From positions 1 through 58,685 of the forward strand of contig JAGOSV010000010.1 of the NCBI GenBank assembly GCA_018062105.1: a stretch of 58,685 nt of DNA, given 5' to 3'. This document shows positions 1 through 58,685 of the stretch, piece by piece. Each line of letters opens with the position of its first letter. Within the stretch, counting starts at the first letter, position 1. The stretch comes from Sterolibacterium sp. (GTDB lineage Bacteria > Pseudomonadota > Gammaproteobacteria > Burkholderiales > Rhodocyclaceae). The notes beneath the pieces are model-generated. The model saw only the letters and a program-made list of their open reading frames with translations. It was not told where the DNA came from and searched no databases. Position numbers and translations under genes: made by a program.

Positions 1-362
1 AAACCGCTGGGATGCACCTCCAGCAATGAGCACAGCCGGCGATAGTGGCCATTTGTGCTGTGCTCTTTGATAAAGGCGGGCCTCACTCGGACTGACTGGC
101 GAAATATGCCGCCATGGCTTTTTTAGGAGTCGCGCTCCTCTGTGACGTGCTTGAGTTCCTTCTGAGGCCGACGGATATCCACCTGCTTATCCGTTCTGGC
201 CTGATGCTCAGCAGTGTAAGTGCTGTACTTCCTGACCCACGCATACAGGCTATGGGTTGCGACTCCCAGTCTGTCAGTCACTTGGGCAATGCTATGTCCT
301 AGGTACATTACTTGTCGAACCGCTTCGATCCCGAACTCTTCGGGATAATGTTTGCCGCTCAT
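1..362 (-). pseudogene. IS3-family transposase orfA and start of orfB, partial
   Basis: OrfA begins MSGKHYPEEFG and holds an HTH_Tnp_1-type helix-turn-helix followed by the basic coiled-coil end (QKELKHVTEERD). The frame stops just before a run of six A, where IS3 elements normally shift into orfB. A second frame then continues with RPAFIKEHSTNGHYRRLC and LLEVHPSG, which matches the start of the OrfB HTH_21 region, and leaves the window. The stop directly after RDS is earlier than usual, so orfA may be mutated. Family assignment is by recognition. Confidence 0.75.
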
Positions 363-424
363 AGACTCCTATCTGATAGCCATTTTTATGGCTGGGAGGC
401 GTCTAGAGAATTGGTGGTGATTCA
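1..424 (-). mobile_element. IS3-family element, left end only
   Basis: The element runs off the window start. Reading the minus strand from about 424, the end TGAATCACCACC has the TG start typical of IS3-family termini and is followed, about 60 bases on, by an orfA start. Only this end and the first part of the transposase genes are visible, so completeness cannot be judged. It borders the catabolic island and may have helped bring it in (inference). Confidence 0.7.
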
Positions 425-499
425 CCTTGTGGCCATTAAAAACCGCAGTGGTTGGTGAGACTGCGAAATGGCCTGAATGTTTGCGTCAGGCGAGACAGA

Positions 500-529
500 T
501 TGACATTTGGTTGGTCAACCAATTATGAT
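500..529 (+). promoter_or_regulatory. Sigma-70-type promoter with TetR-type operator
   Basis: TTGACA (500-505) and TATGAT (524-529) are 18 bp apart. The spacer holds the dyad TTGGTTG-GT-CAACCAA (507-522). The same 16-bp core, with the same adjoining TTGACA, lies before the PF10118 gene near 23.4 kb, next to a tetR gene. A repressor bound here would block RNA polymerase at the operon that begins at 588. Confidence 0.8.
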
Positions 530-587
530 TCCGAAATCATACTGGTAAAAAGATCTTTCAGGGCCCGAATCCATAATGGAGAGAATT

Positions 588-1457
588 ATGAATATGACGC
601 CTATCCAGCCTCGCAAGGTTGTTTTTGATGTTACGGCCGTTCCCCGCCACTGGAACGGTGGTGATCCGGTTCTGACCCGCTTTTTTGATGCGCTATCGGT
701 ACATTTTCCTGAGGGCGAGAGATTCTTTATCCAGTCGGTTCGCAGCTTTCAGGATCAGGTAAGGGATGAGCGTTTGCGTGACGATATTCGCCATTTTATC
801 CGTCAGGAAGGCCAGCACGGCATAGTTCATGACAGATTCAACCAGGTGATGGCCGGGCAGGGCGTTGATGTCGAGACGGCCACGGCTAATTTGCGCCGTT
901 TTATTCGTGTCTCACAGAAATACCTTCCGAAAAAATATCAACTGGCGATGACTGCGGCCTTTGAGCACTTCACCGCGACCTTGGGCGAGGCCATGCTCAA
1001 GGAAGATTCCGATATGTTTCGGGACTCAGATCCGGTAATGCGTGCCTTGTTCCTGTGGCATGGAGTGGAGGAAGTGGAACACAAAGCGGTGGCTTACGAT
1101 CTTTATCAGACGGTGGCGGGCGGTGGGTATGTGACGCGCGTATCGGCTCTGGTAGTCGGCACCCTGATGATTCATCTGGTGGTAGCGCCAGTGTTCTGGA
1201 ATATGCTGAAGATGGATGGCGTGACCCGCCAACCCAGAGTGATACTGCGCGGTTTGAATCGCCTTTATGGTCGCCGAGGTATTCTTGTCCGCATGATGCC
1301 GGAGTTTCTTGACTGGTTCCGCCCCGGCTTTCATCCGTGGGAAACCGGGATGCCTGAGAAAGTCGCTGCTTGGCTTGATGAGTATGGTCGTCATGGGGAT
1401 CCGATGCGAGCTTCTGCTGCTGTTTACGACGGCAAGCCTCTGGAGGCGGCGGCTTGA
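588..1457 (+). CDS. PF10118-family metal-dependent protein (copy 1)
   Basis: The family is annotated as a predicted metal-dependent hydrolase (COG3687). The ligand pattern seen here is that of ferritin-like di-iron proteins: E43 in PEGERFF, E74-x2-H77, E126 in FEHFTA and E162-x2-H165. All of these recur in the two paralogues at 8779-9657 and 22472-23410. A hydrophobic stretch follows near residues 180-205. An upstream ATG at 576 is in frame, but GGAGAG overlaps it and is well placed for ATG 588, so 588 is preferred. It is first in a plus-strand operon, directly behind the dyad-bearing promoter, and its stop overlaps the next start (TGATG). The reaction is unknown; an oxygenase or desaturase role is as plausible as hydrolysis (inference). 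Confidence 0.88.
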   Translation: MNMTPIQPRKVVFDVTAVPRHWNGGDPVLTRFFDALSVHFPEGERFFIQSVRSFQDQVRDERLRDDIRHFIRQEGQHGIVHDRFNQVMAGQGVDVETATANLRRFIRVSQKYLPKKYQLAMTAAFEHFTATLGEAMLKEDSDMFRDSDPVMRALFLWHGVEEVEHKAVAYDLYQTVAGGGYVTRVSALVVGTLMIHLVVAPVFWNMLKMDGVTRQPRVILRGLNRLYGRRGILVRMMPEFLDWFRPGFHPWETGMPEKVAAWLDEYGRHGDPMRASAAVYDGKPLEAAA

Positions 1458-2476
1458 TGAAGGTGACCGACGCAGAGATGGAGTCTGACGTCAGCAGTGC
1501 TGCGCCGGTAAGGCAGCGCTGCCACAGGACTGGTGTCCATTGCGGCAGCTCGGCGATACGCGATCTGCTGGAGTTTCATGGACTTGAGATGACCGAGGCA
1601 TTTTGCTTCGGGCTGGGTGCCGGGCTGGGTATCACCTACGTGGAGATTCCTGATTCCGCCACTCCATTCATTGTTCATGTGCGTTCAATGGGCTTTGAGG
1701 AAAAAGTCTTTCACACACTGGGTGTGCCGTTTGCATGGTCAAGCTATCCGGATAAGGGCGCGGCAACAAATGACTTGCATCAAGCGTTGCGTGATGGCGT
1801 GCCTGCATTGCTGCTCACCGACATTTACCACTTGCCCTATTTCGGCAGTAAAACCCATTTTCCGGGTCATGCCATTGTCGCATGGCAGCTGGATGAAGCA
1901 CGTGACGAAGTATTGGTCAGTGATACTGAGCGTCCCGGATTGATCCCTGTGCCGGCAACCAATCTTGCTGATGCGCGCTTTTCAACCTCGCCGCCATTTA
2001 TTCATTACGGAAGCCTGTTTGCCCCGCAGTCGTTGAAGGTGGAAGTCAGTGCGGAGCGGGTGGGAAACGCCATTATTGATAATGCCCGTGCACTGGCAAA
2101 CGGCGGGCCGTATAGCGGTCTGGCCGCACTGGATACCTGGATCGCCTCGTTGCCTCAGTGGCAAGCAAATGACAACTGGCGCTGGTTGTTGCGCTTTGCA
2201 TATCAGGTGATTGAAAAGCGAGGTACCGGTGGTGGTGGTTTCAGGACGATGTATGCCGAGTTTCTGCTCGAGGCTGGCGAGATGCTGCCAGCCGTGCGGG
2301 CTGCGAAACTGGTGGAGCTGATGCAGCGCTCAGCTGCGGCCTGGTCAGGTCTGGCAGCATTACTCAAGATGGCGTCGGAGTCGGATTTGTTTCCCATTCG
2401 TGAAATTGAGGGTGCCATTCGTCATGTCAGGACACTGGAGTCGCAGTATGTTCACCAGGTAATAAGCAGGCTGTAA
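1457..2476 (+). CDS. BtrH_N domain protein with DUF4872-like C-terminus
   Basis: The N-terminal half matches the butirosin BtrH N-terminal domain (PF14399), with VHCGSSAIRDLL placing a likely nucleophilic Cys at residue 29, then CFGLGAGLG and later FPGHAIVAW with a candidate catalytic His. The C-terminal half resembles DUF4872. BtrH itself moves an acyl side chain from a carrier protein to an amine. In this operon the protein could be an acyltransferase or a papain-fold amidase acting on an acyl thioester (inference). The ATG at 1457 overlaps the preceding TGA, which implies translational coupling. The substrate cannot be read from the sequence. Confidence 0.8.
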   Translation: MKVTDAEMESDVSSAAPVRQRCHRTGVHCGSSAIRDLLEFHGLEMTEAFCFGLGAGLGITYVEIPDSATPFIVHVRSMGFEEKVFHTLGVPFAWSSYPDKGAATNDLHQALRDGVPALLLTDIYHLPYFGSKTHFPGHAIVAWQLDEARDEVLVSDTERPGLIPVPATNLADARFSTSPPFIHYGSLFAPQSLKVEVSAERVGNAIIDNARALANGGPYSGLAALDTWIASLPQWQANDNWRWLLRFAYQVIEKRGTGGGGFRTMYAEFLLEAGEMLPAVRAAKLVELMQRSAAAWSGLAALLKMASESDLFPIREIEGAIRHVRTLESQYVHQVISRL

Positions 2477-2547
2477 CGCGTATGCTTCAGTTAGCCGCCA
2501 TGTTGGCGGTCTGGGCTATTGGTTTTTGCATTTGATGAGGGGGAGAA

Positions 2548-3024
2548 ATGATTGCCCAATCCGAGGCCGCAAACCGCTACTTGACCATGGCTAAAACGTT
2601 CTTTGGTACCTCACATCCGTTATTCAACGCGTTCGGAATTGAAGTTGAAGAGATTGGCAAGGGTCGCGCCGTTATGAGGATGCCTTGTCGTGTAGCGTTA
2701 TCTGATCGCAACGGGGGGCTACATCGTGGCGTTGTGGTTACCTTGCTCGATACCACTTGCGGTCTTGCCATATTTTCTCGTCTGGGGGATATGCGACCGA
2801 TTGCAACGATTGATCTGCGTGTGGATTTCATCAGGGAAGCACTTCCGGGTGAGGATGTGCGTGCCGAAGTGGAGTGTTATGCGGTGCAGGGCGATATTGC
2901 CTATGTAAAGGGGAAGGCGGTTGATTGTTCAGATGATTCGCTGTTGGCTTCAGTATCGGGGTCTTTCGCTGTCGGGACACGTGGCCCGGCGTTTGATACG
3001 GCTGTGACGCATGGAGCTGAATAA
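2548..3024 (+). CDS. PaaI-type hotdog thioesterase
   Basis: A 158-residue single hotdog domain with the 4HBT pattern (GRAVMRMPC, NGGLHRGVVVTLLDTTCGLA). In such enzymes the HGG-type loop and the following acidic residue serve the acyl-CoA thioester; here the loop reads LHRG instead of FHGG. A GGGGAG ribosome site precedes ATG 2548. It overlaps the next hotdog gene by 14 bases. The role is probably release or editing of acyl-CoA in the same catabolic operon. The substrate is unknown. Confidence 0.85.
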   Translation: MIAQSEAANRYLTMAKTFFGTSHPLFNAFGIEVEEIGKGRAVMRMPCRVALSDRNGGLHRGVVVTLLDTTCGLAIFSRLGDMRPIATIDLRVDFIREALPGEDVRAEVECYAVQGDIAYVKGKAVDCSDDSLLASVSGSFAVGTRGPAFDTAVTHGAE

Positions 3025-3463
3025 AGTGACCGCGTATGGAGCCGAGCCACGAGCAACCGAATGTACCGGGTTGAGTGAACTGCAGAAGCAAGTTCTTGAA
3101 GGTACACCCTATTTGCATTTCCTAGGTCTTGGGGTCAGCCGCGAAGATGACGGCACTGTCTGTTATCAATTGTGTTTCCGCGAAGAGCATATTGGCAACC
3201 CGCTTCTACGCACTTTTCATGGCGGCATTCTTGCGAGTTTTGGCGAAGTCGCTGCCTCCTTGCATGTGGTGGAAGAGACCGGGATGCAGAAGCAGCCATT
3301 GTGTACCAGTTTGACGTTTGATTACCTGCGACCGGCCTTTGCCGGAACGATTCGTGCTGTGCCTCTAATCGTGCGTGCGGGCCGGCGTTTTATTGTCGTC
3401 TCTGTCGATATTTTTCTGGATAAGACTCATGTCTCAATGGGGCGTTTTATCTACGCACGCTGA
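3011..3463 (+). CDS. PaaI-type hotdog thioesterase, second copy in tandem
   Basis: A 150-residue hotdog protein with the loop TFHGGILASFGEVAA followed by LTFDYLRPA, both typical of PaaI/YigI-like thioesterases. It starts inside the end of the preceding thioesterase gene. The pair may form a hetero-oligomer, because tandem hotdog proteins often do (known of the fold; here inference). The two copies are clearly divergent, so this is not a recent duplication. Confidence 0.85.
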   Translation: MELNKVTAYGAEPRATECTGLSELQKQVLEGTPYLHFLGLGVSREDDGTVCYQLCFREEHIGNPLLRTFHGGILASFGEVAASLHVVEETGMQKQPLCTSLTFDYLRPAFAGTIRAVPLIVRAGRRFIVVSVDIFLDKTHVSMGRFIYAR

Positions 3464-3509
3464 TGACGTTTTATTCATCTGGCATGTTTAGGCTGTCAAG
3501 GAGGTTGAT

Positions 3510-5060
3510 ATGTTCATTTCCCAGACACTTCGTCGGGCGGCCCAGCTGAACCCGAATGGTGTGGCCACAGTCTACGCTAATAGGAAGCAAAGCTGGTATG
3601 AGTTTGAGAAACGGGTAGCTTGTCTGGCAGCCGGCGTTCGCTCACTGCGAGTTGCTAATGGCGATCGTATAGCAATTCTTTCACTCAATAGCGATCGTTA
3701 CCTGGAATATTTCTTTGCCATACCTTGGGCAGGGATGGTGCTCAACCCAATTAATATCAGACTGGCACCGCCTGAGATTGCCTATGCGATAAATGACTCC
3801 CAGTCATCGGTTCTGTTCGTTGATGATGCGTTCAGTGCGATGCTGCCGATCCTGCGACCATTGATGGAAAGCGTCAGTCATGTGGTGTTCATGGGTGAAG
3901 GTGACTTGCCGGAGGGTTGTATCGCTTATGAGTCGCTGATCGACCAGAACAAACCCATGGCCGATAAGAGCGAAGGTGGTGCGCAGCTTGCCGGCCTGTT
4001 CTATACCGGCGGCACGACCGGGCGATCAAAGGGCGTTATGCTGAGCCACGACAATCTTGTGTTTAATGCCCTGAACGTTGTCCCGGAAATGGGTTACGGA
4101 TCTGACACCATCTATATGCATGCAGCGCCGATGTTCCATCTGGCCGACATGGCAAGTACCTTTGCCGTAACCATGGCTGGTGGCACCCACGGTATTGTGC
4201 CGCGTTTCGATGTGGGTGATGTGCTGTCGTTCATTGAGCGTGAAAAAATCACCCATACATTGCTAGTGCCAACCATGATCAACCTGCTGGTGTCTTCTGG
4301 AAAGATAAGCAATTTTGATGTCAGCAGCGTCAGGCGAATGCTTTATGGTGCATCGCCGATGCCTGAAGCAGTGTTGATCAGTGCCATGGAGCAGATGCCA
4401 GATGCTCATTTTGCTCAAGGGTATGGGCAGACAGAGGCGTCGCCGATTATTACTGCGCTGGCGCCAGATTTTCATGTACCGGGCGGCGCCAAGCTACGTA
4501 GTGCTGGCAGGGCAGCACTGGGCGTCGAAGTTGCCATTATGGACAAGGATGATGTCGAGCTACCGCGTGGTGAGGTAGGTGAGATATGCGCCAGAGGTCC
4601 GAACGTAATGCTGGGCTATTGGGGGATGGAACAGGCGTCTGCCGAGACGTTGCGCAATGGCTGGCTGCATACCGGTGATCTCGGCTATATGGATAAAGAC
4701 GGGTTTGTTTTTATCGTTGATCGTGCCAAGGACATGATCATCAGTGGCGGAGAGAATATTTTCTCGGTTGAGGTAGAGGGTGCGATCTACAGCCATCCCG
4801 CGGTGCAGGAATGTGCGGTTGTGGGGATTCCCCACAACGAGTGGGGTGAAATGGTTCATGCGATTGTCGTTCTAAAGGAAGGGCATGGTCTCAATCAAGG
4901 CGAGCTTCTGGCCCATTGCCGTGCGCTGATTGCCGGGTACAAGTTGCCGCGAAGCATCGAGTTTCGTCGCGAGCCGCTGCCGGTAAGTGGTGCCGGCAAG
5001 ATTCTCAAGAACGAACTGAGGTGGCCTTATTGGGAAAACAAAGACCGTGGGGTCAACTGA
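3510..5060 (+). CDS. AMP-forming acyl-CoA synthetase, FadD-like
   Basis: Activates a carboxylic acid to acyl-CoA through an acyl-adenylate. The 516 residues carry all the usual motifs: P-loop YTGGTTGRSKGVMLSH, YGQTEASP, GDLGYMDKDGF with the hinge DRAKDMIISGGENI, and the C-terminal catalytic lysine in SGAGKILKNELR. Length is normal for medium/long-chain acyl-CoA ligases of this class. AGGAGG lies 5 bases before ATG 3510. Next to an acyl-CoA dehydrogenase and a GMC oxidoreductase, it probably feeds the oxidised substrate into beta-oxidation. The chain length accepted cannot be told. Confidence 0.92.
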   Translation: MFISQTLRRAAQLNPNGVATVYANRKQSWYEFEKRVACLAAGVRSLRVANGDRIAILSLNSDRYLEYFFAIPWAGMVLNPINIRLAPPEIAYAINDSQSSVLFVDDAFSAMLPILRPLMESVSHVVFMGEGDLPEGCIAYESLIDQNKPMADKSEGGAQLAGLFYTGGTTGRSKGVMLSHDNLVFNALNVVPEMGYGSDTIYMHAAPMFHLADMASTFAVTMAGGTHGIVPRFDVGDVLSFIEREKITHTLLVPTMINLLVSSGKISNFDVSSVRRMLYGASPMPEAVLISAMEQMPDAHFAQGYGQTEASPIITALAPDFHVPGGAKLRSAGRAALGVEVAIMDKDDVELPRGEVGEICARGPNVMLGYWGMEQASAETLRNGWLHTGDLGYMDKDGFVFIVDRAKDMIISGGENIFSVEVEGAIYSHPAVQECAVVGIPHNEWGEMVHAIVVLKEGHGLNQGELLAHCRALIAGYKLPRSIEFRREPLPVSGAGKILKNELRWPYWENKDRGVN

Positions 5061-5107
5061 ATGACTTTTGAAAACGGCGCTCGATGGCAAGCAAGAGGTG
5101 ATAAACC

Positions 5108-6576
5108 GTGAATCTGGATTTCACTCGGGAAGAGCGGGAGTTTCAGCAATCAATTCGCAGCTGGATGCGGGAAAATGTTCAGGATGATATCAAGCGTTCC
5201 TCGGCGCTTGGTGAAATGCTCGCTAAAGAACAACAGCAGAAGTGGGAACGTTTGCTCGGTAAACAGGGCTGGCTGGCACTGACGTGGCCGAAACAGTATG
5301 GCGGGCCAGGCTGGACGGCGACACAGCGTTATATTTTTGATCTGGAGCGAGCCATGGCAGGCGCCCCCCGACAAGTCCGTTCGGCGTGTCGATGGTCGGG
5401 CCGGTGCTTTATAACTTTGGCTTTCAGGAGCAAAAAGATCGCTGGCTGCCAGGTATCGTCAGTGGTGAAACCCTCTGGTGTCAGGATTACTCCGAGCCCA
5501 ATGCCGGTTCGGATCTGGCGTCCCTGAAGACTCGTGCAGAGCGCAAGGATGACCATTATCTAGTGAATGGCCAGAAGATATGGACGACGCAGGCCCACTG
5601 GTCGGACATGATGTTTTGTCTGGTCAGAACCGATCCGACGGTCAAGCAGCAGAACGGGATTTCTTTTCTGCTGATTGATATGAAAACACCTGGCATCGAG
5701 GTGCGGCCGATCTACTCGATTGACGGCCATCATCATCTTAACGAGGTTTATTTCACCGATGTGCGGGTGCCGCTCGAAAATCTTGTGGGTCAGGAGGGCA
5801 TGGGATGGACTATTGCCAAGTTCCTGCTGACGCACGAGCGTACCACCATCGCCGGCGTAGCGGATAGTCATCACGAGATATCACGACTGAAGAACGCTGT
5901 GGAGGAATCGCCGGGCTTTCTGGACAAAAGTCAGGCTCGGCTTCGTATCGCCGAGCTTGAAATCGAATTGATGGCGCTGGAGTACACTAACTTCCGTACC
6001 GTTGCCGCGACTGATGAGGGCAGGCCCTTAGGGCCGGAATCATCCGCTAACGTCCTGTTTGATGATGTCGATATTACAGACGGGATGATACTCGCCTGTG
6101 GCGAGAAAGCCGAGCAAGCGCTGAGCAGGTTGCTAGCTTATCTGCGCGTGCTCGACTGCGCGCGGATGTATGGCGCCGCTGGCGCGCTGTACCGGCGCAC
6201 CCTGGAATATGCCAAAACGCGAAAGCAGTTTGGTGTAGCCATCGGTAGCTTTCAGATAATTCAGCACTACCTGGTGGATATGTTCATCGATCTCCGGCAG
6301 CTCGAGTCAATGCTGTTTATGGAGGCCGTCAAGGCGGAGTCCGAAGATGTCTCCCAGCGTGAGCGCGCCAGTACGGCCGCGAAAGCCTATTATGCGGACA
6401 AGGCGGTACGCATCGCGCAGCAGGCGATCCAGATTCATGGCGGGATTGGCGTTACCGAGGAGCTTGATATCGGCCACTACTTTCGTCTGATCACCCACTG
6501 TTCATTGACCCATGGTGACCGTGCTCACCATATAAAGAGTTTTTCCCGGCTTGACGAGGTGCATCAGGGTGAATAA
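5108..6576 (+). pseudogene. Acyl-CoA dehydrogenase, frameshifted and chimeric
   Basis: Translation from GTG 5108 gives a normal N-terminal ACAD domain until MAGAP. The frame is then lost in a run of six C (about 5364-5369) and resumes as TSPFGVSMVGPVL; one extra C would restore it. The protein then reads as subunit A of a paired ACAD (YSEPNAGSDLASL, HERTTIAGV, MALEYT) to RPLGPESS. It continues at about 6045 with NVLFDDVDI, TRKQFGVAIGSFQ and IQIHGGIGVTEE, which belong to the C-terminal part of subunit B. The joined length, about 489 residues, lacks the A C-terminus and the B N-terminus. An in-frame deletion between two adjacent genes is the simplest reading. The frameshift could be a sequencing error; the fusion is harder to explain so. 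Confidence 0.82.
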
Positions 6577-8173
6577 TCGTGAATTTGACTTCATCATTGT
6601 AGGTGCTGGCTCGGCGGGCTGTGTGCTGGCAAACAGGCTTAGTGAAGGTGGCCGTTATACAGTTTGCCTGATTGAAGCCGGGCCCCATGATAACAGTGGC
6701 TTTGTCAATATCCCGTTCGGGCTGATCGGGCTAATCAAGGAGGGTAAGCGTAACTGGGGCTATAATACCGCTCCTCAGAAAGCCCTGCTTGAGCGACGAC
6801 TTTACTGGCCAAGAGGGAAAACCCTCGGCGGTAGCAGTTCGATCAATGCCATGGTGTATATCCGCGGGCAACATCACGATTACGAAAGCTGGGAAGATGC
6901 GGGGGCAAAGGGCTGGGGCTGGGAGGATGTGCGGCCGATATTTACTGCCCATGAAAATAACGAGCAGTATCCGGTAGATGCCTGGCATGGTCGGGGCGGT
7001 CCACTGAACGTTACTCGTGTACAGGACCCCAACCCGTTGACCGAGCTTTTCATTCGTGCTGGTCAGGAACTAGGTGAGCCGCGGAATGATGATTTCAATG
7101 GTGAAAATCAGCGCGGGTTTGGCCGTTTTCAGGTAACACAGAAGGAAGGACGGCGCTGGAGTGCGGCGCGAGCGTTTCTCGATCCTGCGAAGGGCCGGGA
7201 GAACCTCTGCATCATGACTGATACGCTGGTCACCCGGGTTCTGCTAAGTGGCGACCGGGCCAAGGGAGTCGAGTACATTGATCAGCAGGGTATAACCTGT
7301 GTACTAACTGCCAATCGTGAAGTGATTCTTTGCGGTGGCGCGATCAATTCACCCCAGTTGCTGATGCTCTCCGGTATAGGAGATCGTGATCATTTGAAAA
7401 GCGTCGGGGTTGCTTGCCATATCCACCTTCCGGCGGTTGGTCACAACCTTCAGGATCACCTGGATATGACGGTTTCGATTCATGACAGTAGCAGACAGGC
7501 TATTGGTTTCTCGCCATACTTTCTGCCGCGGTTGATACGTGCCTTCTATGATTACTTTCGCCATCGGCGGGGGCTTCTTGCCAGCAATGCCGCTGAAGCC
7601 GGGGCTTTTTTCAATGTCGGGGGAGGTGATCGCCCGGACGTTCAACTGCATTTCCTGCCGACTTTCCTGCGTGATCATGGCAGGGAGTTGACGTCGGGTT
7701 TCGGTTGTACCATCCATGTGTGTCAGTTGCGGCCGAAGAGCAGGGGCTTCGTCCGCCTGTCCGATAGTGATCCGCGCAGTGCGCCCTTGATTGACCCCTG
7801 TTATTTTTCCGATAGTGATGACATCCGGGTGTTACGGGAGGGTGTGAAGTTGGCTCGCAGAGTGTTCCGTACCGAGGCTTTTGCTTCTATCTTTGGCGGC
7901 GATGACCTGCCTGCCACGGAAGTGGTGACCGATGAGCAGATTGACGCGGATATACGCCAGCGTGCGGAATCCATCTACCATCCGGTGGGAACCTGCCGCA
8001 TGGGCGAGGACGAGCTGGCTGTGGTGGACAGCCGGTTGCGGGTCAGAGGAGTATCCGGGTTGCGCGTCGCCGATGCGTCCGTCATGCCGCTGTTGATCAG
8101 TGGCAATACCAACGCTGCCTGCATGATGATTGGCGAGAAAGCTGCCACCTATGTGCTTGAGGACAAAGCCTGA
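6569..8173 (+). CDS. GMC-family FAD-dependent alcohol dehydrogenase
   Basis: Oxidises a primary or secondary alcohol, like choline dehydrogenase or AlkJ. The N-terminal Rossmann motif is IVGAGSAGCVLANRLSE. GMC signature 1 (RGKTLGGSSSINAMVYIRG) and signature 2 (GGAINSPQLLMLSGIG) are both present, and the C-terminal YHPVGTCRMG with SGNTNAACMMIGEKA supplies the catalytic His/Asn region. A longer reading begins at TTG 6551, but GTG 6569, overlapping the dehydrogenase stop, puts the FAD motif at the usual distance. It is the last gene of the plus-strand operon. A paralogue is at 16101-17756. Confidence 0.92.
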   Translation: MNNREFDFIIVGAGSAGCVLANRLSEGGRYTVCLIEAGPHDNSGFVNIPFGLIGLIKEGKRNWGYNTAPQKALLERRLYWPRGKTLGGSSSINAMVYIRGQHHDYESWEDAGAKGWGWEDVRPIFTAHENNEQYPVDAWHGRGGPLNVTRVQDPNPLTELFIRAGQELGEPRNDDFNGENQRGFGRFQVTQKEGRRWSAARAFLDPAKGRENLCIMTDTLVTRVLLSGDRAKGVEYIDQQGITCVLTANREVILCGGAINSPQLLMLSGIGDRDHLKSVGVACHIHLPAVGHNLQDHLDMTVSIHDSSRQAIGFSPYFLPRLIRAFYDYFRHRRGLLASNAAEAGAFFNVGGGDRPDVQLHFLPTFLRDHGRELTSGFGCTIHVCQLRPKSRGFVRLSDSDPRSAPLIDPCYFSDSDDIRVLREGVKLARRVFRTEAFASIFGGDDLPATEVVTDEQIDADIRQRAESIYHPVGTCRMGEDELAVVDSRLRVRGVSGLRVADASVMPLLISGNTNAACMMIGEKAATYVLEDKA

Positions 8174-8176
8174 GTC

Positions 8177-8208
8177 GATGCCGGCAGTTCGAGTGTGCTG
8201 TCGGCATC
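8177..8208. terminator. Hairpin between convergent operons
   Basis: GATGCCGGCAG pairs with CTGTCGGCATC across a ten-base loop, between the stop of the GMC gene and the stop of the minus-strand thioesterase gene. There is no clear T run on either side, so a role as bidirectional terminator is plausible but not proven. Confidence 0.5.
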
Positions 8209-8235
8209 GGCCATAATCTTTGTTCCACGTTCCGG

Positions 8236-8649
8236 TCAGGCAATGCGATAGATCATTGTGCCATTGGCGATCAGCTTGCCTGAAGCTTTCTCCCGAATCG
8301 AGACCTCCGAGAAAATCAGCTCTCGCCCGCGTTTTACCGCATTCGCAGTAGCTATGATGTCCTTGCCCAGCGCTGCGGCAAGATAATTCACGGTCATGGA
8401 TACGGTAGCTGCCTTCATGCCGTTTTTCGGGTCATGGCCGGACCAGGCCGCTAGGGCACCGGTCAGATCCAGCAGGCTGCTGATGGCGCCGCCGTGGAAG
8501 GCGTTGCCGCCACCAGCCAGATCATCGCGGTATGGCAGGCAAACAACGGCCCGGTCGGTGACGACATCGACGATTTCGATGCCAAGCAGCTTCTGAAAAG
8601 GGACATTGGGAAACATCTGGATAAGCGAGTCAACCAGCGATTCGGTCAT
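8236..8649 (-). CDS. PaaI-type hotdog thioesterase
   Basis: A 137-residue hotdog thioesterase with NAFHGGAISSLLDLTGALAA, the HGG loop plus the catalytic acidic position, and VSMTVNYLAAA. AAGGAG lies before the ATG. It is the last gene of the minus-strand operon that runs from the alpha/beta hydrolase at about 13.0 kb. It likely hydrolyses an acyl-CoA intermediate; the substrate is unknown. It is the third hotdog protein in the island. Confidence 0.88.
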   Translation of the reverse strand: MTESLVDSLIQMFPNVPFQKLLGIEIVDVVTDRAVVCLPYRDDLAGGGNAFHGGAISSLLDLTGALAAWSGHDPKNGMKAATVSMTVNYLAAALGKDIIATANAVKRGRELIFSEVSIREKASGKLIANGTMIYRIA

Positions 8650-8711
8650 GCGTTACTCCTTGATGGTCGAGAGTAATATGGCTCTCGAGCAGCATATAAG
8701 TGCTGGCGATA

Positions 8712-8763
8712 CCGGGGCTTTGCCAGAAACATCAATATACAGGATGAATGTGGCAAAGCCCGG
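8712..8763. repeat. Long imperfect inverted repeat
   Basis: CCGGGGCTTTGCCA at 8712-8725 pairs with TGGCAAAGCCCGG at 8751-8763 with one bulged G and a 25-base loop. It lies between the PF10118 gene and the thioesterase gene of one operon. It may attenuate or process the transcript between them, or be a remnant of an insertion; the sequence alone does not decide. Confidence 0.5.
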
Positions 8764-8778
8764 GGTTTGCATTACAAG

Positions 8779-9657
8779 TCAGGCTACCCGGTTCTTGTAA
8801 ACGTCAAACAACTCACCGCCTTCCGCAAAAAGCCGCTCACGCCATGCCTGCTCCAGGTGACGGGTGTCATGATTGCCAGGGTGAAAGTGTCGCTGAGTGA
8901 ACTCTGGCAGACGAGGCAGGATCTTTGAGACAAACCCCTTACGGCCAAATAACATGTTCAGGCCCTTGGCATTGTCCTTGATGCTGCCGAGTTTGCCATC
9001 TCGTGCCAGCATCCATGCCCAGGTGACACCGAGCATCGGCAGCAGCACGACAAGCGAGGCCGCAGTGGCCGCGACCCGTTCACTGTACCGGTTCCCGACC
9101 AGCTCATAGACGTCGTAGGCGACAGACTTGTGCTCGAGTTCTTCCAGCGCATGCCATTGCCATATCTTGATCATTTCAGGGTCGGCCAGGCCTTGAAAGT
9201 CCTTATCCTCGAGCAGCTGCTCCGCCAGAAGGGCGGTAAAGTGCTCCATGAAGGTGGTGGCTGCGAGTTTGGTGCTCGGAGGTAGCATTTCCAGAACTTT
9301 CAGACCAATTTTAACGAACCGCTCGGGTGTGCGCATGTCGAAGCCGCGCTCGGCAAGCAGTTCGTTCAGGCGTTCATGTTCGCGCCCGTGGATGGCTTCC
9401 TGACCCATAAATCCGGAAATGGCAGCACGCTGTTCCTTGTCGGTAACCCGATCTCGGAAGTGGCGCACCGAATCCATGAAGTAACGCTCGCCCGGTGGGA
9501 AAAACCCTGAAAGCATGGCGAAGAACGTGGTTGCCGTGGCATTCCCGGCATAAAAGTACTTCGGGATGCTTTGTGGGAAATTAAAATCAATGTGACGCGG
9601 CGGGATGCCCACCGAGGCACCGTTGAGGCTGTTGCTGGTTTTCGCGACTGTCGTCAT
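8779..9657 (-). CDS. PF10118-family metal-dependent protein (copy 2)
   Basis: A 292-residue paralogue of the protein at 588-1457. The same ferritin-like ligand set is visible: PPGERYF, QEAIHGREH (E-x2-H-x3-H), MEHFTALLAE and LEELEHKSVAYD. A membrane-like stretch follows (AATAASLVVLLPMLG). CGGAG precedes the ATG. It lies between an SDR and a thioesterase gene in the middle minus-strand operon, so each of the three putative TetR-controlled operons has its own copy. Function is unproven; a di-iron enzyme is inferred. Confidence 0.87.
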   Translation of the reverse strand: MTTVAKTSNSLNGASVGIPPRHIDFNFPQSIPKYFYAGNATATTFFAMLSGFFPPGERYFMDSVRHFRDRVTDKEQRAAISGFMGQEAIHGREHERLNELLAERGFDMRTPERFVKIGLKVLEMLPPSTKLAATTFMEHFTALLAEQLLEDKDFQGLADPEMIKIWQWHALEELEHKSVAYDVYELVGNRYSERVAATAASLVVLLPMLGVTWAWMLARDGKLGSIKDNAKGLNMLFGRKGFVSKILPRLPEFTQRHFHPGNHDTRHLEQAWRERLFAEGGELFDVYKNRVA

Positions 9658-9692
9658 TGCGAGACTCCGTAGTTCATAACCGAAATGAAAAG

Positions 9693-10550
9693 TTAAACAG
9701 TGGTCGCTTTTGCACCGCGACCTCTGTTCATCCGGAAAAGGGTTTCCAGAACCCGCTGATATGCGGTTGGCATGAGCCGCTGGGTGGCGTCCATCAGCAC
9801 CGCGTCAGCGCCAATCAACACGCGCCTTTGATTCTTTTGCACCCCCCGGAGGATCGCATTTGCGGCCTGTTCGGGGGTGGACATCGCAATGCGATCAAAC
9901 AAGTCGGCCACTTCATCCTGGCCACCAATACTCATGCTTCCCATCTCACCCATGCGGCTGTTACGGGCAATGTTGGTTTTGACACCGCCGGGATGGATAC
10001 AGGTGGCGCTTACACATCCGCCCTCGATATCAAGCTCTTCGCGCAACGATTCGGTGAAGCCTTTGACTGCAAACTTGGCCGCATTGTAGGCAGCCTGGGT
10101 TGGTACGCCGATGATGCCGAATATGCTGGAGATGTTGACAACATGGCCGTCGCCGGACTGCTTCAGGTGCGGAAGAAAAGCCTTGGTGCCATACACCACA
10201 CCCCAGAAGTTGATATTCATGAGCCACTCAAAGTTTTCATAGCTCATGGCTTCTACCGTTTCCCCCAGACCAACACCAGCATTGTTGATGATCAGGTTCA
10301 CCTTGCCGTGCTCTTTGACGCTATCCTCGGCGTACTGATAAACCGCAGCACGATCACCCACATCAACATGATGCACTGTTACCTTCACTGGATAGGGCCG
10401 GAGCTTCTCCAGAGTTTGCGCCAAGCCTTTGTCGTTAACATCGGAAAGTGACAAGTGACAGCCCTTTTCCGCCAGGGCAATCGCGGTGGCCTGACCGATA
10501 CCCGAGCCGGCCCCTGTGATGGCGGCGACTTTTCCAGAAAAATTTTTCAT
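9693..10550 (-). CDS. SDR-family oxidoreductase
   Basis: A classical short-chain dehydrogenase of 285 residues. The cofactor motif is TGAGSGIGQATAIALAE, followed by NNAGVGLGETVE, an active-site Ser (VNISSIFG) and YNAAK. The acidic residue after the second strand (LSDVND) suggests NAD rather than NADP. AGAGGG precedes the ATG. It lies just behind the Baeyer-Villiger-type monooxygenase gene and probably interconverts an alcohol and a ketone. A related SDR is at 21648-22475 in the same kind of neighbourhood. Confidence 0.9.
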   Translation of the reverse strand: MKNFSGKVAAITGAGSGIGQATAIALAEKGCHLSLSDVNDKGLAQTLEKLRPYPVKVTVHHVDVGDRAAVYQYAEDSVKEHGKVNLIINNAGVGLGETVEAMSYENFEWLMNINFWGVVYGTKAFLPHLKQSGDGHVVNISSIFGIIGVPTQAAYNAAKFAVKGFTESLREELDIEGGCVSATCIHPGGVKTNIARNSRMGEMGSMSIGGQDEVADLFDRIAMSTPEQAANAILRGVQKNQRRVLIGADAVLMDATQRLMPTAYQRVLETLFRMNRGRGAKATTV

Positions 10551-10577
10551 GGTATTCCCTCTTGTTAAGGCTATCGT

Positions 10578-12080
10578 TTAGGCGCCGAGCAGAGATCCGA
10601 GTATTCCCTGCTTTTTCTTCCTGAGTTTTTTGCCTTCGAAATTAAGATAACCATCTTCGAGATTGCCATATCGCAAAGCGGGAAGATCCCTCAGGTAATC
10701 ATCCAGATTCTGCCAGGGCACCTTGCTTCCCTGACGCGGCAGGCTGTCATTGGCTCGTTGAACATAGCCGGAGCGCAGATTGAGGAAGTTGTGACCGGTA
10801 CCGCAACCTTGCTCATCGATGGGAGTGACCCGGGTGGCGCCAATGTCGTGCATATGATTGAGCAAGCGGCAGACAAATTCGCAGGCAATATCGGCTTTCA
10901 GGGTCCAGGAGGCATTGGTATAGCCGAATATCAGCGCCATGTTTGGCACACCTTCCAGCATCAGTCCCTTGTACAGCAATTTGTCTGATACGTTAACTTC
11001 GCGGCCATCGACACGCAGCGTAGCACCACCAAAAAGCTGAAGGTTGAGGCCGGTCGCGGTGATCAGTACATCCGCGTCCAGGTGATTGCCGGACTTGAGT
11101 TGAACGCCGGTTTCCGTAAGCGTGTCGATATGGTCCGTGACGACGGATGCTTTACCTTCCCGGATAACCTTGAAGAGGTCTCCTTTGGGTACCGCACACA
11201 TCCGCTCTTCCCAGGGGTTGTAACTTGGCTGGAAGTGGCGCATGTCAACCTTTGGACCTAGCTGCCTGCGCGTTGCGGCCAGTAGCAGTCTGCGTATTGC
11301 TTTCGGATTGCTGAGAGACAGCCGGTAAACAGCGCGTTGAAGCAAGATGTTACGTGTGCGGGCCATTCGGTAGACCGTCATTTCCGGCAGAAAACGGCGC
11401 AAGTTCTTGGAGATCAGATCCTCTTCGGGGACGGTTGCAACGTAGGTCGGCGAACGTTGCAGCATCACTACGTGGGCGGCCTTGTCTGTCATGGCCGGCA
11501 CCAGCGTCACTGCTGTTGCTCCACTACCCATAATGACTACACGCTTGCCGCTGTAGTCATAGTTCTCGGGCCATTGCTGTGGGTGAATGACATCACCCTT
11601 GAATTTGCTCAAACCTGGTATTTCCGGCGTATAGCCCGCGTCGTACGTGTAGTATCCGGTACAGTTGAAGACGAAGCCGGCACTGAAGGTTTCTTCCTTG
11701 CCTGTTTTTTCATTCAGGGCTGTGACAGTCCAGTGACACTTCTTGCTATCCCACTCCTCTGAAATGACTTTCAAGCCGAAATGAATGTGTCGTTTGACGT
11801 CATGGTCGCATGCGGTGTCTTCAATATAGGTTCGAATGGACGGGCCGTCGGCAAGCATTTTTGTTTGCGTCCAGGGGCGAAAATTGTAGCCGAGCGTGAA
11901 CATATCGGAGTCTGATCGAATGCCTGGATAGCGAAACAGATCCCAGGTTCCGCCGATTCTTTCGCGCCGCTCGATAATGCCGAAACGCACGTTCGGGCAC
12001 TTCTTCTGAAAGTGGCAGGCTGCACCGATTCCGGACAGTCCGGCGCCGATGATCAGTACATCAAGATGTTGGTGTTCCAT
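10578..12080 (-). CDS. Flavin-dependent monooxygenase, Baeyer-Villiger type
   Basis: Inserts oxygen next to a ketone using FAD and NADPH. The FAD site is LIIGAGLSGIG at residues 8-18, and the NADPH site is MGSGATAV at about 184-191. The Baeyer-Villiger fingerprint FxGxxxHxxxWP is present as FKGDVIHPQQWP (160-171). An ATG at 12092 is in frame, but GGAG sits 6 bases before ATG 12080, so 12080 is chosen. Its start overlaps the end of the hydrolase gene by 20 bases. EthA-like enzymes are the nearest recognised group. It probably makes an ester or lactone that the neighbouring hydrolase opens. Confidence 0.9.
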   Translation of the reverse strand: MEHQHLDVLIIGAGLSGIGAACHFQKKCPNVRFGIIERRERIGGTWDLFRYPGIRSDSDMFTLGYNFRPWTQTKMLADGPSIRTYIEDTACDHDVKRHIHFGLKVISEEWDSKKCHWTVTALNEKTGKEETFSAGFVFNCTGYYTYDAGYTPEIPGLSKFKGDVIHPQQWPENYDYSGKRVVIMGSGATAVTLVPAMTDKAAHVVMLQRSPTYVATVPEEDLISKNLRRFLPEMTVYRMARTRNILLQRAVYRLSLSNPKAIRRLLLAATRRQLGPKVDMRHFQPSYNPWEERMCAVPKGDLFKVIREGKASVVTDHIDTLTETGVQLKSGNHLDADVLITATGLNLQLFGGATLRVDGREVNVSDKLLYKGLMLEGVPNMALIFGYTNASWTLKADIACEFVCRLLNHMHDIGATRVTPIDEQGCGTGHNFLNLRSGYVQRANDSLPRQGSKVPWQNLDDYLRDLPALRYGNLEDGYLNFEGKKLRKKKQGILGSLLGA

Positions 12081-13044
12081 GTAATGCTCCATGGTCGAAT
12101 GTTGTCGATGAGGCTTGGCGGCTAAGCGCGGCGTTAGACCCTTGCAGAAAGTCCAGCACTGCCTCGCTGAAGACTGTGTTCCTGTCCCCGGCTACCATAT
12201 GGCCAGCCTGATTTAGCACGACATAGTGCGCATGGGGAACCAGGTCGAGCAGCTCGCGTGCCCCTTCATCGCTGAGCACGTCGCTCTGGTATCCGCGAAT
12301 AAGTAGTAGAGGTATGGACAGCTTGCGGGCGGCACGTTCCACCCTGACTTGTTCGAACATGCCGCTGTTGGTTGCCGTAGGCAGGCGGGCGTGGTCCAGA
12401 AAGGCAGGATCCCAGTGCCAGTAAAGGCGGCCGTCATCCCTCTGGCGTAAATTCTTGCGCAACCCTGACAGGTCGCTCGGGGGAGGACGGTGCGGGTTGT
12501 AGGCGGCGATGGCATCGCGCACCTGTTCAAGGCTGTCGAATCCGTCCTGATGGCGGCGCATGAATTCGATGATGCGGCGCACACCTTGTTGCTCAAGTCG
12601 CGGTGCCACGTCGACCAGTACCAGCGCGGAACAAGGCAGCGAGGCGTTTTCGCCAAGCGCCAGCATGCTGGTAAGGCCTCCCATGGAAGCACCGACAATG
12701 ATCGGCGCCGTCGGTAGCGAGTGAATCACAGCGTTGAGGTCTGCGACCAGGCTTTCGGTGCTGTAGTCACCTTGTGCACACCAATCGCTTTCGCCGTGCC
12801 CGCGCGCATCCAGAGTGATGGCACAGTAGCCCGCTCCGGCGATAGTGCGAGCCGTATCGGCCCAGGCATGACGCGTCTGACCTCCACCGTGAAGCAGTAG
12901 CACGATGGGGGCAGTGAAGTCACCGTATTGGCTGGCTCGGAGTGCCAGACCTTTGGCGCCGACAAAAAGTCTCGGTGTCGATGGCGAAGTCGACCAATTC
13001 TTTTGCTCTGGCGAGCCTGTGGACAGGGTGCAACTGGATGTCAT
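12061..13044 (-). CDS. Alpha/beta hydrolase
   Basis: About 327 residues with the oxyanion region LLLHGGGQTRHAW, nucleophile elbow VGASMGGLTSM (Ser in GxSxG) and a C-terminal catalytic His in NQAGHMV. The frame is open back to 13110, but that would put the TTGGTTGG dyads inside the gene. ATG 13044 has GAGG at a good distance and is preferred. It is first in the middle minus-strand operon, directly before a Baeyer-Villiger-type monooxygenase, so hydrolysis of the ester or lactone product is the likely job (inference). Confidence 0.87.
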   Translation of the reverse strand: MTSSCTLSTGSPEQKNWSTSPSTPRLFVGAKGLALRASQYGDFTAPIVLLLHGGGQTRHAWADTARTIAGAGYCAITLDARGHGESDWCAQGDYSTESLVADLNAVIHSLPTAPIIVGASMGGLTSMLALGENASLPCSALVLVDVAPRLEQQGVRRIIEFMRRHQDGFDSLEQVRDAIAAYNPHRPPPSDLSGLRKNLRQRDDGRLYWHWDPAFLDHARLPTATNSGMFEQVRVERAARKLSIPLLLIRGYQSDVLSDEGARELLDLVPHAHYVVLNQAGHMVAGDRNTVFSEAVLDFLQGSNAALSRQASSTTFDHGALHGTPTS

Positions 13045-13069
13045 GGGGGCCTCTATTGTGTTTTGAGCA

Positions 13070-13098
13070 CAACCAAGCGCACTTGGTTGGCCGGCCAA
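13070..13098 (-). promoter_or_regulatory. Overlapping dyads before the hydrolase operon
   Basis: CAACCAAG-CGCA-CTTGGTTG (13070-13089) is a perfect inverted repeat. It overlaps TTGGTTGGCCGGCCAA (13083-13098), a degenerate form of the 16-bp dyad at 507 and 23451. The site lies 26-54 bases before the proposed hydrolase start. No TTGACA adjoins it, unlike the other two sites, so control here may differ. Confidence 0.6.
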
Positions 13099-13162
13099 AT
13101 AATAATTCAAGGCATGTCAGATGGCAAAGTGTTTCTACCGGGCAGGCCTATTCAGGGCATTC

Positions 13163-14302
13163 TCAGGGGCCAGGTGGCAGAGTGTCTCGTAAACTGAAGC
13201 GCTGCCTGTACTGCTCGGGCGGATGGCCGAACCAGCGTTTGAAGGCACGCCTGAAATTGGCGCTGTCGTGATAGTTCATTAATGCGGCGATGGCCTCGAT
13301 TGACAGTTTGCTGTCACACAGGTAGCTCGCTGCCTGCTGGGACAGGATGTCGTCACGAATTTGACGAAAACTGCTGTGCTCCTGTTTCAGCTTGCGTGCC
13401 AGGGTGCGTTTGTTCATGAACAGGGTGGCCGCAGCTTCTTCTTCACTGAGCGTGCCGGGGGGGCGGGACAACATCATCTTCTTGAGCCGGGTCTGATAGC
13501 TCGGTTTCTGGGTTTGAAGTTGCGCAAGCATGGCTTCGCCCTGCTGCAGGGCCAGACGATAGTTTTCATGATTGGCGGAGGCGTTCGGCTCCTGGCACAA
13601 CGTCATCGGCAGTTTGAGCGTCAACTGATTACAACCAAAGCGAATCCGCCCGGACAAATACTCGGAATAGATCGCGTGGTATTCGGGCGCCGGATGGGTA
13701 AAGCATATTTCAGCCTCATACAGAGGACGGCCGACAATGAATTCGCCGAATTCGAGCAGTACCTTGATCATCGTGTCAGCCAGGCAGCGCTGGAGGTCGG
13801 CGTCTAGCGGTACCTGGAAATCCAGCCTGCATTCCAGGTGCTCTTCAACCTGCCGTAAATGCAACTGGATAACGCTGGCGCGGGTGGGCAGGAAGGTTTG
13901 TATCGCCCGTAGCGCGCTGAGCAGATCCGGGCTGCTGGAGGCGGCAAAGCCCATCGCACCGTGGGTTGCCGGGGTCAGTCGCTTGCCAAGCATTAGTCCG
14001 AATGCCGGCTGGCCTGACAGCAACAGCGCATTACGCAGGATCCGTACCTGCTGAGCCAGCGTGAGCAGGCCGTCCTCACTCAGGAACTGTTCGACGTCAA
14101 GACCGGTGCCACGCAGTAAAACGGGCAATTGCCTGGTCGTCATGTCCAGCTCACGGGCGATAAGCCGCGAATAGTTCGACGGAATATCGGCTGCCAGATT
14201 TTGCCAACCCTCTGCCTTTTGTTTCATCGGCGCGGCCCATTGCACAGAGGATATATTGTCTTTAAATGACCCGTGAATGTCAAGAAATGACCTTGCCGTC
14301 AT
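13163..14302 (-). CDS. AraC-family transcriptional regulator
   Basis: 379 residues: an N-terminal Arabinose_bd-type ligand domain (PF12625; GLMLGKRLTPATHGAMGFA), then two C-terminal helix-turn-helix motifs (AAATLFMNKRTLARKLKQE and IAALMNYHDSANFRRAFKRW). It is divergent from the ferredoxin-CYP153 operon, as the AraC regulator of the Alcanivorax P450 operon is, so it probably activates that operon in response to alkanes or their products. The start is uncertain: no good ribosome site is seen for ATG 14302 or for the next in-frame ATG (14227). Confidence 0.9.
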   Translation of the reverse strand: MTARSFLDIHGSFKDNISSVQWAAPMKQKAEGWQNLAADIPSNYSRLIARELDMTTRQLPVLLRGTGLDVEQFLSEDGLLTLAQQVRILRNALLLSGQPAFGLMLGKRLTPATHGAMGFAASSSPDLLSALRAIQTFLPTRASVIQLHLRQVEEHLECRLDFQVPLDADLQRCLADTMIKVLLEFGEFIVGRPLYEAEICFTHPAPEYHAIYSEYLSGRIRFGCNQLTLKLPMTLCQEPNASANHENYRLALQQGEAMLAQLQTQKPSYQTRLKKMMLSRPPGTLSEEEAAATLFMNKRTLARKLKQEHSSFRQIRDDILSQQAASYLCDSKLSIEAIAALMNYHDSANFRRAFKRWFGHPPEQYRQRFSLRDTLPPGP

Positions 14303-14352
14303 ACCGGCGTGGAATCACTATCCGAGCATAAGTTATTCGCAGGAGAGAGAAG

Positions 14353-14673
14353 TTGGGCAAGATCACCTTTATTGAGCATGACAACACCGAACATGTCACA
14401 GAATTTGAGGCTGGCCCCACGCTGATGCAGATTGCCGCCGATAACGCCATTCCAGGCGTCGACGGGGATTGTGGCGGGGAGTGCGCCTGCGGCACCTGCC
14501 ACATGATCATTGCGGATGAGTGGTTCGGCAAGACCGGATCGATCGGCGACGCTGAAGAGCAGATGCTGTCTATGACCCCGGAGCGGGCTAAAACCTCGCG
14601 ACTGGGCTGTCAGGTCAAGACCACAGATGCAATGGACGGCCTCACAGTTCATTTGCCCGAATTCCAGATGTAA
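14353..14673 (+). CDS. [2Fe-2S] ferredoxin of the CYP153 system
   Basis: Passes electrons from the ferredoxin reductase at 17878 to the P450. 106 residues with the adrenodoxin/putidaredoxin cluster-binding pattern: DGDCGGECACGTCH (C-x5-C-x2-C) and the fourth Cys in RLGCQV. The start is TTG 14353, with AGGAGAG six bases upstream. The P450 gene begins 15 bases after its stop, so the two are co-transcribed and probably made in similar amounts. Confidence 0.93.
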   Translation: MGKITFIEHDNTEHVTEFEAGPTLMQIAADNAIPGVDGDCGGECACGTCHMIIADEWFGKTGSIGDAEEQMLSMTPERAKTSRLGCQVKTTDAMDGLTVHLPEFQM

Positions 14674-14688
14674 GTATTGGAGAACGCC

Positions 14689-16104
14689 ATGTCAACGAAA
14701 TCAAGCGCAATTGATGCCATCCAGACTAAGGTGATCAATGCCACATCCAAAGTGGTACCAATGCACTTGCAAATCCAGGCACTGAAGATGGTGGTGAAGG
14801 CAAAAAAGAAGATCATCGGCAGGCGGAGTCCACAGATCAAATTTGTCGAAACGCCCATTCCCGATGTCAACACGCTGGCGCTTGAGGACATCGACGTCAG
14901 CAACCCATTTTTGTACCGTCAAGACCAGTGGCGCGCCTATTTCAAGCGGCTGCGTGATGAGGCGCCGGTGCACTACCAGAAGAAAAGTCCATTCGGGCCG
15001 TTCTGGTCGATAACGCGCTATGAAGACATTCTGTTCGTGGACAAGAGTCACGAATTGTTTTCGTCCGAGCCGCAAATCATTTTGGGGGACCCGCCGGAAG
15101 GACTTTCGGTGGAAATGTTCATCGCCATGGATCCGCCTAAGCATGACGTGCAGCGCCAGGCGGTTCAGGGTGTGGTGGCGCCCAAGAATCTGAAGGAAAT
15201 GGAGGGCCTGATCCGCGAGCGCGCCGGGGACGTGCTCGACAGCTTGCCTCTGGGCGTACCCTTTGACTGGGTGCCGGCCGTGTCGAAGGAACTGACGGGG
15301 CGCATGTTGGCGTCGCTGCTGGATTTCCCTTACGAGGAACGTCACAAGCTGGTTGATTGGTCGGATGTATTGTCCGGCGCAGTATCAGCGACCGGCGGCG
15401 AGTTTACCGATGAAGACGGCATGTTCGACGCTGCTGCTGAAATGGCGAGGGCTTTCTCCAGGCTATGGCGCGACAAGGAAGCACGTCGTGCAGCCGGTGA
15501 AGAGCCCGGTTTCGATTTGATCAGTATGTTGCAGAGCAACGAAGATACAAAGGACTTGATCAATCGTCCGATGGAGTTTATCGGGAATCTGGCGCTGCTT
15601 ATCGTTGGCGGCAATGACACCACTCGCAACTCCATGAGCGGCGGTGTATTGGCTCTGAACCAGTTCCCTGAAGAATTTGCCAAGCTCAAGGCGAACCCGG
15701 AGCTGATTCCGAATATGGTCTCGGAAATCATCCGCTGGCAAACCCCGCTGGCGAAAATGCGCCGGGTCGCTACGCAGGACGTGGAGCTGCGTGGTCAGAC
15801 TATCAAGAAGGGTGATCGTGTGGTGATGTGGTACGCCTCGGGCAATCGGGACGAACGCAAGTTCGAAAATGCGGATCAGCTCATTATCGATCGCAAGGAA
15901 GCCCGTAACCATATTTCTTTTGGTTACGGCGTTCACCGTTGCATGGGCAACCGTCTGGCCGAATTGCAACTGCGCATTCTCTGGGAAGAACTGCTCAAGC
16001 GTTTTGATAACATCGAAGTCGTTGGTGAGCCGGAGCGTGTGCAGTCCAACTTCGTGCGGGGCTATTCCACGATGATGGTCAAGCTGACGGCAAAAAGTAA
16101 ATGA
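14689..16104 (+). CDS. Cytochrome P450, CYP153A-type alkane terminal hydroxylase
   Basis: Hydroxylates alkane ends (known for CYP153) with electrons from ferredoxin. The heme loop is FGYGVHRCMGNRLAEL, with the Cys ligand at residue 418. The I-helix reads LIVGGNDTTRNSMSGG and the ExxR is SEIIRWQTP. Phrases such as NTLALEDIDVSNPFLYRQ, QIILGDPPEGLSVEMFIAM and SNFVRGYS are those of CYP153A from Marinobacter and Alcanivorax. TTG 14677 is in frame, but it carries the GGAG that serves ATG 14689. The gene shares ATGA with the next one. Subfamily is recognised from memory of the sequences, not by alignment. Confidence 0.93.
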   Translation: MSTKSSAIDAIQTKVINATSKVVPMHLQIQALKMVVKAKKKIIGRRSPQIKFVETPIPDVNTLALEDIDVSNPFLYRQDQWRAYFKRLRDEAPVHYQKKSPFGPFWSITRYEDILFVDKSHELFSSEPQIILGDPPEGLSVEMFIAMDPPKHDVQRQAVQGVVAPKNLKEMEGLIRERAGDVLDSLPLGVPFDWVPAVSKELTGRMLASLLDFPYEERHKLVDWSDVLSGAVSATGGEFTDEDGMFDAAAEMARAFSRLWRDKEARRAAGEEPGFDLISMLQSNEDTKDLINRPMEFIGNLALLIVGGNDTTRNSMSGGVLALNQFPEEFAKLKANPELIPNMVSEIIRWQTPLAKMRRVATQDVELRGQTIKKGDRVVMWYASGNRDERKFENADQLIIDRKEARNHISFGYGVHRCMGNRLAELQLRILWEELLKRFDNIEVVGEPERVQSNFVRGYSTMMVKLTAKSK

Positions 16105-17756
16105 GTCGTCCGAGCGGAGTGGCGTCCGAACACTTCGATTATGTGGTGGTCGGCGCGGGCTCGGCGGGGTGTGCAGTGGCCAACCGCCTGTCTGAGAGCG
16201 GTCACTATTCGGTGCTGCTGCTCGAGGCCGGTCCGGAGAGCCGCCGCAACCCTTTCGTGAACATGCCGCTGGGTTTCCTGCAGCTGATGTTCAGCCGTCG
16301 TTTCAACTGGCAGTTCAATACCGAGCCGCAGCGTCACATGCATGACCGTTCGCTGTTCCAGCCGCGGGGCAAGATGCTTGGCGGCTCCAGTGGCATGAAC
16401 GCGCAGGTCTACATTCGTGGGCATGCCTGGGACTACGACGAATGGGCGCGGCTGGGTTGCGAGGGTTGGTCGTACGCAGATGTGTTGCCGTACTTCCGCA
16501 GATCCGAACATTTCGAGCCGAAGTTGACGCCGGGTGAGGCAGAGTTTCATGGCCAGGGTGGCCCGCTCAATGTGGCCGAGCGTCGCTATACCAATCCGCT
16601 GAGTACGGCGTTCGTCGAGGCGGCGATGCAGGCGGGGCACCGGCGCAATTTGGATTTTAACGGAAGTGAGCAGGAAGGCGCGGGCTTCTACTACGCTTAT
16701 CAGAAGGACGGCGCGCGCTGCAGTAATGCGCGCGCCTATCTCGAACCTGCCGCAGGGCGTTCCAACCTGACGGTCCGCAGTGGCGCGCACGTTACCCGTG
16801 TGTTGTTCGATGGCACCCGCGCTACCGGTGTCGAGTACCGCAGCGCGAAGGGGCTGGTGCAGGTCCGTGCCGGGCGCGAGGTTGTGCTTTGCGGCGGGGC
16901 GTTCAACTCGCCGCAACTGCTGATGCTATCCGGCATTGGTCCGCGTGAGGAACTGTCCCGGCACGGCATCGAATTGCGTCATGCGTTGGAGGGGGTTGGG
17001 CAGAACCTCCAGGATCATATCGACGTGTTCATGCGCGTCAGAGCGCGCAGCCGTCAGAGCATCTCGATGCACCCGAGCTACTGGCTCAAGGGTCTGGGGG
17101 CCCTGCTGCAATACCTGAGCGGTCGGGGCGGCGTGTTGTCGAGCAATGGCGCCGAGGCCGGCGGGTTCATCCGCTCCCGGCCAGAGGAGCCGATACCCGA
17201 CCTGCAACTGCACTTTGGGCCAATGCTGTACGCCGATCATGGGCGAGACATGAAGACCGCAATGAGCGGTTATGGCTACATAGTCATGATCTACGGGCTC
17301 AGGCCATTGTCGCGCGGCCGGATTGGTTTGCACAGTGCCGACCCGTTCGCGGCGCCGCTGATCGACCCCAATTACATGGCTGAGCCCGCCGACGTCGAGC
17401 AACTGGTTCGCGGGGTGCATCTGGTGCGAAGGATACTGGCGCAGCCGGCCTTCGCCCCGCACCACGAGGTCGAGATGTCGCCCGAGCCAGCGCTGCAGAA
17501 TGACGACGACCTGGCTGCATGGGTGCGGCGCAGCGGTGAGTCGGCATATCACCCTGTCGGCACCTGCAAGATGGGCGTCGATTCGATGGCGGTGGTCGAT
17601 TCGCGCCTGCGTGTATATGGACTGCAATGTCTGCGGGTGATTGATGCCTCCATCATGCCAACGCTGGTCGGCGGTAACACCAATCAGCCGGCGACCATGA
17701 TCGGCGAGAAGGGCGCCGCGATGATGCTTGAGGATGCCGAGACCTCCGGCGGCTGA
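16101..17756 (+). CDS. GMC-family alcohol dehydrogenase (AlkJ-like)
   Basis: Oxidises the alcohol made by the P450 to the aldehyde; an AlkJ-type GMC enzyme stands at this place in the Alcanivorax CYP153 operon. 551 residues: FAD motif VVVGAGSAGCAVANRLSE, GMC signatures RGKMLGGSSGMNAQVYIRG and CGGAFNSPQLLMLSGIG, catalytic region YHPVGTCKMG and GGNTNQPATMIGEKGA. The start shares ATGA with the P450 stop. Base composition is noticeably more GC-rich than in the copy at 6569-8173, which points to separate origins of the two paralogues. Confidence 0.93.
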   Translation: MSRPSGVASEHFDYVVVGAGSAGCAVANRLSESGHYSVLLLEAGPESRRNPFVNMPLGFLQLMFSRRFNWQFNTEPQRHMHDRSLFQPRGKMLGGSSGMNAQVYIRGHAWDYDEWARLGCEGWSYADVLPYFRRSEHFEPKLTPGEAEFHGQGGPLNVAERRYTNPLSTAFVEAAMQAGHRRNLDFNGSEQEGAGFYYAYQKDGARCSNARAYLEPAAGRSNLTVRSGAHVTRVLFDGTRATGVEYRSAKGLVQVRAGREVVLCGGAFNSPQLLMLSGIGPREELSRHGIELRHALEGVGQNLQDHIDVFMRVRARSRQSISMHPSYWLKGLGALLQYLSGRGGVLSSNGAEAGGFIRSRPEEPIPDLQLHFGPMLYADHGRDMKTAMSGYGYIVMIYGLRPLSRGRIGLHSADPFAAPLIDPNYMAEPADVEQLVRGVHLVRRILAQPAFAPHHEVEMSPEPALQNDDDLAAWVRRSGESAYHPVGTCKMGVDSMAVVDSRLRVYGLQCLRVIDASIMPTLVGGNTNQPATMIGEKGAAMMLEDAETSGG

Positions 17757-17759
17757 GAG

Positions 17760-17866
17760 CCGCGTGCGGGGTGTCGCGGGGCGCGGTTGACATCACCGTG
17801 CCAGCCGACCTTGTGCTCGTCTCGGTTGGCATTTTCCTGAACAATCCGATCCCAAGGCACAGCTAA
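17760..17866 (+). pseudogene. Fragment of a second ferredoxin reductase
   Basis: Translation gives RVRGVAG in one frame and then DITVPADLVLVSVGIFLN followed by NPIPRHS and a stop in another. This matches the stretch before the second dinucleotide motif in reductases of this family, as in RVAGVMLANGGTLPADIVLV of the intact gene at 17878. It is too short to function. It suggests that the reductase originally in this place was deleted and that the present one was joined on, or that a tandem copy decayed. Confidence 0.6.
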
Positions 17867-17877
17867 AGAGAGAGGCT

Positions 17878-19110
17878 ATGGTAAACAAACGGAAAGAGAC
17901 CACAGTCATCGTTGGCGGCGGGCACGCAGCAGGTGCGCTCCTGACAACCTTGCTGCAAAAAAAATATCAACATGAGGTGGTTCTGGTGGGCGAAGAACCC
18001 CATCCACCATATCAGCGACCGCCTTTGTCCAAGAATTACCTGGCAGGAGATGTTGATCAGGAGTCGCTGTACCTGAAGCCGCGCTCGGTGTACGAGAAGG
18101 CTGGCCATCAGTTGCGGCTCGGTGTGCGCGTCGAACAAATTGATCGAGACAACAAGACCATCAGCTTGTCGGACCAGAGCACGTTGAAATACGATCGACT
18201 GGTCTTGGCCACGGGCTCACACGTCCGACGTCTGAAAGCGCCCGGGGCTGACTTGAAAGGCATTCATTATCTGCATGACATAGCTGACACAGATGCCCTG
18301 CGTGAACAATTAGTCCCGGGGAAGAGTCTGGTCATTGTGGGTGGCGGTTTTATCGGCCTTGAGGTGGCTGCCAGCGCTATCAAAAAAGGCGTTAATGTCA
18401 CGGTGCTGGAAGCCGCAGAGCGTCTTATGCAGCGCGTTACGGGCCCGGAGATGTCGGCGTTCTTTTACGCCAAACACAGTGGCGCTGGCGTGGATGTACG
18501 CCTGAACACAGCGGTAACCGGCTTTGAAGCGGATGATCAGGGTCGTGTGGCTGGCGTGATGTTGGCGAATGGAGGCACTTTGCCGGCCGATATCGTGCTC
18601 GTCTCGATCGGCGTCATACCGGAAACCACTTTGGCTGAGGTCGCCAGCCTGCCCTGTGATGACGGTATTGTTGTCGACGAGTTTACCCGCACCGGCGATC
18701 CCGCCATCCTGTCGATTGGCGACTGTACCCGTCACCGGAATCTTTTCTTCGAGAAGATGCAACGGCTTGAGTCTGTCGCCAACGCTGTCGATCAAGCTCG
18801 TACTGCGGCGGCGACTCTGATGGGAGAGGAGAAACCTTACGATAGCGTCCCATGGTTCTGGTCGAACCAGTATGACGTACGCCTGCAGATGGTGGGGTTG
18901 TCGCAAAATCATGATCAGCGTGTGATGCGCGGCAGCCCCGAGGATAAGGAATTTGCGGTGTTCTATCTCCGCGAGGGCTGTGTCATTGCTGTTGACGCGG
19001 TCAATCTGCCCATTGCTTTCATGGTCGGCAAGCAGCTGGTCCAGCACCGCAAGAGCGTCAGCGCTGAAGCATTGAGTGATTCGGGTACCGATTTGAAGTC
19101 TCTGGTCTGA
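17878..19110 (+). CDS. NAD(P)H-dependent ferredoxin reductase
   Basis: Supplies electrons to the [2Fe-2S] ferredoxin for the P450. 410 residues with two Rossmann motifs (VIVGGGHAAGALL and VIVGGGFIGLEVAAS), the FAD motif LSIGDCT and a reductase C-terminal domain, as in putidaredoxin and rhodocoxin reductases. AGAGAGG precedes ATG 17878. It is the last gene of the CYP153 operon. Its end overlaps, tail to tail, the end of the minus-strand monooxygenase gene by 53 bases; such a long convergent overlap could give antisense interference. Confidence 0.92.
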   Translation: MVNKRKETTVIVGGGHAAGALLTTLLQKKYQHEVVLVGEEPHPPYQRPPLSKNYLAGDVDQESLYLKPRSVYEKAGHQLRLGVRVEQIDRDNKTISLSDQSTLKYDRLVLATGSHVRRLKAPGADLKGIHYLHDIADTDALREQLVPGKSLVIVGGGFIGLEVAASAIKKGVNVTVLEAAERLMQRVTGPEMSAFFYAKHSGAGVDVRLNTAVTGFEADDQGRVAGVMLANGGTLPADIVLVSIGVIPETTLAEVASLPCDDGIVVDEFTRTGDPAILSIGDCTRHRNLFFEKMQRLESVANAVDQARTAAATLMGEEKPYDSVPWFWSNQYDVRLQMVGLSQNHDQRVMRGSPEDKEFAVFYLREGCVIAVDAVNLPIAFMVGKQLVQHRKSVSAEALSDSGTDLKSLV

Positions 19111-20668
19111 AATATGCTCCCGTATCTTTGCTCTTCAGGAACAAGTAATTGTCCATTGGCAGGTGCTTCGCCCGCCACAGCATCTCCACCGAGGTCGAGG
19201 GGCGAAGCATGGGCGCGTCGCCATGGTGGTCGAAATAATAGCTGTTGGAGAGTGCGCAGTTGTGGTTGAGAAACACGGTGTTCTGCTGACGTTGCTGAAT
19301 GTTCTGAAAGTAGCGGTCATGCACGATCTGCCGGATTTCCACCCGGGTTGCCTTGCGCCGGTGGGCCTCGCGGATGCAGCGTGAAAGATGAATGGCATTT
19401 CCCTCTACCATCTTGAAGTAGGAGGTACCAATCAGTGCATAGGGGCCGAGCATGATGTAGAAGTTCGGGTACCCCGGAATGGTCAAGCCTTCGTAGGCCT
19501 GATAGCGGTTATCGTGCCAGAACTGGCCGAGATCAACACCATTGCTTCCGATCAGCTCGAATGAGGGGATATTGCCCTTTTCGAAGGTCTTGTAGCCGGT
19601 GGCAAGCACCAGTACATCAATGCGTCGCGACTTGCCGTCACTGGTGGTGATGCCCTGTCGGGTGATGCGACGGATGGGCGTGGTGACCAGCTCGACACTG
19701 TCACGAGCGAACGTTGTGAAGTACTCGTTGGAAAAGGTGGGCCGTTTGCAACCAAAGCCATAGGCCGGGCTGAGTTTTTCCCAGAGATCCTGTCTGCCGG
19801 GGAGTTGTTTTCGCATATTGTCGAGTGCGGCCTTCTCGCAGGCGCGCACTATCCAGGGGGCCTGACGGTAGTAGATCGCCGACAGTACCATCAGGGTTTC
19901 GCTGGCCACGTCGGTTATGCCGCGAACACCACCTTGCAGGGCGGGTAAGGCACGAAACAGGCTTTTCAGCCAGCCGGGCAATATCCGGTCCGGTTTTTTC
20001 AGAACCCAGATCGGGGTGCGCTGATAGACATCAAGCTGTTTCGCTTGACGGGCGATCTCCGGAACCAGTTGCACGGCGGTGGCGCCGGTGCCGATGACGG
20101 CAACACGCTTGCCCGTCAGGTCCATGCCTTCAGGCCAGCGGGCAGTGTGGATAATTTCTCCCTCGAAGGCGTCAAGACCTTCGATGTCAGGCAGCTTGGG
20201 TGAGATCAGCCCGCCGCAGGCGGAGATCAGATGTCGGCCGCGCAATGTCTCGCCACTCGCCAGGCTGACTACCCAGAGATTGTTTTCCGTGTCGAATTGC
20301 GCCCGTTCCACCTCAACGCCGAAGCGGATATGGCGGTAGATGCCATATTTGGATGACACCCGCCGGGTGTATTGATACAGCTCGTTGCCCGGAGCGAACA
20401 CTCGTGACCAGTTAGCATTCTGCTCGAACGAAAAAGAGTAGGTAACCGAGGTGATGTCCACGGCAATGCCGGGATAGCGATTGTCACGCCAGGTGCCACC
20501 GACATCATTGTCACGCTCAAGAATCAGGATGTCGTTGACGCCGTCTGCTTTGAGCTGGATGGCGGCACCGATGCCGGAGATGCCGGCGCCGACAATAATC
20601 ACCTCGTGATCAGGAGGAACAGGAGGATGGTGCCGGGTCTGATCGGCAGTGAAAGCAGTCATGTTCAT
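19058..20668 (-). CDS. Flavin-dependent monooxygenase, Baeyer-Villiger type (second)
   Basis: 536 residues with IIVGAGISGIGAA (about 24-36), the fingerprint FEGEIIHTARWPE (168-180) and the NADPH site VIGTGATAVQ (191-200). It is clearly a different subgroup from the enzyme at 10578-12080, which argues for a different ketone substrate. Its ATG shares ATGA with the stop of the esterase gene. It is the last gene of the outer minus-strand operon. The last 17 codons lie over the end of the ferredoxin reductase gene. Confidence 0.9.
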   Translation of the reverse strand: MNMTAFTADQTRHHPPVPPDHEVIIVGAGISGIGAAIQLKADGVNDILILERDNDVGGTWRDNRYPGIAVDITSVTYSFSFEQNANWSRVFAPGNELYQYTRRVSSKYGIYRHIRFGVEVERAQFDTENNLWVVSLASGETLRGRHLISACGGLISPKLPDIEGLDAFEGEIIHTARWPEGMDLTGKRVAVIGTGATAVQLVPEIARQAKQLDVYQRTPIWVLKKPDRILPGWLKSLFRALPALQGGVRGITDVASETLMVLSAIYYRQAPWIVRACEKAALDNMRKQLPGRQDLWEKLSPAYGFGCKRPTFSNEYFTTFARDSVELVTTPIRRITRQGITTSDGKSRRIDVLVLATGYKTFEKGNIPSFELIGSNGVDLGQFWHDNRYQAYEGLTIPGYPNFYIMLGPYALIGTSYFKMVEGNAIHLSRCIREAHRRKATRVEIRQIVHDRYFQNIQQRQQNTVFLNHNCALSNSYYFDHHGDAPMLRPSTSVEMLWRAKHLPMDNYLFLKSKDTGAYFRPETSNRYPNHSMLQR

Positions 20669-21633
20669 GCAACAGCCTCCTGCGTGGTCGATGGTGTGTG
20701 CAAGTCACCGGATCCGGCACGGTGGTTGGGTAGATCGTTATGCCGTCGATTATCCAGACGGGACTGCATAAAGCGGATTATTTTGCGTGTATCCTGACGG
20801 GCTTCTGGCAGCAGCAGGAAAATTGGCCAGATGTGGGGCATGTCCTGTCGCGATAGCAGCGTGACCGGCACCCCCGCATGACGCGCTTGTTCGGCAACGA
20901 CATAGGCATCATCTCGCAGGCATTCCTCTTCACTTACCGTCAGCATCAATGGTGGCAGACCCCGATAGTCTCCCCGCGTCGGGGATGCGTAGGGATGGAA
21001 CGGATCGGCACCTTGCAGGTAGATCCTGACGGCGCCATCGATCATCACCCGTGAAAGCATCGGGTCGCTCTCATTATTGGCATCCCGGGACATCAACTCG
21101 CCGGTAGCGTCAGCGCCTGGTGAAATGGCTACGGCACACACCGGCATGGACAGTTGCTCGTCGCGGGCACGCAGTAACGTTGCCAGGGTCAGGTTGCCGC
21201 CGGCGGAATCGCCGGCCACGATCAGCGGCAGGGATTCTTCGATCAGCTCGCTGTACGCGGCAAAGGCATCATCGGTTGCCGCCGGGAAAGGGTGCTCCGG
21301 TGCCAGTCGGTAATCGGCGAGAAAAATGCGGGCGTTGAGTGCCTTCGTCAGCGTGCCGCAGAAGTGGTGATAGGTATCCAGACGACCGCCCACGAAAGCC
21401 CCTCCATGGAGGAACAGTATGGTCGCCGCAGGATGGGCGGTACTCAACCACTGGCCGGGTACATCGGCCACGCGGCCATGGCGCAGACTGACGCCGCGGG
21501 GGATCACCGAAGGCATCAGCGGGGCATTCATGACCATGCGTAAATGACGGACCAGATGATCGGGGTCCTGAATATCGCGCTTCATGATCGCGCGGAACAG
21601 GGGCTTGATGATTCTTGCAGGGAGTGATGCCAT
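20665..21633 (-). CDS. Alpha/beta hydrolase, HSL-type esterase
   Basis: 322 residues of the hormone-sensitive-lipase family. HGGAFVGG forms the oxyanion hole, GDSAGGN holds the nucleophile Ser, and the Asp and His lie near SEEECLRDD and QDMPHIWP. The frame extends to TTG 21651, but AAGGAG lies 6 bases before ATG 21633, so 21633 is taken. It lies between an SDR and a Baeyer-Villiger-type monooxygenase. It likely cleaves the ester formed by the latter. Confidence 0.9.
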   Translation of the reverse strand: MASLPARIIKPLFRAIMKRDIQDPDHLVRHLRMVMNAPLMPSVIPRGVSLRHGRVADVPGQWLSTAHPAATILFLHGGAFVGGRLDTYHHFCGTLTKALNARIFLADYRLAPEHPFPAATDDAFAAYSELIEESLPLIVAGDSAGGNLTLATLLRARDEQLSMPVCAVAISPGADATGELMSRDANNESDPMLSRVMIDGAVRIYLQGADPFHPYASPTRGDYRGLPPLMLTVSEEECLRDDAYVVAEQARHAGVPVTLLSRQDMPHIWPIFLLLPEARQDTRKIIRFMQSRLDNRRHNDLPNHRAGSGDLHTPSTTQEAVA

Positions 21634-21647
21634 GAGAGTCTCCTTGA

Positions 21648-22475
21648 TCAATTGGCCAGCAGGCGATAGGCCTCGCCAACGGTACGGGCATACAGGCGCG
21701 GCATCAGTCGTTTGAAACGCCAGGCGAGGCGCCCATCGATTTGCGGCAGCATGTAAAGCTCACCACGATCCAGCGCATCAAGTGTTTGTCGGGCTACCTT
21801 GTCGGCGGTGGTCAGGGCGAAGCGCGTCATGGCGGACCGCGCAAACTCGCGGCGCTTTTCCGGTAGCTTGCCGTCGTTGACGATGTTGGTGGGTACCACG
21901 GTTGGGCACAGTGCCGTGACTCTCACGCCGGTGCCGGTAAGCTCAGCAGCCAGGGTTTCCGAGAGCGCCAGTACACCGGCCTTGGTGACGTTGTAGGTGC
22001 TCATTTCCGGCGCTGCACCGAAAGCAGCGGCGGAAGCGACATTAATGATGCCGCCATAGCCAAGATCCCGAAGTTTCGGCGCGAAGAAATGGCAGCCGTG
22101 GATCACGCCCCAGAGGTTGACGTTCATACACCATTGCCAGTCTTCCAGTGACACCGCGCCGATTGGCCCGCCGAGACCCACGCCTGCATTGTTGATCACC
22201 AGAGTCACCGGACGGCCGAGCAGTTTCTCGGCCTCATCGCTGAGGGCTTCCATCTGCTTCGCATCGCCCACGTCACAGCGATAGGCAATTGCCTGGCTGC
22301 CGAGGGCCTGCAGGCTTGCGACGACCTGCTCGGCTCTCTCTTCATTGATGTCGACGCAGATCACCGCACCGCCACGACGAGCCAGCTCGTAGGCAAAGCT
22401 GCGGCCAATGCCGCTGCCAGCTCCGGTGACGACAGCGGCTGCATTGCGAGAAGGTGGTAAGGGTTGTTTTTTCAT
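21648..22475 (-). CDS. SDR-family oxidoreductase
   Basis: 275 residues of the classical SDR fold: VTGAGSGIGRSFAYELA, an NAD-type acidic residue in CVDINEE, NNAGVGLGGPIGA, INVASAAAFG and the catalytic YNVTK. It shares an ATGA overlap with the PF10118 gene before it. It probably oxidises a secondary alcohol to a ketone for the monooxygenase at 19058-20668. It is similar in kind to 9693-10550, so both minus-strand operons carry an SDR, a hydrolase and a Baeyer-Villiger-type enzyme. Confidence 0.9.
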   Translation of the reverse strand: MKKQPLPPSRNAAAVVTGAGSGIGRSFAYELARRGGAVICVDINEERAEQVVASLQALGSQAIAYRCDVGDAKQMEALSDEAEKLLGRPVTLVINNAGVGLGGPIGAVSLEDWQWCMNVNLWGVIHGCHFFAPKLRDLGYGGIINVASAAAFGAAPEMSTYNVTKAGVLALSETLAAELTGTGVRVTALCPTVVPTNIVNDGKLPEKRREFARSAMTRFALTTADKVARQTLDALDRGELYMLPQIDGRLAWRFKRLMPRLYARTVGEAYRLLAN

Positions 22476-23410
22476 GAGAGTCCCTCAGGCGGGTGCGCAA
22501 CTGTACGGAGACCTGTCCGGATACCGGGCTGGTGTTTGACCAGTGCCTCGAATGCCTTGTGGGTGTCGCCGGTCTGCTCGTAGGCGCGCTTCCAGATCCT
22601 GATGGTCTCCCGATTGTCATCGTCCCAAGGATGGAAGGTTGGCGAGAAATAAGGGAAGACACCTGCCAGCACTTTGGAAAGAATGCCGGGCTTGACGAAC
22701 AGCACCTTGAGCATATGCGTCGCCGAACGCAGATTGAGGAGCTGTTTGTCTCTATAGAGCAAAAACGCCTGATTTCCGATCATGATTGGAAAACCGAGCG
22801 AGATGGCCAGCATCATGCCACTGATGCGCAACCGGTAACTGCGCAGACCGCCGCCGCTTGCGTCGACGAACACATCGAAACTGACACTCTTGTGCTCGGT
22901 TTCCTCGACGAAGTGCCAGTACAACATGGCACGTAATTCAGGATGTGTTTCGTCGAAAAGTTCCGGGTGCTCCAGCAACACCGAGGAAATGATGGCGGTG
23001 AAGTGCTCGAACGCCGCGGCGATGGAGCTTTGCATGTCATCGCTCAGGCGATGCTGGAGTTCCTTGCGAATGAGCTTGAAGGTGGCTTCGACCTGGTCAA
23101 TAGGGACGCCCTGCTGTAAGCAAATGGCATTCATCTCGTCATGCTCGCGGGCGTGAATGCGCTCCTGACGGATGAACTCGCCAGCAGCCTTGCGCACTTC
23201 CGGGTCACGCAATTTGTCGAGTTGTCGGCGGGCCGAGTTCATCACCCAGCGCTCGCCATCCGGAACGGCCGCCAGAATGGCGTTCATCCAGTGCGTGCAC
23301 CAGGGGTCGTTGTTGAACCAGTGACGGGTGACCGTCTCACGGTTCATCGAAAAGTGGAGGTCACGCGTTACAACCTCGCCGTAACCGATCTTACGATTTG
23401 CCAGGGCCAT
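22472..23410 (-). CDS. PF10118-family metal-dependent protein (copy 3)
   Basis: 312 residues. The ferritin-like ligand set is again complete: PDGERWVMNS, RQERIHAREH (E-x2-H-x3-H), FEHFTAIISS and VEETEHKSVSFD. A hydrophobic segment follows (ISGMMLAISLGFPIMI). It is first in its operon, with a TTGACA/operator promoter 34-63 bases upstream that is nearly identical to the one before copy 1. Function is unknown; co-occurrence with a monooxygenase, an SDR and an esterase suggests an oxidative step on a hydrophobic substrate (inference). Confidence 0.87.
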   Translation of the reverse strand: MALANRKIGYGEVVTRDLHFSMNRETVTRHWFNNDPWCTHWMNAILAAVPDGERWVMNSARRQLDKLRDPEVRKAAGEFIRQERIHAREHDEMNAICLQQGVPIDQVEATFKLIRKELQHRLSDDMQSSIAAAFEHFTAIISSVLLEHPELFDETHPELRAMLYWHFVEETEHKSVSFDVFVDASGGGLRSYRLRISGMMLAISLGFPIMIGNQAFLLYRDKQLLNLRSATHMLKVLFVKPGILSKVLAGVFPYFSPTFHPWDDDNRETIRIWKRAYEQTGDTHKAFEALVKHQPGIRTGLRTVAHPPEGLS

Positions 23411-23443
23411 TTGGATTCTCCCGCTATAGCGACCATGGCAATC

Positions 23444-23473
23444 AACGTAATTGGTTGGTCAACCAAATGTCAA
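23444..23473 (-). promoter_or_regulatory. Sigma-70-type promoter with TetR-type operator
   Basis: On the minus strand TTGACA (23473-23468) is followed 18 bp later by TACGTT. The spacer holds the dyad TTGGTTGACCAACCAA (23466-23451). From GATTGACATTTGGTTG onwards this is almost base for base the promoter at 500-529, apart from the two central bases. The tetR gene starts 170 bases away in the other direction. Confidence 0.8.
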
Positions 23474-23643
23474 TCCTGCCATATAAACATAGACCTGAAA
23501 TTTGTATCAGGCGCCGTCGGCGCCTGAGCAGGCAGCGGCGACAAGGTTGTAAAGACGCTGATCGTGGGCGTGACGGGATCGAATATAGGCGTGCCGAGCG
23601 GTACTCAGGCTAGAATAGCGTTTCAGTTGCTCGGGAGGATGCC

Positions 23644-24267
23644 GTGAAGAAAAGTCGTCAAGTCAGGCCGGTTGCCCAGTCTGATCGTGATTTCGTGTTG
23701 AGTTCTGCCGCGCGCCTGTTCCGGGAGCAAGGTTATGACCGGACCACGGTCAAGGAGATTGCTGAGGCGTGCAACATGCTGCCCGGCAGCCTTCATTACC
23801 GTTATCAGGCCAAAGAAGACATTCTCGTCGATTTGATGCGGCTGGGTCTGGAGCAGGCCTCGATAGCCGTCACCCAGGCTGTGGCGGGTGCGACAGAGCC
23901 TGCCGAGCAGTTGCGCCGCGGCATCAATGCACACCTGCAATTGCTGGTCAGTGGTTCGGATATGGTCTATGTGCTGTTGTTCGAGTGGCGCTCCCTGCGT
24001 GGCGAGGCGCGCAGGGAAATGATAAAGCTGCGTGACCGCTATGAGTCGTTGTGGGCCGCGATGCTTAAACTGCTGGCTGAACAGGGAGTGATTCGGAAGG
24101 ATATGGATCTGGAGCTGCTGCGTTTGATCGGCCTCGGGGCGCTCAATTGGGTGGCAACCTGGTTTCGTGAGGAAGGTCGCTATTCGCTCGAAGATATCGG
24201 AGATTTTGTTTGGCGAATGATCCGCAGTGCGGTGCTTGAAGAGCGCGAACAGCGTCGTACCAGCTGA
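23644..24267 (+). CDS. TetR-family regulator
   Basis: 207 residues. The N-terminal helix-turn-helix reads VLSSAARLFREQGYDRTTV then EIAEACNMLPGSLHYRYQAK. The C-terminal ligand domain is of the TetR_C type found in FadR/KstR2-like lipid regulators (inference). GTG 23644 has GGGAGGAT at a good distance. It is divergent from the outer minus-strand operon. It is the only TetR gene of the island, so it is the best candidate to bind the dyads at 507, 13083 and 23451, with an acyl-CoA or oxidised hydrocarbon as inducer (inference). Confidence 0.9.
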   Translation: MKKSRQVRPVAQSDRDFVLSSAARLFREQGYDRTTVKEIAEACNMLPGSLHYRYQAKEDILVDLMRLGLEQASIAVTQAVAGATEPAEQLRRGINAHLQLLVSGSDMVYVLLFEWRSLRGEARREMIKLRDRYESLWAAMLKLLAEQGVIRKDMDLELLRLIGLGALNWVATWFREEGRYSLEDIGDFVWRMIRSAVLEEREQRRTS

Positions 24268-24650
24268 TCTGCAATGTTTCGAACTAGTTGCGTAGAATGC
24301 AGTGTTGCTCGAGGCGAGCCGATTCGGCTTGCTGGTGCTAAGGGGCACGCGTGCATAGCCCAACGCCCTTATGGTTGCAGCAATGCAGCGGTCGTGGCTG
24401 ACATAGTGCTCTACCGCCTCAGTCTTCTGCGCATGTGAGTACTTTGGCTTTGAGCGTGCATGGCTCATTCGTAAATCGAGAGGTTGCTCGTATTCCCGAT
24501 TCCAGTCCTTTAGGGAAAGTCTGAACAGGTCGCCTCACTTTTCTTGAGGCGCTATCGCGACCTGTTTTTTGGGCTGTTCCTTGTTCGATTTTTCTGCTGT
24601 TTAGCCTGTTTTGAACAAAAGCCAGCCGCTCTTCCGCCTTTCAGGCGAAT

Positions 24651-25661
24651 TTATCCCATAGCCATCAATTTCCGCCTCGCCATCCCCCACAAATTCGACA
24701 ACATGAATAACATGACCGCCTTGGCCGTGTTTTTAGCCAGTCCCCGATAACGGGTCTTGGTGTAGCCAAACTGGCATTTGATCACCCGGAAGGGATGTTC
24801 CACCTTGGAGCGAACATGCGCCTTCACATACTCCAACCAGCGATACTCCTCCGCCAGTGGGCCTTCCAGCAGCGGCGCCAGCTTGCTTCGCTTCATGGCA
24901 ATCTGCCACGCAATGCTTTTCCCGGACTGTTCTTCCCGCTTCTCCACACCGGTGTAACCGGCGTCGCCAAACGCGGTTTCTTCCTGTCCGTGCAGCAGGG
25001 CATGCGCCATGGTGACATCCGCCACGTTGGCCGCTGTCCCTTGCACCGTATGCACCAAGCCGGAATCCGCATCCACGCCGATGTGGGCCTTCATGCCAAA
25101 ATGCCACTGGTTACCCTTCTTGGTCTGATGCATCTCCGGATCCCGTGCTTCCGCCTTGTTCTTGGTCGAGGGCGGCGCGGCAATCAGCGTGGCGTCAACA
25201 ATCGTCCCCTTCTTCATCATCAAACCCTTGGCCGCCAGATAGCCGTTCACGGATTCGAACAGGCGTGATGCAAGGTCATGCTCTTCGAGCAAATGCCGGA
25301 AGTTGAGAATCGTGGTTTCGTCGGGGATGCGGTCACGGCTCAGGGACAGTCCGGCAAAGCGGCGCAAGGAGGCGATTTCATAGAGATGCTCTTCCATCGC
25401 CGGATCGGACAGGGAATACCAGTGCTGCAGGAAGTGGATGCGCAGCATGGTTTCCAAGGGATAGGGGCGGCGGCCGTTGCCGGCTTTCGGGTAGTGGGGT
25501 TCAACCAAGGCAATCAGTTGTTTCCAGGGAACGACCTGATCCATTTCAGCCAGGAAGACTTCACGACGGGTCTTCTTGCGCTTGTGCTCATGCTCATGCT
25601 CATGCTCATGCTCATGCTCATGCTCATGCTCAAGATCGGCAAAACTGGGCTGATGTTCCAT
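24651..25661 (-). CDS. IS5-family transposase
   Basis: A DDE transposase of the IS5 group: DUF772 N-terminal part (PLETMLRIHFLQHWYSLSDP), then GTIVDATLI with the first Asp, VTMAHALL and AFGDAGYTG with the second, and the E region VRSKVEHPFRVIKCQFG. It appears intact. The frame extends to 25688 through a TTG, but ATG 25661 is the natural start. Near the N-terminus it holds eight Glu-His pairs coded by a hexanucleotide repeat, which is unusual for the family. Confidence 0.9.
   Translation of the reverse strand: MEHQPSFADLEHEHEHEHEHEHEHEHKRKKTRREVFLAEMDQVVPWKQLIALVEPHYPKAGNGRRPYPLETMLRIHFLQHWYSLSDPAMEEHLYEIASLRRFAGLSLSRDRIPDETTILNFRHLLEEHDLASRLFESVNGYLAAKGLMMKKGTIVDATLIAAPPSTKNKAEARDPEMHQTKKGNQWHFGMKAHIGVDADSGLVHTVQGTAANVADVTMAHALLHGQEETAFGDAGYTGVEKREEQSGKSIAWQIAMKRSKLAPLLEGPLAEEYRWLEYVKAHVRSKVEHPFRVIKCQFGYTKTRYRGLAKNTAKAVMLFMLSNLWGMARRKLMAMG
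25585..25632 (-). repeat. Hexanucleotide repeat coding (Glu-His)8
   Basis: TGCTCA occurs eight times without interruption (48 bp). On the minus strand it codes for eight Glu-His pairs in the transposase, just before a basic KRKKTRR stretch. Such tracts change length by slippage; because the unit is six bases, the frame is kept. Confidence 0.95.
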
Positions 25662-25876
25662 GGTCGGAGCCTGCAAAACGATGGTCAAATTTTAGCAGAA
25701 CCGGTCGGGGACTTGTTCAGAGTTTCCTTAGCGCATTCTTGGTTGGGTAGCCATGCTGACTTTTGGTTGCCCTGACGCGTTGCCGAACTTGATGTAGAGC
25801 TCGACCGCTCGAATCCTGTCTTCGTACGAGTACATGAACTACCTCCGTAAGCGTCATTTGAAGGCCATATTGACCC

Positions 25877-26158
25877 TCAGAGTTTAATTTTCGAGAGCTG
25901 CCGATTAACAGCATCCAGCTCAAAGGCATCCGGGTCGAAGCTACCACCGCACCAGTCGAGCATGTGCTGATGGTCTTCGTGTGACGGGTCGCCGATCGCT
26001 TCCAGGAAGTCGATGTATCTAGGGCCACCACCGACATCTTCTGGCGGGCAGGCATTGCCGCCAGCCAGGCAACGCGGCAAGCGCAGTGCAGGGTCGGGCG
26101 GCAATACCTTCTCGACCTTCACACGATGCTGCCAGTTATCACCGTAGTCGTAGAGGTA
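25877..26158 (-). pseudogene. pRiA4b ORF-3-like protein, 3' part
   Basis: The minus strand reads YLYDYGDNWQHRVKVEKVLP and then CLAGGNACPPEDVGG and MLDWCGGSFDPDAF, the conserved C-terminal part of the plasmid pRiA4b ORF-3 family (PF07929). The N-terminal part is missing because the Tn3-family terminal repeat begins at 26159. The missing part was not found elsewhere in the window, so the region was also deleted or rearranged. The family's function is unknown. Confidence 0.82.
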
Positions 26159-26340
26159 GGGGTCGTCTCAGAAAACGGAAAAATCGTACGCTAAGCCACT
26201 ACTCCGTGTTGTGCTGAGGTCCGATTGTTGAGTCACGACTCTTATTCCGGGAGGCGCTTAATACGCCACATCCGCGCCCGTTGCCAGCAGCCGAAGCCGT
26301 CCACACGCAGCATTTCATCCATAAACAGATGTACCGAAGC

Positions 26341-26808
26341 TCAGCGTGAGGTTTTGCTGGCTGCCGCCAGCGATTTCCACTGCTGCACACCCACCAGAGC
26401 CGTGCGCCAGAGGCCCAGTTGCCGCAGCATGCCCAGAGTGTCCGTCACCGACCAGTCTTCAACGATCAGGCCATCCTCGAAACGGCTGATCGTGATGCCG
26501 TTGAAGTGCACCCGGCGTCCCCGGTTGGTGCCGGAGACGACAAAGCGGGAAGTCACCCGGTCGCCCTCCGTGACCTGTTCCTGGACCTCGATCCGGATAT
26601 CGGTCAGCACCTGGGTGTAGATCGCCACGGACTGCGCGGCGCCGGCCAGACCGTGAAAGGTCAGGTCATTGACGTAATCGACGAAGTGCGGGCTGTAATA
26701 GCGCGAGGCCGGGGACAGGCCAGAGCCGGAACAGACGCGCTCCAGCGCACCTTTGGCCAGTTGGGCAAGATCGGTTGTGCCGGATTCGGCCGGGCAAACG
26801 GATGCGGT
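26341..26808 (-). CDS. SnoaL/NTF2-like protein
   Basis: About 155 residues with the cone-shaped NTF2-like pattern: YYSPHFVDYVNDLTFHG, then VTEGDRVTSRFVVSGTNRG and FNGITISRFEDGLIVEDWS, as in SnoaL-type ester cyclases. The frame is open to 26913, but GGAG lies before ATG 26808, so the shorter form is chosen. It is downstream of and parallel to the ArsR-rhodanese gene, inside the transposon. Its substrate is unknown. Confidence 0.8.
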   Translation of the reverse strand, partial: TASVCPAESGTTDLAQLAKGALERVCSGSGLSPASRYYSPHFVDYVNDLTFHGLAGAAQSVAIYTQVLTDIRIEVQEQVTEGDRVTSRFVVSGTNRGRRVHFNGITISRFEDGLIVEDWSVTDTLGMLRQLGLWRTALVGVQQWKSLAAASKTSR

Positions 26809-26866
26809 CATGAAAAACTCCAAAGAACATGGCCGCAGGCAGCGGCAACAAGGATTAAGGGAATGG

Positions 26867-27526
26867 TCAGATCGGTTCGGGACTGCCGGCAATCCAGTCC
26901 GCCGCCCCTTCACGCCACTGGTAGGCCTGGAACCCCTCGGCCTGCAGCAGTTTCACCGCCTCTACTGACAAGGCGCAGAACGGCCCCCGGCAATAGGCCA
27001 CCACCGGCTTGTCCTTGGGGATGTCTTTCAGGTGCGCCTTCAGTTCCGCCAGCGGCATCGAGCGGGCATAGGGCAAATGGCGCTGGGCGTATTCCAGTAC
27101 CGGCCGCACGTCGATCACGGTCACTTCACCGTGCTGGGCGCGATGCCACAGGGTTTCGCTGTCCGTTTCTACCCATGGCTCGGACGAGCCTGACAACTCC
27201 TTGAGGGAATGCTGCAACTCGAAGAGCCGGTCTTCGGCCAGCGTACGCATCATCACCAGCAATCCCGCCACTTCCGGGCAGGCAATGCGGTAGATCACCT
27301 GCCGCCCCTGCTTTTCGGTATCGACCAGGTGCGCCAACCGCAACTCCTTGAGGTGGGCGCTGGCCAGTTTGACGCTGATACCTGCCTCAGTCGCCAGCGT
27401 CTCCACGGACTTCGGGGCCTGGCACAGCAACTCCACCAGCTCCAGGCGCTTGGCGTTGGCCATGCCTTTCACCAGGCGGCCCACTTGTTCATACAACAGG
27501 TCCTTGAGGACACGACGACTGCTCAT
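26867..27526 (-). CDS. ArsR-type regulator fused to a rhodanese domain
   Basis: N-terminal winged helix of the ArsR family (LVKGMANAKRLELVELLCQ, then AGISVKLASAHLKELRLAHL), followed at about residues 120-215 by a rhodanese domain (VTVIDVRPVLEYAQRHLPYA) with the active-site loop YCRGPFC. Cys in the first position of that loop allows a persulfide. Such fusions sense or handle reactive sulfur species (known of related proteins). It is divergent from a DsrE-like gene; the AT-rich 83 bases between them are the likely operator. GTG 27544 is an alternative start. Confidence 0.88.
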   Translation of the reverse strand: MSSRRVLKDLLYEQVGRLVKGMANAKRLELVELLCQAPKSVETLATEAGISVKLASAHLKELRLAHLVDTEKQGRQVIYRIACPEVAGLLVMMRTLAEDRLFELQHSLKELSGSSEPWVETDSETLWHRAQHGEVTVIDVRPVLEYAQRHLPYARSMPLAELKAHLKDIPKDKPVVAYCRGPFCALSVEAVKLLQAEGFQAYQWREGAADWIAGSPEPI

Positions 27527-27609
27527 GCGACGGAATCTCTGCACTTGACATGGCTATAAACAAACATTCTAATGATCTTTGGATTATTTGCAAGCGTGAG
27601 GGTTTGATC

Positions 27610-27963
27610 ATGGAAATGCTCTTCATTCTGAACGGCGCGCCGTATGGCGACGAACGCACCTACAACGGATTACGACTGGCCGGCGCGCTGGCGAAGCGTG
27701 CCGGGACACCTGTGCGGGTGTTTCTGATGGGCGATGCGGCGATGGCGGCCAAGCGCGGCCAGCAGGTGCCCACCGGTTTCTACAATCTGGAGTCCATGCT
27801 GGGCCGGGTCATCCGCCAAGGTGATGACCGCGTTGCGGTCTGCGGCACCTGCATGGATGCCCGTGGCTTGACCGGGGCGGAGCTGATCGAGGGCAGTCGG
27901 CGCGGGACACTGGAAGAACTGGCGGACTGGACGCTGCAAGCCGACAAGGTTCTGGTGTTTTAG
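27610..27963 (+). CDS. DsrE/DsrF-like sulfur-relay protein
   Basis: About 117 residues of the DsrE fold: MLFILNGAPYGDERTYNGLR, VFLMGDAAMAAKRGQ and VAVCGTCMDARGL, where the CGTC cysteines are the likely sulfur carriers. GTGAGGG stands before ATG 27610. It is divergent from the ArsR-rhodanese gene and 11 bases before the methyltransferase gene. It probably accepts or passes on a persulfide in a small sulfur-handling module. Confidence 0.85.
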   Translation: MEMLFILNGAPYGDERTYNGLRLAGALAKRAGTPVRVFLMGDAAMAAKRGQQVPTGFYNLESMLGRVIRQGDDRVAVCGTCMDARGLTGAELIEGSRRGTLEELADWTLQADKVLVF

Positions 27964-27974
27964 GAGCGGATGGC

Positions 27975-28568
27975 ATGAAAGGGCGGGAAAGCGGCATGCC
28001 GGATGCCGAGTACTGGAACAGTTTTTTTGACGTGGACGGCATTCTGGACGTGCTGGGCTGTGCGCCCACCGGGCAGGAAACGGTGGTGGAGTTCGGCAGC
28101 GGCTACGGCACCTTCACCTTGCCGCTGGCGCGGCAAACGACCGGCCTGATTTACGCCTTGGATATCGAACCGGAGCTGGTAAGGCAATTGCAAAATCAAG
28201 CAATGGCGGCAGGACTGAGCGGCGTGCGGGTGCAAGAGCGGGACTTCGTAAAGGATGGAACCGGCCTGCCGGATAGCAGTGTCGATCATGTCATGCTTTA
28301 CAACCTGCTGCACATTGAGGAGCCAGAGGTCTTGCTGCGGGAGACGCGCCGTATTCTGCGGCCGGATGGCACGGCATCGGTAATCCACTGGCGGCGGGAT
28401 ATACCCACGCCGCGCGGGCCGTCAATGGCCATCCGGCCGGGTCCGGAGCAGTGCCGGGCGTGGGCGGAAGCAGTCGGGTTTACGGTGGATGACCGGGATA
28501 TCGCCACGCATGCCCGCTATCACTACGGGCTGCGGCTGTCCGTCAAAGGAAGGTCTGACGGGCAGTGA
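27975..28568 (+). CDS. Class I SAM-dependent methyltransferase
   Basis: 197 residues of the Methyltransf_11/25 type. Motif I is VVEFGSGYGTFTLPLA, the acidic residue after strand 2 is in ALDIEPEL, and MLYNLLHIEEPE then LLRETRRILRPDGTASVIHW mark motifs post-II and III. It follows the DsrE-like gene closely. Methylation of a sulfur or metalloid species would fit the neighbours, but nothing in the sequence fixes the acceptor. Confidence 0.87.
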   Translation: MKGRESGMPDAEYWNSFFDVDGILDVLGCAPTGQETVVEFGSGYGTFTLPLARQTTGLIYALDIEPELVRQLQNQAMAAGLSGVRVQERDFVKDGTGLPDSSVDHVMLYNLLHIEEPEVLLRETRRILRPDGTASVIHWRRDIPTPRGPSMAIRPGPEQCRAWAEAVGFTVDDRDIATHARYHYGLRLSVKGRSDGQ

Positions 28569-28571
28569 GCC

Positions 28572-28640
28572 TTTGTCCGTTAACAGGCTTGCCGAACGAG
28601 AATCCGGACAATATGATTGCTGGACAGGTTAACGGACAAA
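28572..28640 (+). other. res-like site of the first Tn3-family transposon
   Basis: TTGTCCGTTAAC near 28573 and GTTAACGGACAA near 28628 form an inverted pair about 43 bases apart, with two further copies of the GGACA core (28601, 28623) between. The site lies directly before tnpR, where resolvase binding sites are expected. Confidence 0.65.
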
Positions 28641-28653
28641 CGAGGCGCCACCA

Positions 28654-29226
28654 GTGGCTTTAGTCGGGTATGCGCGGGTTTCAACCGCGGAGCAGGACAC
28701 CGCACTTCAAACCGATGCTTTGTCCCAGGCAGGCTGCATCCGGATTTTCGAGGACCGGCTTTCCGGAGCGACGGCCGAACGGCCGGGGCTGTCAGCCGCC
28801 CTGTCCTATCTGCGGGATGGTGATGTGCTGGTGGTTTGGCGGCTGGATCGCTTGGGACGCTCTCTGGCGCATCTGATCCAGGTGGTGGCCGACCTAGACG
28901 CCCGGTCGGTCGGATTCCGCTCGCTGACTGAGGCGATTGATACCACCACATCGGGTGGTCGGCTTATCTTTCATGTTTTCGGTGCTCTGGGGCAATTTGA
29001 GCGGGACTTGATCCGGGAGCGAACCCGGGCCGGTCTTGCTGCAGCTGCGGCACGCGGCCGCAAGGGAGGTCGCAAACCAGTCGTCACGGACGAGAAATTG
29101 CAAAAGGCCCGATCTCTACTCCAGCAGGGCTTAACGGTTCGTGAGGCAGCAACCCGGCTCAAGATTGGAAAAACCGCCTTGTACACCGCCTTGGGCTCCA
29201 TCGTGTCAGACGATGCGGGAAGCTAG
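28654..29226 (+). CDS. tnpR: TnpR serine resolvase
   Basis: 190 residues. The catalytic Ser is in YARVSTAEQD, followed by VWRLDRLGRSLAHL, ERTRAGLAAAAARGRKGG and a C-terminal helix-turn-helix (VREAATRLKIGKTALYTAL). It resolves cointegrates at the res site just upstream. The start is GTG 28654 behind GAGG. It is co-directional with tnpA, with only three bases between them. Confidence 0.92.
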   Translation: MALVGYARVSTAEQDTALQTDALSQAGCIRIFEDRLSGATAERPGLSAALSYLRDGDVLVVWRLDRLGRSLAHLIQVVADLDARSVGFRSLTEAIDTTTSGGRLIFHVFGALGQFERDLIRERTRAGLAAAAARGRKGGRKPVVTDEKLQKARSLLQQGLTVREAATRLKIGKTALYTALGSIVSDDAGS

Positions 29227-29229
29227 CGC

Positions 29230-32194
29230 ATGCCGCGCCGCTCCCTGCTGTCCGCCTCGGAAAGGGCCAGCCTGCTGGCGTTGCCTGAACACCCGGATGA
29301 CCTGATTCGACATTACTCCTTGAGCGAACCCGACCTGTCCCTCGTTCGCCAACGGCGCGGCGATGCCAATCGACTGGGCTTCGCGATTCAGCTTTGCCTG
29401 CTGCGGTATCCCGGCTATGCGCCGTTGAGAGCGGATGAAGTGCCGGCTGGAGTGGTGGATTGGATCGCGAGGCAGTCATGTCGATCCCGCCTCCTGGCCC
29501 CGTTATAGCGAGCGGGCCGAAACCCGACGTGAGCACTTGCTGGAATTGCGCGCCTACCTGCGACTCACGCCATTTGGCCTGTCGGACTTCCGGCGATTGG
29601 TGCACGAGCTGACGGAGCTGGCCTTACAGACGGACAAGGGGCTGGTACTGGCCGGGCAAGCCCTGGAATACCTGCGGCAGCGGCAGGTCATTCTCCCAAC
29701 CCTGCCGGTGGTCGAGCGCGCCGGCGCGGAAGGCCTGACCCGGGCGACCCGACGCATTCATCAGGCACTGACCTCACCGCTCACAGCCACTCACCGGCAA
29801 CGGCTTGAAGCCTTGCTGGCGTTGAAACCGGATAGCCATGTCACCTGGCTGTCCTGGCTGCGCCAGTCCCCCCTGAAGCCGTCATCCCGTCATCTGCTGG
29901 AACACATTGAACGGCTGAAGGTTTACCAGGCGCTGGAACTGCCGCCGGGCGTTGCCACGCAGGTTCATCAGAACCGGCTGTTGAAGATGGCGCGGGAAGG
30001 CGGCCAGATGACGCCGCAGGACCTGGGCAAGTTTGAGCGCGAGCGCCGCCTGGCAACGCTGGTCGCCTTGGCGCTGGAGGGCATGGCCACCGTCACTGAC
30101 GAGTTGATCGACCTGCATGATCGGGTGCTGGTCAAGTTGTTCAGTACGGCCAAGCACAAGCATCAGCAGCAATTCCAGCACCAGGGCAAGGCCATCAATG
30201 ACAAGGTGCGGCTCTATGCCCGCATCGGTCAGGCGCTTCAGGAAGCCCGCGAGTTCGGGGATGATCCGTATGCCGCGATTGAAGCGGTTATGCCGTGGGC
30301 GGACTTCCTGCAAAGCGTCACGGAAGCGGGACAACTGGCCCGTCCGGCGTCCTTCGATCATCTGCACCGGATCAGCGAACAGTTCAGCACCTTGCGGCGC
30401 TATACCCCGGAACTGCTGGCGGTGTTGCCGTTACGGGCGACCACGGCGGCACAGGGCGTGTTGCACGCCGTGGACACCTTGCGCGACATGAATGCGGAAG
30501 GTTCCCGCAAGCTCCCGGCCAATGCCCCGACCACCTTCATCAAGCCGCGCTGGCGGCCGTTGGTGTTCACTGAGCACGGGCTGGATCGCCGCTTTTATGA
30601 AATCTGCGCCCTGTCCGAATTGAAGAATGCACTGCGCTCCGGCGATATCTGGGTGCAGGGCTCCCGCCAGTTCAAGGATTTTGAGGAATACCTGCTGCCC
30701 GCCGACCGTTTCGGAGCACTGCAGGCCGCGAATACCTTGCCGATCGCCGTCAATCAGACGTGTGATGCCTACCTGCAGGAGCGGCTGGCGCGATTGGCGG
30801 GTGAGTTGGCCACCGTGAACCGATTGGCCCAGGTCAACGGCTTGCCGGACGCGGAGGTGACGAACACGGGCCTGAAGATCACGCCGCAGGAGGCGGACCT
30901 GCCAGCGGGTGCCCAAGCGCTGATCGACCGGCTCGGCCGCATGCTGCCCCGCATCAAGATCACCGAGTTGTTACTGGACGTAGACGAATGGACCGGCTTC
31001 TCGGAATGCTTTGTGCACCTGAAGGACGGCAAACCGGCCCAGGACCGGACGCTGTTGCTGTCGGTGGTGCTGGCCGACGCCATCAATCTCGGACTGACCA
31101 AGATGGCGGAGTCCTGCCCGGGCACGACCTATGCCAAGCTCTCCTGGCTGCAGGCCTGGCACATCCGGGACGACACGTATTCACAGGCGCTGGCCGAGCT
31201 GGTAAACGCACAGTTTCGGCACCCGTTCGCCGAACACTGGGGCGATGGCACCACATCCTCGTCGGACGGCCAGCGCTTCCGCGCCGGCGGCCGGGGTGAA
31301 AGCAGCGGCCACATCAATCCCCGTTACGGCAGTGAGCCGGGACGGTTGTTCTATACCCATATCTCGGATCAGTACGCACCGTTCAGCACGCGCGTGGTCA
31401 ATGTCGGTGTTCGGGACTCGACCTATGTGCTCGACGGCCTGCTGTACCATGAGTCCGACCTGCGGATTGAGGAGCATTACACCGACACGGCCGGTTTCAC
31501 CGACCATGTGTTCGGTCTGATGCAACTGCTGGGCTTCCGCTTTGCGCCGCGCATTCGTGACCTGGGGGACACCAAGCTGTATGTCGATGGCAGTGCGGCC
31601 GACTATCCGGCGCTGACACCGTTGATCGGCGGTAAACTGAATATCAGCCAGATCCGGGCACACTGGGATGAGATTCTGCGCTTGGCTGCTTCGATCAAGC
31701 AAGGGACGGTTACCGCCTCGCTGATGCTGCGCAAGCTGGGGAGCTACCCGCGTCAGAACGGCTTGGCCGTGTCTCTGCGGGAGTTGGGACGCATCGAGCG
31801 CACCCTGTTCATCCTGGACTGGCTGCAGAGCGTGGAACTTCGGCGGCGGGTCCAGGCGGGGTTGAATAAAGGCGAGGCCCGGAACGCGATGGCCCGCGCC
31901 GTGTTCTTCAACCGGCTGGGCGAAGTGCGGGATCGCAGCTTTGAGCAGCAGCGTTACTCGGCCAGCGGCCTGAACCTGGTGACGGCCGCCATCGTGTTGT
32001 GGAATACGGTGTATCTGGAGCGGGCGGTACAGGCATTAAGGGATGCCGGAGAGATCGTGGATAACAGCTTGCTGAAATACTTGTCACCGCTGGGGTGGGA
32101 ACATATCAACCTGACCGGGAATTATGTCTGGCGGCAAGGCCGCAAGCCGGGGCCAGGCCAGTTCCGGCCACTACGGGACGGGGCTAAACCTTAG
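29230..32194 (+). pseudogene. tnpA: TnpA, Tn3-family transposase, frameshifted
   Basis: A full-length Tn3-type transposase of about 988 codons, but the frame changes near 29473-29480. GVVDWIARQ ends one frame, and [13 protein letters not shown] continues in another; two bases appear to be missing. The DDE domain is intact: [30 protein letters not shown] and the E region near [18 protein letters not shown]. The stop lies within the terminal repeat. It is a relative of the TnpA at 47735-50701. As it stands it would not make an active protein without recoding. Confidence 0.9.
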
Positions 32195-32274
32195 CGTACG
32201 ATATTTTCCGTTTTCTCCGGCGACCCCGGGATGGCGGGCGGGAGCCCGACCGAATCGGAAGTGCAGGATGCCAT

Positions 32275-33874
32275 GTAACCGTTCACAGCCCTGATTTTAC
32301 CCTATGCAAGGCTGTTGAATTTGCATAGAATTTCCGGATGTCAAAGCATCTGGTGCGTCGCCCCGACGGAACCCTCATCGAGCTTCCCGCGACCCTGCCG
32401 GAGGCGCATCAGGTCATTCTCTCCCTTCTTGATGTCATCGATGGCCTGCGAGTGGAAGTTGCGTCCTTGAAAGCCAGGGTTGCTGAACTCGAAGAACGGC
32501 TTAACCAGAACTCCGGCAACTCCTCTAAACCGCCTTCGCAAGACTCCCCCGGCCAACGCGACAAGCGTCCCGGCAAGCCGCCCACCGGTACTAAAAAAGG
32601 CGCTCAACCGGGACACCGCAAGCAATCGCGGATGATGATCGACGAGGCGGCCGTGGATGCGCTGACGCATTACTACCCCGAAGGGCAATGTGCCTGTGGC
32701 GGAGCCATTGCCCTGGAAGCCGAACCACACCTGCGCCATCAGGTCTTTGACCTGCCGGAAGTGAAGTACACCGTCACCGAGCACCAGGTCCACGCAGGCC
32801 GTTGCACTCGTTGCGGCAAGCATTGCCGGGGTGGCTTGCCGGATGACGTCCCCTCGGGCCAGATGGGACCGGGACTGATCGCCTGGATCGGCCTGCTTAA
32901 TGGTGGCAACCGGCTGTCCACCCGCACCCTGCAATCCCTGCTGGCCGAGCAATGGGGACTGCATTTCAGCCTGGGGGCGATCAGCGAGTGCCAGCAGAAG
33001 CTGGCGGACTGGCTGAAGGCTCCGCACGCACACATCGGCGACATGGCCAAGGCTGCGCCGGTGGCGCACGCGGATGAAACCACGCATTACCGCTATTCTG
33101 CGACACAAGGTCTGGAGCGCCATTGGCTGTGGACGCTGACAGCGGGACCGGCGGTGTATTTCAGCGCACACTTCTCGCGCGGCAAACGGGCGGCGGGGAA
33201 CCTGCTGGAAGGGTTTGACGGGGTATTGGTGACAGACCGTCTGGGCAGCTACCGCTGCCACCCCCAGGAGCGGCGGCAGGTCTGTCTGGCGCATGTCATC
33301 CGCAACCTGACCGCCATGTCGCAGCGCAAGGGCGAGCCGGGGCGACTGGGAAGGCGGCTGGTGCGCTTGCTGCGGCTGGTATTCCGGACCGAGCATGCGT
33401 GGCGCAAGGGTCGATATGACGACCGACGTTACCGACATCGGCTGGATCGACTCCAGAACGTCTTTCATCAGGGGATTGAGCAGGGAGCCGGTTGGACAAG
33501 CTGCAAGAAAACGATGAACCAGTGCCGACAGTTGTTGCGGGATGAGCCGATGCTGTGGACGTTCCGGCGTTATCCGGATGTGCCCCTGACCAACAATGCA
33601 GCGGAGCGCGCAGTCAGGCCTTATGTGATCTGGCGCAAGACGAGCTTCTTCAGCCAGTCGGCGCGGGGCGACCGGTTCCGGGAGCGGATTTTATCGGTGA
33701 CGGAGAGCTGCAAGCGGCTGGGGGTGATGGCTTATCAGTTCTTGCGGCTGGTATGCGAACAGGGCATTAAAAATCAGCCGGTGACGGTCAGATTGCCTTT
33801 CCCGAACGCTACTCCCGCGCTGTCCTGAGTCCAGGAAGCACCGTCGAAAAGGTCAAACCCCTGTGAACGGTTAC
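32275..33874 (+). mobile_element. IS66-family element, complete
   Basis: GTAACCGTTCACAG at 32275 is repeated inverted at 33861-33874. GATGCCAT (with an extra G on both sides) flanks the element at 32266-32274 and 33875-33883, which fits the 8-bp duplication of IS66. Only the large transposase gene is present, as in the ISBst12-like subgroup. It inserted just beyond the end of the Tn3-family transposon. Confidence 0.92.
32338..33828 (+). CDS. IS66-family transposase
   Basis: 496 residues. An N-terminal coiled coil (VEVASLKARVAELEERLNQ) precedes the family signature NSGNSSKPPSQD, a zinc-binding CACGG/CTRCGKHC region and the DDE domain (AHADETTHYRY, VLVTDRLGSY and NNAAERAVRPYVIWRK). It appears intact and has no tnpA/tnpB accessory genes. 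The only other frames inside it are on the opposite strand. Confidence 0.93.
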   Translation: MSKHLVRRPDGTLIELPATLPEAHQVILSLLDVIDGLRVEVASLKARVAELEERLNQNSGNSSKPPSQDSPGQRDKRPGKPPTGTKKGAQPGHRKQSRMMIDEAAVDALTHYYPEGQCACGGAIALEAEPHLRHQVFDLPEVKYTVTEHQVHAGRCTRCGKHCRGGLPDDVPSGQMGPGLIAWIGLLNGGNRLSTRTLQSLLAEQWGLHFSLGAISECQQKLADWLKAPHAHIGDMAKAAPVAHADETTHYRYSATQGLERHWLWTLTAGPAVYFSAHFSRGKRAAGNLLEGFDGVLVTDRLGSYRCHPQERRQVCLAHVIRNLTAMSQRKGEPGRLGRRLVRLLRLVFRTEHAWRKGRYDDRRYRHRLDRLQNVFHQGIEQGAGWTSCKKTMNQCRQLLRDEPMLWTFRRYPDVPLTNNAAERAVRPYVIWRKTSFFSQSARGDRFRERILSVTESCKRLGVMAYQFLRLVCEQGIKNQPVTVRLPFPNATPALS

Positions 33875-33883
33875 GGATGCCAT

Positions 33884-34049
33884 ACGGGCGTGCAAGCCTC
33901 GCGCGAGAGTCTGGGGATGAAGCGGCTACTCGCCTGGAGGGGGACTTACACCGGGGGAACTCCTTTGTATGGGAAAATGGCGGGTTTTATTCGAGCCGCT
34001 GATTTTAGGGGCATCACCGGCACACGACAATCATCCTGAGGACAGCCGC
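33884..34049. other. Unassigned spacer behind the IS66 element
   Basis: No gene is seen. Together with 32228-32274, which it adjoined before IS66 entered, the stretch is rich in short complementary segments (for example GCCTCGCGCGAGAG, and GGAG with CTCC around 33931-33963). It resembles structured-intron or RNA sequence more than coding DNA, but no domain could be named. Confidence 0.35.
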
Positions 34050-34901
34050 CTAGCGTTGCGACAGAATCATCCCCTCATGCACCCAAGCCGCTTCTACCAG
34101 ACCCGCCTGCTTCAACTCGTCACAAGCCTCCCTGACCATCTCCGCCCACTTCTTCGGACGGCTGCACAAGGACGCACACATCCGGTTGAAGGTCTCCAGG
34201 GCCAGCGGGTAGGGCTCCTTGTGAGAGGCCATGTAATCGAACAGCCGTCGCGAAATCGGGGAGAGCTTCCGGTACTTGGACCAAACCACCTGCGTGTAAT
34301 GGTGACCGGCAAACAGGTAAACCATCTCCTCATCAATCTCCACTTCACAATGGGCGCCCCGCGATCCAAGACCAACCATCCGGTAGCGCTTGATCATCGA
34401 CAGCGAATCCAGACGGCCGATCCGTTTCGAGACAAACTTGATCGCACTGGCCTGCAGGCGGTCCAGACATTCCTCCGCACGTTTGTAATAACGGCCGTTA
34501 ATCGGCCAGCCCAGATCCATACAGAGCTGGTACATCGTGAACGGAATCGGGGTGCCCAAGGGGAAATGCTTGGCATACTCCAGCACCTGCTGCCAGACCA
34601 GCTCATCATCGTCCGCGCGCAGCTCGATCCCGGTAAAGGAAATCTGGACTTCCTGGTTCACATGGAAAATTTCATGGCTCATCATCGCCGCACGGGGCGT
34701 TTTCTTGTTGCGCACCGTAAAGAGGGCAGAGCGGGCATAATCGTTGGGAATCGCCCGCATCTCCGCCGGCCACAAAGGAAGCTGAACGCTATCATCCGTT
34801 TTCTTATCGCGGCCTTTTACCAGCGCACGGCGCTGCATAGCTTCTACCGTCGCCGCCAGGCCTGACGTTTTTTCTTTCCGTTCATTCTGATGCGTAGTCA
34901 T
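34050..34901 (-). CDS. trfA: TrfA-family plasmid replication initiator
   Basis: Binds iterons at oriV and opens the origin. 283 residues that follow RK2 TrfA closely: LPLWPAEMRAIPNDYARSAL, GIELRADDDELVWQQVLEYA, MDLGWPINGRYYKRAEECL and KYRKLSPISRRLFDYM. GGAGGCAGGGAAATA precedes the ATG. The matching iterons (TGACACTTGAGGGGC) lie about 13 kb away at 47252-47422; in RK2 too, trfA and oriV are apart. This defines the backbone as IncP-like in replication, though no transfer genes are visible. Confidence 0.95.
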   Translation of the reverse strand: MTTHQNERKEKTSGLAATVEAMQRRALVKGRDKKTDDSVQLPLWPAEMRAIPNDYARSALFTVRNKKTPRAAMMSHEIFHVNQEVQISFTGIELRADDDELVWQQVLEYAKHFPLGTPIPFTMYQLCMDLGWPINGRYYKRAEECLDRLQASAIKFVSKRIGRLDSLSMIKRYRMVGLGSRGAHCEVEIDEEMVYLFAGHHYTQVVWSKYRKLSPISRRLFDYMASHKEPYPLALETFNRMCASLCSRPKKWAEMVREACDELKQAGLVEAAWVHEGMILSQR

Positions 34902-34946
34902 TATTTCCCTGCCTCCCGCTCTTAAATTACCAACCGCAGCACGTCT

Positions 34947-35234
34947 TTAATTCCATTCCTCGGGCCGTTGCTGACGGACATGGAATACCCGCAATATCTG
35001 CAACTCATCACCCACCACACGGTAGGGAATAATATACGGATAGCCTTGTACGGTTATTTCACGCACGCCGAAAACACGCCCGGTTTTACCCAATCCCGGA
35101 AAATCAGAAATACGGTCAACGGTACTTATCACGGCAGTCACAAAATCCCGGGCTGCTTTTGGATTGTCCTTGGAAATCCAATCAGCTGCCTCATCCAGCT
35201 TTAATAAGGCCCGACGCAGCCACTTAACCTGCAT
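34947..35234 (-). CDS. ParE-family toxin
   Basis: 95 residues of the RelE/ParE superfamily: WLRRALLKLDEAADWISKD, DFPGLGKTGRV and ITVQGYPYIIPYRVVGDELQ followed by ILRVFHVRQ. ParE proteins poison DNA gyrase; RelE relatives cut mRNA, and the motifs here favour ParE. It overlaps the antitoxin gene by 11 bases, the usual order of antitoxin first. It sits between the antitoxin and trfA, a position that would support plasmid maintenance. Confidence 0.92.
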   Translation of the reverse strand: MQVKWLRRALLKLDEAADWISKDNPKAARDFVTAVISTVDRISDFPGLGKTGRVFGVREITVQGYPYIIPYRVVGDELQILRVFHVRQQRPEEWN

Positions 35235-35466
35235 TATTTAACCATTTGCCGAAGGCGGCCTGAGTCTCGGCAGGCGTCGCGAAATCACCGGCATCGGCTT
35301 CCTTCACCGCATCCTGCATCTCCTGGACTTGCCAAGCCTGCTCACGGACATAGGACTGAATGGCCTCGGCCGCCACAAACGAGCGGCTACGCCCCATCGC
35401 CTTTGCCAACACTTCAAGTTGCTGGACCAAGTTTTCCGGCAATCGCATGGATATTGTGGTTGACAT
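35224..35466 (-). CDS. Ribbon-helix-helix antitoxin of the ParE toxin
   Basis: 80 residues. The N-terminal MSTTISMRLPENLVQQLE is an RHH DNA-binding strand and helix, and the C-terminal part (ADAGDFATPAETQAAFGKW) would bind the toxin. The frame is open far upstream, but ATG 35466 puts the RHH motif at the N-terminus and leaves the tandem operator free in front. It probably represses its own operon. Confidence 0.9.
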   Translation of the reverse strand: MSTTISMRLPENLVQQLEVLAKAMGRSRSFVAAEAIQSYVREQAWQVQEMQDAVKEADAGDFATPAETQAAFGKWLNNAG

Positions 35467-35470
35467 AAAA

Positions 35471-35510
35471 CACCTGTATCGAAGTGTACACACCTGTATA
35501 CAGTGTATCA
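35471..35510 (-). promoter_or_regulatory. Tandem operator of the toxin-antitoxin operon
   Basis: CACCTGTAT occurs at 35471-35479 and 35491-35499, exactly 20 bp apart, each followed by a GTGTA-like element. This is two direct 20-bp units on one face of the helix, immediately before the antitoxin start. Cooperative RHH binding is the likely use. Confidence 0.65.
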
Positions 35511-35540
35511 GCTCTTGCCGGATCAGGCATGGTTTTCCTG

Positions 35541-36245
35541 TCAGGCTGGCTCTGATTCTGCGACCTGCTGACGGGTGCTGTCCTGCACTTTTCGACGGGT
35601 CTTGGCTACCGGATTCGGCAGCCGGCGCACATAAGCCAAAAACGTCGGGAGCTCCGGCATGGGTTCCTTCCGCAACTTTCCCCACTCCATGCGTAACCAG
35701 CGGGCCAGCATACCAACCTGACGGCGTACAAGGCGAAATCCGGGGCTTTGGTAGAGCGAAGCGACGGCAACCCCATATAGAAGATCGTTACGCGCCAGGA
35801 TCGCGTTCCGGAGCCGTTTCTGATGGAAGGTGTAAGTCGCCTGGGTCATCCGCCAGGACCAGCTCACCCCGTCATGCACCAGCTCGTAATCGGACAGGCT
35901 GATCCGGTTTGACTTGTCCCGGAGATCACGCAGCGTTTCGTATTCGTGAACCCGGCCTTTGCCTTCGGTGGCCATCAGCCAGAATCGCGCCTTGTCGCTG
36001 TCTTCCGGAATCCAGATCAAGAGCTGGGTGACGGCCTCGCCGCTACGCTTGCGGCGGGCACGCTGGAACTTGCTCAACTCGGTGTCGTACTGCTGTGCAA
36101 ACTTCCGGCTCAGGCTATTCAGCTTTTCGAGGCCGACTTCACCCTGGAAATAAAACCGGTAATCGAGGCGGGCATAGTCCTGAAGACGTTGCATCAGGAG
36201 GATCTTGCTTTCGCAGGTCAGCATGGGAAGAGGGCATCCGTTCAC
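35541..36245 (-). CDS. Hypothetical protein
   Basis: 234 residues, not recognised. It is basic and charged, with a repeated-looking SKFQRARRKRSGEAVTQLLI segment, a strand-rich middle (LLIWIPEDSDKARFWLMATE) and WRMTQATYTFHQKRLRNAI. There is no signal peptide or membrane segment. The open frame starts at GTG 36245; ATG 36224 and ATG 36194 are alternatives, none with a clear ribosome site. It lies between the toxin-antitoxin operon and the structured gene-free stretch, and could be a plasmid control or maintenance protein (weak inference from place only). Confidence 0.6.
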   Translation of the reverse strand: MNGCPLPMLTCESKILLMQRLQDYARLDYRFYFQGEVGLEKLNSLSRKFAQQYDTELSKFQRARRKRSGEAVTQLLIWIPEDSDKARFWLMATEGKGRVHEYETLRDLRDKSNRISLSDYELVHDGVSWSWRMTQATYTFHQKRLRNAILARNDLLYGVAVASLYQSPGFRLVRRQVGMLARWLRMEWGKLRKEPMPELPTFLAYVRRLPNPVAKTRRKVQDSTRQQVAESEPA

Positions 36246-36536
36246 TTCGAGGGCGCGAATCCTAGCGGAATCACCGCAACCGAATAAAGAGCTTCTGTAT
36301 TCATTACAATCAATGATGTAGGAATTAGTAACCGCTTTTGAATCGTTTGCTCAGGGAGTGAGCTTCTGAATAATAAGAGATTCCTGCAGGCCTTGAGGCC
36401 TGCACTGCTACCTGCGAAAATTTCCCTGACGCCAGAGATCCGGGTGTCAGCCTCGTGTGACAGCGGGGTTGCCACCCCCGCTGCGTCTTCCCACTGACCA
36501 GGACTTCCCGACTGCCAATCGGGAACCAGACTGGTG

Positions 36537-36570
36537 AAGCCGTATGCCCGTAATTGGGCTGGTACGGCTA
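36537..36570 (+). ncRNA. Group II intron domain V-like hairpin
   Basis: The 34 bases fold as a 9-position lower stem (AAGCCGTAT with GTACGGCTA, ends unpaired), a two-base 3' bulge (TG), a 5-bp upper stem (GCCCG with TGGGC) and a four-base loop. Lengths and the AGC near the base match domain V exactly, as does the canonical one at 56870-56903. A second hairpin (AGGAGC/GCTCCT, 36582-36599) follows where domain VI would be. No maturase is nearby, so at most this is an intron fragment. The loop is not GNRA, which weakens the case. Confidence 0.35.
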
Positions 36571-36632
36571 CGACGGGCGCTAGGAGCTGCGACGCTCCTT
36601 TCGACCCAATCCGCCTCCGAGGGAGGTAATTC

Positions 36633-36671
36633 ATGTTTCATGAGTCACGACTCATGGATCAGGTTTCATGA
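36633..36671 (+). CDS. Possible 12-codon leader peptide
   Basis: GGGAGG (36621-36626) lies six bases before ATG 36633. The reading is MFHESRLMDQVS and then TGA. The palindrome CATGAGTC-AC-GACTCATG covers codons 3-8, so translation would open that hairpin. A strong ribosome site with nothing longer behind it suggests a leader or a truncated gene start. It may equally be chance. Confidence 0.3.
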   Translation: MFHESRLMDQVS

Positions 36672-37498
36672 TGTTGAGTTTGGGCGACACGGACACGGGA
36701 GCCTGGGTAACCAGGCCACACCCTGTTTCCGGTGAGAATCGGTATCAGTCCGATCCAGGGGCGGCAGGAGACTGTCGAACCTGTGCCACGCAGGTGGGCT
36801 GCTGAGGGCGTGGAAACACGTCAGGGGTCTGAGGAGAAATCTGGAAGACTCGGTACCTGGGGGCGCAAGCCGCCAGGATCGCTGTACAGCTTAAGCCTGT
36901 AATTGCGCCAGCAGAGGGTGCATCGTGGGGAACATGAGCCAGTCCTATGACTGAAGTTCGATGATCCGATGTGTTGGTAAGCGACTTGCTTTGGAATCTC
37001 GGAGCGCTGAAAACCTGCCTTGCAGGTGAGGCCGATGGCCAAGACACATTAGGGGAGAGCGCTGGCGTTCTGTTCAATGAGACACCGGAAAATAACGTGG
37101 GATCCGCTGACGGCCAATTGAGACGGGTGGCACCGTCGAGGCGCAAGCGGGGGAGATTCGATGAGTAGGGGCGAAAGGGGTCAGGCGATTCAGTCGAAGC
37201 CTGGTCACGAACCGAACGTACTTTGTGCGGTCGGTATGTACCCGAAAGTCGGAACCAGTTGTTGGTTGGTGGGAAGACGAAGTGTGTGTGCGGCAGGGGT
37301 GGCACCCTGCTCGCTTTGTTCTCTGCTTTTGCGGAAATCAGGCAATCACACGCCGAAAAGTTGTGGTAGAGATTAACCAAACCCTGTCCGGAGGGGTGGC
37401 GATCTTATGATCGGCCGGACCACGGTGAAGGCTACGTTTGTGGCTTATATCCGTGAAAACACTCCTAACTCAACCCCCCCGCCATTGGCGGGGGGGTC
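36640..37498 (+). ncRNA. Candidate large structured RNA, unassigned
   Basis: No plausible gene lies in this stretch, yet short perfect hairpins follow one another on the plus strand. GCCTGG-GTAA-CCAGGC is at 36701. CCCTG..CAGGG encloses ATCGG..CCGAT at 36721-36760. ACCTG..CAGGT is at 36779 and CGTG-GAAA-CACG at 36809. CCTGG..CCAGG around GGC-GCAA-GCC is at 36856. CAGTC..GACTG is at 36940, ACCTGC-CTT-GCAGGT at 37013, GACGG-GTGGCA-CCGTC at 37122, GCAGGG-GTGGCA-CCCTGC at 37293 and GTCCGG..CCGGAC at 37386. Three loops are GNRA, and two share GTGGCA. A strong terminator closes it. It could be group II intron domain I-III sequence or a separate large RNA; no known class was recognised. Confidence 0.45.
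37474..37496. terminator. Strong intrinsic-type hairpin
   Basis: Seven C plus GCC, then ATT, then GGC plus seven G form a ten-pair GC stem with a three-base loop. TCTTAATT follows on the plus strand. It lies between the structured stretch (plus) and the stop of the Fic gene (minus) and may stop transcripts from both sides. Confidence 0.8.
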
Positions 37499-38143
37499 TT
37501 AATTCTCGTCCCAAGGCTCCAAACCAATGAGAATGATTTTGCCGATTTTTTTAAAATTTCCGTCCCCGGCTTCAATACAGGCATTTTTCATAGCCTCCTT
37601 TGAACAGCCGGACCAATTAATGTCGTAGCCTGCGCTACGCGCAATCAACGTCATAAACATGCGTTGGGTTCTGCCATTTCCTTCACGAAACGGATGGATC
37701 ATATTGAGTCGCCCCAGCAATTCACCGGATTTCTGTGCAAATTGGGAAGGGTCAAGCCCACGAAAATAATGATTATCTGCAAGCCACTTAAACAGCGTAT
37801 TGGCCAGTGGGGTTATCTCTTCTGGCAATTTGAAATGGGTATCATTCTTGCCAATGCCGACTGTTCTTATTTTCCCTGCCCATTCATAAATATCCTGAAA
37901 GAGAAAATGATGGATTGCCTGAAGATGCGCAAGATCGAATTGGCCGGTTACCGGACGCTCCAGAAAAACCAATGTTCTGGCGGCGGCCAATTCCCCCTCC
38001 ACTTGGGCTAACTCGCCGGTGGAGGTAATACCGTAAAGATTTTTCAGAACGCCGGAAGGTTCGGCATAGGGGTCATCGTCGACGGTATAGCCAGCGACGT
38101 AGTAATGATCATCAGGATCAGATACGGGAGGCGGCGAGGGCAT
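37499..38143 (-). CDS. Fic-domain protein, AMP-transferase toxin
   Basis: About 214 residues with the Fic core motif HPFREGNGRTQR and the preceding flap (KIRTVGIGKNDTHF). Fic enzymes of this class transfer AMP to a target such as gyrase or topoisomerase IV. The inhibitor helix is not in this protein but in the small gene upstream (38118-38321), as in class I VbhT/VbhA pairs. ATG 38143 overlaps the antitoxin gene by 26 bases. A longer frame back to 38197 is unlikely, since it runs deep into that gene. Confidence 0.92.
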   Translation of the reverse strand: MPSPPPVSDPDDHYYVAGYTVDDDPYAEPSGVLKNLYGITSTGELAQVEGELAAARTLVFLERPVTGQFDLAHLQAIHHFLFQDIYEWAGKIRTVGIGKNDTHFKLPEEITPLANTLFKWLADNHYFRGLDPSQFAQKSGELLGRLNMIHPFREGNGRTQRMFMTLIARSAGYDINWSGCSKEAMKNACIEAGDGNFKKIGKIILIGLEPWDEN

Positions 38144-38321
38144 ACTTGCGCTTGGTCTCATCCAGAACCTGTTCTGCGGACATCGTTCCCTCCGCATAGA
38201 GGCGCATCTTCGTCTGGAGGTCGGGCGAAGGAATCACCCCCTCTAGCTGAGCGGAAGCGACTGCATGCCGCACATTCAGACCACGACGCTTCTTGAGTGA
38301 CAACAGTAATTGATCGGCCAT
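38118..38321 (-). CDS. VbhA-like antitoxin of the Fic protein
   Basis: 67 residues. SAQLEG at about 23-28 fits the inhibitory motif (S/T)xxxE(G/N), whose Glu blocks ATP binding in Fic proteins. The C-terminal RLYAEGTMSAEQVLDETKRKY matches the antitoxin VbhA family. It precedes and overlaps the Fic gene, so the two are coupled. Confidence 0.88.
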   Translation of the reverse strand: MADQLLLSLKKRRGLNVRHAVASAQLEGVIPSPDLQTKMRLYAEGTMSAEQVLDETKRKYALAASRI

Positions 38322-38477
38322 GATGCCAGCCCCTGACTTTCCTTCAGTCTACGCCATGAATCGGCGACCATCAAACGAATGCGCGCGCCAGCGTTTGAAG
38401 TACGCATGACGCATGAGAGCAAGGCATGTATCAAAGGATTTGGGGGCGGCGGGAAGGAACGTATTGCAATCATAATT

Positions 38478-38505
38478 ATTCGTGATAATGTTTTTTATCA
38501 CGAAT
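38478..38505. other. Symmetric dif-like recombination site
   Basis: ATTCGTGATAA, then TGTTTT, then TTATCACGAAT: two perfectly inverted 11-bp arms around six bases (13 bp if the outer T-A pairs are counted). The 11-6-11 layout, the inner ATAA/TTAT ends and the TG-starting centre are those of Xer sites. It ends 14 bases before the start of a tyrosine recombinase gene. It is probably the core site of that enzyme; an autoregulatory operator is the alternative. Confidence 0.65.
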
Positions 38506-38519
38506 AAAAGAGACCCACC

Positions 38520-39488
38520 ATGACCCGGCTCTCCGTTCCACAACAAGCCAGCCCGGCGGTCCTCTCGATCGAAGAGTTTTACGGTCTGCGGGACGTTCCT
38601 CCCGAAACGGAATGGTTTGCCAATCTCGACAACCCAAACACCCGCCGGGCCTACCGGAATGATATCCGCGACTTCATGACCTTCACCGGCCTCACCGGCT
38701 CGGAGCAGCTGCGTTCGGTTGTACGCACCCATGTCATCGCCTGGCGGGAGCATCTGGTTCAGCGCGAATGCAGTCGGGCGACGATCCGGCGCAAGCTGGC
38801 CGCTCTTTCTTCCTTATATGGATACCTGGCCGAGAACAACAGCATCCTGCTTTCCCCGGTCGATGGCGTGAAACGTCCGAAAGCGGAATCAGAGGAAGGA
38901 AAGACGCCGGCACTATCAGATGCCGATGCCCGCGCACTGCTGGAGGCTCCAGACCTGAAAACGTTAAAGGGAAAACGGGATCACGCCATCCTGTCCACGC
39001 TGCTGCATCACGCCCTGCGCCGGGATGAACTGTGCCGCCTGACAATTCCGGATATTCAGGACCGGCGCGGTGTCAAACATTTCCGGGTTCATGGAAAAGG
39101 ATCCCGAATCCGTTACATCCCGGTTCACACTGCAACGATCGAGGCCATTCTCGACTACCTGAGCACGGCCAGCCACGGCAATGACTCGGAGGGAGCCTTG
39201 TTCCGGCCACTGAAGAACAACCGTACCGGGATTTTGGAAAAGGCGCTGTCTGCCGATGCCATCTGGAGAATTGTCCGTAACTACGCCAAGGAAGCAAACA
39301 TCCCTCTGTCCGGGCGGGTGGCCCCTCACGCCCTCCGGGCGACCGCCGCGACAAATGCGCTGGAGCACCAAGTTGATATCGCCAAGGTCCAGCAATTCCT
39401 GGGGCATGCCAACATCTCCACCACGAGGATTTATGACCGGCGGGAAATGCGACCTGCTGACAGCCCCGTGTGGAGCATTAGATACTGA
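38520..39488 (+). CDS. Tyrosine recombinase, XerC/D-like
   Basis: 322 residues: a SAM-like N-terminal domain (NPNTRRAYRNDIRDFMTFTG) and the catalytic domain with R in HHALRRDELCRL, K in VHGKGSR, H-x2-R in APHALRAT, H in FLGHANI and the nucleophile Tyr in TTRIYDRR. All six catalytic positions appear. A single such enzyme beside a symmetric site suggests plasmid dimer resolution without host XerCD (inference). The ribosome site is weak (GAGA). Confidence 0.92.
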   Translation: MTRLSVPQQASPAVLSIEEFYGLRDVPPETEWFANLDNPNTRRAYRNDIRDFMTFTGLTGSEQLRSVVRTHVIAWREHLVQRECSRATIRRKLAALSSLYGYLAENNSILLSPVDGVKRPKAESEEGKTPALSDADARALLEAPDLKTLKGKRDHAILSTLLHHALRRDELCRLTIPDIQDRRGVKHFRVHGKGSRIRYIPVHTATIEAILDYLSTASHGNDSEGALFRPLKNNRTGILEKALSADAIWRIVRNYAKEANIPLSGRVAPHALRATAATNALEHQVDIAKVQQFLGHANISTTRIYDRREMRPADSPVWSIRY

Positions 39489-39587
39489 TGCATAAAATGA
39501 AGTCTCAGCCACAAAATAGCGCTGTTCTCGCTTAATCATGACGTCATAGACTGTCGCTTTCCAAAACAGTATTAGCTTGACAAAATA

Positions 39588-40241
39588 ATGATTTACCCCA
39601 AAATTGGACCTCTCACTTATCTTGTGCCGGACGTCATGAAAAAGCCCTGGAAAATTTGCTCCAATCTACAACCGGAAAGATTGTCTGTATTGGCAAGTGC
39701 CTTGGCTGACATCACTGCTGATGTTGTGGATCTACATGATCCAGCGATCGGCGATACAAATACCTCCCTCGGTATGCGCATCTATGAATGCCTGCGAACC
39801 AACATCATCCGACTAAGCCGCAAACATGAATGGCTGAACATTCTGACGCCTGGAGGTCGATTCACTTTCACCATCGGATCAACGCCGATGCGCTTTTGGA
39901 GTGGCGAATCACCAGAAAAGCTCCCTTCAGGAAAGCTTATTAGGTCTGAAGAGTCCCTCCTCCAGCTGGGATTATTGTCCACTCCTGATCAGACTGAGGA
40001 TCTGGTTTGGTATTGTGTCCTCGGACGGAATGATAAGCGGACCATTGACCGTGTCCATTTCGCCGCTTACGACCACGCAGAAGAAATTTGTGCAAGACAT
40101 GACATAAATCTGAGTGGTGTTCCTAGCAAGATCACGCCAGTCAGCGACTCCCGCCCTCAGGCTATCGATTTGCCTTCGGCCGCAAATCGTTTGACAACCA
40201 AGAAGCCAAAAAAGAACGACGATTCCGAAAATGGAAACTAA
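39588..40241 (+). CDS. Hypothetical protein upstream of the XRE-ImmA gene
   Basis: 217 residues, not recognised. An N-terminal part has SLGMRIYECLRTNIIRLSR, the middle is strand-rich (GRFTFTIGSTPMRFW) and the C-terminal tail is lysine-rich (TKKPKKNDDSENGN). It overlaps the XRE-ImmA gene by 11 bases, so the two are made together. A TTGACA-like hexamer lies just before the ATG, and no ribosome site is seen; a later start at 39636 is possible. As the partner of a ImmA-type peptidase it may be its target, substrate or effector (inference from place). Confidence 0.6.
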   Translation: MIYPKIGPLTYLVPDVMKKPWKICSNLQPERLSVLASALADITADVVDLHDPAIGDTNTSLGMRIYECLRTNIIRLSRKHEWLNILTPGGRFTFTIGSTPMRFWSGESPEKLPSGKLIRSEESLLQLGLLSTPDQTEDLVWYCVLGRNDKRTIDRVHFAAYDHAEEICARHDINLSGVPSKITPVSDSRPQAIDLPSAANRLTTKKPKKNDDSENGN

Positions 40242-41346
40242 CAACTTCCATGGCGACCGATTACGGTTAGCTCGTCTTATGTCTGGAATGACCCAACAAG
40301 AGTTGGGTCATTTGGTTACTGTGTCCAGGCAATTTGTCCATCAGATGGAAAGCGGAGATAAAAGTCCTGCAGATGATGTGTGGGCAGCTCTCGCGGAAGT
40401 GCTCAAGGTCAAACCCGCCTTCTTCAACCACAGCATCATCAACGATGTTAAATACGAGCAATGCCATTTCCGGAAAAGGAAGACCACTCCTGTTGGTTTG
40501 GCCAACCGAGTCTTAGCTCTTGGAACGATTTTCGAACTTCTTGTAGAAATTCTAGACCACCATCTCGAATTGCCGGAACCCGATTTCCCCGCTGCACAGG
40601 TCGACAGTCCAGATGCCGATGCACTGGAAAGGGAAGCCGAATCGTGCCGAAAGCATTGGGAACTTGGGCTGATGGCCCCCATAAGCAACATGGTCAGAGT
40701 CCTTGAGAATGCTGGAGCTGTCATCACGAGTTTTGATGACGTCTCTGACAAAGTAGATGCCTTATCCATCAACAGAAAAAGACCTATCGTAGTCCTGAAC
40801 CGTAACAAAGGCAGTTCTTGTCGGATTCGCTTTGACCTCGCACATGAATGCGGACACCTGATCCTGCATCAAGGGCTTGAGACGGGATGTACCCAGACAG
40901 AAAAAGAAGCTGATTGCTTTGCCAGCGCATTCTTGTTCCCAAGAAGTGCATTCCTAAAAGAGTTTGAAGGGTGCGTTGGACCAACACGTATTCGCTGGGA
41001 AAGGATTTACGCCCTCAAACGCCGGTGGCGAATGAGCGCTCGGGCAATTATCTATAGGGCCAACTATCTGGGACTGCTAACTGCGCAGCAATATCGCACA
41101 GCAAACGTGTTTCTCAGCAAAGGTGGGCGGACTGAAGAATACGATGATGAGATACCCTATGAGAGCCCGGAGATTCTTGGCGCTGCGTTAGACATCATCT
41201 ACAGCCAGATGGGTGTTTCCATTTTCGACATTGCTGACTCATTGGGGGTCAGTGAGGAAATTATCGCCCAACTGACAGGCTATGATCTCTCAAAGCAGGT
41301 TGAGGAAAAGAACGTGACAAGCCTCCTTCTCCATCGCAAGGGATGA
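40231..41346 (+). CDS. XRE regulator fused to an ImmA/IrrE metallopeptidase
   Basis: 371 residues. The N-terminal XRE helix-turn-helix is RLARLMSGMTQQELGHLVTV with SRQFVHQMESG. The peptidase domain has the zinc motif FDLAHECGHLILH and EKEADCFASAFLFP with the third ligand. Proteins of this layout (COG2856) regulate phage-like, mobile-element or toxin-antitoxin genes by cleaving a repressor or partner. It overlaps the hypothetical gene upstream. A helical C-terminal part (ILGAALDIIYSQMGVSIFDI) is of unknown use. Confidence 0.9.
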   Translation: METNNFHGDRLRLARLMSGMTQQELGHLVTVSRQFVHQMESGDKSPADDVWAALAEVLKVKPAFFNHSIINDVKYEQCHFRKRKTTPVGLANRVLALGTIFELLVEILDHHLELPEPDFPAAQVDSPDADALEREAESCRKHWELGLMAPISNMVRVLENAGAVITSFDDVSDKVDALSINRKRPIVVLNRNKGSSCRIRFDLAHECGHLILHQGLETGCTQTEKEADCFASAFLFPRSAFLKEFEGCVGPTRIRWERIYALKRRWRMSARAIIYRANYLGLLTAQQYRTANVFLSKGGRTEEYDDEIPYESPEILGAALDIIYSQMGVSIFDIADSLGVSEEIIAQLTGYDLSKQVEEKNVTSLLLHRKG

Positions 41347-41469
41347 CCTCTGACTCATATGCAAGAGGCTTCGTCATAGTGGTGACTCCGGGCACTATGC
41401 CGCAGCTTCAGATACACTCGCTCGCATGGCATGCTTCCAATTGTTTATTTTTTGCTGTAATTTTAAACC

Positions 41470-42228
41470 ATGAGTTTAAATTCACGGCACGATCTAATCA
41501 AAGGACTGCAAACCACCCTGCCCCGTGGCACGCCCTTTGACCTCGACACCCTGCAGAAGCATGGCGTGTCTCCTCAGCTGGCCGCCAAGTACGTCAAAAG
41601 CGGCTGGCTGGTCAGGCTTGGCCATGGAGTTTACGCATTCGCCGGCGATTCCCTGGTGCTCCACCCTACCCTCTGCTTTCTGCAAAACCGCGTCAGCGGT
41701 TTACATGTCGCCGGGAAAAGCGCCCTAGCGATGCAAGGCGTTCGCCACAACCTGATGAGTCGAGAAAAAACAGTCTTGTGGGGAGACACCCGCTTTTCAC
41801 TGCCAGAGTGGCTCACCAGCCGATTCCCAGCCCATTATGTTTCCGCAGCCCTCTTTCAATGGCCGGACTCTTCCTGGCAGGAAAAAACACTGACCACTCC
41901 GCCAGGCGTGACGGCCGGGTTGCGCGTTTCCGTACCGGAACGGGCGTTGCTGGAACTTCTCTATGAAGTTGGCACTCATCAAGGCCTGGAAGAGGCCTAC
42001 AACCTGTTTACCGGGGTCCGCAATTTGCGGTTAAACATCTTGGGACCGTTGCTGGAGGCGTGCACCAGCATCAAGACCACGAGGTTGCTACTGACATGGG
42101 GCCGCGAAACAGGAGCCATCAATGTCGAGTTGCTGCAACAACAATACCGGCTGTCCACCGGCAGTAACAAACGCTGGATACGTCACCTTGATGACGGCAG
42201 CCTGTTGAGTCTGAAACCCCATGGATGA
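41470..42228 (+). CDS. AbiEi-type antitoxin of a type IV system
   Basis: 252 residues. The N-terminal winged helix (FDLDTLQKHGVSPQLAAKYV, SGWLVRLGHGVYAF) is that of AbiEi antitoxins, with a C-terminal AbiEi_3-like domain. It overlaps the toxin gene by 8 bases, the standard order. In such pairs the antitoxin represses the promoter and opposes the toxin without necessarily binding it. No clear ribosome site precedes ATG 41470. Confidence 0.87.
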   Translation: MSLNSRHDLIKGLQTTLPRGTPFDLDTLQKHGVSPQLAAKYVKSGWLVRLGHGVYAFAGDSLVLHPTLCFLQNRVSGLHVAGKSALAMQGVRHNLMSREKTVLWGDTRFSLPEWLTSRFPAHYVSAALFQWPDSSWQEKTLTTPPGVTAGLRVSVPERALLELLYEVGTHQGLEEAYNLFTGVRNLRLNILGPLLEACTSIKTTRLLLTWGRETGAINVELLQQQYRLSTGSNKRWIRHLDDGSLLSLKPHG

Positions 42229-43144
42229 GCATTACGCCCGGACAGTACGATTGCTGCTGACCGCCGCTCCGGCAGTATTCGACAACGCCATCTTCGCCAT
42301 GAAAGGCGGGACCGCCATTAATCTGTTCATCCAGGACATGCCCCGCCTCTCCGTAGACATTGATGTGGTCTATATCCCTTGGCAGCCGAACCGGGAAGAG
42401 GCCCTGCACGATATTGCCGCCGAATTGGAACGCATTCGGGCGCGTCTTGCCCCCTTGGGGCTCATAGTACGCACCCTGCCCTCCCGAGATCAGAGTGAAA
42501 CCAAGCTGTTCATCGAAAACGAGATCAGCCAAGTCAAAGTGGAAGTGAACTTTGTTTTTCGCGGCACGGTTCTTTCTGTACTCCGACAGCCTCTCAGCCG
42601 AAAAACAGCAGAGCTCTTCAGCGTCGAACTGGCAGCACCCCTGCTGGCTCCGGATGAACTGTATGGAAGCAAGCTGGTGGCGGCAATGGATCGGCAGCAC
42701 CCGCGTGATCTCTTTGACGTTTGGCGGCTGTTTGAAACAGGCGGCCTCAGCGACGCCACGATAGAATGTTTTGTCACCTATCTCGCCGGCCACAACCGCC
42801 CTTTCCACGAGGTTCTTTTTGGCACGGACAAGGCCATCGAGCGCGAGTATCAGGATCACTTTGTCGGCATGACCGCCGAAGCTGTCCCGCTGGAAACCCT
42901 GTTAGCCGCACGAACCCGTCTCCGTGAGGAGTTGTCACGACGACTGACAAGCGCCCAGAGGCGCTTCTTGATTAGCCTCAGTCAGGCACAGCCGGAATGG
43001 AACCTCCTTCATTGCCCCTACGCCTCGGAACTTCCAGCACTGCGCTGGAAACTGGCTAATCTGGAAACATTCAAGAAGCGCCGTCCTGACGATTTTCGTG
43101 CGCAAGCATTCATGTTGGAACAGAAGCTCACATTCACGGGCTAA
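42221..43144 (+). CDS. AbiEii-type nucleotidyltransferase toxin
   Basis: 307 residues. The minimal nucleotidyltransferase motif is MKGGTAINLF, followed by LSVDIDVVY with the two Asp, and a C-terminal helical part. AbiEii relatives transfer nucleotides (to tRNA acceptor ends in known cases) and cause abortive infection or plasmid stabilisation. It is paired with the AbiEi-type gene in front of it. It is intact. Confidence 0.9.
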   Translation: MDEHYARTVRLLLTAAPAVFDNAIFAMKGGTAINLFIQDMPRLSVDIDVVYIPWQPNREEALHDIAAELERIRARLAPLGLIVRTLPSRDQSETKLFIENEISQVKVEVNFVFRGTVLSVLRQPLSRKTAELFSVELAAPLLAPDELYGSKLVAAMDRQHPRDLFDVWRLFETGGLSDATIECFVTYLAGHNRPFHEVLFGTDKAIEREYQDHFVGMTAEAVPLETLLAARTRLREELSRRLTSAQRRFLISLSQAQPEWNLLHCPYASELPALRWKLANLETFKKRRPDDFRAQAFMLEQKLTFTG

Positions 43145-43187
43145 ACATCATAATGATGTTATATTAAAACAAAATTACACCTTCTTT

Positions 43188-43204
43188 AATATTAATAAAA
43201 TATT
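43188..43204. repeat. AT-rich inverted motif AATATT-AATAA-AATATT
   Basis: One of at least five AT-rich dyads built on AATATT within 3.6 kb of the parA operon (others near 45070, 45319, 46122 and 46785). It lies between the AbiEii-type gene and the NYN gene. It is a candidate binding site for the RHH partner of ParA, or simply AT-rich spacer. Confidence 0.4.
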
Positions 43205-43362
43205 CCTTTAATGTTTATGCCTTGCTAAAGTCCTCTCCATGCCGAGTTCATCACGCTCGCCATCAGCGTCAACATGTGTCGCTCCATAGACCAGCGTCAT
43301 TGCCGTCTGACCTACCGACACAACACCATTGCCATATTTCCCTGAGCCACCAGGAGATGCTC

Positions 43363-45063
43363 ATGCCGATCCTTCAAGGACTGCTTCAGTTAGCCCGCCC
43401 GGCTATCACACGCCTCAACCGCGAGTTAGAGCGTTTGGCCATCGCACCAGGTCAACCCCGACTGGCGGTCCTCATCGATGCCGAAAACATCCCGGCCGCT
43501 AGCGCCGATCAGCTGCTGGCTCAAATCCGGCGCTGGGGGCATCCCGTGGTCATGCGGGTTTATGCCGATTGGACCAATGGTACCGTCCACCCCTGGAAAC
43601 AGGTTTGCCGCCTGCACCCCATGCAAGCCATTCACCAGCACAACTACGTCAAAGGCAAAAGCACAACCGACATGGCGTTGATCATTGACGCTATGGACCT
43701 CCTACATGGCGAGATTCCACTCGACGGCTTCTGCCTGATCAGCAGCGACAGCGATTTCGCACCGCTCGCCATCCGCCTGCGACAACACGGTAAACTGGTC
43801 TTTGGTATCGGGCAGCACAAAGCCATCAGCGGCTTGCAGAATGCCTGCCATCACTTCGTCATGCTGGATCAACCGGTTGCAAAGGCCAGCAAGCCCTCCC
43901 CTCCCTCATCACCAGCTGGTCAGCCTGGCAAGATTGTCACGGCCCCGATCACCCAGAAGCGCATCATCCACACTCCCTTGAGTCAGGATCCCGCGCTACA
44001 AACCCTGCTGCAGGATGCCTTCGACAAACAACCAAAACAACAATGGGAATGGCTGGATATAAACAAGCTGGATAGCGCCCTGAAGGAGCATTTGCATTAC
44101 CAATCCATCAGGAAGCAATTCCCCAGCTTGTCCAAGATGCTTATGGCACTGAACTATCTGGAGCTCGGCCATCGCCGTGAGCAACCGGGAGTCTATTTGG
44201 TTCGCTGCCTGCCTAACGTAGCCGATACTCCAGCAGTACACTCCGTCGAAAGTGCGTCTGCCGATCAGAAGCAGGCATTATTCGACCGGATCAGCATCTT
44301 GGCGCGGATCCATGCAGACGAACAAAACCGGGTTGCCACAACAGTGCTCCGGGATGCGCTCTTGGTACTGGCCCCCTCCTTTCGTCCACAGACATATGGT
44401 CATATCTCTTGGGAAGGCCTACTGGCGGAACACCCGGAGCTGAGGCTGTGCGACGGCCCAACGACGCGAGTCAAAACCATGCTGGTCATCAAACAGGTAA
44501 ATCCAGAAGCCGCCGCTATCAATCCGGACTCCTTGGTCCATCGAGCCATTGATCTGCTCCAGCGGTCCGATCACTGGTGCTCGGCCCTGGATGTGTTGCG
44601 CTACCTCCAGCATCCGTTGACCGGATACCACTGGCCGGAAAACGCAACCATTGCCTGGAAGCTTCTGGGCGATCTGCCCTACCTGACCATCGCCAGCGAT
44701 ACCAACCGCCGGGAACTGCTCGTCGGCCTCACTGATGACCCAAAGCGTGGCCAACCACGCCCGCTTCAACCGAAAAGCCCGCCGAACCTGAGCTTGCCGG
44801 GACTTTCCGAACTCATCACGATGATTGTGGCGTTCCAGAGCGATAGCGACGGCTGGATCTCCTTGGAAAAGGTGTTGTCAGAAACCCAGCGTCACTGCCA
44901 ACTTTTCGCCCCGCGTCATTATGGGCAATACAGTATTTGCGAAGTCATCGAAGCAGATGGGCAATTTGAAACTCAGGACCGTGACGGCAAGACTTGGGTG
45001 CGCCTGCGCGTTGACAAGCCCATTGTCAGGGAAGATTCTGTTTTGTCTGCACAAGCCGCATGA
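43363..45063 (+). CDS. NYN-domain nuclease with OST-HTH/LOTUS domain
   Basis: 566 residues. The NYN (LabA/MARF1-like) domain has the acidic set in VLIDAENIP, STTDMALIIDAMDLLHG and LISSDSDFAPL, then FGIGQHKA. A LOTUS-like module follows (SIRKQFPSLSKMLMALNYLE), with perhaps a second at about 330-400 (RPQTYGHISWEGLLAEHPEL). NYN domains cut RNA and LOTUS domains bind RNA. AGGAG lies before ATG 43363, so the longer open frame from 43222 is not used. It stands alone between AbiE and the partition genes, so a defence or plasmid RNA-control role is possible. Confidence 0.87.
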   Translation: MPILQGLLQLARPAITRLNRELERLAIAPGQPRLAVLIDAENIPAASADQLLAQIRRWGHPVVMRVYADWTNGTVHPWKQVCRLHPMQAIHQHNYVKGKSTTDMALIIDAMDLLHGEIPLDGFCLISSDSDFAPLAIRLRQHGKLVFGIGQHKAISGLQNACHHFVMLDQPVAKASKPSPPSSPAGQPGKIVTAPITQKRIIHTPLSQDPALQTLLQDAFDKQPKQQWEWLDINKLDSALKEHLHYQSIRKQFPSLSKMLMALNYLELGHRREQPGVYLVRCLPNVADTPAVHSVESASADQKQALFDRISILARIHADEQNRVATTVLRDALLVLAPSFRPQTYGHISWEGLLAEHPELRLCDGPTTRVKTMLVIKQVNPEAAAINPDSLVHRAIDLLQRSDHWCSALDVLRYLQHPLTGYHWPENATIAWKLLGDLPYLTIASDTNRRELLVGLTDDPKRGQPRPLQPKSPPNLSLPGLSELITMIVAFQSDSDGWISLEKVLSETQRHCQLFAPRHYGQYSICEVIEADGQFETQDRDGKTWVRLRVDKPIVREDSVLSAQAA

Positions 45064-45835
45064 CTACCATTTCAATATTAAATAAATATTGAAATATACT
45101 CGCTACAACATCCTTTCCACAGTACTCGCTCCTTCGCAGGGTGGCAGCCAGCACGCCCTGCCCCTTCCGCAAAAAATGCAAGCCTGGCTCTGGCCGAGAC
45201 GCGGATGGAGCCGCAGAAAGCAGCCAAAGACCTTGCCCACCTGAATGCAGCTACGAAACAGCCTGCAAAGAAACAACGGCTGCAATATCTTCCCGACTAA
45301 TGTACTTTAACCATTTTTATGATATTAAATAAATATCATTATGAAATCGTTTAAGTATGACAATCAGGAGCTGATCACCTCAAGGAGGTCTCATTAATCT
45401 GGATGCCATTGAAGCCAAAGTGAACCACGACACGACACCGGTCAACCTGAAAATTAACTGGTGTACCGGAAGAAATCCCACACAGAGCGGATGCAGACGA
45501 CTAAAAACTGCCCCTCAAGTGTCAATTCCGGATCAGTCACCAACCGGATGAAATTTTGACTGACTCAGGATTTGGCTAGCGATGTGAAAGCCATCAGAAA
45601 GTTAGAATCATAGTTTTTAATGATTGATAGACCATTAAAATGATATGAAAAAAATACTGTCATTTGAGGCTTGAGTCGCGAAAGTGAGCCCCTCAAGTGT
45701 CAATATATCCCACGCCTAAAAGTGACGGCTCGTCATCAGTCAGCGCCTGATTTCACGAACATCAACATGGGGAAATAACGCTACCGGCTGAACAGGACGG
45801 ACGAGGCACCTGATTTATTCCAGCACCCAAGGCGG
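45064..45835. other. Gene-free region with two iterons and two AT-rich dyads
   Basis: No convincing gene. It holds the dyad TTTCAATATT-AAATA-AATATTGAAA (45070-45094) seven bases behind the NYN stop, and ATGATATT-AAATA-AATATCAT (45319-45339) with the same five-base centre. It also holds two single copies of the TrfA iteron, GCCCCTCAAGTGTCAA, at 45510-45525 and 45688-45703. AAGGAGG at 45384 is not followed by a usable ATG frame. The region probably serves plasmid control (copy number, partition) rather than coding. Confidence 0.6.
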
Positions 45836-46090
45836 TCACAACGATTTTTCTTCCTGTTCAACAGCACGGACGATGGCCAGATTGATCATGCCGGCACGCG
45901 ACAAGGCAAGCCGGTCAGCGACTGCATCCAGACGGGCCAGCAGAGCAGGGGGAATGGTCAGGCTGATCTGCTCACGCTTGCCTTTCTTCACACCCTTGCG
46001 GGCTTTTTCACCATCCGGTGCGCTGTTGATGAAGTCATCGACAACTGCAGGCGGCATCGCTGGCTTGGCAGCCGGTTTTGTAATAGCCAT
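45836..46090 (-). CDS. Ribbon-helix-helix partner of ParA
   Basis: 84 residues. The flexible, Pro/Ala-rich N-terminus is followed by a basic stretch (KGVKKGKREQ) and an RHH domain (ISLTIPPALLARLDAVADRL). This is the design of ParG-like centromere-binding proteins of type Ib partition systems. It lies 38 bases behind parA in the same direction. It would bind the centromere and repress the operon. Confidence 0.82.
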   Translation of the reverse strand: MAITKPAAKPAMPPAVVDDFINSAPDGEKARKGVKKGKREQISLTIPPALLARLDAVADRLALSRAGMINLAIVRAVEQEEKSL

Positions 46091-46128
46091 ATCATGCTCT
46101 TTTCATATCAAAACGCAGTTTTTCAATA

Positions 46129-46764
46129 TTAAAACAATTTTAAAAGAAGTGCATTTAACTCATCACAGGCTTTGGCATCCTTGGGGGAAGCCTCCAAAAC
46201 CGACAAACCTTGCCCGGCGGCGTTGGCAATCGCCTTGCGGCGTCGGATCGGTGTATCGAGATACACCAACTGCGGGAAGTCCGAGACCGCAGCAGCGGCA
46301 TCCGCATTGTCTGAACCGCCGGGGTCCGCCGAATTGAGCACGGCATAGGCCTTCAGGCCATCACGGACAGCCCTCGCTTCATCAATCAGGGCGCAGATAT
46401 CCGCCAGGGCCCAGACATCCAGAGAACGGGGCGCAAAAGGCACCAACAGTACATCCGAGAGCACCAGCGCAGCGCGGAGGGCAGTGGAATCGCGACCGCC
46501 AGCATCAATAATGATGTCCTCGAACTTTCGGCCTTGATGTTGAAGCTGGGTTCGCAGGGTGCTGCCGTCAGCATACTGTGCACACGCAATTGCAGGTTGC
46601 CTGTTTGCTTCAGCCCGCAGGGCAATGGCTGTCTGTGCTGTTCCTTGCCGATCGCCATCAATCAGCCACACATCACGACCTGCTAAAGCACGGCCGATCG
46701 CTATATTTAGCGCCAGAGTGGTCTTGCCAACTCCACCTTTTGTGTTTCCCACTGTAACTATCAT
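46129..46764 (-). CDS. parA: ParA-family partition ATPase
   Basis: 211 residues, the short type without an N-terminal DNA-binding domain. The deviant Walker A is NTKGGVGKTTLALN, Walker A' is [13 protein letters not shown], and Walker B is IIIDAGGRDSTALRAAL, where Gly replaces the usual Pro-like spacing only slightly. The protein segregates the plasmid together with the RHH protein that follows. The promoter region holds a perfect AT-rich palindrome. Confidence 0.92.
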   Translation of the reverse strand: MIVTVGNTKGGVGKTTLALNIAIGRALAGRDVWLIDGDRQGTAQTAIALRAEANRQPAIACAQYADGSTLRTQLQHQGRKFEDIIIDAGGRDSTALRAALVLSDVLLVPFAPRSLDVWALADICALIDEARAVRDGLKAYAVLNSADPGGSDNADAAAAVSDFPQLVYLDTPIRRRKAIANAAGQGLSVLEASPKDAKACDELNALLLKLF

Positions 46765-46784
46765 AACAACCTCATAAAGACATT

Positions 46785-46800
46785 GTTTTAATATTAAAAC
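46785..46800 (-). promoter_or_regulatory. Palindrome before parA
   Basis: GTTTTAATATTAAAAC is a perfect 16-bp palindrome ending 21 bases before the parA start. A near copy, GTTTTAATATTGAAA on the minus strand, covers the parA stop (46121-46135), before the RHH gene. These are the likely operator and perhaps the centromere of the partition system. Confidence 0.6.
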
Positions 46801-47251
46801 AGGTTGTCTAAAGAATGAAAAAGCATGTTTGGAGCATAGAGAGACTTTGGGAAAAAGTCACGACTCAATTCTAAAAACCATGCTTTTGCACCGCGTGCGG
46901 TGTGGCGCTTGAAGGAGCGAAGGCAGCGATAGCGGTGCCCTGGAAGGGCAGCCACAGCGACTGGAGAGCGCCAAACAAATTTGGATTGAACATGTTTGTG
47001 ATTCGTAGAGATTAATTAGGTAGATAAGTCGGCCCAGAGGGCCGGTCCTTTGTGGGGTGAGCATAGCGAGGGGCGAAGCCCCTGGGGGTGCCGGGTGGGG
47101 AGCGCGCAGCGCGGGCGGAGCGAAGCCCCAAGAGGCGGTGCGCGCCTTCGCGCGCGTGGTTATAAATTTGGTTAAATTTAGGTTATATGGTTAGGGGTGC
47201 AAAAAAACGCACGTAACCTATTATTATTTAAGATTATTTTCATGAGCGGCC
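46801..47251. other. GC-rich then AT-rich spacer beside oriV
   Basis: No gene is seen. About 46890-47160 is GC-rich with many short hairpins (GGGGC-GAA-GCCCC at about 47071, GCGCG-CCTT-CGCGC at about 47140). About 47160-47250 is AT-rich and could be the unwinding element of the origin. The order of AT-rich and GC-rich blocks beside iterons fits an RK2-like oriV. An oriT could hide here, but no relaxase gene or nick consensus was recognised. Confidence 0.5.
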
Positions 47252-47446
47252 GCCCCTCAAGTGTCAATACTTTCGCCCCTCAAGTGTCAATAGTCAGCCC
47301 CTCAAGTGTCAATAGTTTCGCCCCTCAAGTGTCAATAGGGGATTTAAACACGCCCCTCAAGTGTCAATAGTTTTGCCCCTCAAGTGTCAATGTTTTAGGA
47401 TTTTTGGCCCCTCAAGTGTCAATATCGGATTCCGGCCTGTGGATAA
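47252..47446. other. oriV: seven TrfA iterons and a DnaA box
   Basis: GCCCCTCAAGTGTCAA (reverse complement of the RK2 iteron TGACACTTGAGGGGC) occurs at 47252, 47275, 47297, 47320, 47352, 47375 and 47407. Steps are 22-23 bp, with two steps of 32 bp, about one extra helical turn. A perfect DnaA box (TGTGGATAA, 47438-47446) follows, and a degenerate eighth iteron lies at 47500-47515. TrfA is coded at 34050-34901. Orientation of replication cannot be told. Confidence 0.95.
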
Positions 47447-47734
47447 CTTTTTGTCATGCTGGCGCCGGAGGCGCTTTTTTGTATCTAATCGTGAAACATG
47501 CTTCTCAAGTGTCAACAGCCACGCTCACTTCACACATCATTGTGCTGCCCCATCTCGACACTGGCGGCTAAATGCCGCCTCATCTCGCCCTCTAACCGCA
47601 CGGATACGCCCGATTTCTGGCGTTTTGTGGGAAAGGGTATGGAAACACGTTTGGAGAACGCCATTAACGGGCCTCCTGGGCCTTGCAGGGGGCATGAATC
47701 AGGTGTCGTCTCAGAAAACGGAAAATAAAGCACG

Positions 47735-50701
47735 TTAAGCCGGTTTCATCGACCGTAACGGCCTGAACCGGCCCACCCCGATCTTGGCGCGGCTGCGCCA
47801 CAGGTAGTCCCCCGTCAGATTGATGTGCTCCCAACCCAGCGGCGACAAGTACGGTAGCAGCGACTCATCAACCGGCTGGCCGTGCTCGCGCAAGGCCTTT
47901 ACCGCCCGCTCCAGGTACACCGTATTCCACAGCACGACGGCCGCCGTCACCAGAGTGAGGCCGCTGGCCCGGTAGCGCTGCTGCTCAAAGCTGCGGTCGC
48001 GGATTTCGCCCAGCCGGTTGAAGAACACGGCACGCGCCAGGGCATTGCGAGCCTCACCCTTGTTCAGCCCGGCATGGACACGGCGGCGTAATTCCACGCT
48101 CTGCAGCCAGTCCAGCATGAACAGCGTGCGCTCGATGCGCCCCAACTCCCGCAGCGCCACGGCCAGGCCGTTCTGGCGGGGATAGCTGCCGAGCTTGCGC
48201 AGCATCAGCGAGGCGGTCACTGTCCCTTGCTTGATCGAGGTGGCCAGCCGCAGAATCTCATCCCAATGCGCCCGGATATGCTTTATGTTGAGCGTGCCGC
48301 CGATCATCGGTTTTAGCCCCTCATAGACGGCATCCCCCTTCGGAAGGTAGAGCTTGGTATCGCCGAGGTCGCGGATGCGCGGCGCAAAACGGAAGCCCAG
48401 CAGGTGCATCAGGGCGAAGACATGATCGGTGAAGCCCGCCGTGTCGGTGTAGTGTTCTTCTATGCGAAGGTCGGATTCGTGGTACAGCAGGCCGTCGAGG
48501 ACATAGGTCGAGTCGCGCAAGCCGACATTGACCACCTTGGCGTGGAACGGCGCGTATTGGTCGGAGATGTGGGTGTAAAACGTCCTGCCCGGGCTGCTGC
48601 CGTATTTCGGGTTGATATGGCCTGTGCTTTCGGCCTTGCTGCCGGTGCGGAAGTTCTGGCCGTCCGATGAGGACGTGGTTCCGTCGCCCCAGTGCGCGGC
48701 GAAGGGATGGCGAAGCTGGGCATTGACCAGGTCGGCCAGCGCCGCCCCGTAGGTTTCATCGCGGATATGCCAGGCTTGCAACCAGGCCAGCTTGGCATAG
48801 GTCGTGCCGGGACAGGACTCAGCCATCTTGGTCAGGCCCAGATTGATGGCGTCGGCCAGAATGGCTGTCAGCAGCAGGTTCCGGTCCTGGGACGGTTCAC
48901 CTGACTTCAGGTGCGTGAAGTGCCGGGTGAAGCCGGTCCACTCGTCGACTTCCAGCAGCAATTCCGTGATCTTGACGTGCGGCAGCAGCATCGCGATCCG
49001 ATCAATCAACGCCTGGGCGGTGTCCGGCACGGCCGCATCGAGCGGCGTGATCTTCAACCCCGACTCGGTAATGATGGCGTCCGGCAGGTCGTTGGCCAAG
49101 GCCAGGCGGTTGACGGTGGCGAGCTGATCCTCCAACAGCGTCAGCCGGTCGTGCAGGTATTAGTCGCAACCGGTGGGTACGGCCAATGGCAATTCACCGG
49201 TCTGCTTGAGGCGGCCGAACGTGTCGGGCGGCGTCAGGTAGTCCTCGAAGTCCTTGAACTGGCGGGAGCCCTGCACCCAGATGTCGCCGGAACGCAGCGC
49301 ATTCTTTAGCTCTGACAACGCGCATAGTTCGTAATAACGCCGATCCATGCCGGTGTCGGTCATCACCAGTTTCTGCCAGCGCGGCTTGATGAAGTCCGTC
49401 GGCGCATCCGCCGGCACCTTGCGGGCGTTGTCGGCGTTCAGGCCGCGTAACACCACGATGGCGTCGAGCAACGGCTTGGCGGCGGGCGCGGCCCGCAGCG
49501 TGAGCACGTCAAGGAGTTCCGGCGCGTAGCGGCGTAACGTGGCATAACTCTCGCCGATACGGGGTAGGAAATCGAAGTCCTCGGGCTGCGCCAGCTTCTG
49601 CGCGTCGCTGACACTCTCGGCAAAGGCGGCCCAGGATATGACCGCCTCAATCGCGGTGAATGGGTCATCGCCACTCTGCCGGGCGTCGATCAGGGCCTGG
49701 CCGATGCGTCCGAACAGACGCACCTTGGCGTTGATCGCCTTGCCAGAAGCCTGGAACTGCTGCTGGTGCTTCCTCTTGGCGTCATTGAACAGCTTGCCGA
49801 GGATACGGTCATGCAGGTCGATAATTTCATCGGTGACGGTGGCCATGCCCTCGACGGCGAGCGCCACCAAGGTCGCGTAGCGGCGCTGCGGCTCGAACTT
49901 GGCCAGGTCAGCGGGTGTCATTTGGCCACCCTCGCGGGCGATCTTGAGCAGGCGGTTCTGGTGGATCAACCGCTCCAGGCCGGAAGGCAGGTTCAGCGCC
50001 AGCCAGGCGTTGAGGCGTTCGATATGCTCCAGCATGTGCCTTGAGTTCGGCTTGGCGGGTGACTGGCGCAGCCAGGCCAGCCAAGTGGTATGACTGCTAT
50101 CGCGCCGCTTGAGCAGGTCATCAAGGCGATGGCGGTGGGCATCCGATAGCGGGTCGGCCAATGTGGCGTAGATACGCCGGTTGGCGCGGGTGATCGCCTC
50201 GGCGCTCGCCCGCTCGATGGCGTTGATTGCCGGCAGGATGATCGACTGTCGCCGCAGGTGCTCCATCAGGGCGGTGGCCAGCACTATGCCCTTGTCGGTT
50301 TGCAGCGCCATGTCGGTCAGCCACTGGACGGCTTGCCGGTAGTGGTTCATGGTGAAAGGCTGGAAGCCAAACACTGTCTGCAACTCGACCAGATGCTCGC
50401 GGCGGGTTTGCTCCCGGTGTCCGTATTCGTCCCAACTCCCGACGTTAACTTTGAGTTGATCGGCGGCCAAAACCAACAGAGGCATAAACGGGGTTTCTTC
50501 GGGCCCCAGGATGATGCCGGGAAAGCGCAGGTAACAGAGCTGCACGGCGAATCCCAGGCGGTTGGCCGGGCCACGCCGCTGCCGGATGAGTGTGAGGTCA
50601 CTCTCGCTGAACGTGTAGTACCGGATCAAGTCATCCTTGGCGTCCGGCAGGGCGAACAGGCTGTCCCGCTCGGCGGCGGACAGAATCGAACGGCGGGGCA
50701 T
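47735..50701 (-). pseudogene. tnpA: TnpA, Tn3-family transposase with one nonsense codon
   Basis: 989 codons in one frame, interrupted only by TAA at 49162-49160, where the sister protein has an amino acid ([10 protein letters not shown] there, GCD-stop-YLHDRL here). All else looks intact, including [20 protein letters not shown] and [18 protein letters not shown]. One base change (for example from GAA or AAA) would explain it. Unless suppressed, it makes a 513-residue N-terminal protein that could still bind the ends and interfere with transposition. Confidence 0.92.
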
Positions 50702-50864
50702 GCAGCCTCCCTCTGGGGATTCTCGAAAACGTTGGTTATTGAGAGTCTGCTCAAGGCCACCGATGAGCCACGACGCTGCAAGGCTTTGCGATTCTCACAA
50801 ACCACTCTCGGAACCATGTTATCATCTTGGCCATGATTAACGGGTTATGAGAAGAGAGGAGTCC
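50702..50864. other. res and divergent promoter region of the second transposon
   Basis: It lies between tnpA (minus) and tnpR (plus), the normal place of res in Tn3-like divergent transposons. Short related motifs are present (GAGAGTCTGC, GCGATTCTCAC, CACTCTCGG and GTTATCAT near 50818). Subsites were not delimited with certainty. GAGGAG at 50858 is the tnpR ribosome site. Confidence 0.6.
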
Positions 50865-51422
50865 ATGCTGATTGGCTACGCCCGTGTCTCGACACAAGAT
50901 CAGAATCTGGAACTGCAACGCGAGGCGCTGCTCCGGGCCGGGTGCGAGAAAATCTTCGAGGATAAGATCAGCGGCGCACAAGTTGACCGCCCCGGTTTGG
51001 CCAGGGCGATCGAAATGCTGCGCGCGGGCGATACCTTCGTGGTCTGGAAGCTGGATCGGCTGGGTCGCAGCGTGAAGCAACTGATCGGCTGGGTGAGCGA
51101 CCTGCAGGCGCAGGGGGTGCAGTTCCGCAGCCTGACCGATGCCATAGATACCGGCACCCCGTCCGGTCGGTTCTTTTTCAACATCATGGCCAGCTTGGCG
51201 GAGATGGAGCGGGAACTGACCGTCGAGCGCACACGCGCCGGGCTGGAGACCGCCCGTCGTCTCGGGCGTAAGGGTGGGCGGCGACCCAAGATGACCGACA
51301 GCAAACTGGCCTCGGCACGGACACTGCTGGCCACAGGGGCACCGCCCAAGGACGTGGCCAAGGATCTGGGCGTTTCCATCGCCACGCTATATCGCTGGCT
51401 GCCAGCGGCTGATCGGGCTTAG
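50865..51422 (+). CDS. tnpR: TnpR serine resolvase
   Basis: 185 residues from ATG 50865: YARVSTQDQNLELQREAL with the catalytic Ser, VWKLDRLGRSVKQL, the E-helix ERELTVERTRAGLETARR and a C-terminal helix-turn-helix (PPKDVAKDLGVSIATLYRWL). GAGGAG is well placed. It is intact, while tnpA of the same element is not. It is divergent from tnpA, whereas in the first transposon the two are parallel. Confidence 0.93.
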   Translation: MLIGYARVSTQDQNLELQREALLRAGCEKIFEDKISGAQVDRPGLARAIEMLRAGDTFVVWKLDRLGRSVKQLIGWVSDLQAQGVQFRSLTDAIDTGTPSGRFFFNIMASLAEMERELTVERTRAGLETARRLGRKGGRRPKMTDSKLASARTLLATGAPPKDVAKDLGVSIATLYRWLPAADRA

Positions 51423-51472
51423 CGTGCTTTAATTTCCGTTTTCTGAGGCGACCCCTTGCTGTGCTTTCTATT

Positions 51473-51492
51473 TATTAAACGTTCGTTTAATA
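51473..51492 (+). promoter_or_regulatory. Operator of the RND efflux operon
   Basis: TATTAAACG-TT-CGTTTAATA is a perfect 20-bp inverted repeat, 77 bases before the TetR start and 17 bases outside the transposon end. The AAACGTTCGTTT core is typical of AcrR-type TetR operators. It is the likely autoregulatory site. The transposon ending so close may have replaced part of the original promoter. Confidence 0.7.
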
Positions 51493-51568
51493 TCTGGTTT
51501 TTATGCTCGGCAAGTTCCAGGAGTGACTATGTTCACTGACCGCAAGCTGATCAAGTCGGGAGGTGGTG

Positions 51569-52186
51569 ATGACCGTGCGCCGACCACCTGATGCCACCGC
51601 TGAGCGTATGCTTGTACTGGCCATTCCCTTGTTTGCCCGCTCAGGTTTCGACGGCGTCTCCATGAGGGAAGTGGCGGCTGCCGCTGGCGTGACGCCAGCG
51701 GCGCTTTATTACCACTTCAGCGACAAAGAGGATCTCTATCTGGCGCTGGTCGGCCATGCCTTCAACAGTGGCGTGCGCGACGTACTGGGTGACATCAGCC
51801 AGTCCGTGGATCCCTGGGCCAGGCTGGAGGTATTCGTCACCCGGTTTATCCATTTACTGGCCCGTGAGCGAGACTTGCAGCGCCTGATGCAATGGGTCTT
51901 GCTGGACACAGATCACGCCAGGTCGCATAGACTGGCGGTCGGGGTGTTCAAGCCCTTCTACCAAGCAGTCTCCGGTCTGCTGCACGATATCTGTCAGCTT
52001 GATGATGCCAATCCCTTGCTGGGGTCTGTCTTCGGGCTCCTGGTCTTTCCGTTTGAAAGTGCGCAGGTAACGCGCTTCATGCCCGGCTTTCACTCACCGC
52101 ACGCTCATCCCCAATTGGTCGCCGATCACGTCATGAGCCTGCTCAGGTACGGTCTGCTCGCGCCCGCCCGGACTACGACGCCATGA
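51569..52186 (+). CDS. TetR-family regulator of the efflux operon
   Basis: About 205 residues. The helix-turn-helix reads MLVLAIPLFARSGFDGVSM then EVAAAAGVTPAALYYHFSDK, with a TetR ligand domain behind it. GGAGG lies six bases before ATG 51569. The stop shares ATGA with the adaptor gene, so the regulator and the pump form one operon, probably repressed by it and released by the exported compound. Confidence 0.9.
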   Translation: MTVRRPPDATAERMLVLAIPLFARSGFDGVSMREVAAAAGVTPAALYYHFSDKEDLYLALVGHAFNSGVRDVLGDISQSVDPWARLEVFVTRFIHLLARERDLQRLMQWVLLDTDHARSHRLAVGVFKPFYQAVSGLLHDICQLDDANPLLGSVFGLLVFPFESAQVTRFMPGFHSPHAHPQLVADHVMSLLRYGLLAPARTTTP

Positions 52187-53265
52187 ATAAACATTCGCTT
52201 TTTTCCTTTTTTACAGGGCTTTTCGCCGCCTTGCTGTTAACAGGCTGTGGACGAGCGCCTGAGGCAACGCAGCCATTACCGAAGGAATGGAAGCTACCCG
52301 TTCTTGTGGTGACGGCGGGCGCACCGCTGGAGTACACCAGTGTCGGGTCAGTGGTGTCTGACCAGCGTGTTGAGGTGGCCTCGCGCCTGTCCGGTTATGT
52401 GCGCGAGATGCGGGTGCAGGAGGGGGATGCCGTGCGTGCCGGTCAGGTGCTGGCACAGATAGAGGCCGCCGATGTGGACAGTGGCATTGCCCAGGCCCAG
52501 GCGCAGGCAACATCGGCCGATGCGGCCTACCGGGATGCAAAGATCGATCTTGAGCGCTACCAGACGCTGTACGAGAAGGGCAATGTCTCTGACAGCGAGA
52601 TGCGCAAGGTGCGTTTGCGCAACGATGCCTTGCTGGAGACACTGAATCAGGCGCGTGCCGCGCTGGCGTCGGCCAGGGCGCAGCGGGATTACGCAGAAAT
52701 CCGTAGCCCCATCGACGGCATTGTCGTGGCACGCCTGCGCCATACCGGTGATCTGGCGGTGCCGGGTGGCCCCCTGTTGACGCTGGAGTCCGGCCGGAAT
52801 CTGGTGTTTGAGACCTTTGTCACGGAGCAGCAGATTGCCCGTATTGCCCCCGGCAAGCCAGCCACCATCAGGATTGATGGTCTGGACGCGCCGCTCAAGG
52901 GCAGGGTGCTTCGGGTCATCCAGTCGGCAGATCCGGTCACCCGCAGTTACCCGGTGCGGGTTGCGCTGCCCGGTGCCCGTGGTCTGATGCCCGGCATGTT
53001 TGGCCGCGTGGAGTTCGTGCTCGGCACGTCGCCGGTGCCGGTGATACCGCTGCATATGCTGGTGGAGCGGGGCGGATTGCGGGGTGTGTTTGTCGTGGGC
53101 AGCAAGGGTCTGGCGACATTCCGCTGGCTTCGTCTGGGACGGGAGTGGCCGGATCGCGTGGAGGTCACGGCTGGCCTGAGTGCCGGAGAGCATATCGTGG
53201 CACAGGCCGAGCCGGCGCTGCGTGAGGGTGATCGTATTGTGGCACTGTCGGATCGCACGCCATGA
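52183..53265 (+). CDS. RND efflux periplasmic adaptor, lipoprotein
   Basis: 360 residues. The signal peptide ends in the lipobox LLLTGC, with Cys 22 as the lipidated residue. The MFP (HlyD_D23/AcrA-like) pattern follows: VASRLSGYVREMRVQEGDAV, a coiled-coil hairpin around residues 95-165, and YAEIRSPIDGIVVARL. It links the inner-membrane pump to an outer-membrane channel. It overlaps both neighbours by ATGA. No outer-membrane factor gene follows, so a TolC-like protein encoded elsewhere is expected. Confidence 0.93.
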   Translation: MNKHSLFSFFTGLFAALLLTGCGRAPEATQPLPKEWKLPVLVVTAGAPLEYTSVGSVVSDQRVEVASRLSGYVREMRVQEGDAVRAGQVLAQIEAADVDSGIAQAQAQATSADAAYRDAKIDLERYQTLYEKGNVSDSEMRKVRLRNDALLETLNQARAALASARAQRDYAEIRSPIDGIVVARLRHTGDLAVPGGPLLTLESGRNLVFETFVTEQQIARIAPGKPATIRIDGLDAPLKGRVLRVIQSADPVTRSYPVRVALPGARGLMPGMFGRVEFVLGTSPVPVIPLHMLVERGGLRGVFVVGSKGLATFRWLRLGREWPDRVEVTAGLSAGEHIVAQAEPALREGDRIVALSDRTP

Positions 53266-56200
53266 GTCAGCGCCATCAACGACCGGGCAAGCCGCTTGCC
53301 GAAAAATCCAGTATCGCCTCCATGCTGGCGGATGCCTTTGTCACCTCGCGTCTCACGGTAGCCTTCATTCTGGCCTGTATCCTGATCGGCAGCTGGGCCT
53401 TGCTGATTACGCCACGACAGGATAATCCGCGCATCGTTGTGCCCGCCGCCAGCATTACGGTGGACTTGCCCGGTGCGACGCCAGCGGAGGTCGAGGCGCT
53501 GGTGATTCGTCCGCTGGAGGCGGCCATCAAGCAGGTACCCGGTGTTGATGACGTTTTTTCCACGGCGCTGAACTCCAGGGCCGTGGTCTCGGTGGTGTTC
53601 AAGGCTGAGGAAAATCCGGAAACGGCACTGGTGCGCTTGAATGACCGTGTCGGTAGCCGGCGCGATCTCTTGCCACCCGATGCCTCCGCCCCGGTGATCC
53701 GCAGTTCCAGCGTGGACGATGTGCCCATCGTCACGCTTACGCTGACCTCGGACCGCTACGATGACTATGCGCTAAAAAGATTGGCCGACCGCATGGCCGA
53801 CGGGCTGCGCAGTCTTGACGATGTCGGCGCGATAGAGGTGCGGGGCGGTCGTGACCGCGAAATCCGCGTGGAGCTTGACCCGGATCGCATGCAGGCCTTT
53901 GGCATCACGCTGGACGTGGTGCGGGCGATGCTGGCGGCCGGCAATGTCACGGTTCCCCTAGGGGATGTGATGCGTTATGGCGTCCGCAATGAAGTCGTTC
54001 TCGACGGTTTTCTGGAGGGCGCTGAGGGCGTGCGGCATCTGGTGGTGGGGACTCATGCAGGGCGCTCTGTCCATCTGGGCGATGTAGCCACCATCGTCGA
54101 CGGTCCGCCAGATGAGCGTAACCAACTTTCGCGGCTGGCCTTCGGGCCGGCCGATTCACGCTTTGGCCAGTCAAAAGATGCCGAGATGCCGGCGGTAACG
54201 GTGGCCATTGCGAAGAAGGCGAATGCCAATGCGGTGGTCGTTGCCCGGGATGTACTTGCGCGCGCCGAGGACATGCGGGCGGCCTTTGTGCCGGAGGGCG
54301 TTACCATCGTCACGACCCGTGATGATGGCGAGTTCGCCAATGACACCATCAAAGGGCTGATCGAGCATCTGCTCATTGCCATTCTGGCCGTATTCTTTGT
54401 GGTGACGGCGTTTCTCGGCGTCCGCCAGGCCTTGATCGTCGGGCTGGCGATTCCCCTGGTATTGGCCCTTACCCTGGGCATGGTGTGGCTGGCCGGCTAT
54501 AGCATCAACCGGGTCACGCTGTTCGGCCTGATCCTGGCGCTGGGCTTGCTGGTGGACGATGCCATCGTGGTTATTGAAAACATCCACCGCAACTATGATC
54601 TGCCGGGAGTGCACGATAAGCGTGCCGCAACCGTGCTGGCTACACGCGAAATCGGCAACCCAACCAATCTGGCCACGCTGGCAGTGATGCTGGTCTTTGC
54701 GTCACTGATGTCGGTTCCAGGTATGCACGGCCAGTATTTCTTCCCGATTGCCTTCACGGTACCCGTGGCCATGGCGTCGTCCCTGCTGGTGGCCTACACG
54801 GTGGTGCCCTGGGCGGCGCTGCGGTGGTTGCCACTGGGCCATGCCGCGACTTCCGGGCATGGAGAGGACACCACGCATCTTGGCGATGGGCCAACGGCTC
54901 TGGGGCGTCGCTTTCGCCAGATAGTGGCGCCGCTGATTGACCACTCCCACCAGCGTCGGCGTGCCTTCATGGTGATCAGCTTGCTGCTGGCATTTTCTCT
55001 GTTGCAGCCGCTGTGGCAGTTCATGCGTCCGGCCGGTGTCAATGGGCCGCAATCTTGGTTTGGCATCGAAATGGGCATGATGCCCAAGGACAGCAAGAAT
55101 ACCTTCAATGTCACAATTGATCTGCCGGAGGGATCGCCCATCGAGCAGACGGATCGGGTGGCGCGCGAGATCGGCAGCCTACTGCGGCAGCGCCCGGAAA
55201 TCAGCGCCTATCAAACTTGGCTGGGTGAATCGGGCATTATCGACTTCAACGGCATGCTGCGCGGGTCGGGCAACAAGTCCGGGTCCTGGGTGGCGGAAAT
55301 ACGTGTCATGCTCAACGACCGCCGTAAGCGCGACACGAAATCACCGGCGATTGTGCATGAACTGCGTCCGGCCATCATGGCAGTGGCGGCCCGGTATCCG
55401 GGCACGACAGTACAGTTGGTGGAAGATCCGCCGGGGCCCCCGGTGCGCGGCAACCTGTTTGCTGAAATTTATGGGAAGGACCCGGCGCGCTTGCGGGAAA
55501 TTTCGGCGCAGGTAGCCGGTGAGTTCCGCAAGACCTGGGATGTCGTCGAGGTGACCGATTCGGAGCCTGCCGATGTGGTGAGGCAGCGTCTTGTGGTGGA
55601 TCGCGAAAAGGCGGCTCTGTCCGGGCTGACGGCAGCGGAAGTGGCGACCGCACTGCGCCGCTTGATTGATGGCGAATACCTTGGGCGCGCCCATATGACC
55701 GGTGAGTTGAATGCCGTGCCGATACGGCTGCAGATTCCGCGCCGTCACCAAGTCGACGTGACAATATTGTCGCGTGCCTTTGTCACCAATGCTCAGGGGC
55801 GGCGAGTGCCGCTCTCCGAACTGGTGCGTGTTCAGAATACGGTTTCGGATCGTCCTATCCAGCGCAAGAATGGCGAGCGTGTCAGCTATGTTGGTGGAGA
55901 GACGGATCGTATTCCACCACTCTACGCAGTACTGGATATGGACAAGCGCCTGGACGGCATGCGGCTGGCGGATGGCAGCCAGCTCACCACAGGCAATATG
56001 GGCCTGATGCCGGAGCAGGTGAGCACGATGCACGGCTACCGCCTGTTCTGGGATGGCCAGCAACGTCAGATGCTGGACACTTATCGCGACATGCTGCGCG
56101 CTCTGGCGGTGGCCATTACCTTGCTGTTTCTGGTGCTGGTGGCCTATTACCAGTCGTTCAGCCTGCCGGCGGTGGCAATGATGGCGATTCCACTGGGCCT

Positions 56201-56582
56201 TGTCGGCGTGGCGCCGGGACACTGGATCATGCAGCAACAGTTCTCGGCGACCTCGATTGTTGGTGTGATCGCCTTGGCCGGGGTGGTGGTGCGCAACTCC
56301 TTGCTAATCATCGACTTCGTCCTGGAGTACCGCGACAAGGGTCGGCCTTTGCGTGAGGCTATTCTTGATGCCTGCGCGATACGCTTGCGGCCCATCATGC
56401 TGACGGCGCTGGCCATTGTGCTGGGCAGTGCCGTCATGCTCTCCGACCCCTTGTTCGTCGGTCTTGCCATTTCCCTGATCTTTGGCACGATTGCCGCCAC
56501 TGTCCTGACCCTGATAGTGATCCCCGTCCTGCTTTACCTGCTCTTGCGGTGGAAGGAGCACAGGGCAGGCCAGCAAATATAG
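53262..56582 (+). CDS. RND efflux pump, inner-membrane transporter
   Basis: 1106 residues of the AcrB/MMPL-type RND family: TM1 VAFILACILIGSWALLI, periplasmic porter domains, and TM4 with the proton-relay Asp pair in LGLLVDDAIVVIENIH. A second half repeats the layout (LAVAITLLFLVLVAYYQSF to ALAIVLGSAVM). It is somewhat longer than AcrB. With the adaptor it would export hydrophobic compounds, possibly solvents or hydrocarbon products given the catabolic island, but that is inference. Confidence 0.94.
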   Translation: MSQRHQRPGKPLAEKSSIASMLADAFVTSRLTVAFILACILIGSWALLITPRQDNPRIVVPAASITVDLPGATPAEVEALVIRPLEAAIKQVPGVDDVFSTALNSRAVVSVVFKAEENPETALVRLNDRVGSRRDLLPPDASAPVIRSSSVDDVPIVTLTLTSDRYDDYALKRLADRMADGLRSLDDVGAIEVRGGRDREIRVELDPDRMQAFGITLDVVRAMLAAGNVTVPLGDVMRYGVRNEVVLDGFLEGAEGVRHLVVGTHAGRSVHLGDVATIVDGPPDERNQLSRLAFGPADSRFGQSKDAEMPAVTVAIAKKANANAVVVARDVLARAEDMRAAFVPEGVTIVTTRDDGEFANDTIKGLIEHLLIAILAVFFVVTAFLGVRQALIVGLAIPLVLALTLGMVWLAGYSINRVTLFGLILALGLLVDDAIVVIENIHRNYDLPGVHDKRAATVLATREIGNPTNLATLAVMLVFASLMSVPGMHGQYFFPIAFTVPVAMASSLLVAYTVVPWAALRWLPLGHAATSGHGEDTTHLGDGPTALGRRFRQIVAPLIDHSHQRRRAFMVISLLLAFSLLQPLWQFMRPAGVNGPQSWFGIEMGMMPKDSKNTFNVTIDLPEGSPIEQTDRVAREIGSLLRQRPEISAYQTWLGESGIIDFNGMLRGSGNKSGSWVAEIRVMLNDRRKRDTKSPAIVHELRPAIMAVAARYPGTTVQLVEDPPGPPVRGNLFAEIYGKDPARLREISAQVAGEFRKTWDVVEVTDSEPADVVRQRLVVDREKAALSGLTAAEVATALRRLIDGEYLGRAHMTGELNAVPIRLQIPRRHQVDVTILSRAFVTNAQGRRVPLSELVRVQNTVSDRPIQRKNGERVSYVGGETDRIPPLYAVLDMDKRLDGMRLADGSQLTTGNMGLMPEQVSTMHGYRLFWDGQQRQMLDTYRDMLRALAVAITLLFLVLVAYYQSFSLPAVAMMAIPLGLVGVAPGHWIMQQQFSATSIVGVIALAGVVVRNSLLIIDFVLEYRDKGRPLREAILDACAIRLRPIMLTALAIVLGSAVMLSDPLFVGLAISLIFGTIAATVLTLIVIPVLLYLLLRWKEHRAGQQI

Positions 56583-56823
56583 CGTTATCAAGAGGCGACC
56601 CGCTTCAGGGCTAAGCTGCTATATGTTTCCATCGATGCAACTTGCCTAACTGATCCGACAAGTTGCACTTGGTTTTTGAGTCCGCCATGCCATACCACCA
56701 CCAGCAAGGCATCAAGTGCAAGTTCCTTGATGATCTGTGACTGCATCGACCATTAGATGACCCGACAATTAAAACAGATCAACGACAACGGCCAGATACA
56801 GCCAGCCTTCATGTGGGAGTAGA
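56583..56823. other. Spacer between the pump gene and the intron
   Basis: No gene is seen. It starts GCGTTATCAAGAGGCGACCC and contains nearly identical ACTTG/CAAGT segments (CAACTTGCC, ACAAGTTGCACTTGG, GCAAGTTCC) around 56638-56727, which may form a hairpin. It is the 3' exon side of the intron on the minus strand. Confidence 0.4.
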
Positions 56824-56869
56824 GTAAGAGACAGGGCGTAGTCGGACTATCTCCCTGTCTCTCCTCTCC

Positions 56870-56903
56870 GAACCGGACTTGCACCTCTCAGCGCATCCGG
56901 CTC
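56870..56903 (-). ncRNA. Group II intron domain V
   Basis: Read on the minus strand: lower stem GAGCCGGAT with GTCCGGTTC, bulge AA, upper stem GCGCT with GGTGC, loop GAGA. It is exactly 34 bases with the catalytic AGC triad and a GNRA loop. It lies a few bases behind the maturase stop, as expected. Confidence 0.9.
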
Positions 56904-56908
56904 TCCGT

Positions 56909-58437
56909 TCAAGTGTTGCTCATGGCAAAGGCGACAGCGGCATAGCGCGATTCGATGGTGCATCGTTTCTCGTCGTGCATGATGTATGGATTTTCTGATG
57001 GCGTTCGCCATGTGAAACGACCTTTTCGACTGGTCACGAGCCGCCGTAGCGACACCGCCCCATACCAGCCCCGACCATTCTGGCCTTGCAGCAACCATGT
57101 TTTCGCTTGTTCCGGCGCGGGCGCACGAACAAAGTCGCGCATCAATGATCTGAACCCCCGCCGATATTTGCGCGCAAGCCAGTGGCCGAACTTCCAGAAG
57201 ACCGTTCGATCCAGCTTGTTGAACAGGGTGGCCGTGTAGTCGGTGTATTGATAGAAGGCGGCCCAGCCGGATATTTGTCGGTTCAGGCTTTCCATCAGGT
57301 CCATCTTGTTCATGCCGTAATTGCCGGACAGTTGCTTCACCACTCGGCTGGCAAATCCCCGATACTTCTTCCACGGTATGGTCGTCACAGGTCGCATGCG
57401 ACCCCGTGGCCCGCGCTGGCGAATGATCCTGTGACCCAGGAAGACAAAGCCATCGTTCACATGCGTGATATGGGTCTTCTCCATATTCAGCCTGAGCTTC
57501 AGGTCATCCTCCAGGAATCCACGGCACGCCTCGCGCACTGCCTTGGCATGTTCACGGGTTCCCTTGACCACAATCACAGAGTCATCCGCGTACCGACAGT
57601 AGGACACTGCTGGTTTCCAGTGTCGGTTCTCCCGCACAGCGATGGGACGCTGTTTGAGAATGGCGAAGTTCCACGCCCACCAATCTTTCCGCACTTTCTT
57701 GCTCAGGTAGTTCGTTTCCATCCACACATCGAACTCATGCAACATGATGTTGGATAGCAGCGGCGAGATGACGCCGCCTTGGGGAACCCCTTCGCTTGCC
57801 GCGCGAAACAGGTCGCGATCAACACAGCCCGCCTTGATAAACCGCCAAAGCAGGGCCAAGAGTCGCTGATCGGCAATCCGCTTGCGAATCCCCCTCATCA
57901 GCAGGCGATGGTGCACGGTGTCGAAGTAGCTGGCGAGGTCACCCTCAATAACCCAGCGTCCAGCGACACTTTGTTCACCTCCGTCTTGCAACTGAAGTTT
58001 CACCGTGCGAATCGCGTGGTGTACGCTGCGGGCCGGTCTGAAGCCATACGAAGCCGGGTGGAAATCGCTTTCCCATATCGGCTCCATCCATCAGCATGGC
58101 CCGCTGCACGATCCGGTCCCGCAGGCTCGGGATACCGAGTGGCCGGAGCTTGCCGTTCGCTTTCGGGATATACACGCGCCGCGCAGGCAGCGGGCTGTAC
58201 GAGCCCGCCAACAGTTCATCGCGTATCGTCGTCAGTTCATGCTGGAGATTCGCTTCCATCATGCCTCTGTCAACACCGTCCACGCCCGGCGTACGGGCTC
58301 CTTTGGAGGCCAGCGTGATGCGTGCCGCCTCCTTCAGCCAACCCCTCGGCAATGAGTCTCAGGAGGCGATCGAACTTGCGCTCTTTGTTCTCCGTCGACC
58401 ATATCGCCAGCTTGCATTGCATTTCACTGATTATCAA
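56909..58437 (-). pseudogene. Group II intron reverse transcriptase-maturase, two frameshifts
   Basis: Read on the minus strand from about TTG 58437: ISEMQCKLAIWSTENK then KFDRLLRLIA, a frame change near 58346-58352, PRGWLKEAARITLASKGART to RDRIVQRAMLM, a second frame change near 58086-58094, then MEPIWESDFHPASYGFRP to the stop. RT motifs are clear (GVPQGGVISPLLSNIML and the catalytic YCRYADDSVIVV, with YADD), as are the maturase X domain (LNRQISGWAAFYQY) and the basic C-terminus. The usual full protein is about 500 residues. Both changes look like losses of a few bases. Confidence 0.9.
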
Positions 58438-58685
58438 AGGTCTTCACCTCATTGTGGTCAGTTAATCCACCCTGCAATCCACTTCAACTGCCTCCCTTCG
58501 CCATGTGGCCGGCTTTCCCGACCTCGGACTACTACGGAGGCTCCGCCAGCCTGCACAGCATCGGGGGCACACTCCCTTGGCATCTGTGCAGACCTTCCCC
58601 AGTTCACATGCCGGACTCAACGTATGGGCGAGGTTGCCTGTCGCAGTCTTTATCCTTGCGTGCTGCAAGTCGTTGCGGGCACCAC

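Follow-up and report, generated by a model that had tools for sequence, protein, structure and literature searches.

A TetR-family regulator and a putative 16-bp operator appear to switch three catabolic gene groups of a Sterolibacterium island together

Judged from its sequence, a mobile island for oil degradation in Sterolibacterium sp. carries a single TetR-family regulator and a putative operator that appear to switch three of its gene groups together, a pair that is met again in other oil degraders. The window analysed here is the whole stretch of 58,685 nucleotides that holds the island. We estimate a probability of roughly 0.8 that the TetR protein (23644-24267, forward strand) represses operons A, B and C by binding a dyad, that its inducer is probably an acyl-CoA, and that the P450 genes are under the control of CypR. 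The sequence-only reading of this DNA had proposed one TetR regulon over three operons with the CYP153 operon apart, and our analysis supports this interpretation. What the sequences show are the sites, their conservation with this TetR, where they stand relative to consensus promoters, and how rare they are elsewhere; the promoters, the binding, the repression, the inducer and the reaction order are inferred.

The dyad TTGGTTGGTCAACCAA is present exactly at 507-522 (operator A) and at 23451-23466 (operator C, which reads TTGGTTGACCAACCAA toward operon C), and there is no further exact copy in the draft genome. A degenerate copy at 13083-13098 (operator B) differs by two mismatches from TTGGTTGNNCAACCAA and is overlapped by a perfect CAACCAAG/CTTGGTTG repeat (13070-13077/13082-13089). 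The three copies and the repeat were found where the sequence-only reading had placed them. Its claim that the exact copies lie between TTGACA and a -10-like hexamer with matching flanks was also borne out: positions 498-525 show 93% complementarity, over 28 nt, to 23448-23475. With up to three mismatches, TTGGTTGGTCAACCAA gave 6 strand-matches in the window versus 0.35 expected, and none of 100 shuffles reached 6. The 7-2-7 form with up to two mismatches gave 3 matches in the window versus 0.22 expected. When the promoter regions (150-162 bp each) were shuffled, the match was equalled in 0 of 20,000 cases at A, in 0 of 20,000 at C, and in 41 of 20,000 for the degenerate match at B. At two mismatches, the genome itself contains three further matches (contigs C3, C95 and C121) versus 4 for the reversed-pattern control. 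The exact dyad was found just twice among 299 further genomes of the order, and in genomes with the TetR most near-exact sites are linked to this gene set (see below); it is thus not a common site unrelated to these genes. A chance origin of the dyads is rejected by the shuffles, the expected counts and this rarity.

The placement of the sites suggests how they would work. Promoters were assigned by consensus only, and their contexts were compared where the upstream region was free of N bases, of sufficient length and followed by a good start. Promoter A (500-529, forward strand) consists of TTGACA at 500-505, an 18-bp spacer holding the operator, and TATGAT at 524-529; relatives share this layout (e.g., TTGACA-17-TATAAT in locus L055). 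Promoter C (23444-23473, reverse strand) has TTGACA at 23473-23468, an 18-bp spacer with the operator, and a weak -10 element, TACGTT, at 23449-23444. Promoter B (13099-13127, reverse strand) has TTGCCA at 13127-13122, a 17-bp spacer, and TATTAT at 13104-13099, which adjoins operator B. Among distinct B contexts, TTGCCA is kept in 5 of 5 and TATTAT in 4 of 5; the B promoter varies in loci L149, L154, L160 and L175, which were looked at separately from the main comparison. A TetR dimer would bind the 16-bp dyad TTGGYTG-N2-CRRCCAA. At A and C the bound repressor would occupy the spacer between -35 and -10 and exclude RNA polymerase; at B it would do so from directly downstream of -10, across the likely start site.

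Some members of the TetR family act as activators. Such precedents, together with the dyad adjoining the -35 element at A and C, are the grounds for regarding the protein as an activator or a dual regulator. We consider this quite improbable: a protein bound in the spacer or directly past -10 would block the polymerase. Transposase genes flank the island, and the dyads could for that reason be taken for ends of mobile elements or for terminator hairpins. This explanation is hardly credible, and we rejected it, given that no T-run follows the sites, that they lie in or beside consensus promoters at a near-fixed distance from the start codons, and that their flanks are unrelated in distant relatives.

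The repressor proposed here has the expected domains, TetR_N (PF00440, E 2.4e-13; model helices 36-42/47-53) and an all-helical ligand domain, TetR_C_24 (PF17932, E 1.9e-27; Foldseek to PfmR, 1.5e-11). It is the sole PF17932 match in the genome. It had been called the only tetR gene of the island, and this holds: the second TetR_N match of the window (51563-52186) lies beyond transposons, before HlyD and AcrB-type genes. By sequence, the PDB entry that matches it best is 'Transcriptional regulator I2' (4mxm, 1.5e-28). AibR, FadR of Bacillus, PfmR and KstR2 are among the nearest solved folds, and the Foldseek entries include AibR with isovaleryl-CoA and FadR with stearoyl-CoA, both CoA thioesters; however, these proteins share only about 20-33% identity with the island TetR, and the FadR equivalog model NF053878 reached 70 bits, below its cut-off of 200. 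We regard an acyl-CoA as a plausible inducer, a guess drawn only from this resemblance of folds. Alkane catabolism in Dietzia sp. DQ12-45-1b (alkW1-alkX) likewise involves a TetR-family repressor, AlkX, whose repression is reduced by fatty acids. Compared by description, in the available parts of the text, AlkX differs in controlling an alkB-type operon in an actinobacterial host and in having an operator longer than typical (PMC8784404, PMC12472514).

The dyad accompanies this regulator in other genomes. TetR relatives of 51-100% identity from Moraxellaceae, HdN1, Alloalcanivorax, Marinobacter, Limnobacter and Acinetobacter plasmids occur with the dyad, or with its TTGG-N8-CCAA variant, at the head of these operons or of related ones, and the pairing is kept down to 51-59% TetR identity. 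Thus, a palindromic site near the tetR gene or its targets is conserved with the regulator. The recognition helix of this clade reads LPGSL[HY]YRY, versus a QSGSLFYHF-type sequence in most relatives of 35-43% identity, and for the latter no site better than 3 mismatches was found at 29 loci with about 1.5 kb of flank on each side. Operator A is kept before operon A in relatives. In two genomes (G300, G301), perfect dyads stand at A, B and C, 53, 37 and 40 bp from the respective starts. G303 also has perfect dyads at all three places, where C was measured in locus L038, B was assigned by its place beside cypR, and A by contig coordinates only. Rearranged islands keep the dyads as well, before A and C in L053 and before A and B in Alloalcanivorax loci L149, L175 and L176. 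On two Acinetobacter plasmids (TetR 51-53%), TTGACAT-TTGGTCAATCGACCAA precedes PF10118-tetR-BtrH-4HBT-4HBT. The Marinobacter/Limnobacter-type loci number 36, with a TetR that is about 55-65% identical over the best piece. In 31 of them a dyad with at most one mismatch lies 117-130 bp upstream of tetR; the other five (L062, L065, L077, L085, L087) depart from this pattern.

The sequence-only reading had suggested a search of related genomes for the dyad near the gene set. In 28 genomes, selected for carrying the TetR, 48 of 59 near-exact site clusters (at most one mismatch) were linked to the gene set, as classed by hand from gene context; the reversed-pattern control gave 16 matches in total. 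N bases fall within one of the linked sites (G311 C37:8424). We took the eleven unlinked sites as background (G305, G307 twice, G308 twice, G310, G311, G315, G318, G321, G323), with no island gene adjoining them. No site with at most one mismatch is present in G313, one of the 28 genomes, and the only one in G321 is unlinked. The sites are related through descent and transfer; therefore, these counts are not independent. Two of 14 B-position sites (G302, G303) have no adjoining operon B, and the C promoters of Alloalcanivorax have no match better than 4 mismatches. Operator C is also 177 bp upstream of tetR, a distance measured in the identical locus L035 of a relative. Autoregulation is not general, because the 300 bp before tetR hold no site (best 5-6 mismatches) in several relatives (L040, L042-L049, L053, L055, L056, L091).

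The degenerate B site may bind weakly in this genome. Alternatively, only A and C are regulated here, and operon B, its site having decayed, is constitutive or read through from cypR, a gene of the same strand that ends about 120 bp upstream. We find this unlikely, though not negligibly so. The position and the promoter are kept at B, and in sibling genomes the dyad at this place is perfect. Sites of the TTGGTTGGTTGGCCAA type are also present in the promoters of operon A (L092/L094) and operon C (L039).

CypR is the AraC-family regulator of a separate operon (13163-19110). It is encoded at 13163-14302 on the reverse strand (NF053784, 608 bits, cut-off 500), beside forward-strand genes for a P450 (14677-16104), a GMC protein (16101-17756) and a ferredoxin reductase (17878-19110). 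The P450 is CYP153-type by context; no family model names CYP153. CypR is a neighbour of operon B and frequently lies close to the TetR, and it or another island regulator might be the protein that binds the dyad. AraC-type regulators, however, mostly bind direct repeats. The regions upstream of CypR (15 of 15 distinct contexts) and of the P450 (22 of 22) show at least 4 mismatches to the dyad, and no match with up to 3 mismatches was found in 100 distinct contexts upstream of interior genes, CypR, the P450 and the ferredoxin reductase, a count from which one contig-edge row (L174, P450 upstream) is omitted. Moreover, the dyad is present at TetR loci where cypR is absent from the flank examined (L070, L075, L076, L078, L082, L086, L088). 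On the upstream scans and these loci we rejected CypR as the binder, a very improbable reading. The lack of the dyad upstream of CypR and the P450 supports the proposed separation of the TetR regulon from the CYP153 operon. The island centre thus resembles the CypR-CYP153 systems of Alcanivorax and Dietzia in its CypR equivalog and P450 operon, as a separate circuit with no TetR dyad upstream.

The putative TetR regulon comprises three operons. Operon A (forward strand) begins with a PF10118 gene (576-1457; named 'metal-dependent hydrolase' but perhaps a diiron protein of ferritin-like type). The rest (1454-8173) encodes a BtrH_N/DUF4872 protein (1454-2476), two 4HBT thioesterases (2548-3024, 3011-3463), an acyl-CoA ligase (3510-5060), an acyl-CoA dehydrogenase fusion or remnant (5108-6576) and a GMC oxidoreductase (6551-8173). 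Operon B (8236-13044, reverse strand) encodes an alpha/beta hydrolase (13044-12061), a Baeyer-Villiger monooxygenase (BVMO; 12092-10578), an SDR (10550-9693), a PF10118 protein (9657-8779) and possibly a 4HBT protein (8649-8236). Operon C (19058-23410, reverse strand) encodes PF10118 (23410-22472), SDR (22475-21648), Abhydrolase_3 (21651-20665) and BVMO (20668-19058) proteins. The fingerprint of type I BVMOs is FxGxxxHxxxW(P/D). It is present as FKGDVIHPQQWP in B and as FEGEIIHTARWP in C, with two GxGxx[GA] Rossmann motifs in each, and the PDB matches of the operon C enzyme include cyclohexanone and phenylacetone monooxygenases (cyclohexanone monooxygenase at 2.1e-65).

The three operons had been said to carry the same kinds of genes. 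This stands for B and C, which share PF10118, SDR and BVMO (27-33% identity) and each have an alpha/beta hydrolase, though of different Pfam families and in a different gene order. Operon A has no BVMO, and PF10118 is the only family common to all three, once per operon; 4HBT thioesterases are common to A and B provided that the gene at 8236-8649 is part of B. By its genes, operon A forms an acyl-CoA/thioesterase/GMC module and not, as suggested, a ketone/ester one, and the cargo also varies elsewhere, with thioesterases plus an alpha/beta hydrolase or a FadL-type porin (FadL/TodX operon).

An acyl-CoA made from the substrate would probably lift the repression. Derepression would then raise the two Baeyer-Villiger modules (B, C) and the acyl-CoA activation/beta-oxidation module (A) together, each with one PF10118 protein, and the P450 hydroxylase operon would answer to CypR instead. 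In B and C, an alcohol would be converted to a ketone, an ester, and finally an acid and an alcohol by the SDR, the BVMO and the hydrolase. The mymA operon of mycobacteria also carries SDR and lipase-like genes. The available part of its description gives a BVMO operon of seven genes (PMC13234193); it is induced via an AraC-type regulator, VirS, and has one promoter, whereas the island has three operons, a TetR dyad and PF10118 genes. A BVMO plus an esterase, as here, has been proposed for subterminal long-chain alkane oxidation in Thalassolituus oleivorans MIL-1, with no regulator or operator in the part of the text examined (PMC6304351).

PF10118 deserves attention, with three copies, one per operon, and a possibly wrong name. 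In the PDB it has no relative by sequence (best E 0.37). Helical diiron proteins (R2-like oxidase, AurF, ribonucleotide reductase R2) make up most of the Foldseek matches listed, which are weak, with none at E 1e-3 or better. E48, E78xxH81, E130 and E166xxH169 are invariant in 13 aligned sequences, and these residues fall on four helices of the predicted model; ferritin-like diiron oxygenases have the ligand pattern E...ExxH...E...ExxH in a four-helix bundle. The family named a hydrolase may be a diiron protein, and hence misnamed.

In the open-access literature, nothing on the TetR, its dyad or PF10118 in such a context was recognised here among the matches listed. The regulon appears undescribed on this literature, an absence that is not proof, since subscription journals lay mostly outside the search. 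A broader proposal, which we hold tentatively and at somewhat less than even odds, is that the TetR clade and its TTGG-N8-CCAA operator form a portable pair of hydrocarbon degraders and that PF10118 is a new family of diiron oxygenases. The pair would travel on mobile islands and plasmids through several genera and keep long-chain substrate genes controlled in spite of changing cargo (PF10118/BVMO modules, thioesterase-hydrolase operons, the FadL/TodX uptake operon). Where hydrocarbons are broken down through the Baeyer-Villiger (subterminal) branch or the acyl-CoA branch, the literature examined in part describes enzymes and no regulator. For both branches the island would provide a regulator, its operator and its targets in concrete, testable form, and the conserved operator can serve to find more pathway genes, as it already has with the FadL/TodX operon.

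We found two perfect copies of the 16-bp dyad at 507-522 (operator A) and 23451-23466 (operator C) and one degenerate copy at 13083-13098 (operator B), exactly where the sequence-only reading had placed them. The exact 7-2-7 dyad occurs in the own genome only as operators A and C (whole draft scanned: 2.79 Mb in 156 contigs, 88.5% complete). At two mismatches there are four further matches, including the window's B site, and the reversed-pattern control also gives four. The 28-nt stretch around operators A and C forms an inverse-orientation repeat (93%). Consensus matching gives TTGACA-18-TATGAT for promoter A and TTGACA-18-TACGTT, with a weak -10, for promoter C; both operators lie within the promoter spacer and start one base past the -35.

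With its two mismatches the window's B site is, taken alone, only moderately unlikely: 41 of 20,000 shuffles reach it. Its position is settled because the sibling genomes G300, G301 and G304 carry a perfect dyad there, 37 bp ahead of the operon B hydrolase gene. Two further sibling loci, L038 and L156, which share the same acyl-CoA-ligase end (at the start of L156), keep a perfect dyad at the B position, adjoining cypR. In L038 a DDE transposase (954-2022) occupies the expected place of operon B, and the perfect operator is still beside cypR. TTGCCA is present in all five distinct B contexts of one promoter comparison, with TATTAT 17 bp on in four of them and the operator directly after. Outside this count the B promoters vary (TTGCCG in L149 and L175, no clear match in L154, TTGCCA with TATAAT in L160). 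Since the predicted promoter elements stand directly before the operator, the geometry of operon B appears to differ from that of A and C: the operator would cover the start region, not the spacer. The C promoters of L050-L053 may also have the B-type geometry.

The specificity of the dyad was assessed at up to one mismatch in 28 genomes, namely the own genome and 27 reached via TetR loci. The scan gave 65 places in 59 clusters, against 16 for the reversed-pattern control. Thirteen clusters precede operon A (that of G303 was placed solely by contig coordinates), 14 occupy the B position (one contains N bases, and those of G302 and G303 have no adjacent operon B), six precede operon C, four precede a FadL gene, 11 precede tetR in loci of the Marinobacter type and 11 are unlinked. 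A linked site was present in 26 genomes, the exceptions being G313 (no site) and G321 (a single unlinked one). Among 300 genomes sampled across the order, the exact dyad was found in the own genome and in 2 of the 299 others (control, 1); neither of these two has an island gene in the flanking sequence retrieved (1.5 kb per side). Among distinct A/B/C contexts, 16 of 30 have the dyad at up to one mismatch, and TTGG-N8-CCAA is kept in 27 of 30 in the best register, a choice that favours the match slightly. Upstream of interior genes, CypR, P450 and ferredoxin reductase, none of 100 distinct contexts has it even at three mismatches. At distant A promoters, the operator persists and the flanks differ.

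A search for relatives of the TetR gave 136 loci, of which 80 were kept and 65 (L035-L099) had their neighbourhoods mapped. In Paraperlucidibaca (L053) the island is rearranged and dyads precede both A and C; in Alloalcanivorax they precede A and B. Of 36 loci of the Marinobacter/Limnobacter type, many of them near-identical (8 distinct 16-mers), 31 have the dyad 117-130 bp ahead of tetR with at most one mismatch, often in the longer form TTGGTTGGTTAACCAACCAA. The departing loci are L062 and L087 (two mismatches), L065 (three), and L077 and L085 (closer to tetR). A divergent thioesterase pair usually adjoins, and in the two annotated plasmids an alpha/beta hydrolase gene comes after it. Marinobacter denitrificans (L063, 16987-17484) has a second TetR paralogue, 50% identical, about 6 kb from the first. 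In two Acinetobacter plasmids (TetR 51-53%), TTGACA followed by a TTGG-N8-CCAA variant stands ahead of PF10118-tetR-BtrH-4HBT-4HBT. In HdN1 and relatives, a FadL/TodX-type gene is also preceded by a dyad (G305, G311, G324 and G325, the last two assigned only because upstream sequence and first codons match; G306 at two mismatches). Where inspected, the gene after it encodes a protein with bacterial Ig-like domains, 1030-1041 residues long (L148 5921-9013, L160 5162-8287, L157 8213-11335), possibly a partner at the surface in taking up hydrocarbons. Beyond the island, L035 has a dyad with two mismatches, TTGGTTGGGTGACCAA, at 15157-15172; in the related L174 it is downstream of TTGACA and upstream of a possible start codon. 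This site is a possible further target.

The regulator itself (23644-24267, plus strand) has TetR_N and TetR_C_24 domains. It is the only TetR_C_24 match in the own genome, which has nine TetR_N matches, two of them in the window. The second tetR is outside the island and is followed by HlyD-type and AcrB-type efflux genes (51563-56582). The structures nearest to its AlphaFold model (mean pLDDT 84.7) are PfmR, 'PfiT', AibR, KstR2 and FadR; those of AibR and FadR were solved with CoA thioesters. Membership in FadR was rejected, as the curated cut-off was not reached. TetRs of the dyad clade share the helix sequence LPGSL[HY]YRY, which differs in relatives at 35-43% identity; the fetched flanks of 29 loci of such relatives contain no site better than three mismatches.

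The claim that the three operons carry the same kinds of genes holds only in part: they share a theme and are not copies, paralogues being 27-39% identical. Operon A (576-8173) encodes PF10118, BtrH_N/DUF4872, two 4HBT thioesterases, an acyl-CoA ligase, an acyl-CoA dehydrogenase and a GMC oxidoreductase. Operon B (8236-13044) encodes an alpha/beta hydrolase, a Baeyer-Villiger monooxygenase (BVMO), an SDR, PF10118 and perhaps a 4HBT protein, and operon C (19058-23410) PF10118, an SDR, Abhydrolase_3 and a BVMO. Both BVMOs have the type I fingerprint. At the island centre (13163-19110) are CypR, an NCBIfam equivalog at 608 bits, and an operon of P450, GMC and ferredoxin reductase genes. The dehydrogenase stretch of operon A (5060-6576) is about 0.8 kb shorter than in G300, where the gene pair is intact. 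Because two neighbouring genes are apparently fused by deletion and a frameshift is present, this step may be impaired here.

PF10118 is the sole family certain in all three operons, and its only three matches in the own genome are those of the island (576-1457, 8779-9657 and 22472-23410). The family's name, predicted metal-dependent hydrolase, is questionable. E48, E78xxH81, E130 and E166xxH169 are invariant across 13 aligned sequences and lie in helices of the predicted structure (pLDDT 86.5). The operon A protein matches Pfam AurF at 8e-4, below the family cut-off, and Foldseek ranks R2-like oxidases, AurF and further diiron proteins highest, none reaching E 1e-3. The resemblance of this pattern to ferritin-like diiron proteins is a lead, not a result.

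The island looks mobile, since transposase genes flank it: a remnant of an HTH_Tnp_1 transposase (126-362) lies right beside operator A, and a resolvase with Tn3 and IS66 transposases lies past the island (28654-33828).

The observation first made, one TetR dyad in front of three catabolic operons, is real, and its interpretation as a regulon was largely right. The dyad sites, their conservation and rarity, and their consensus-based promoter context were established; we infer the binding of TetR, the sign of regulation, the inducer and the reaction order. TetR would repress the three promoters sterically, in two geometries, and an acyl-CoA of the pathway would lift this repression, which fits the site positions and the fold resemblance. 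Autoregulation of tetR through the shared C operator is possible; it would not be general, because several relatives have no site near tetR. The proposed regulon is of the TetR-family catabolic type, a known kind; its operator is unusually clear, its setting seemingly mobile and its gene cargo variable.
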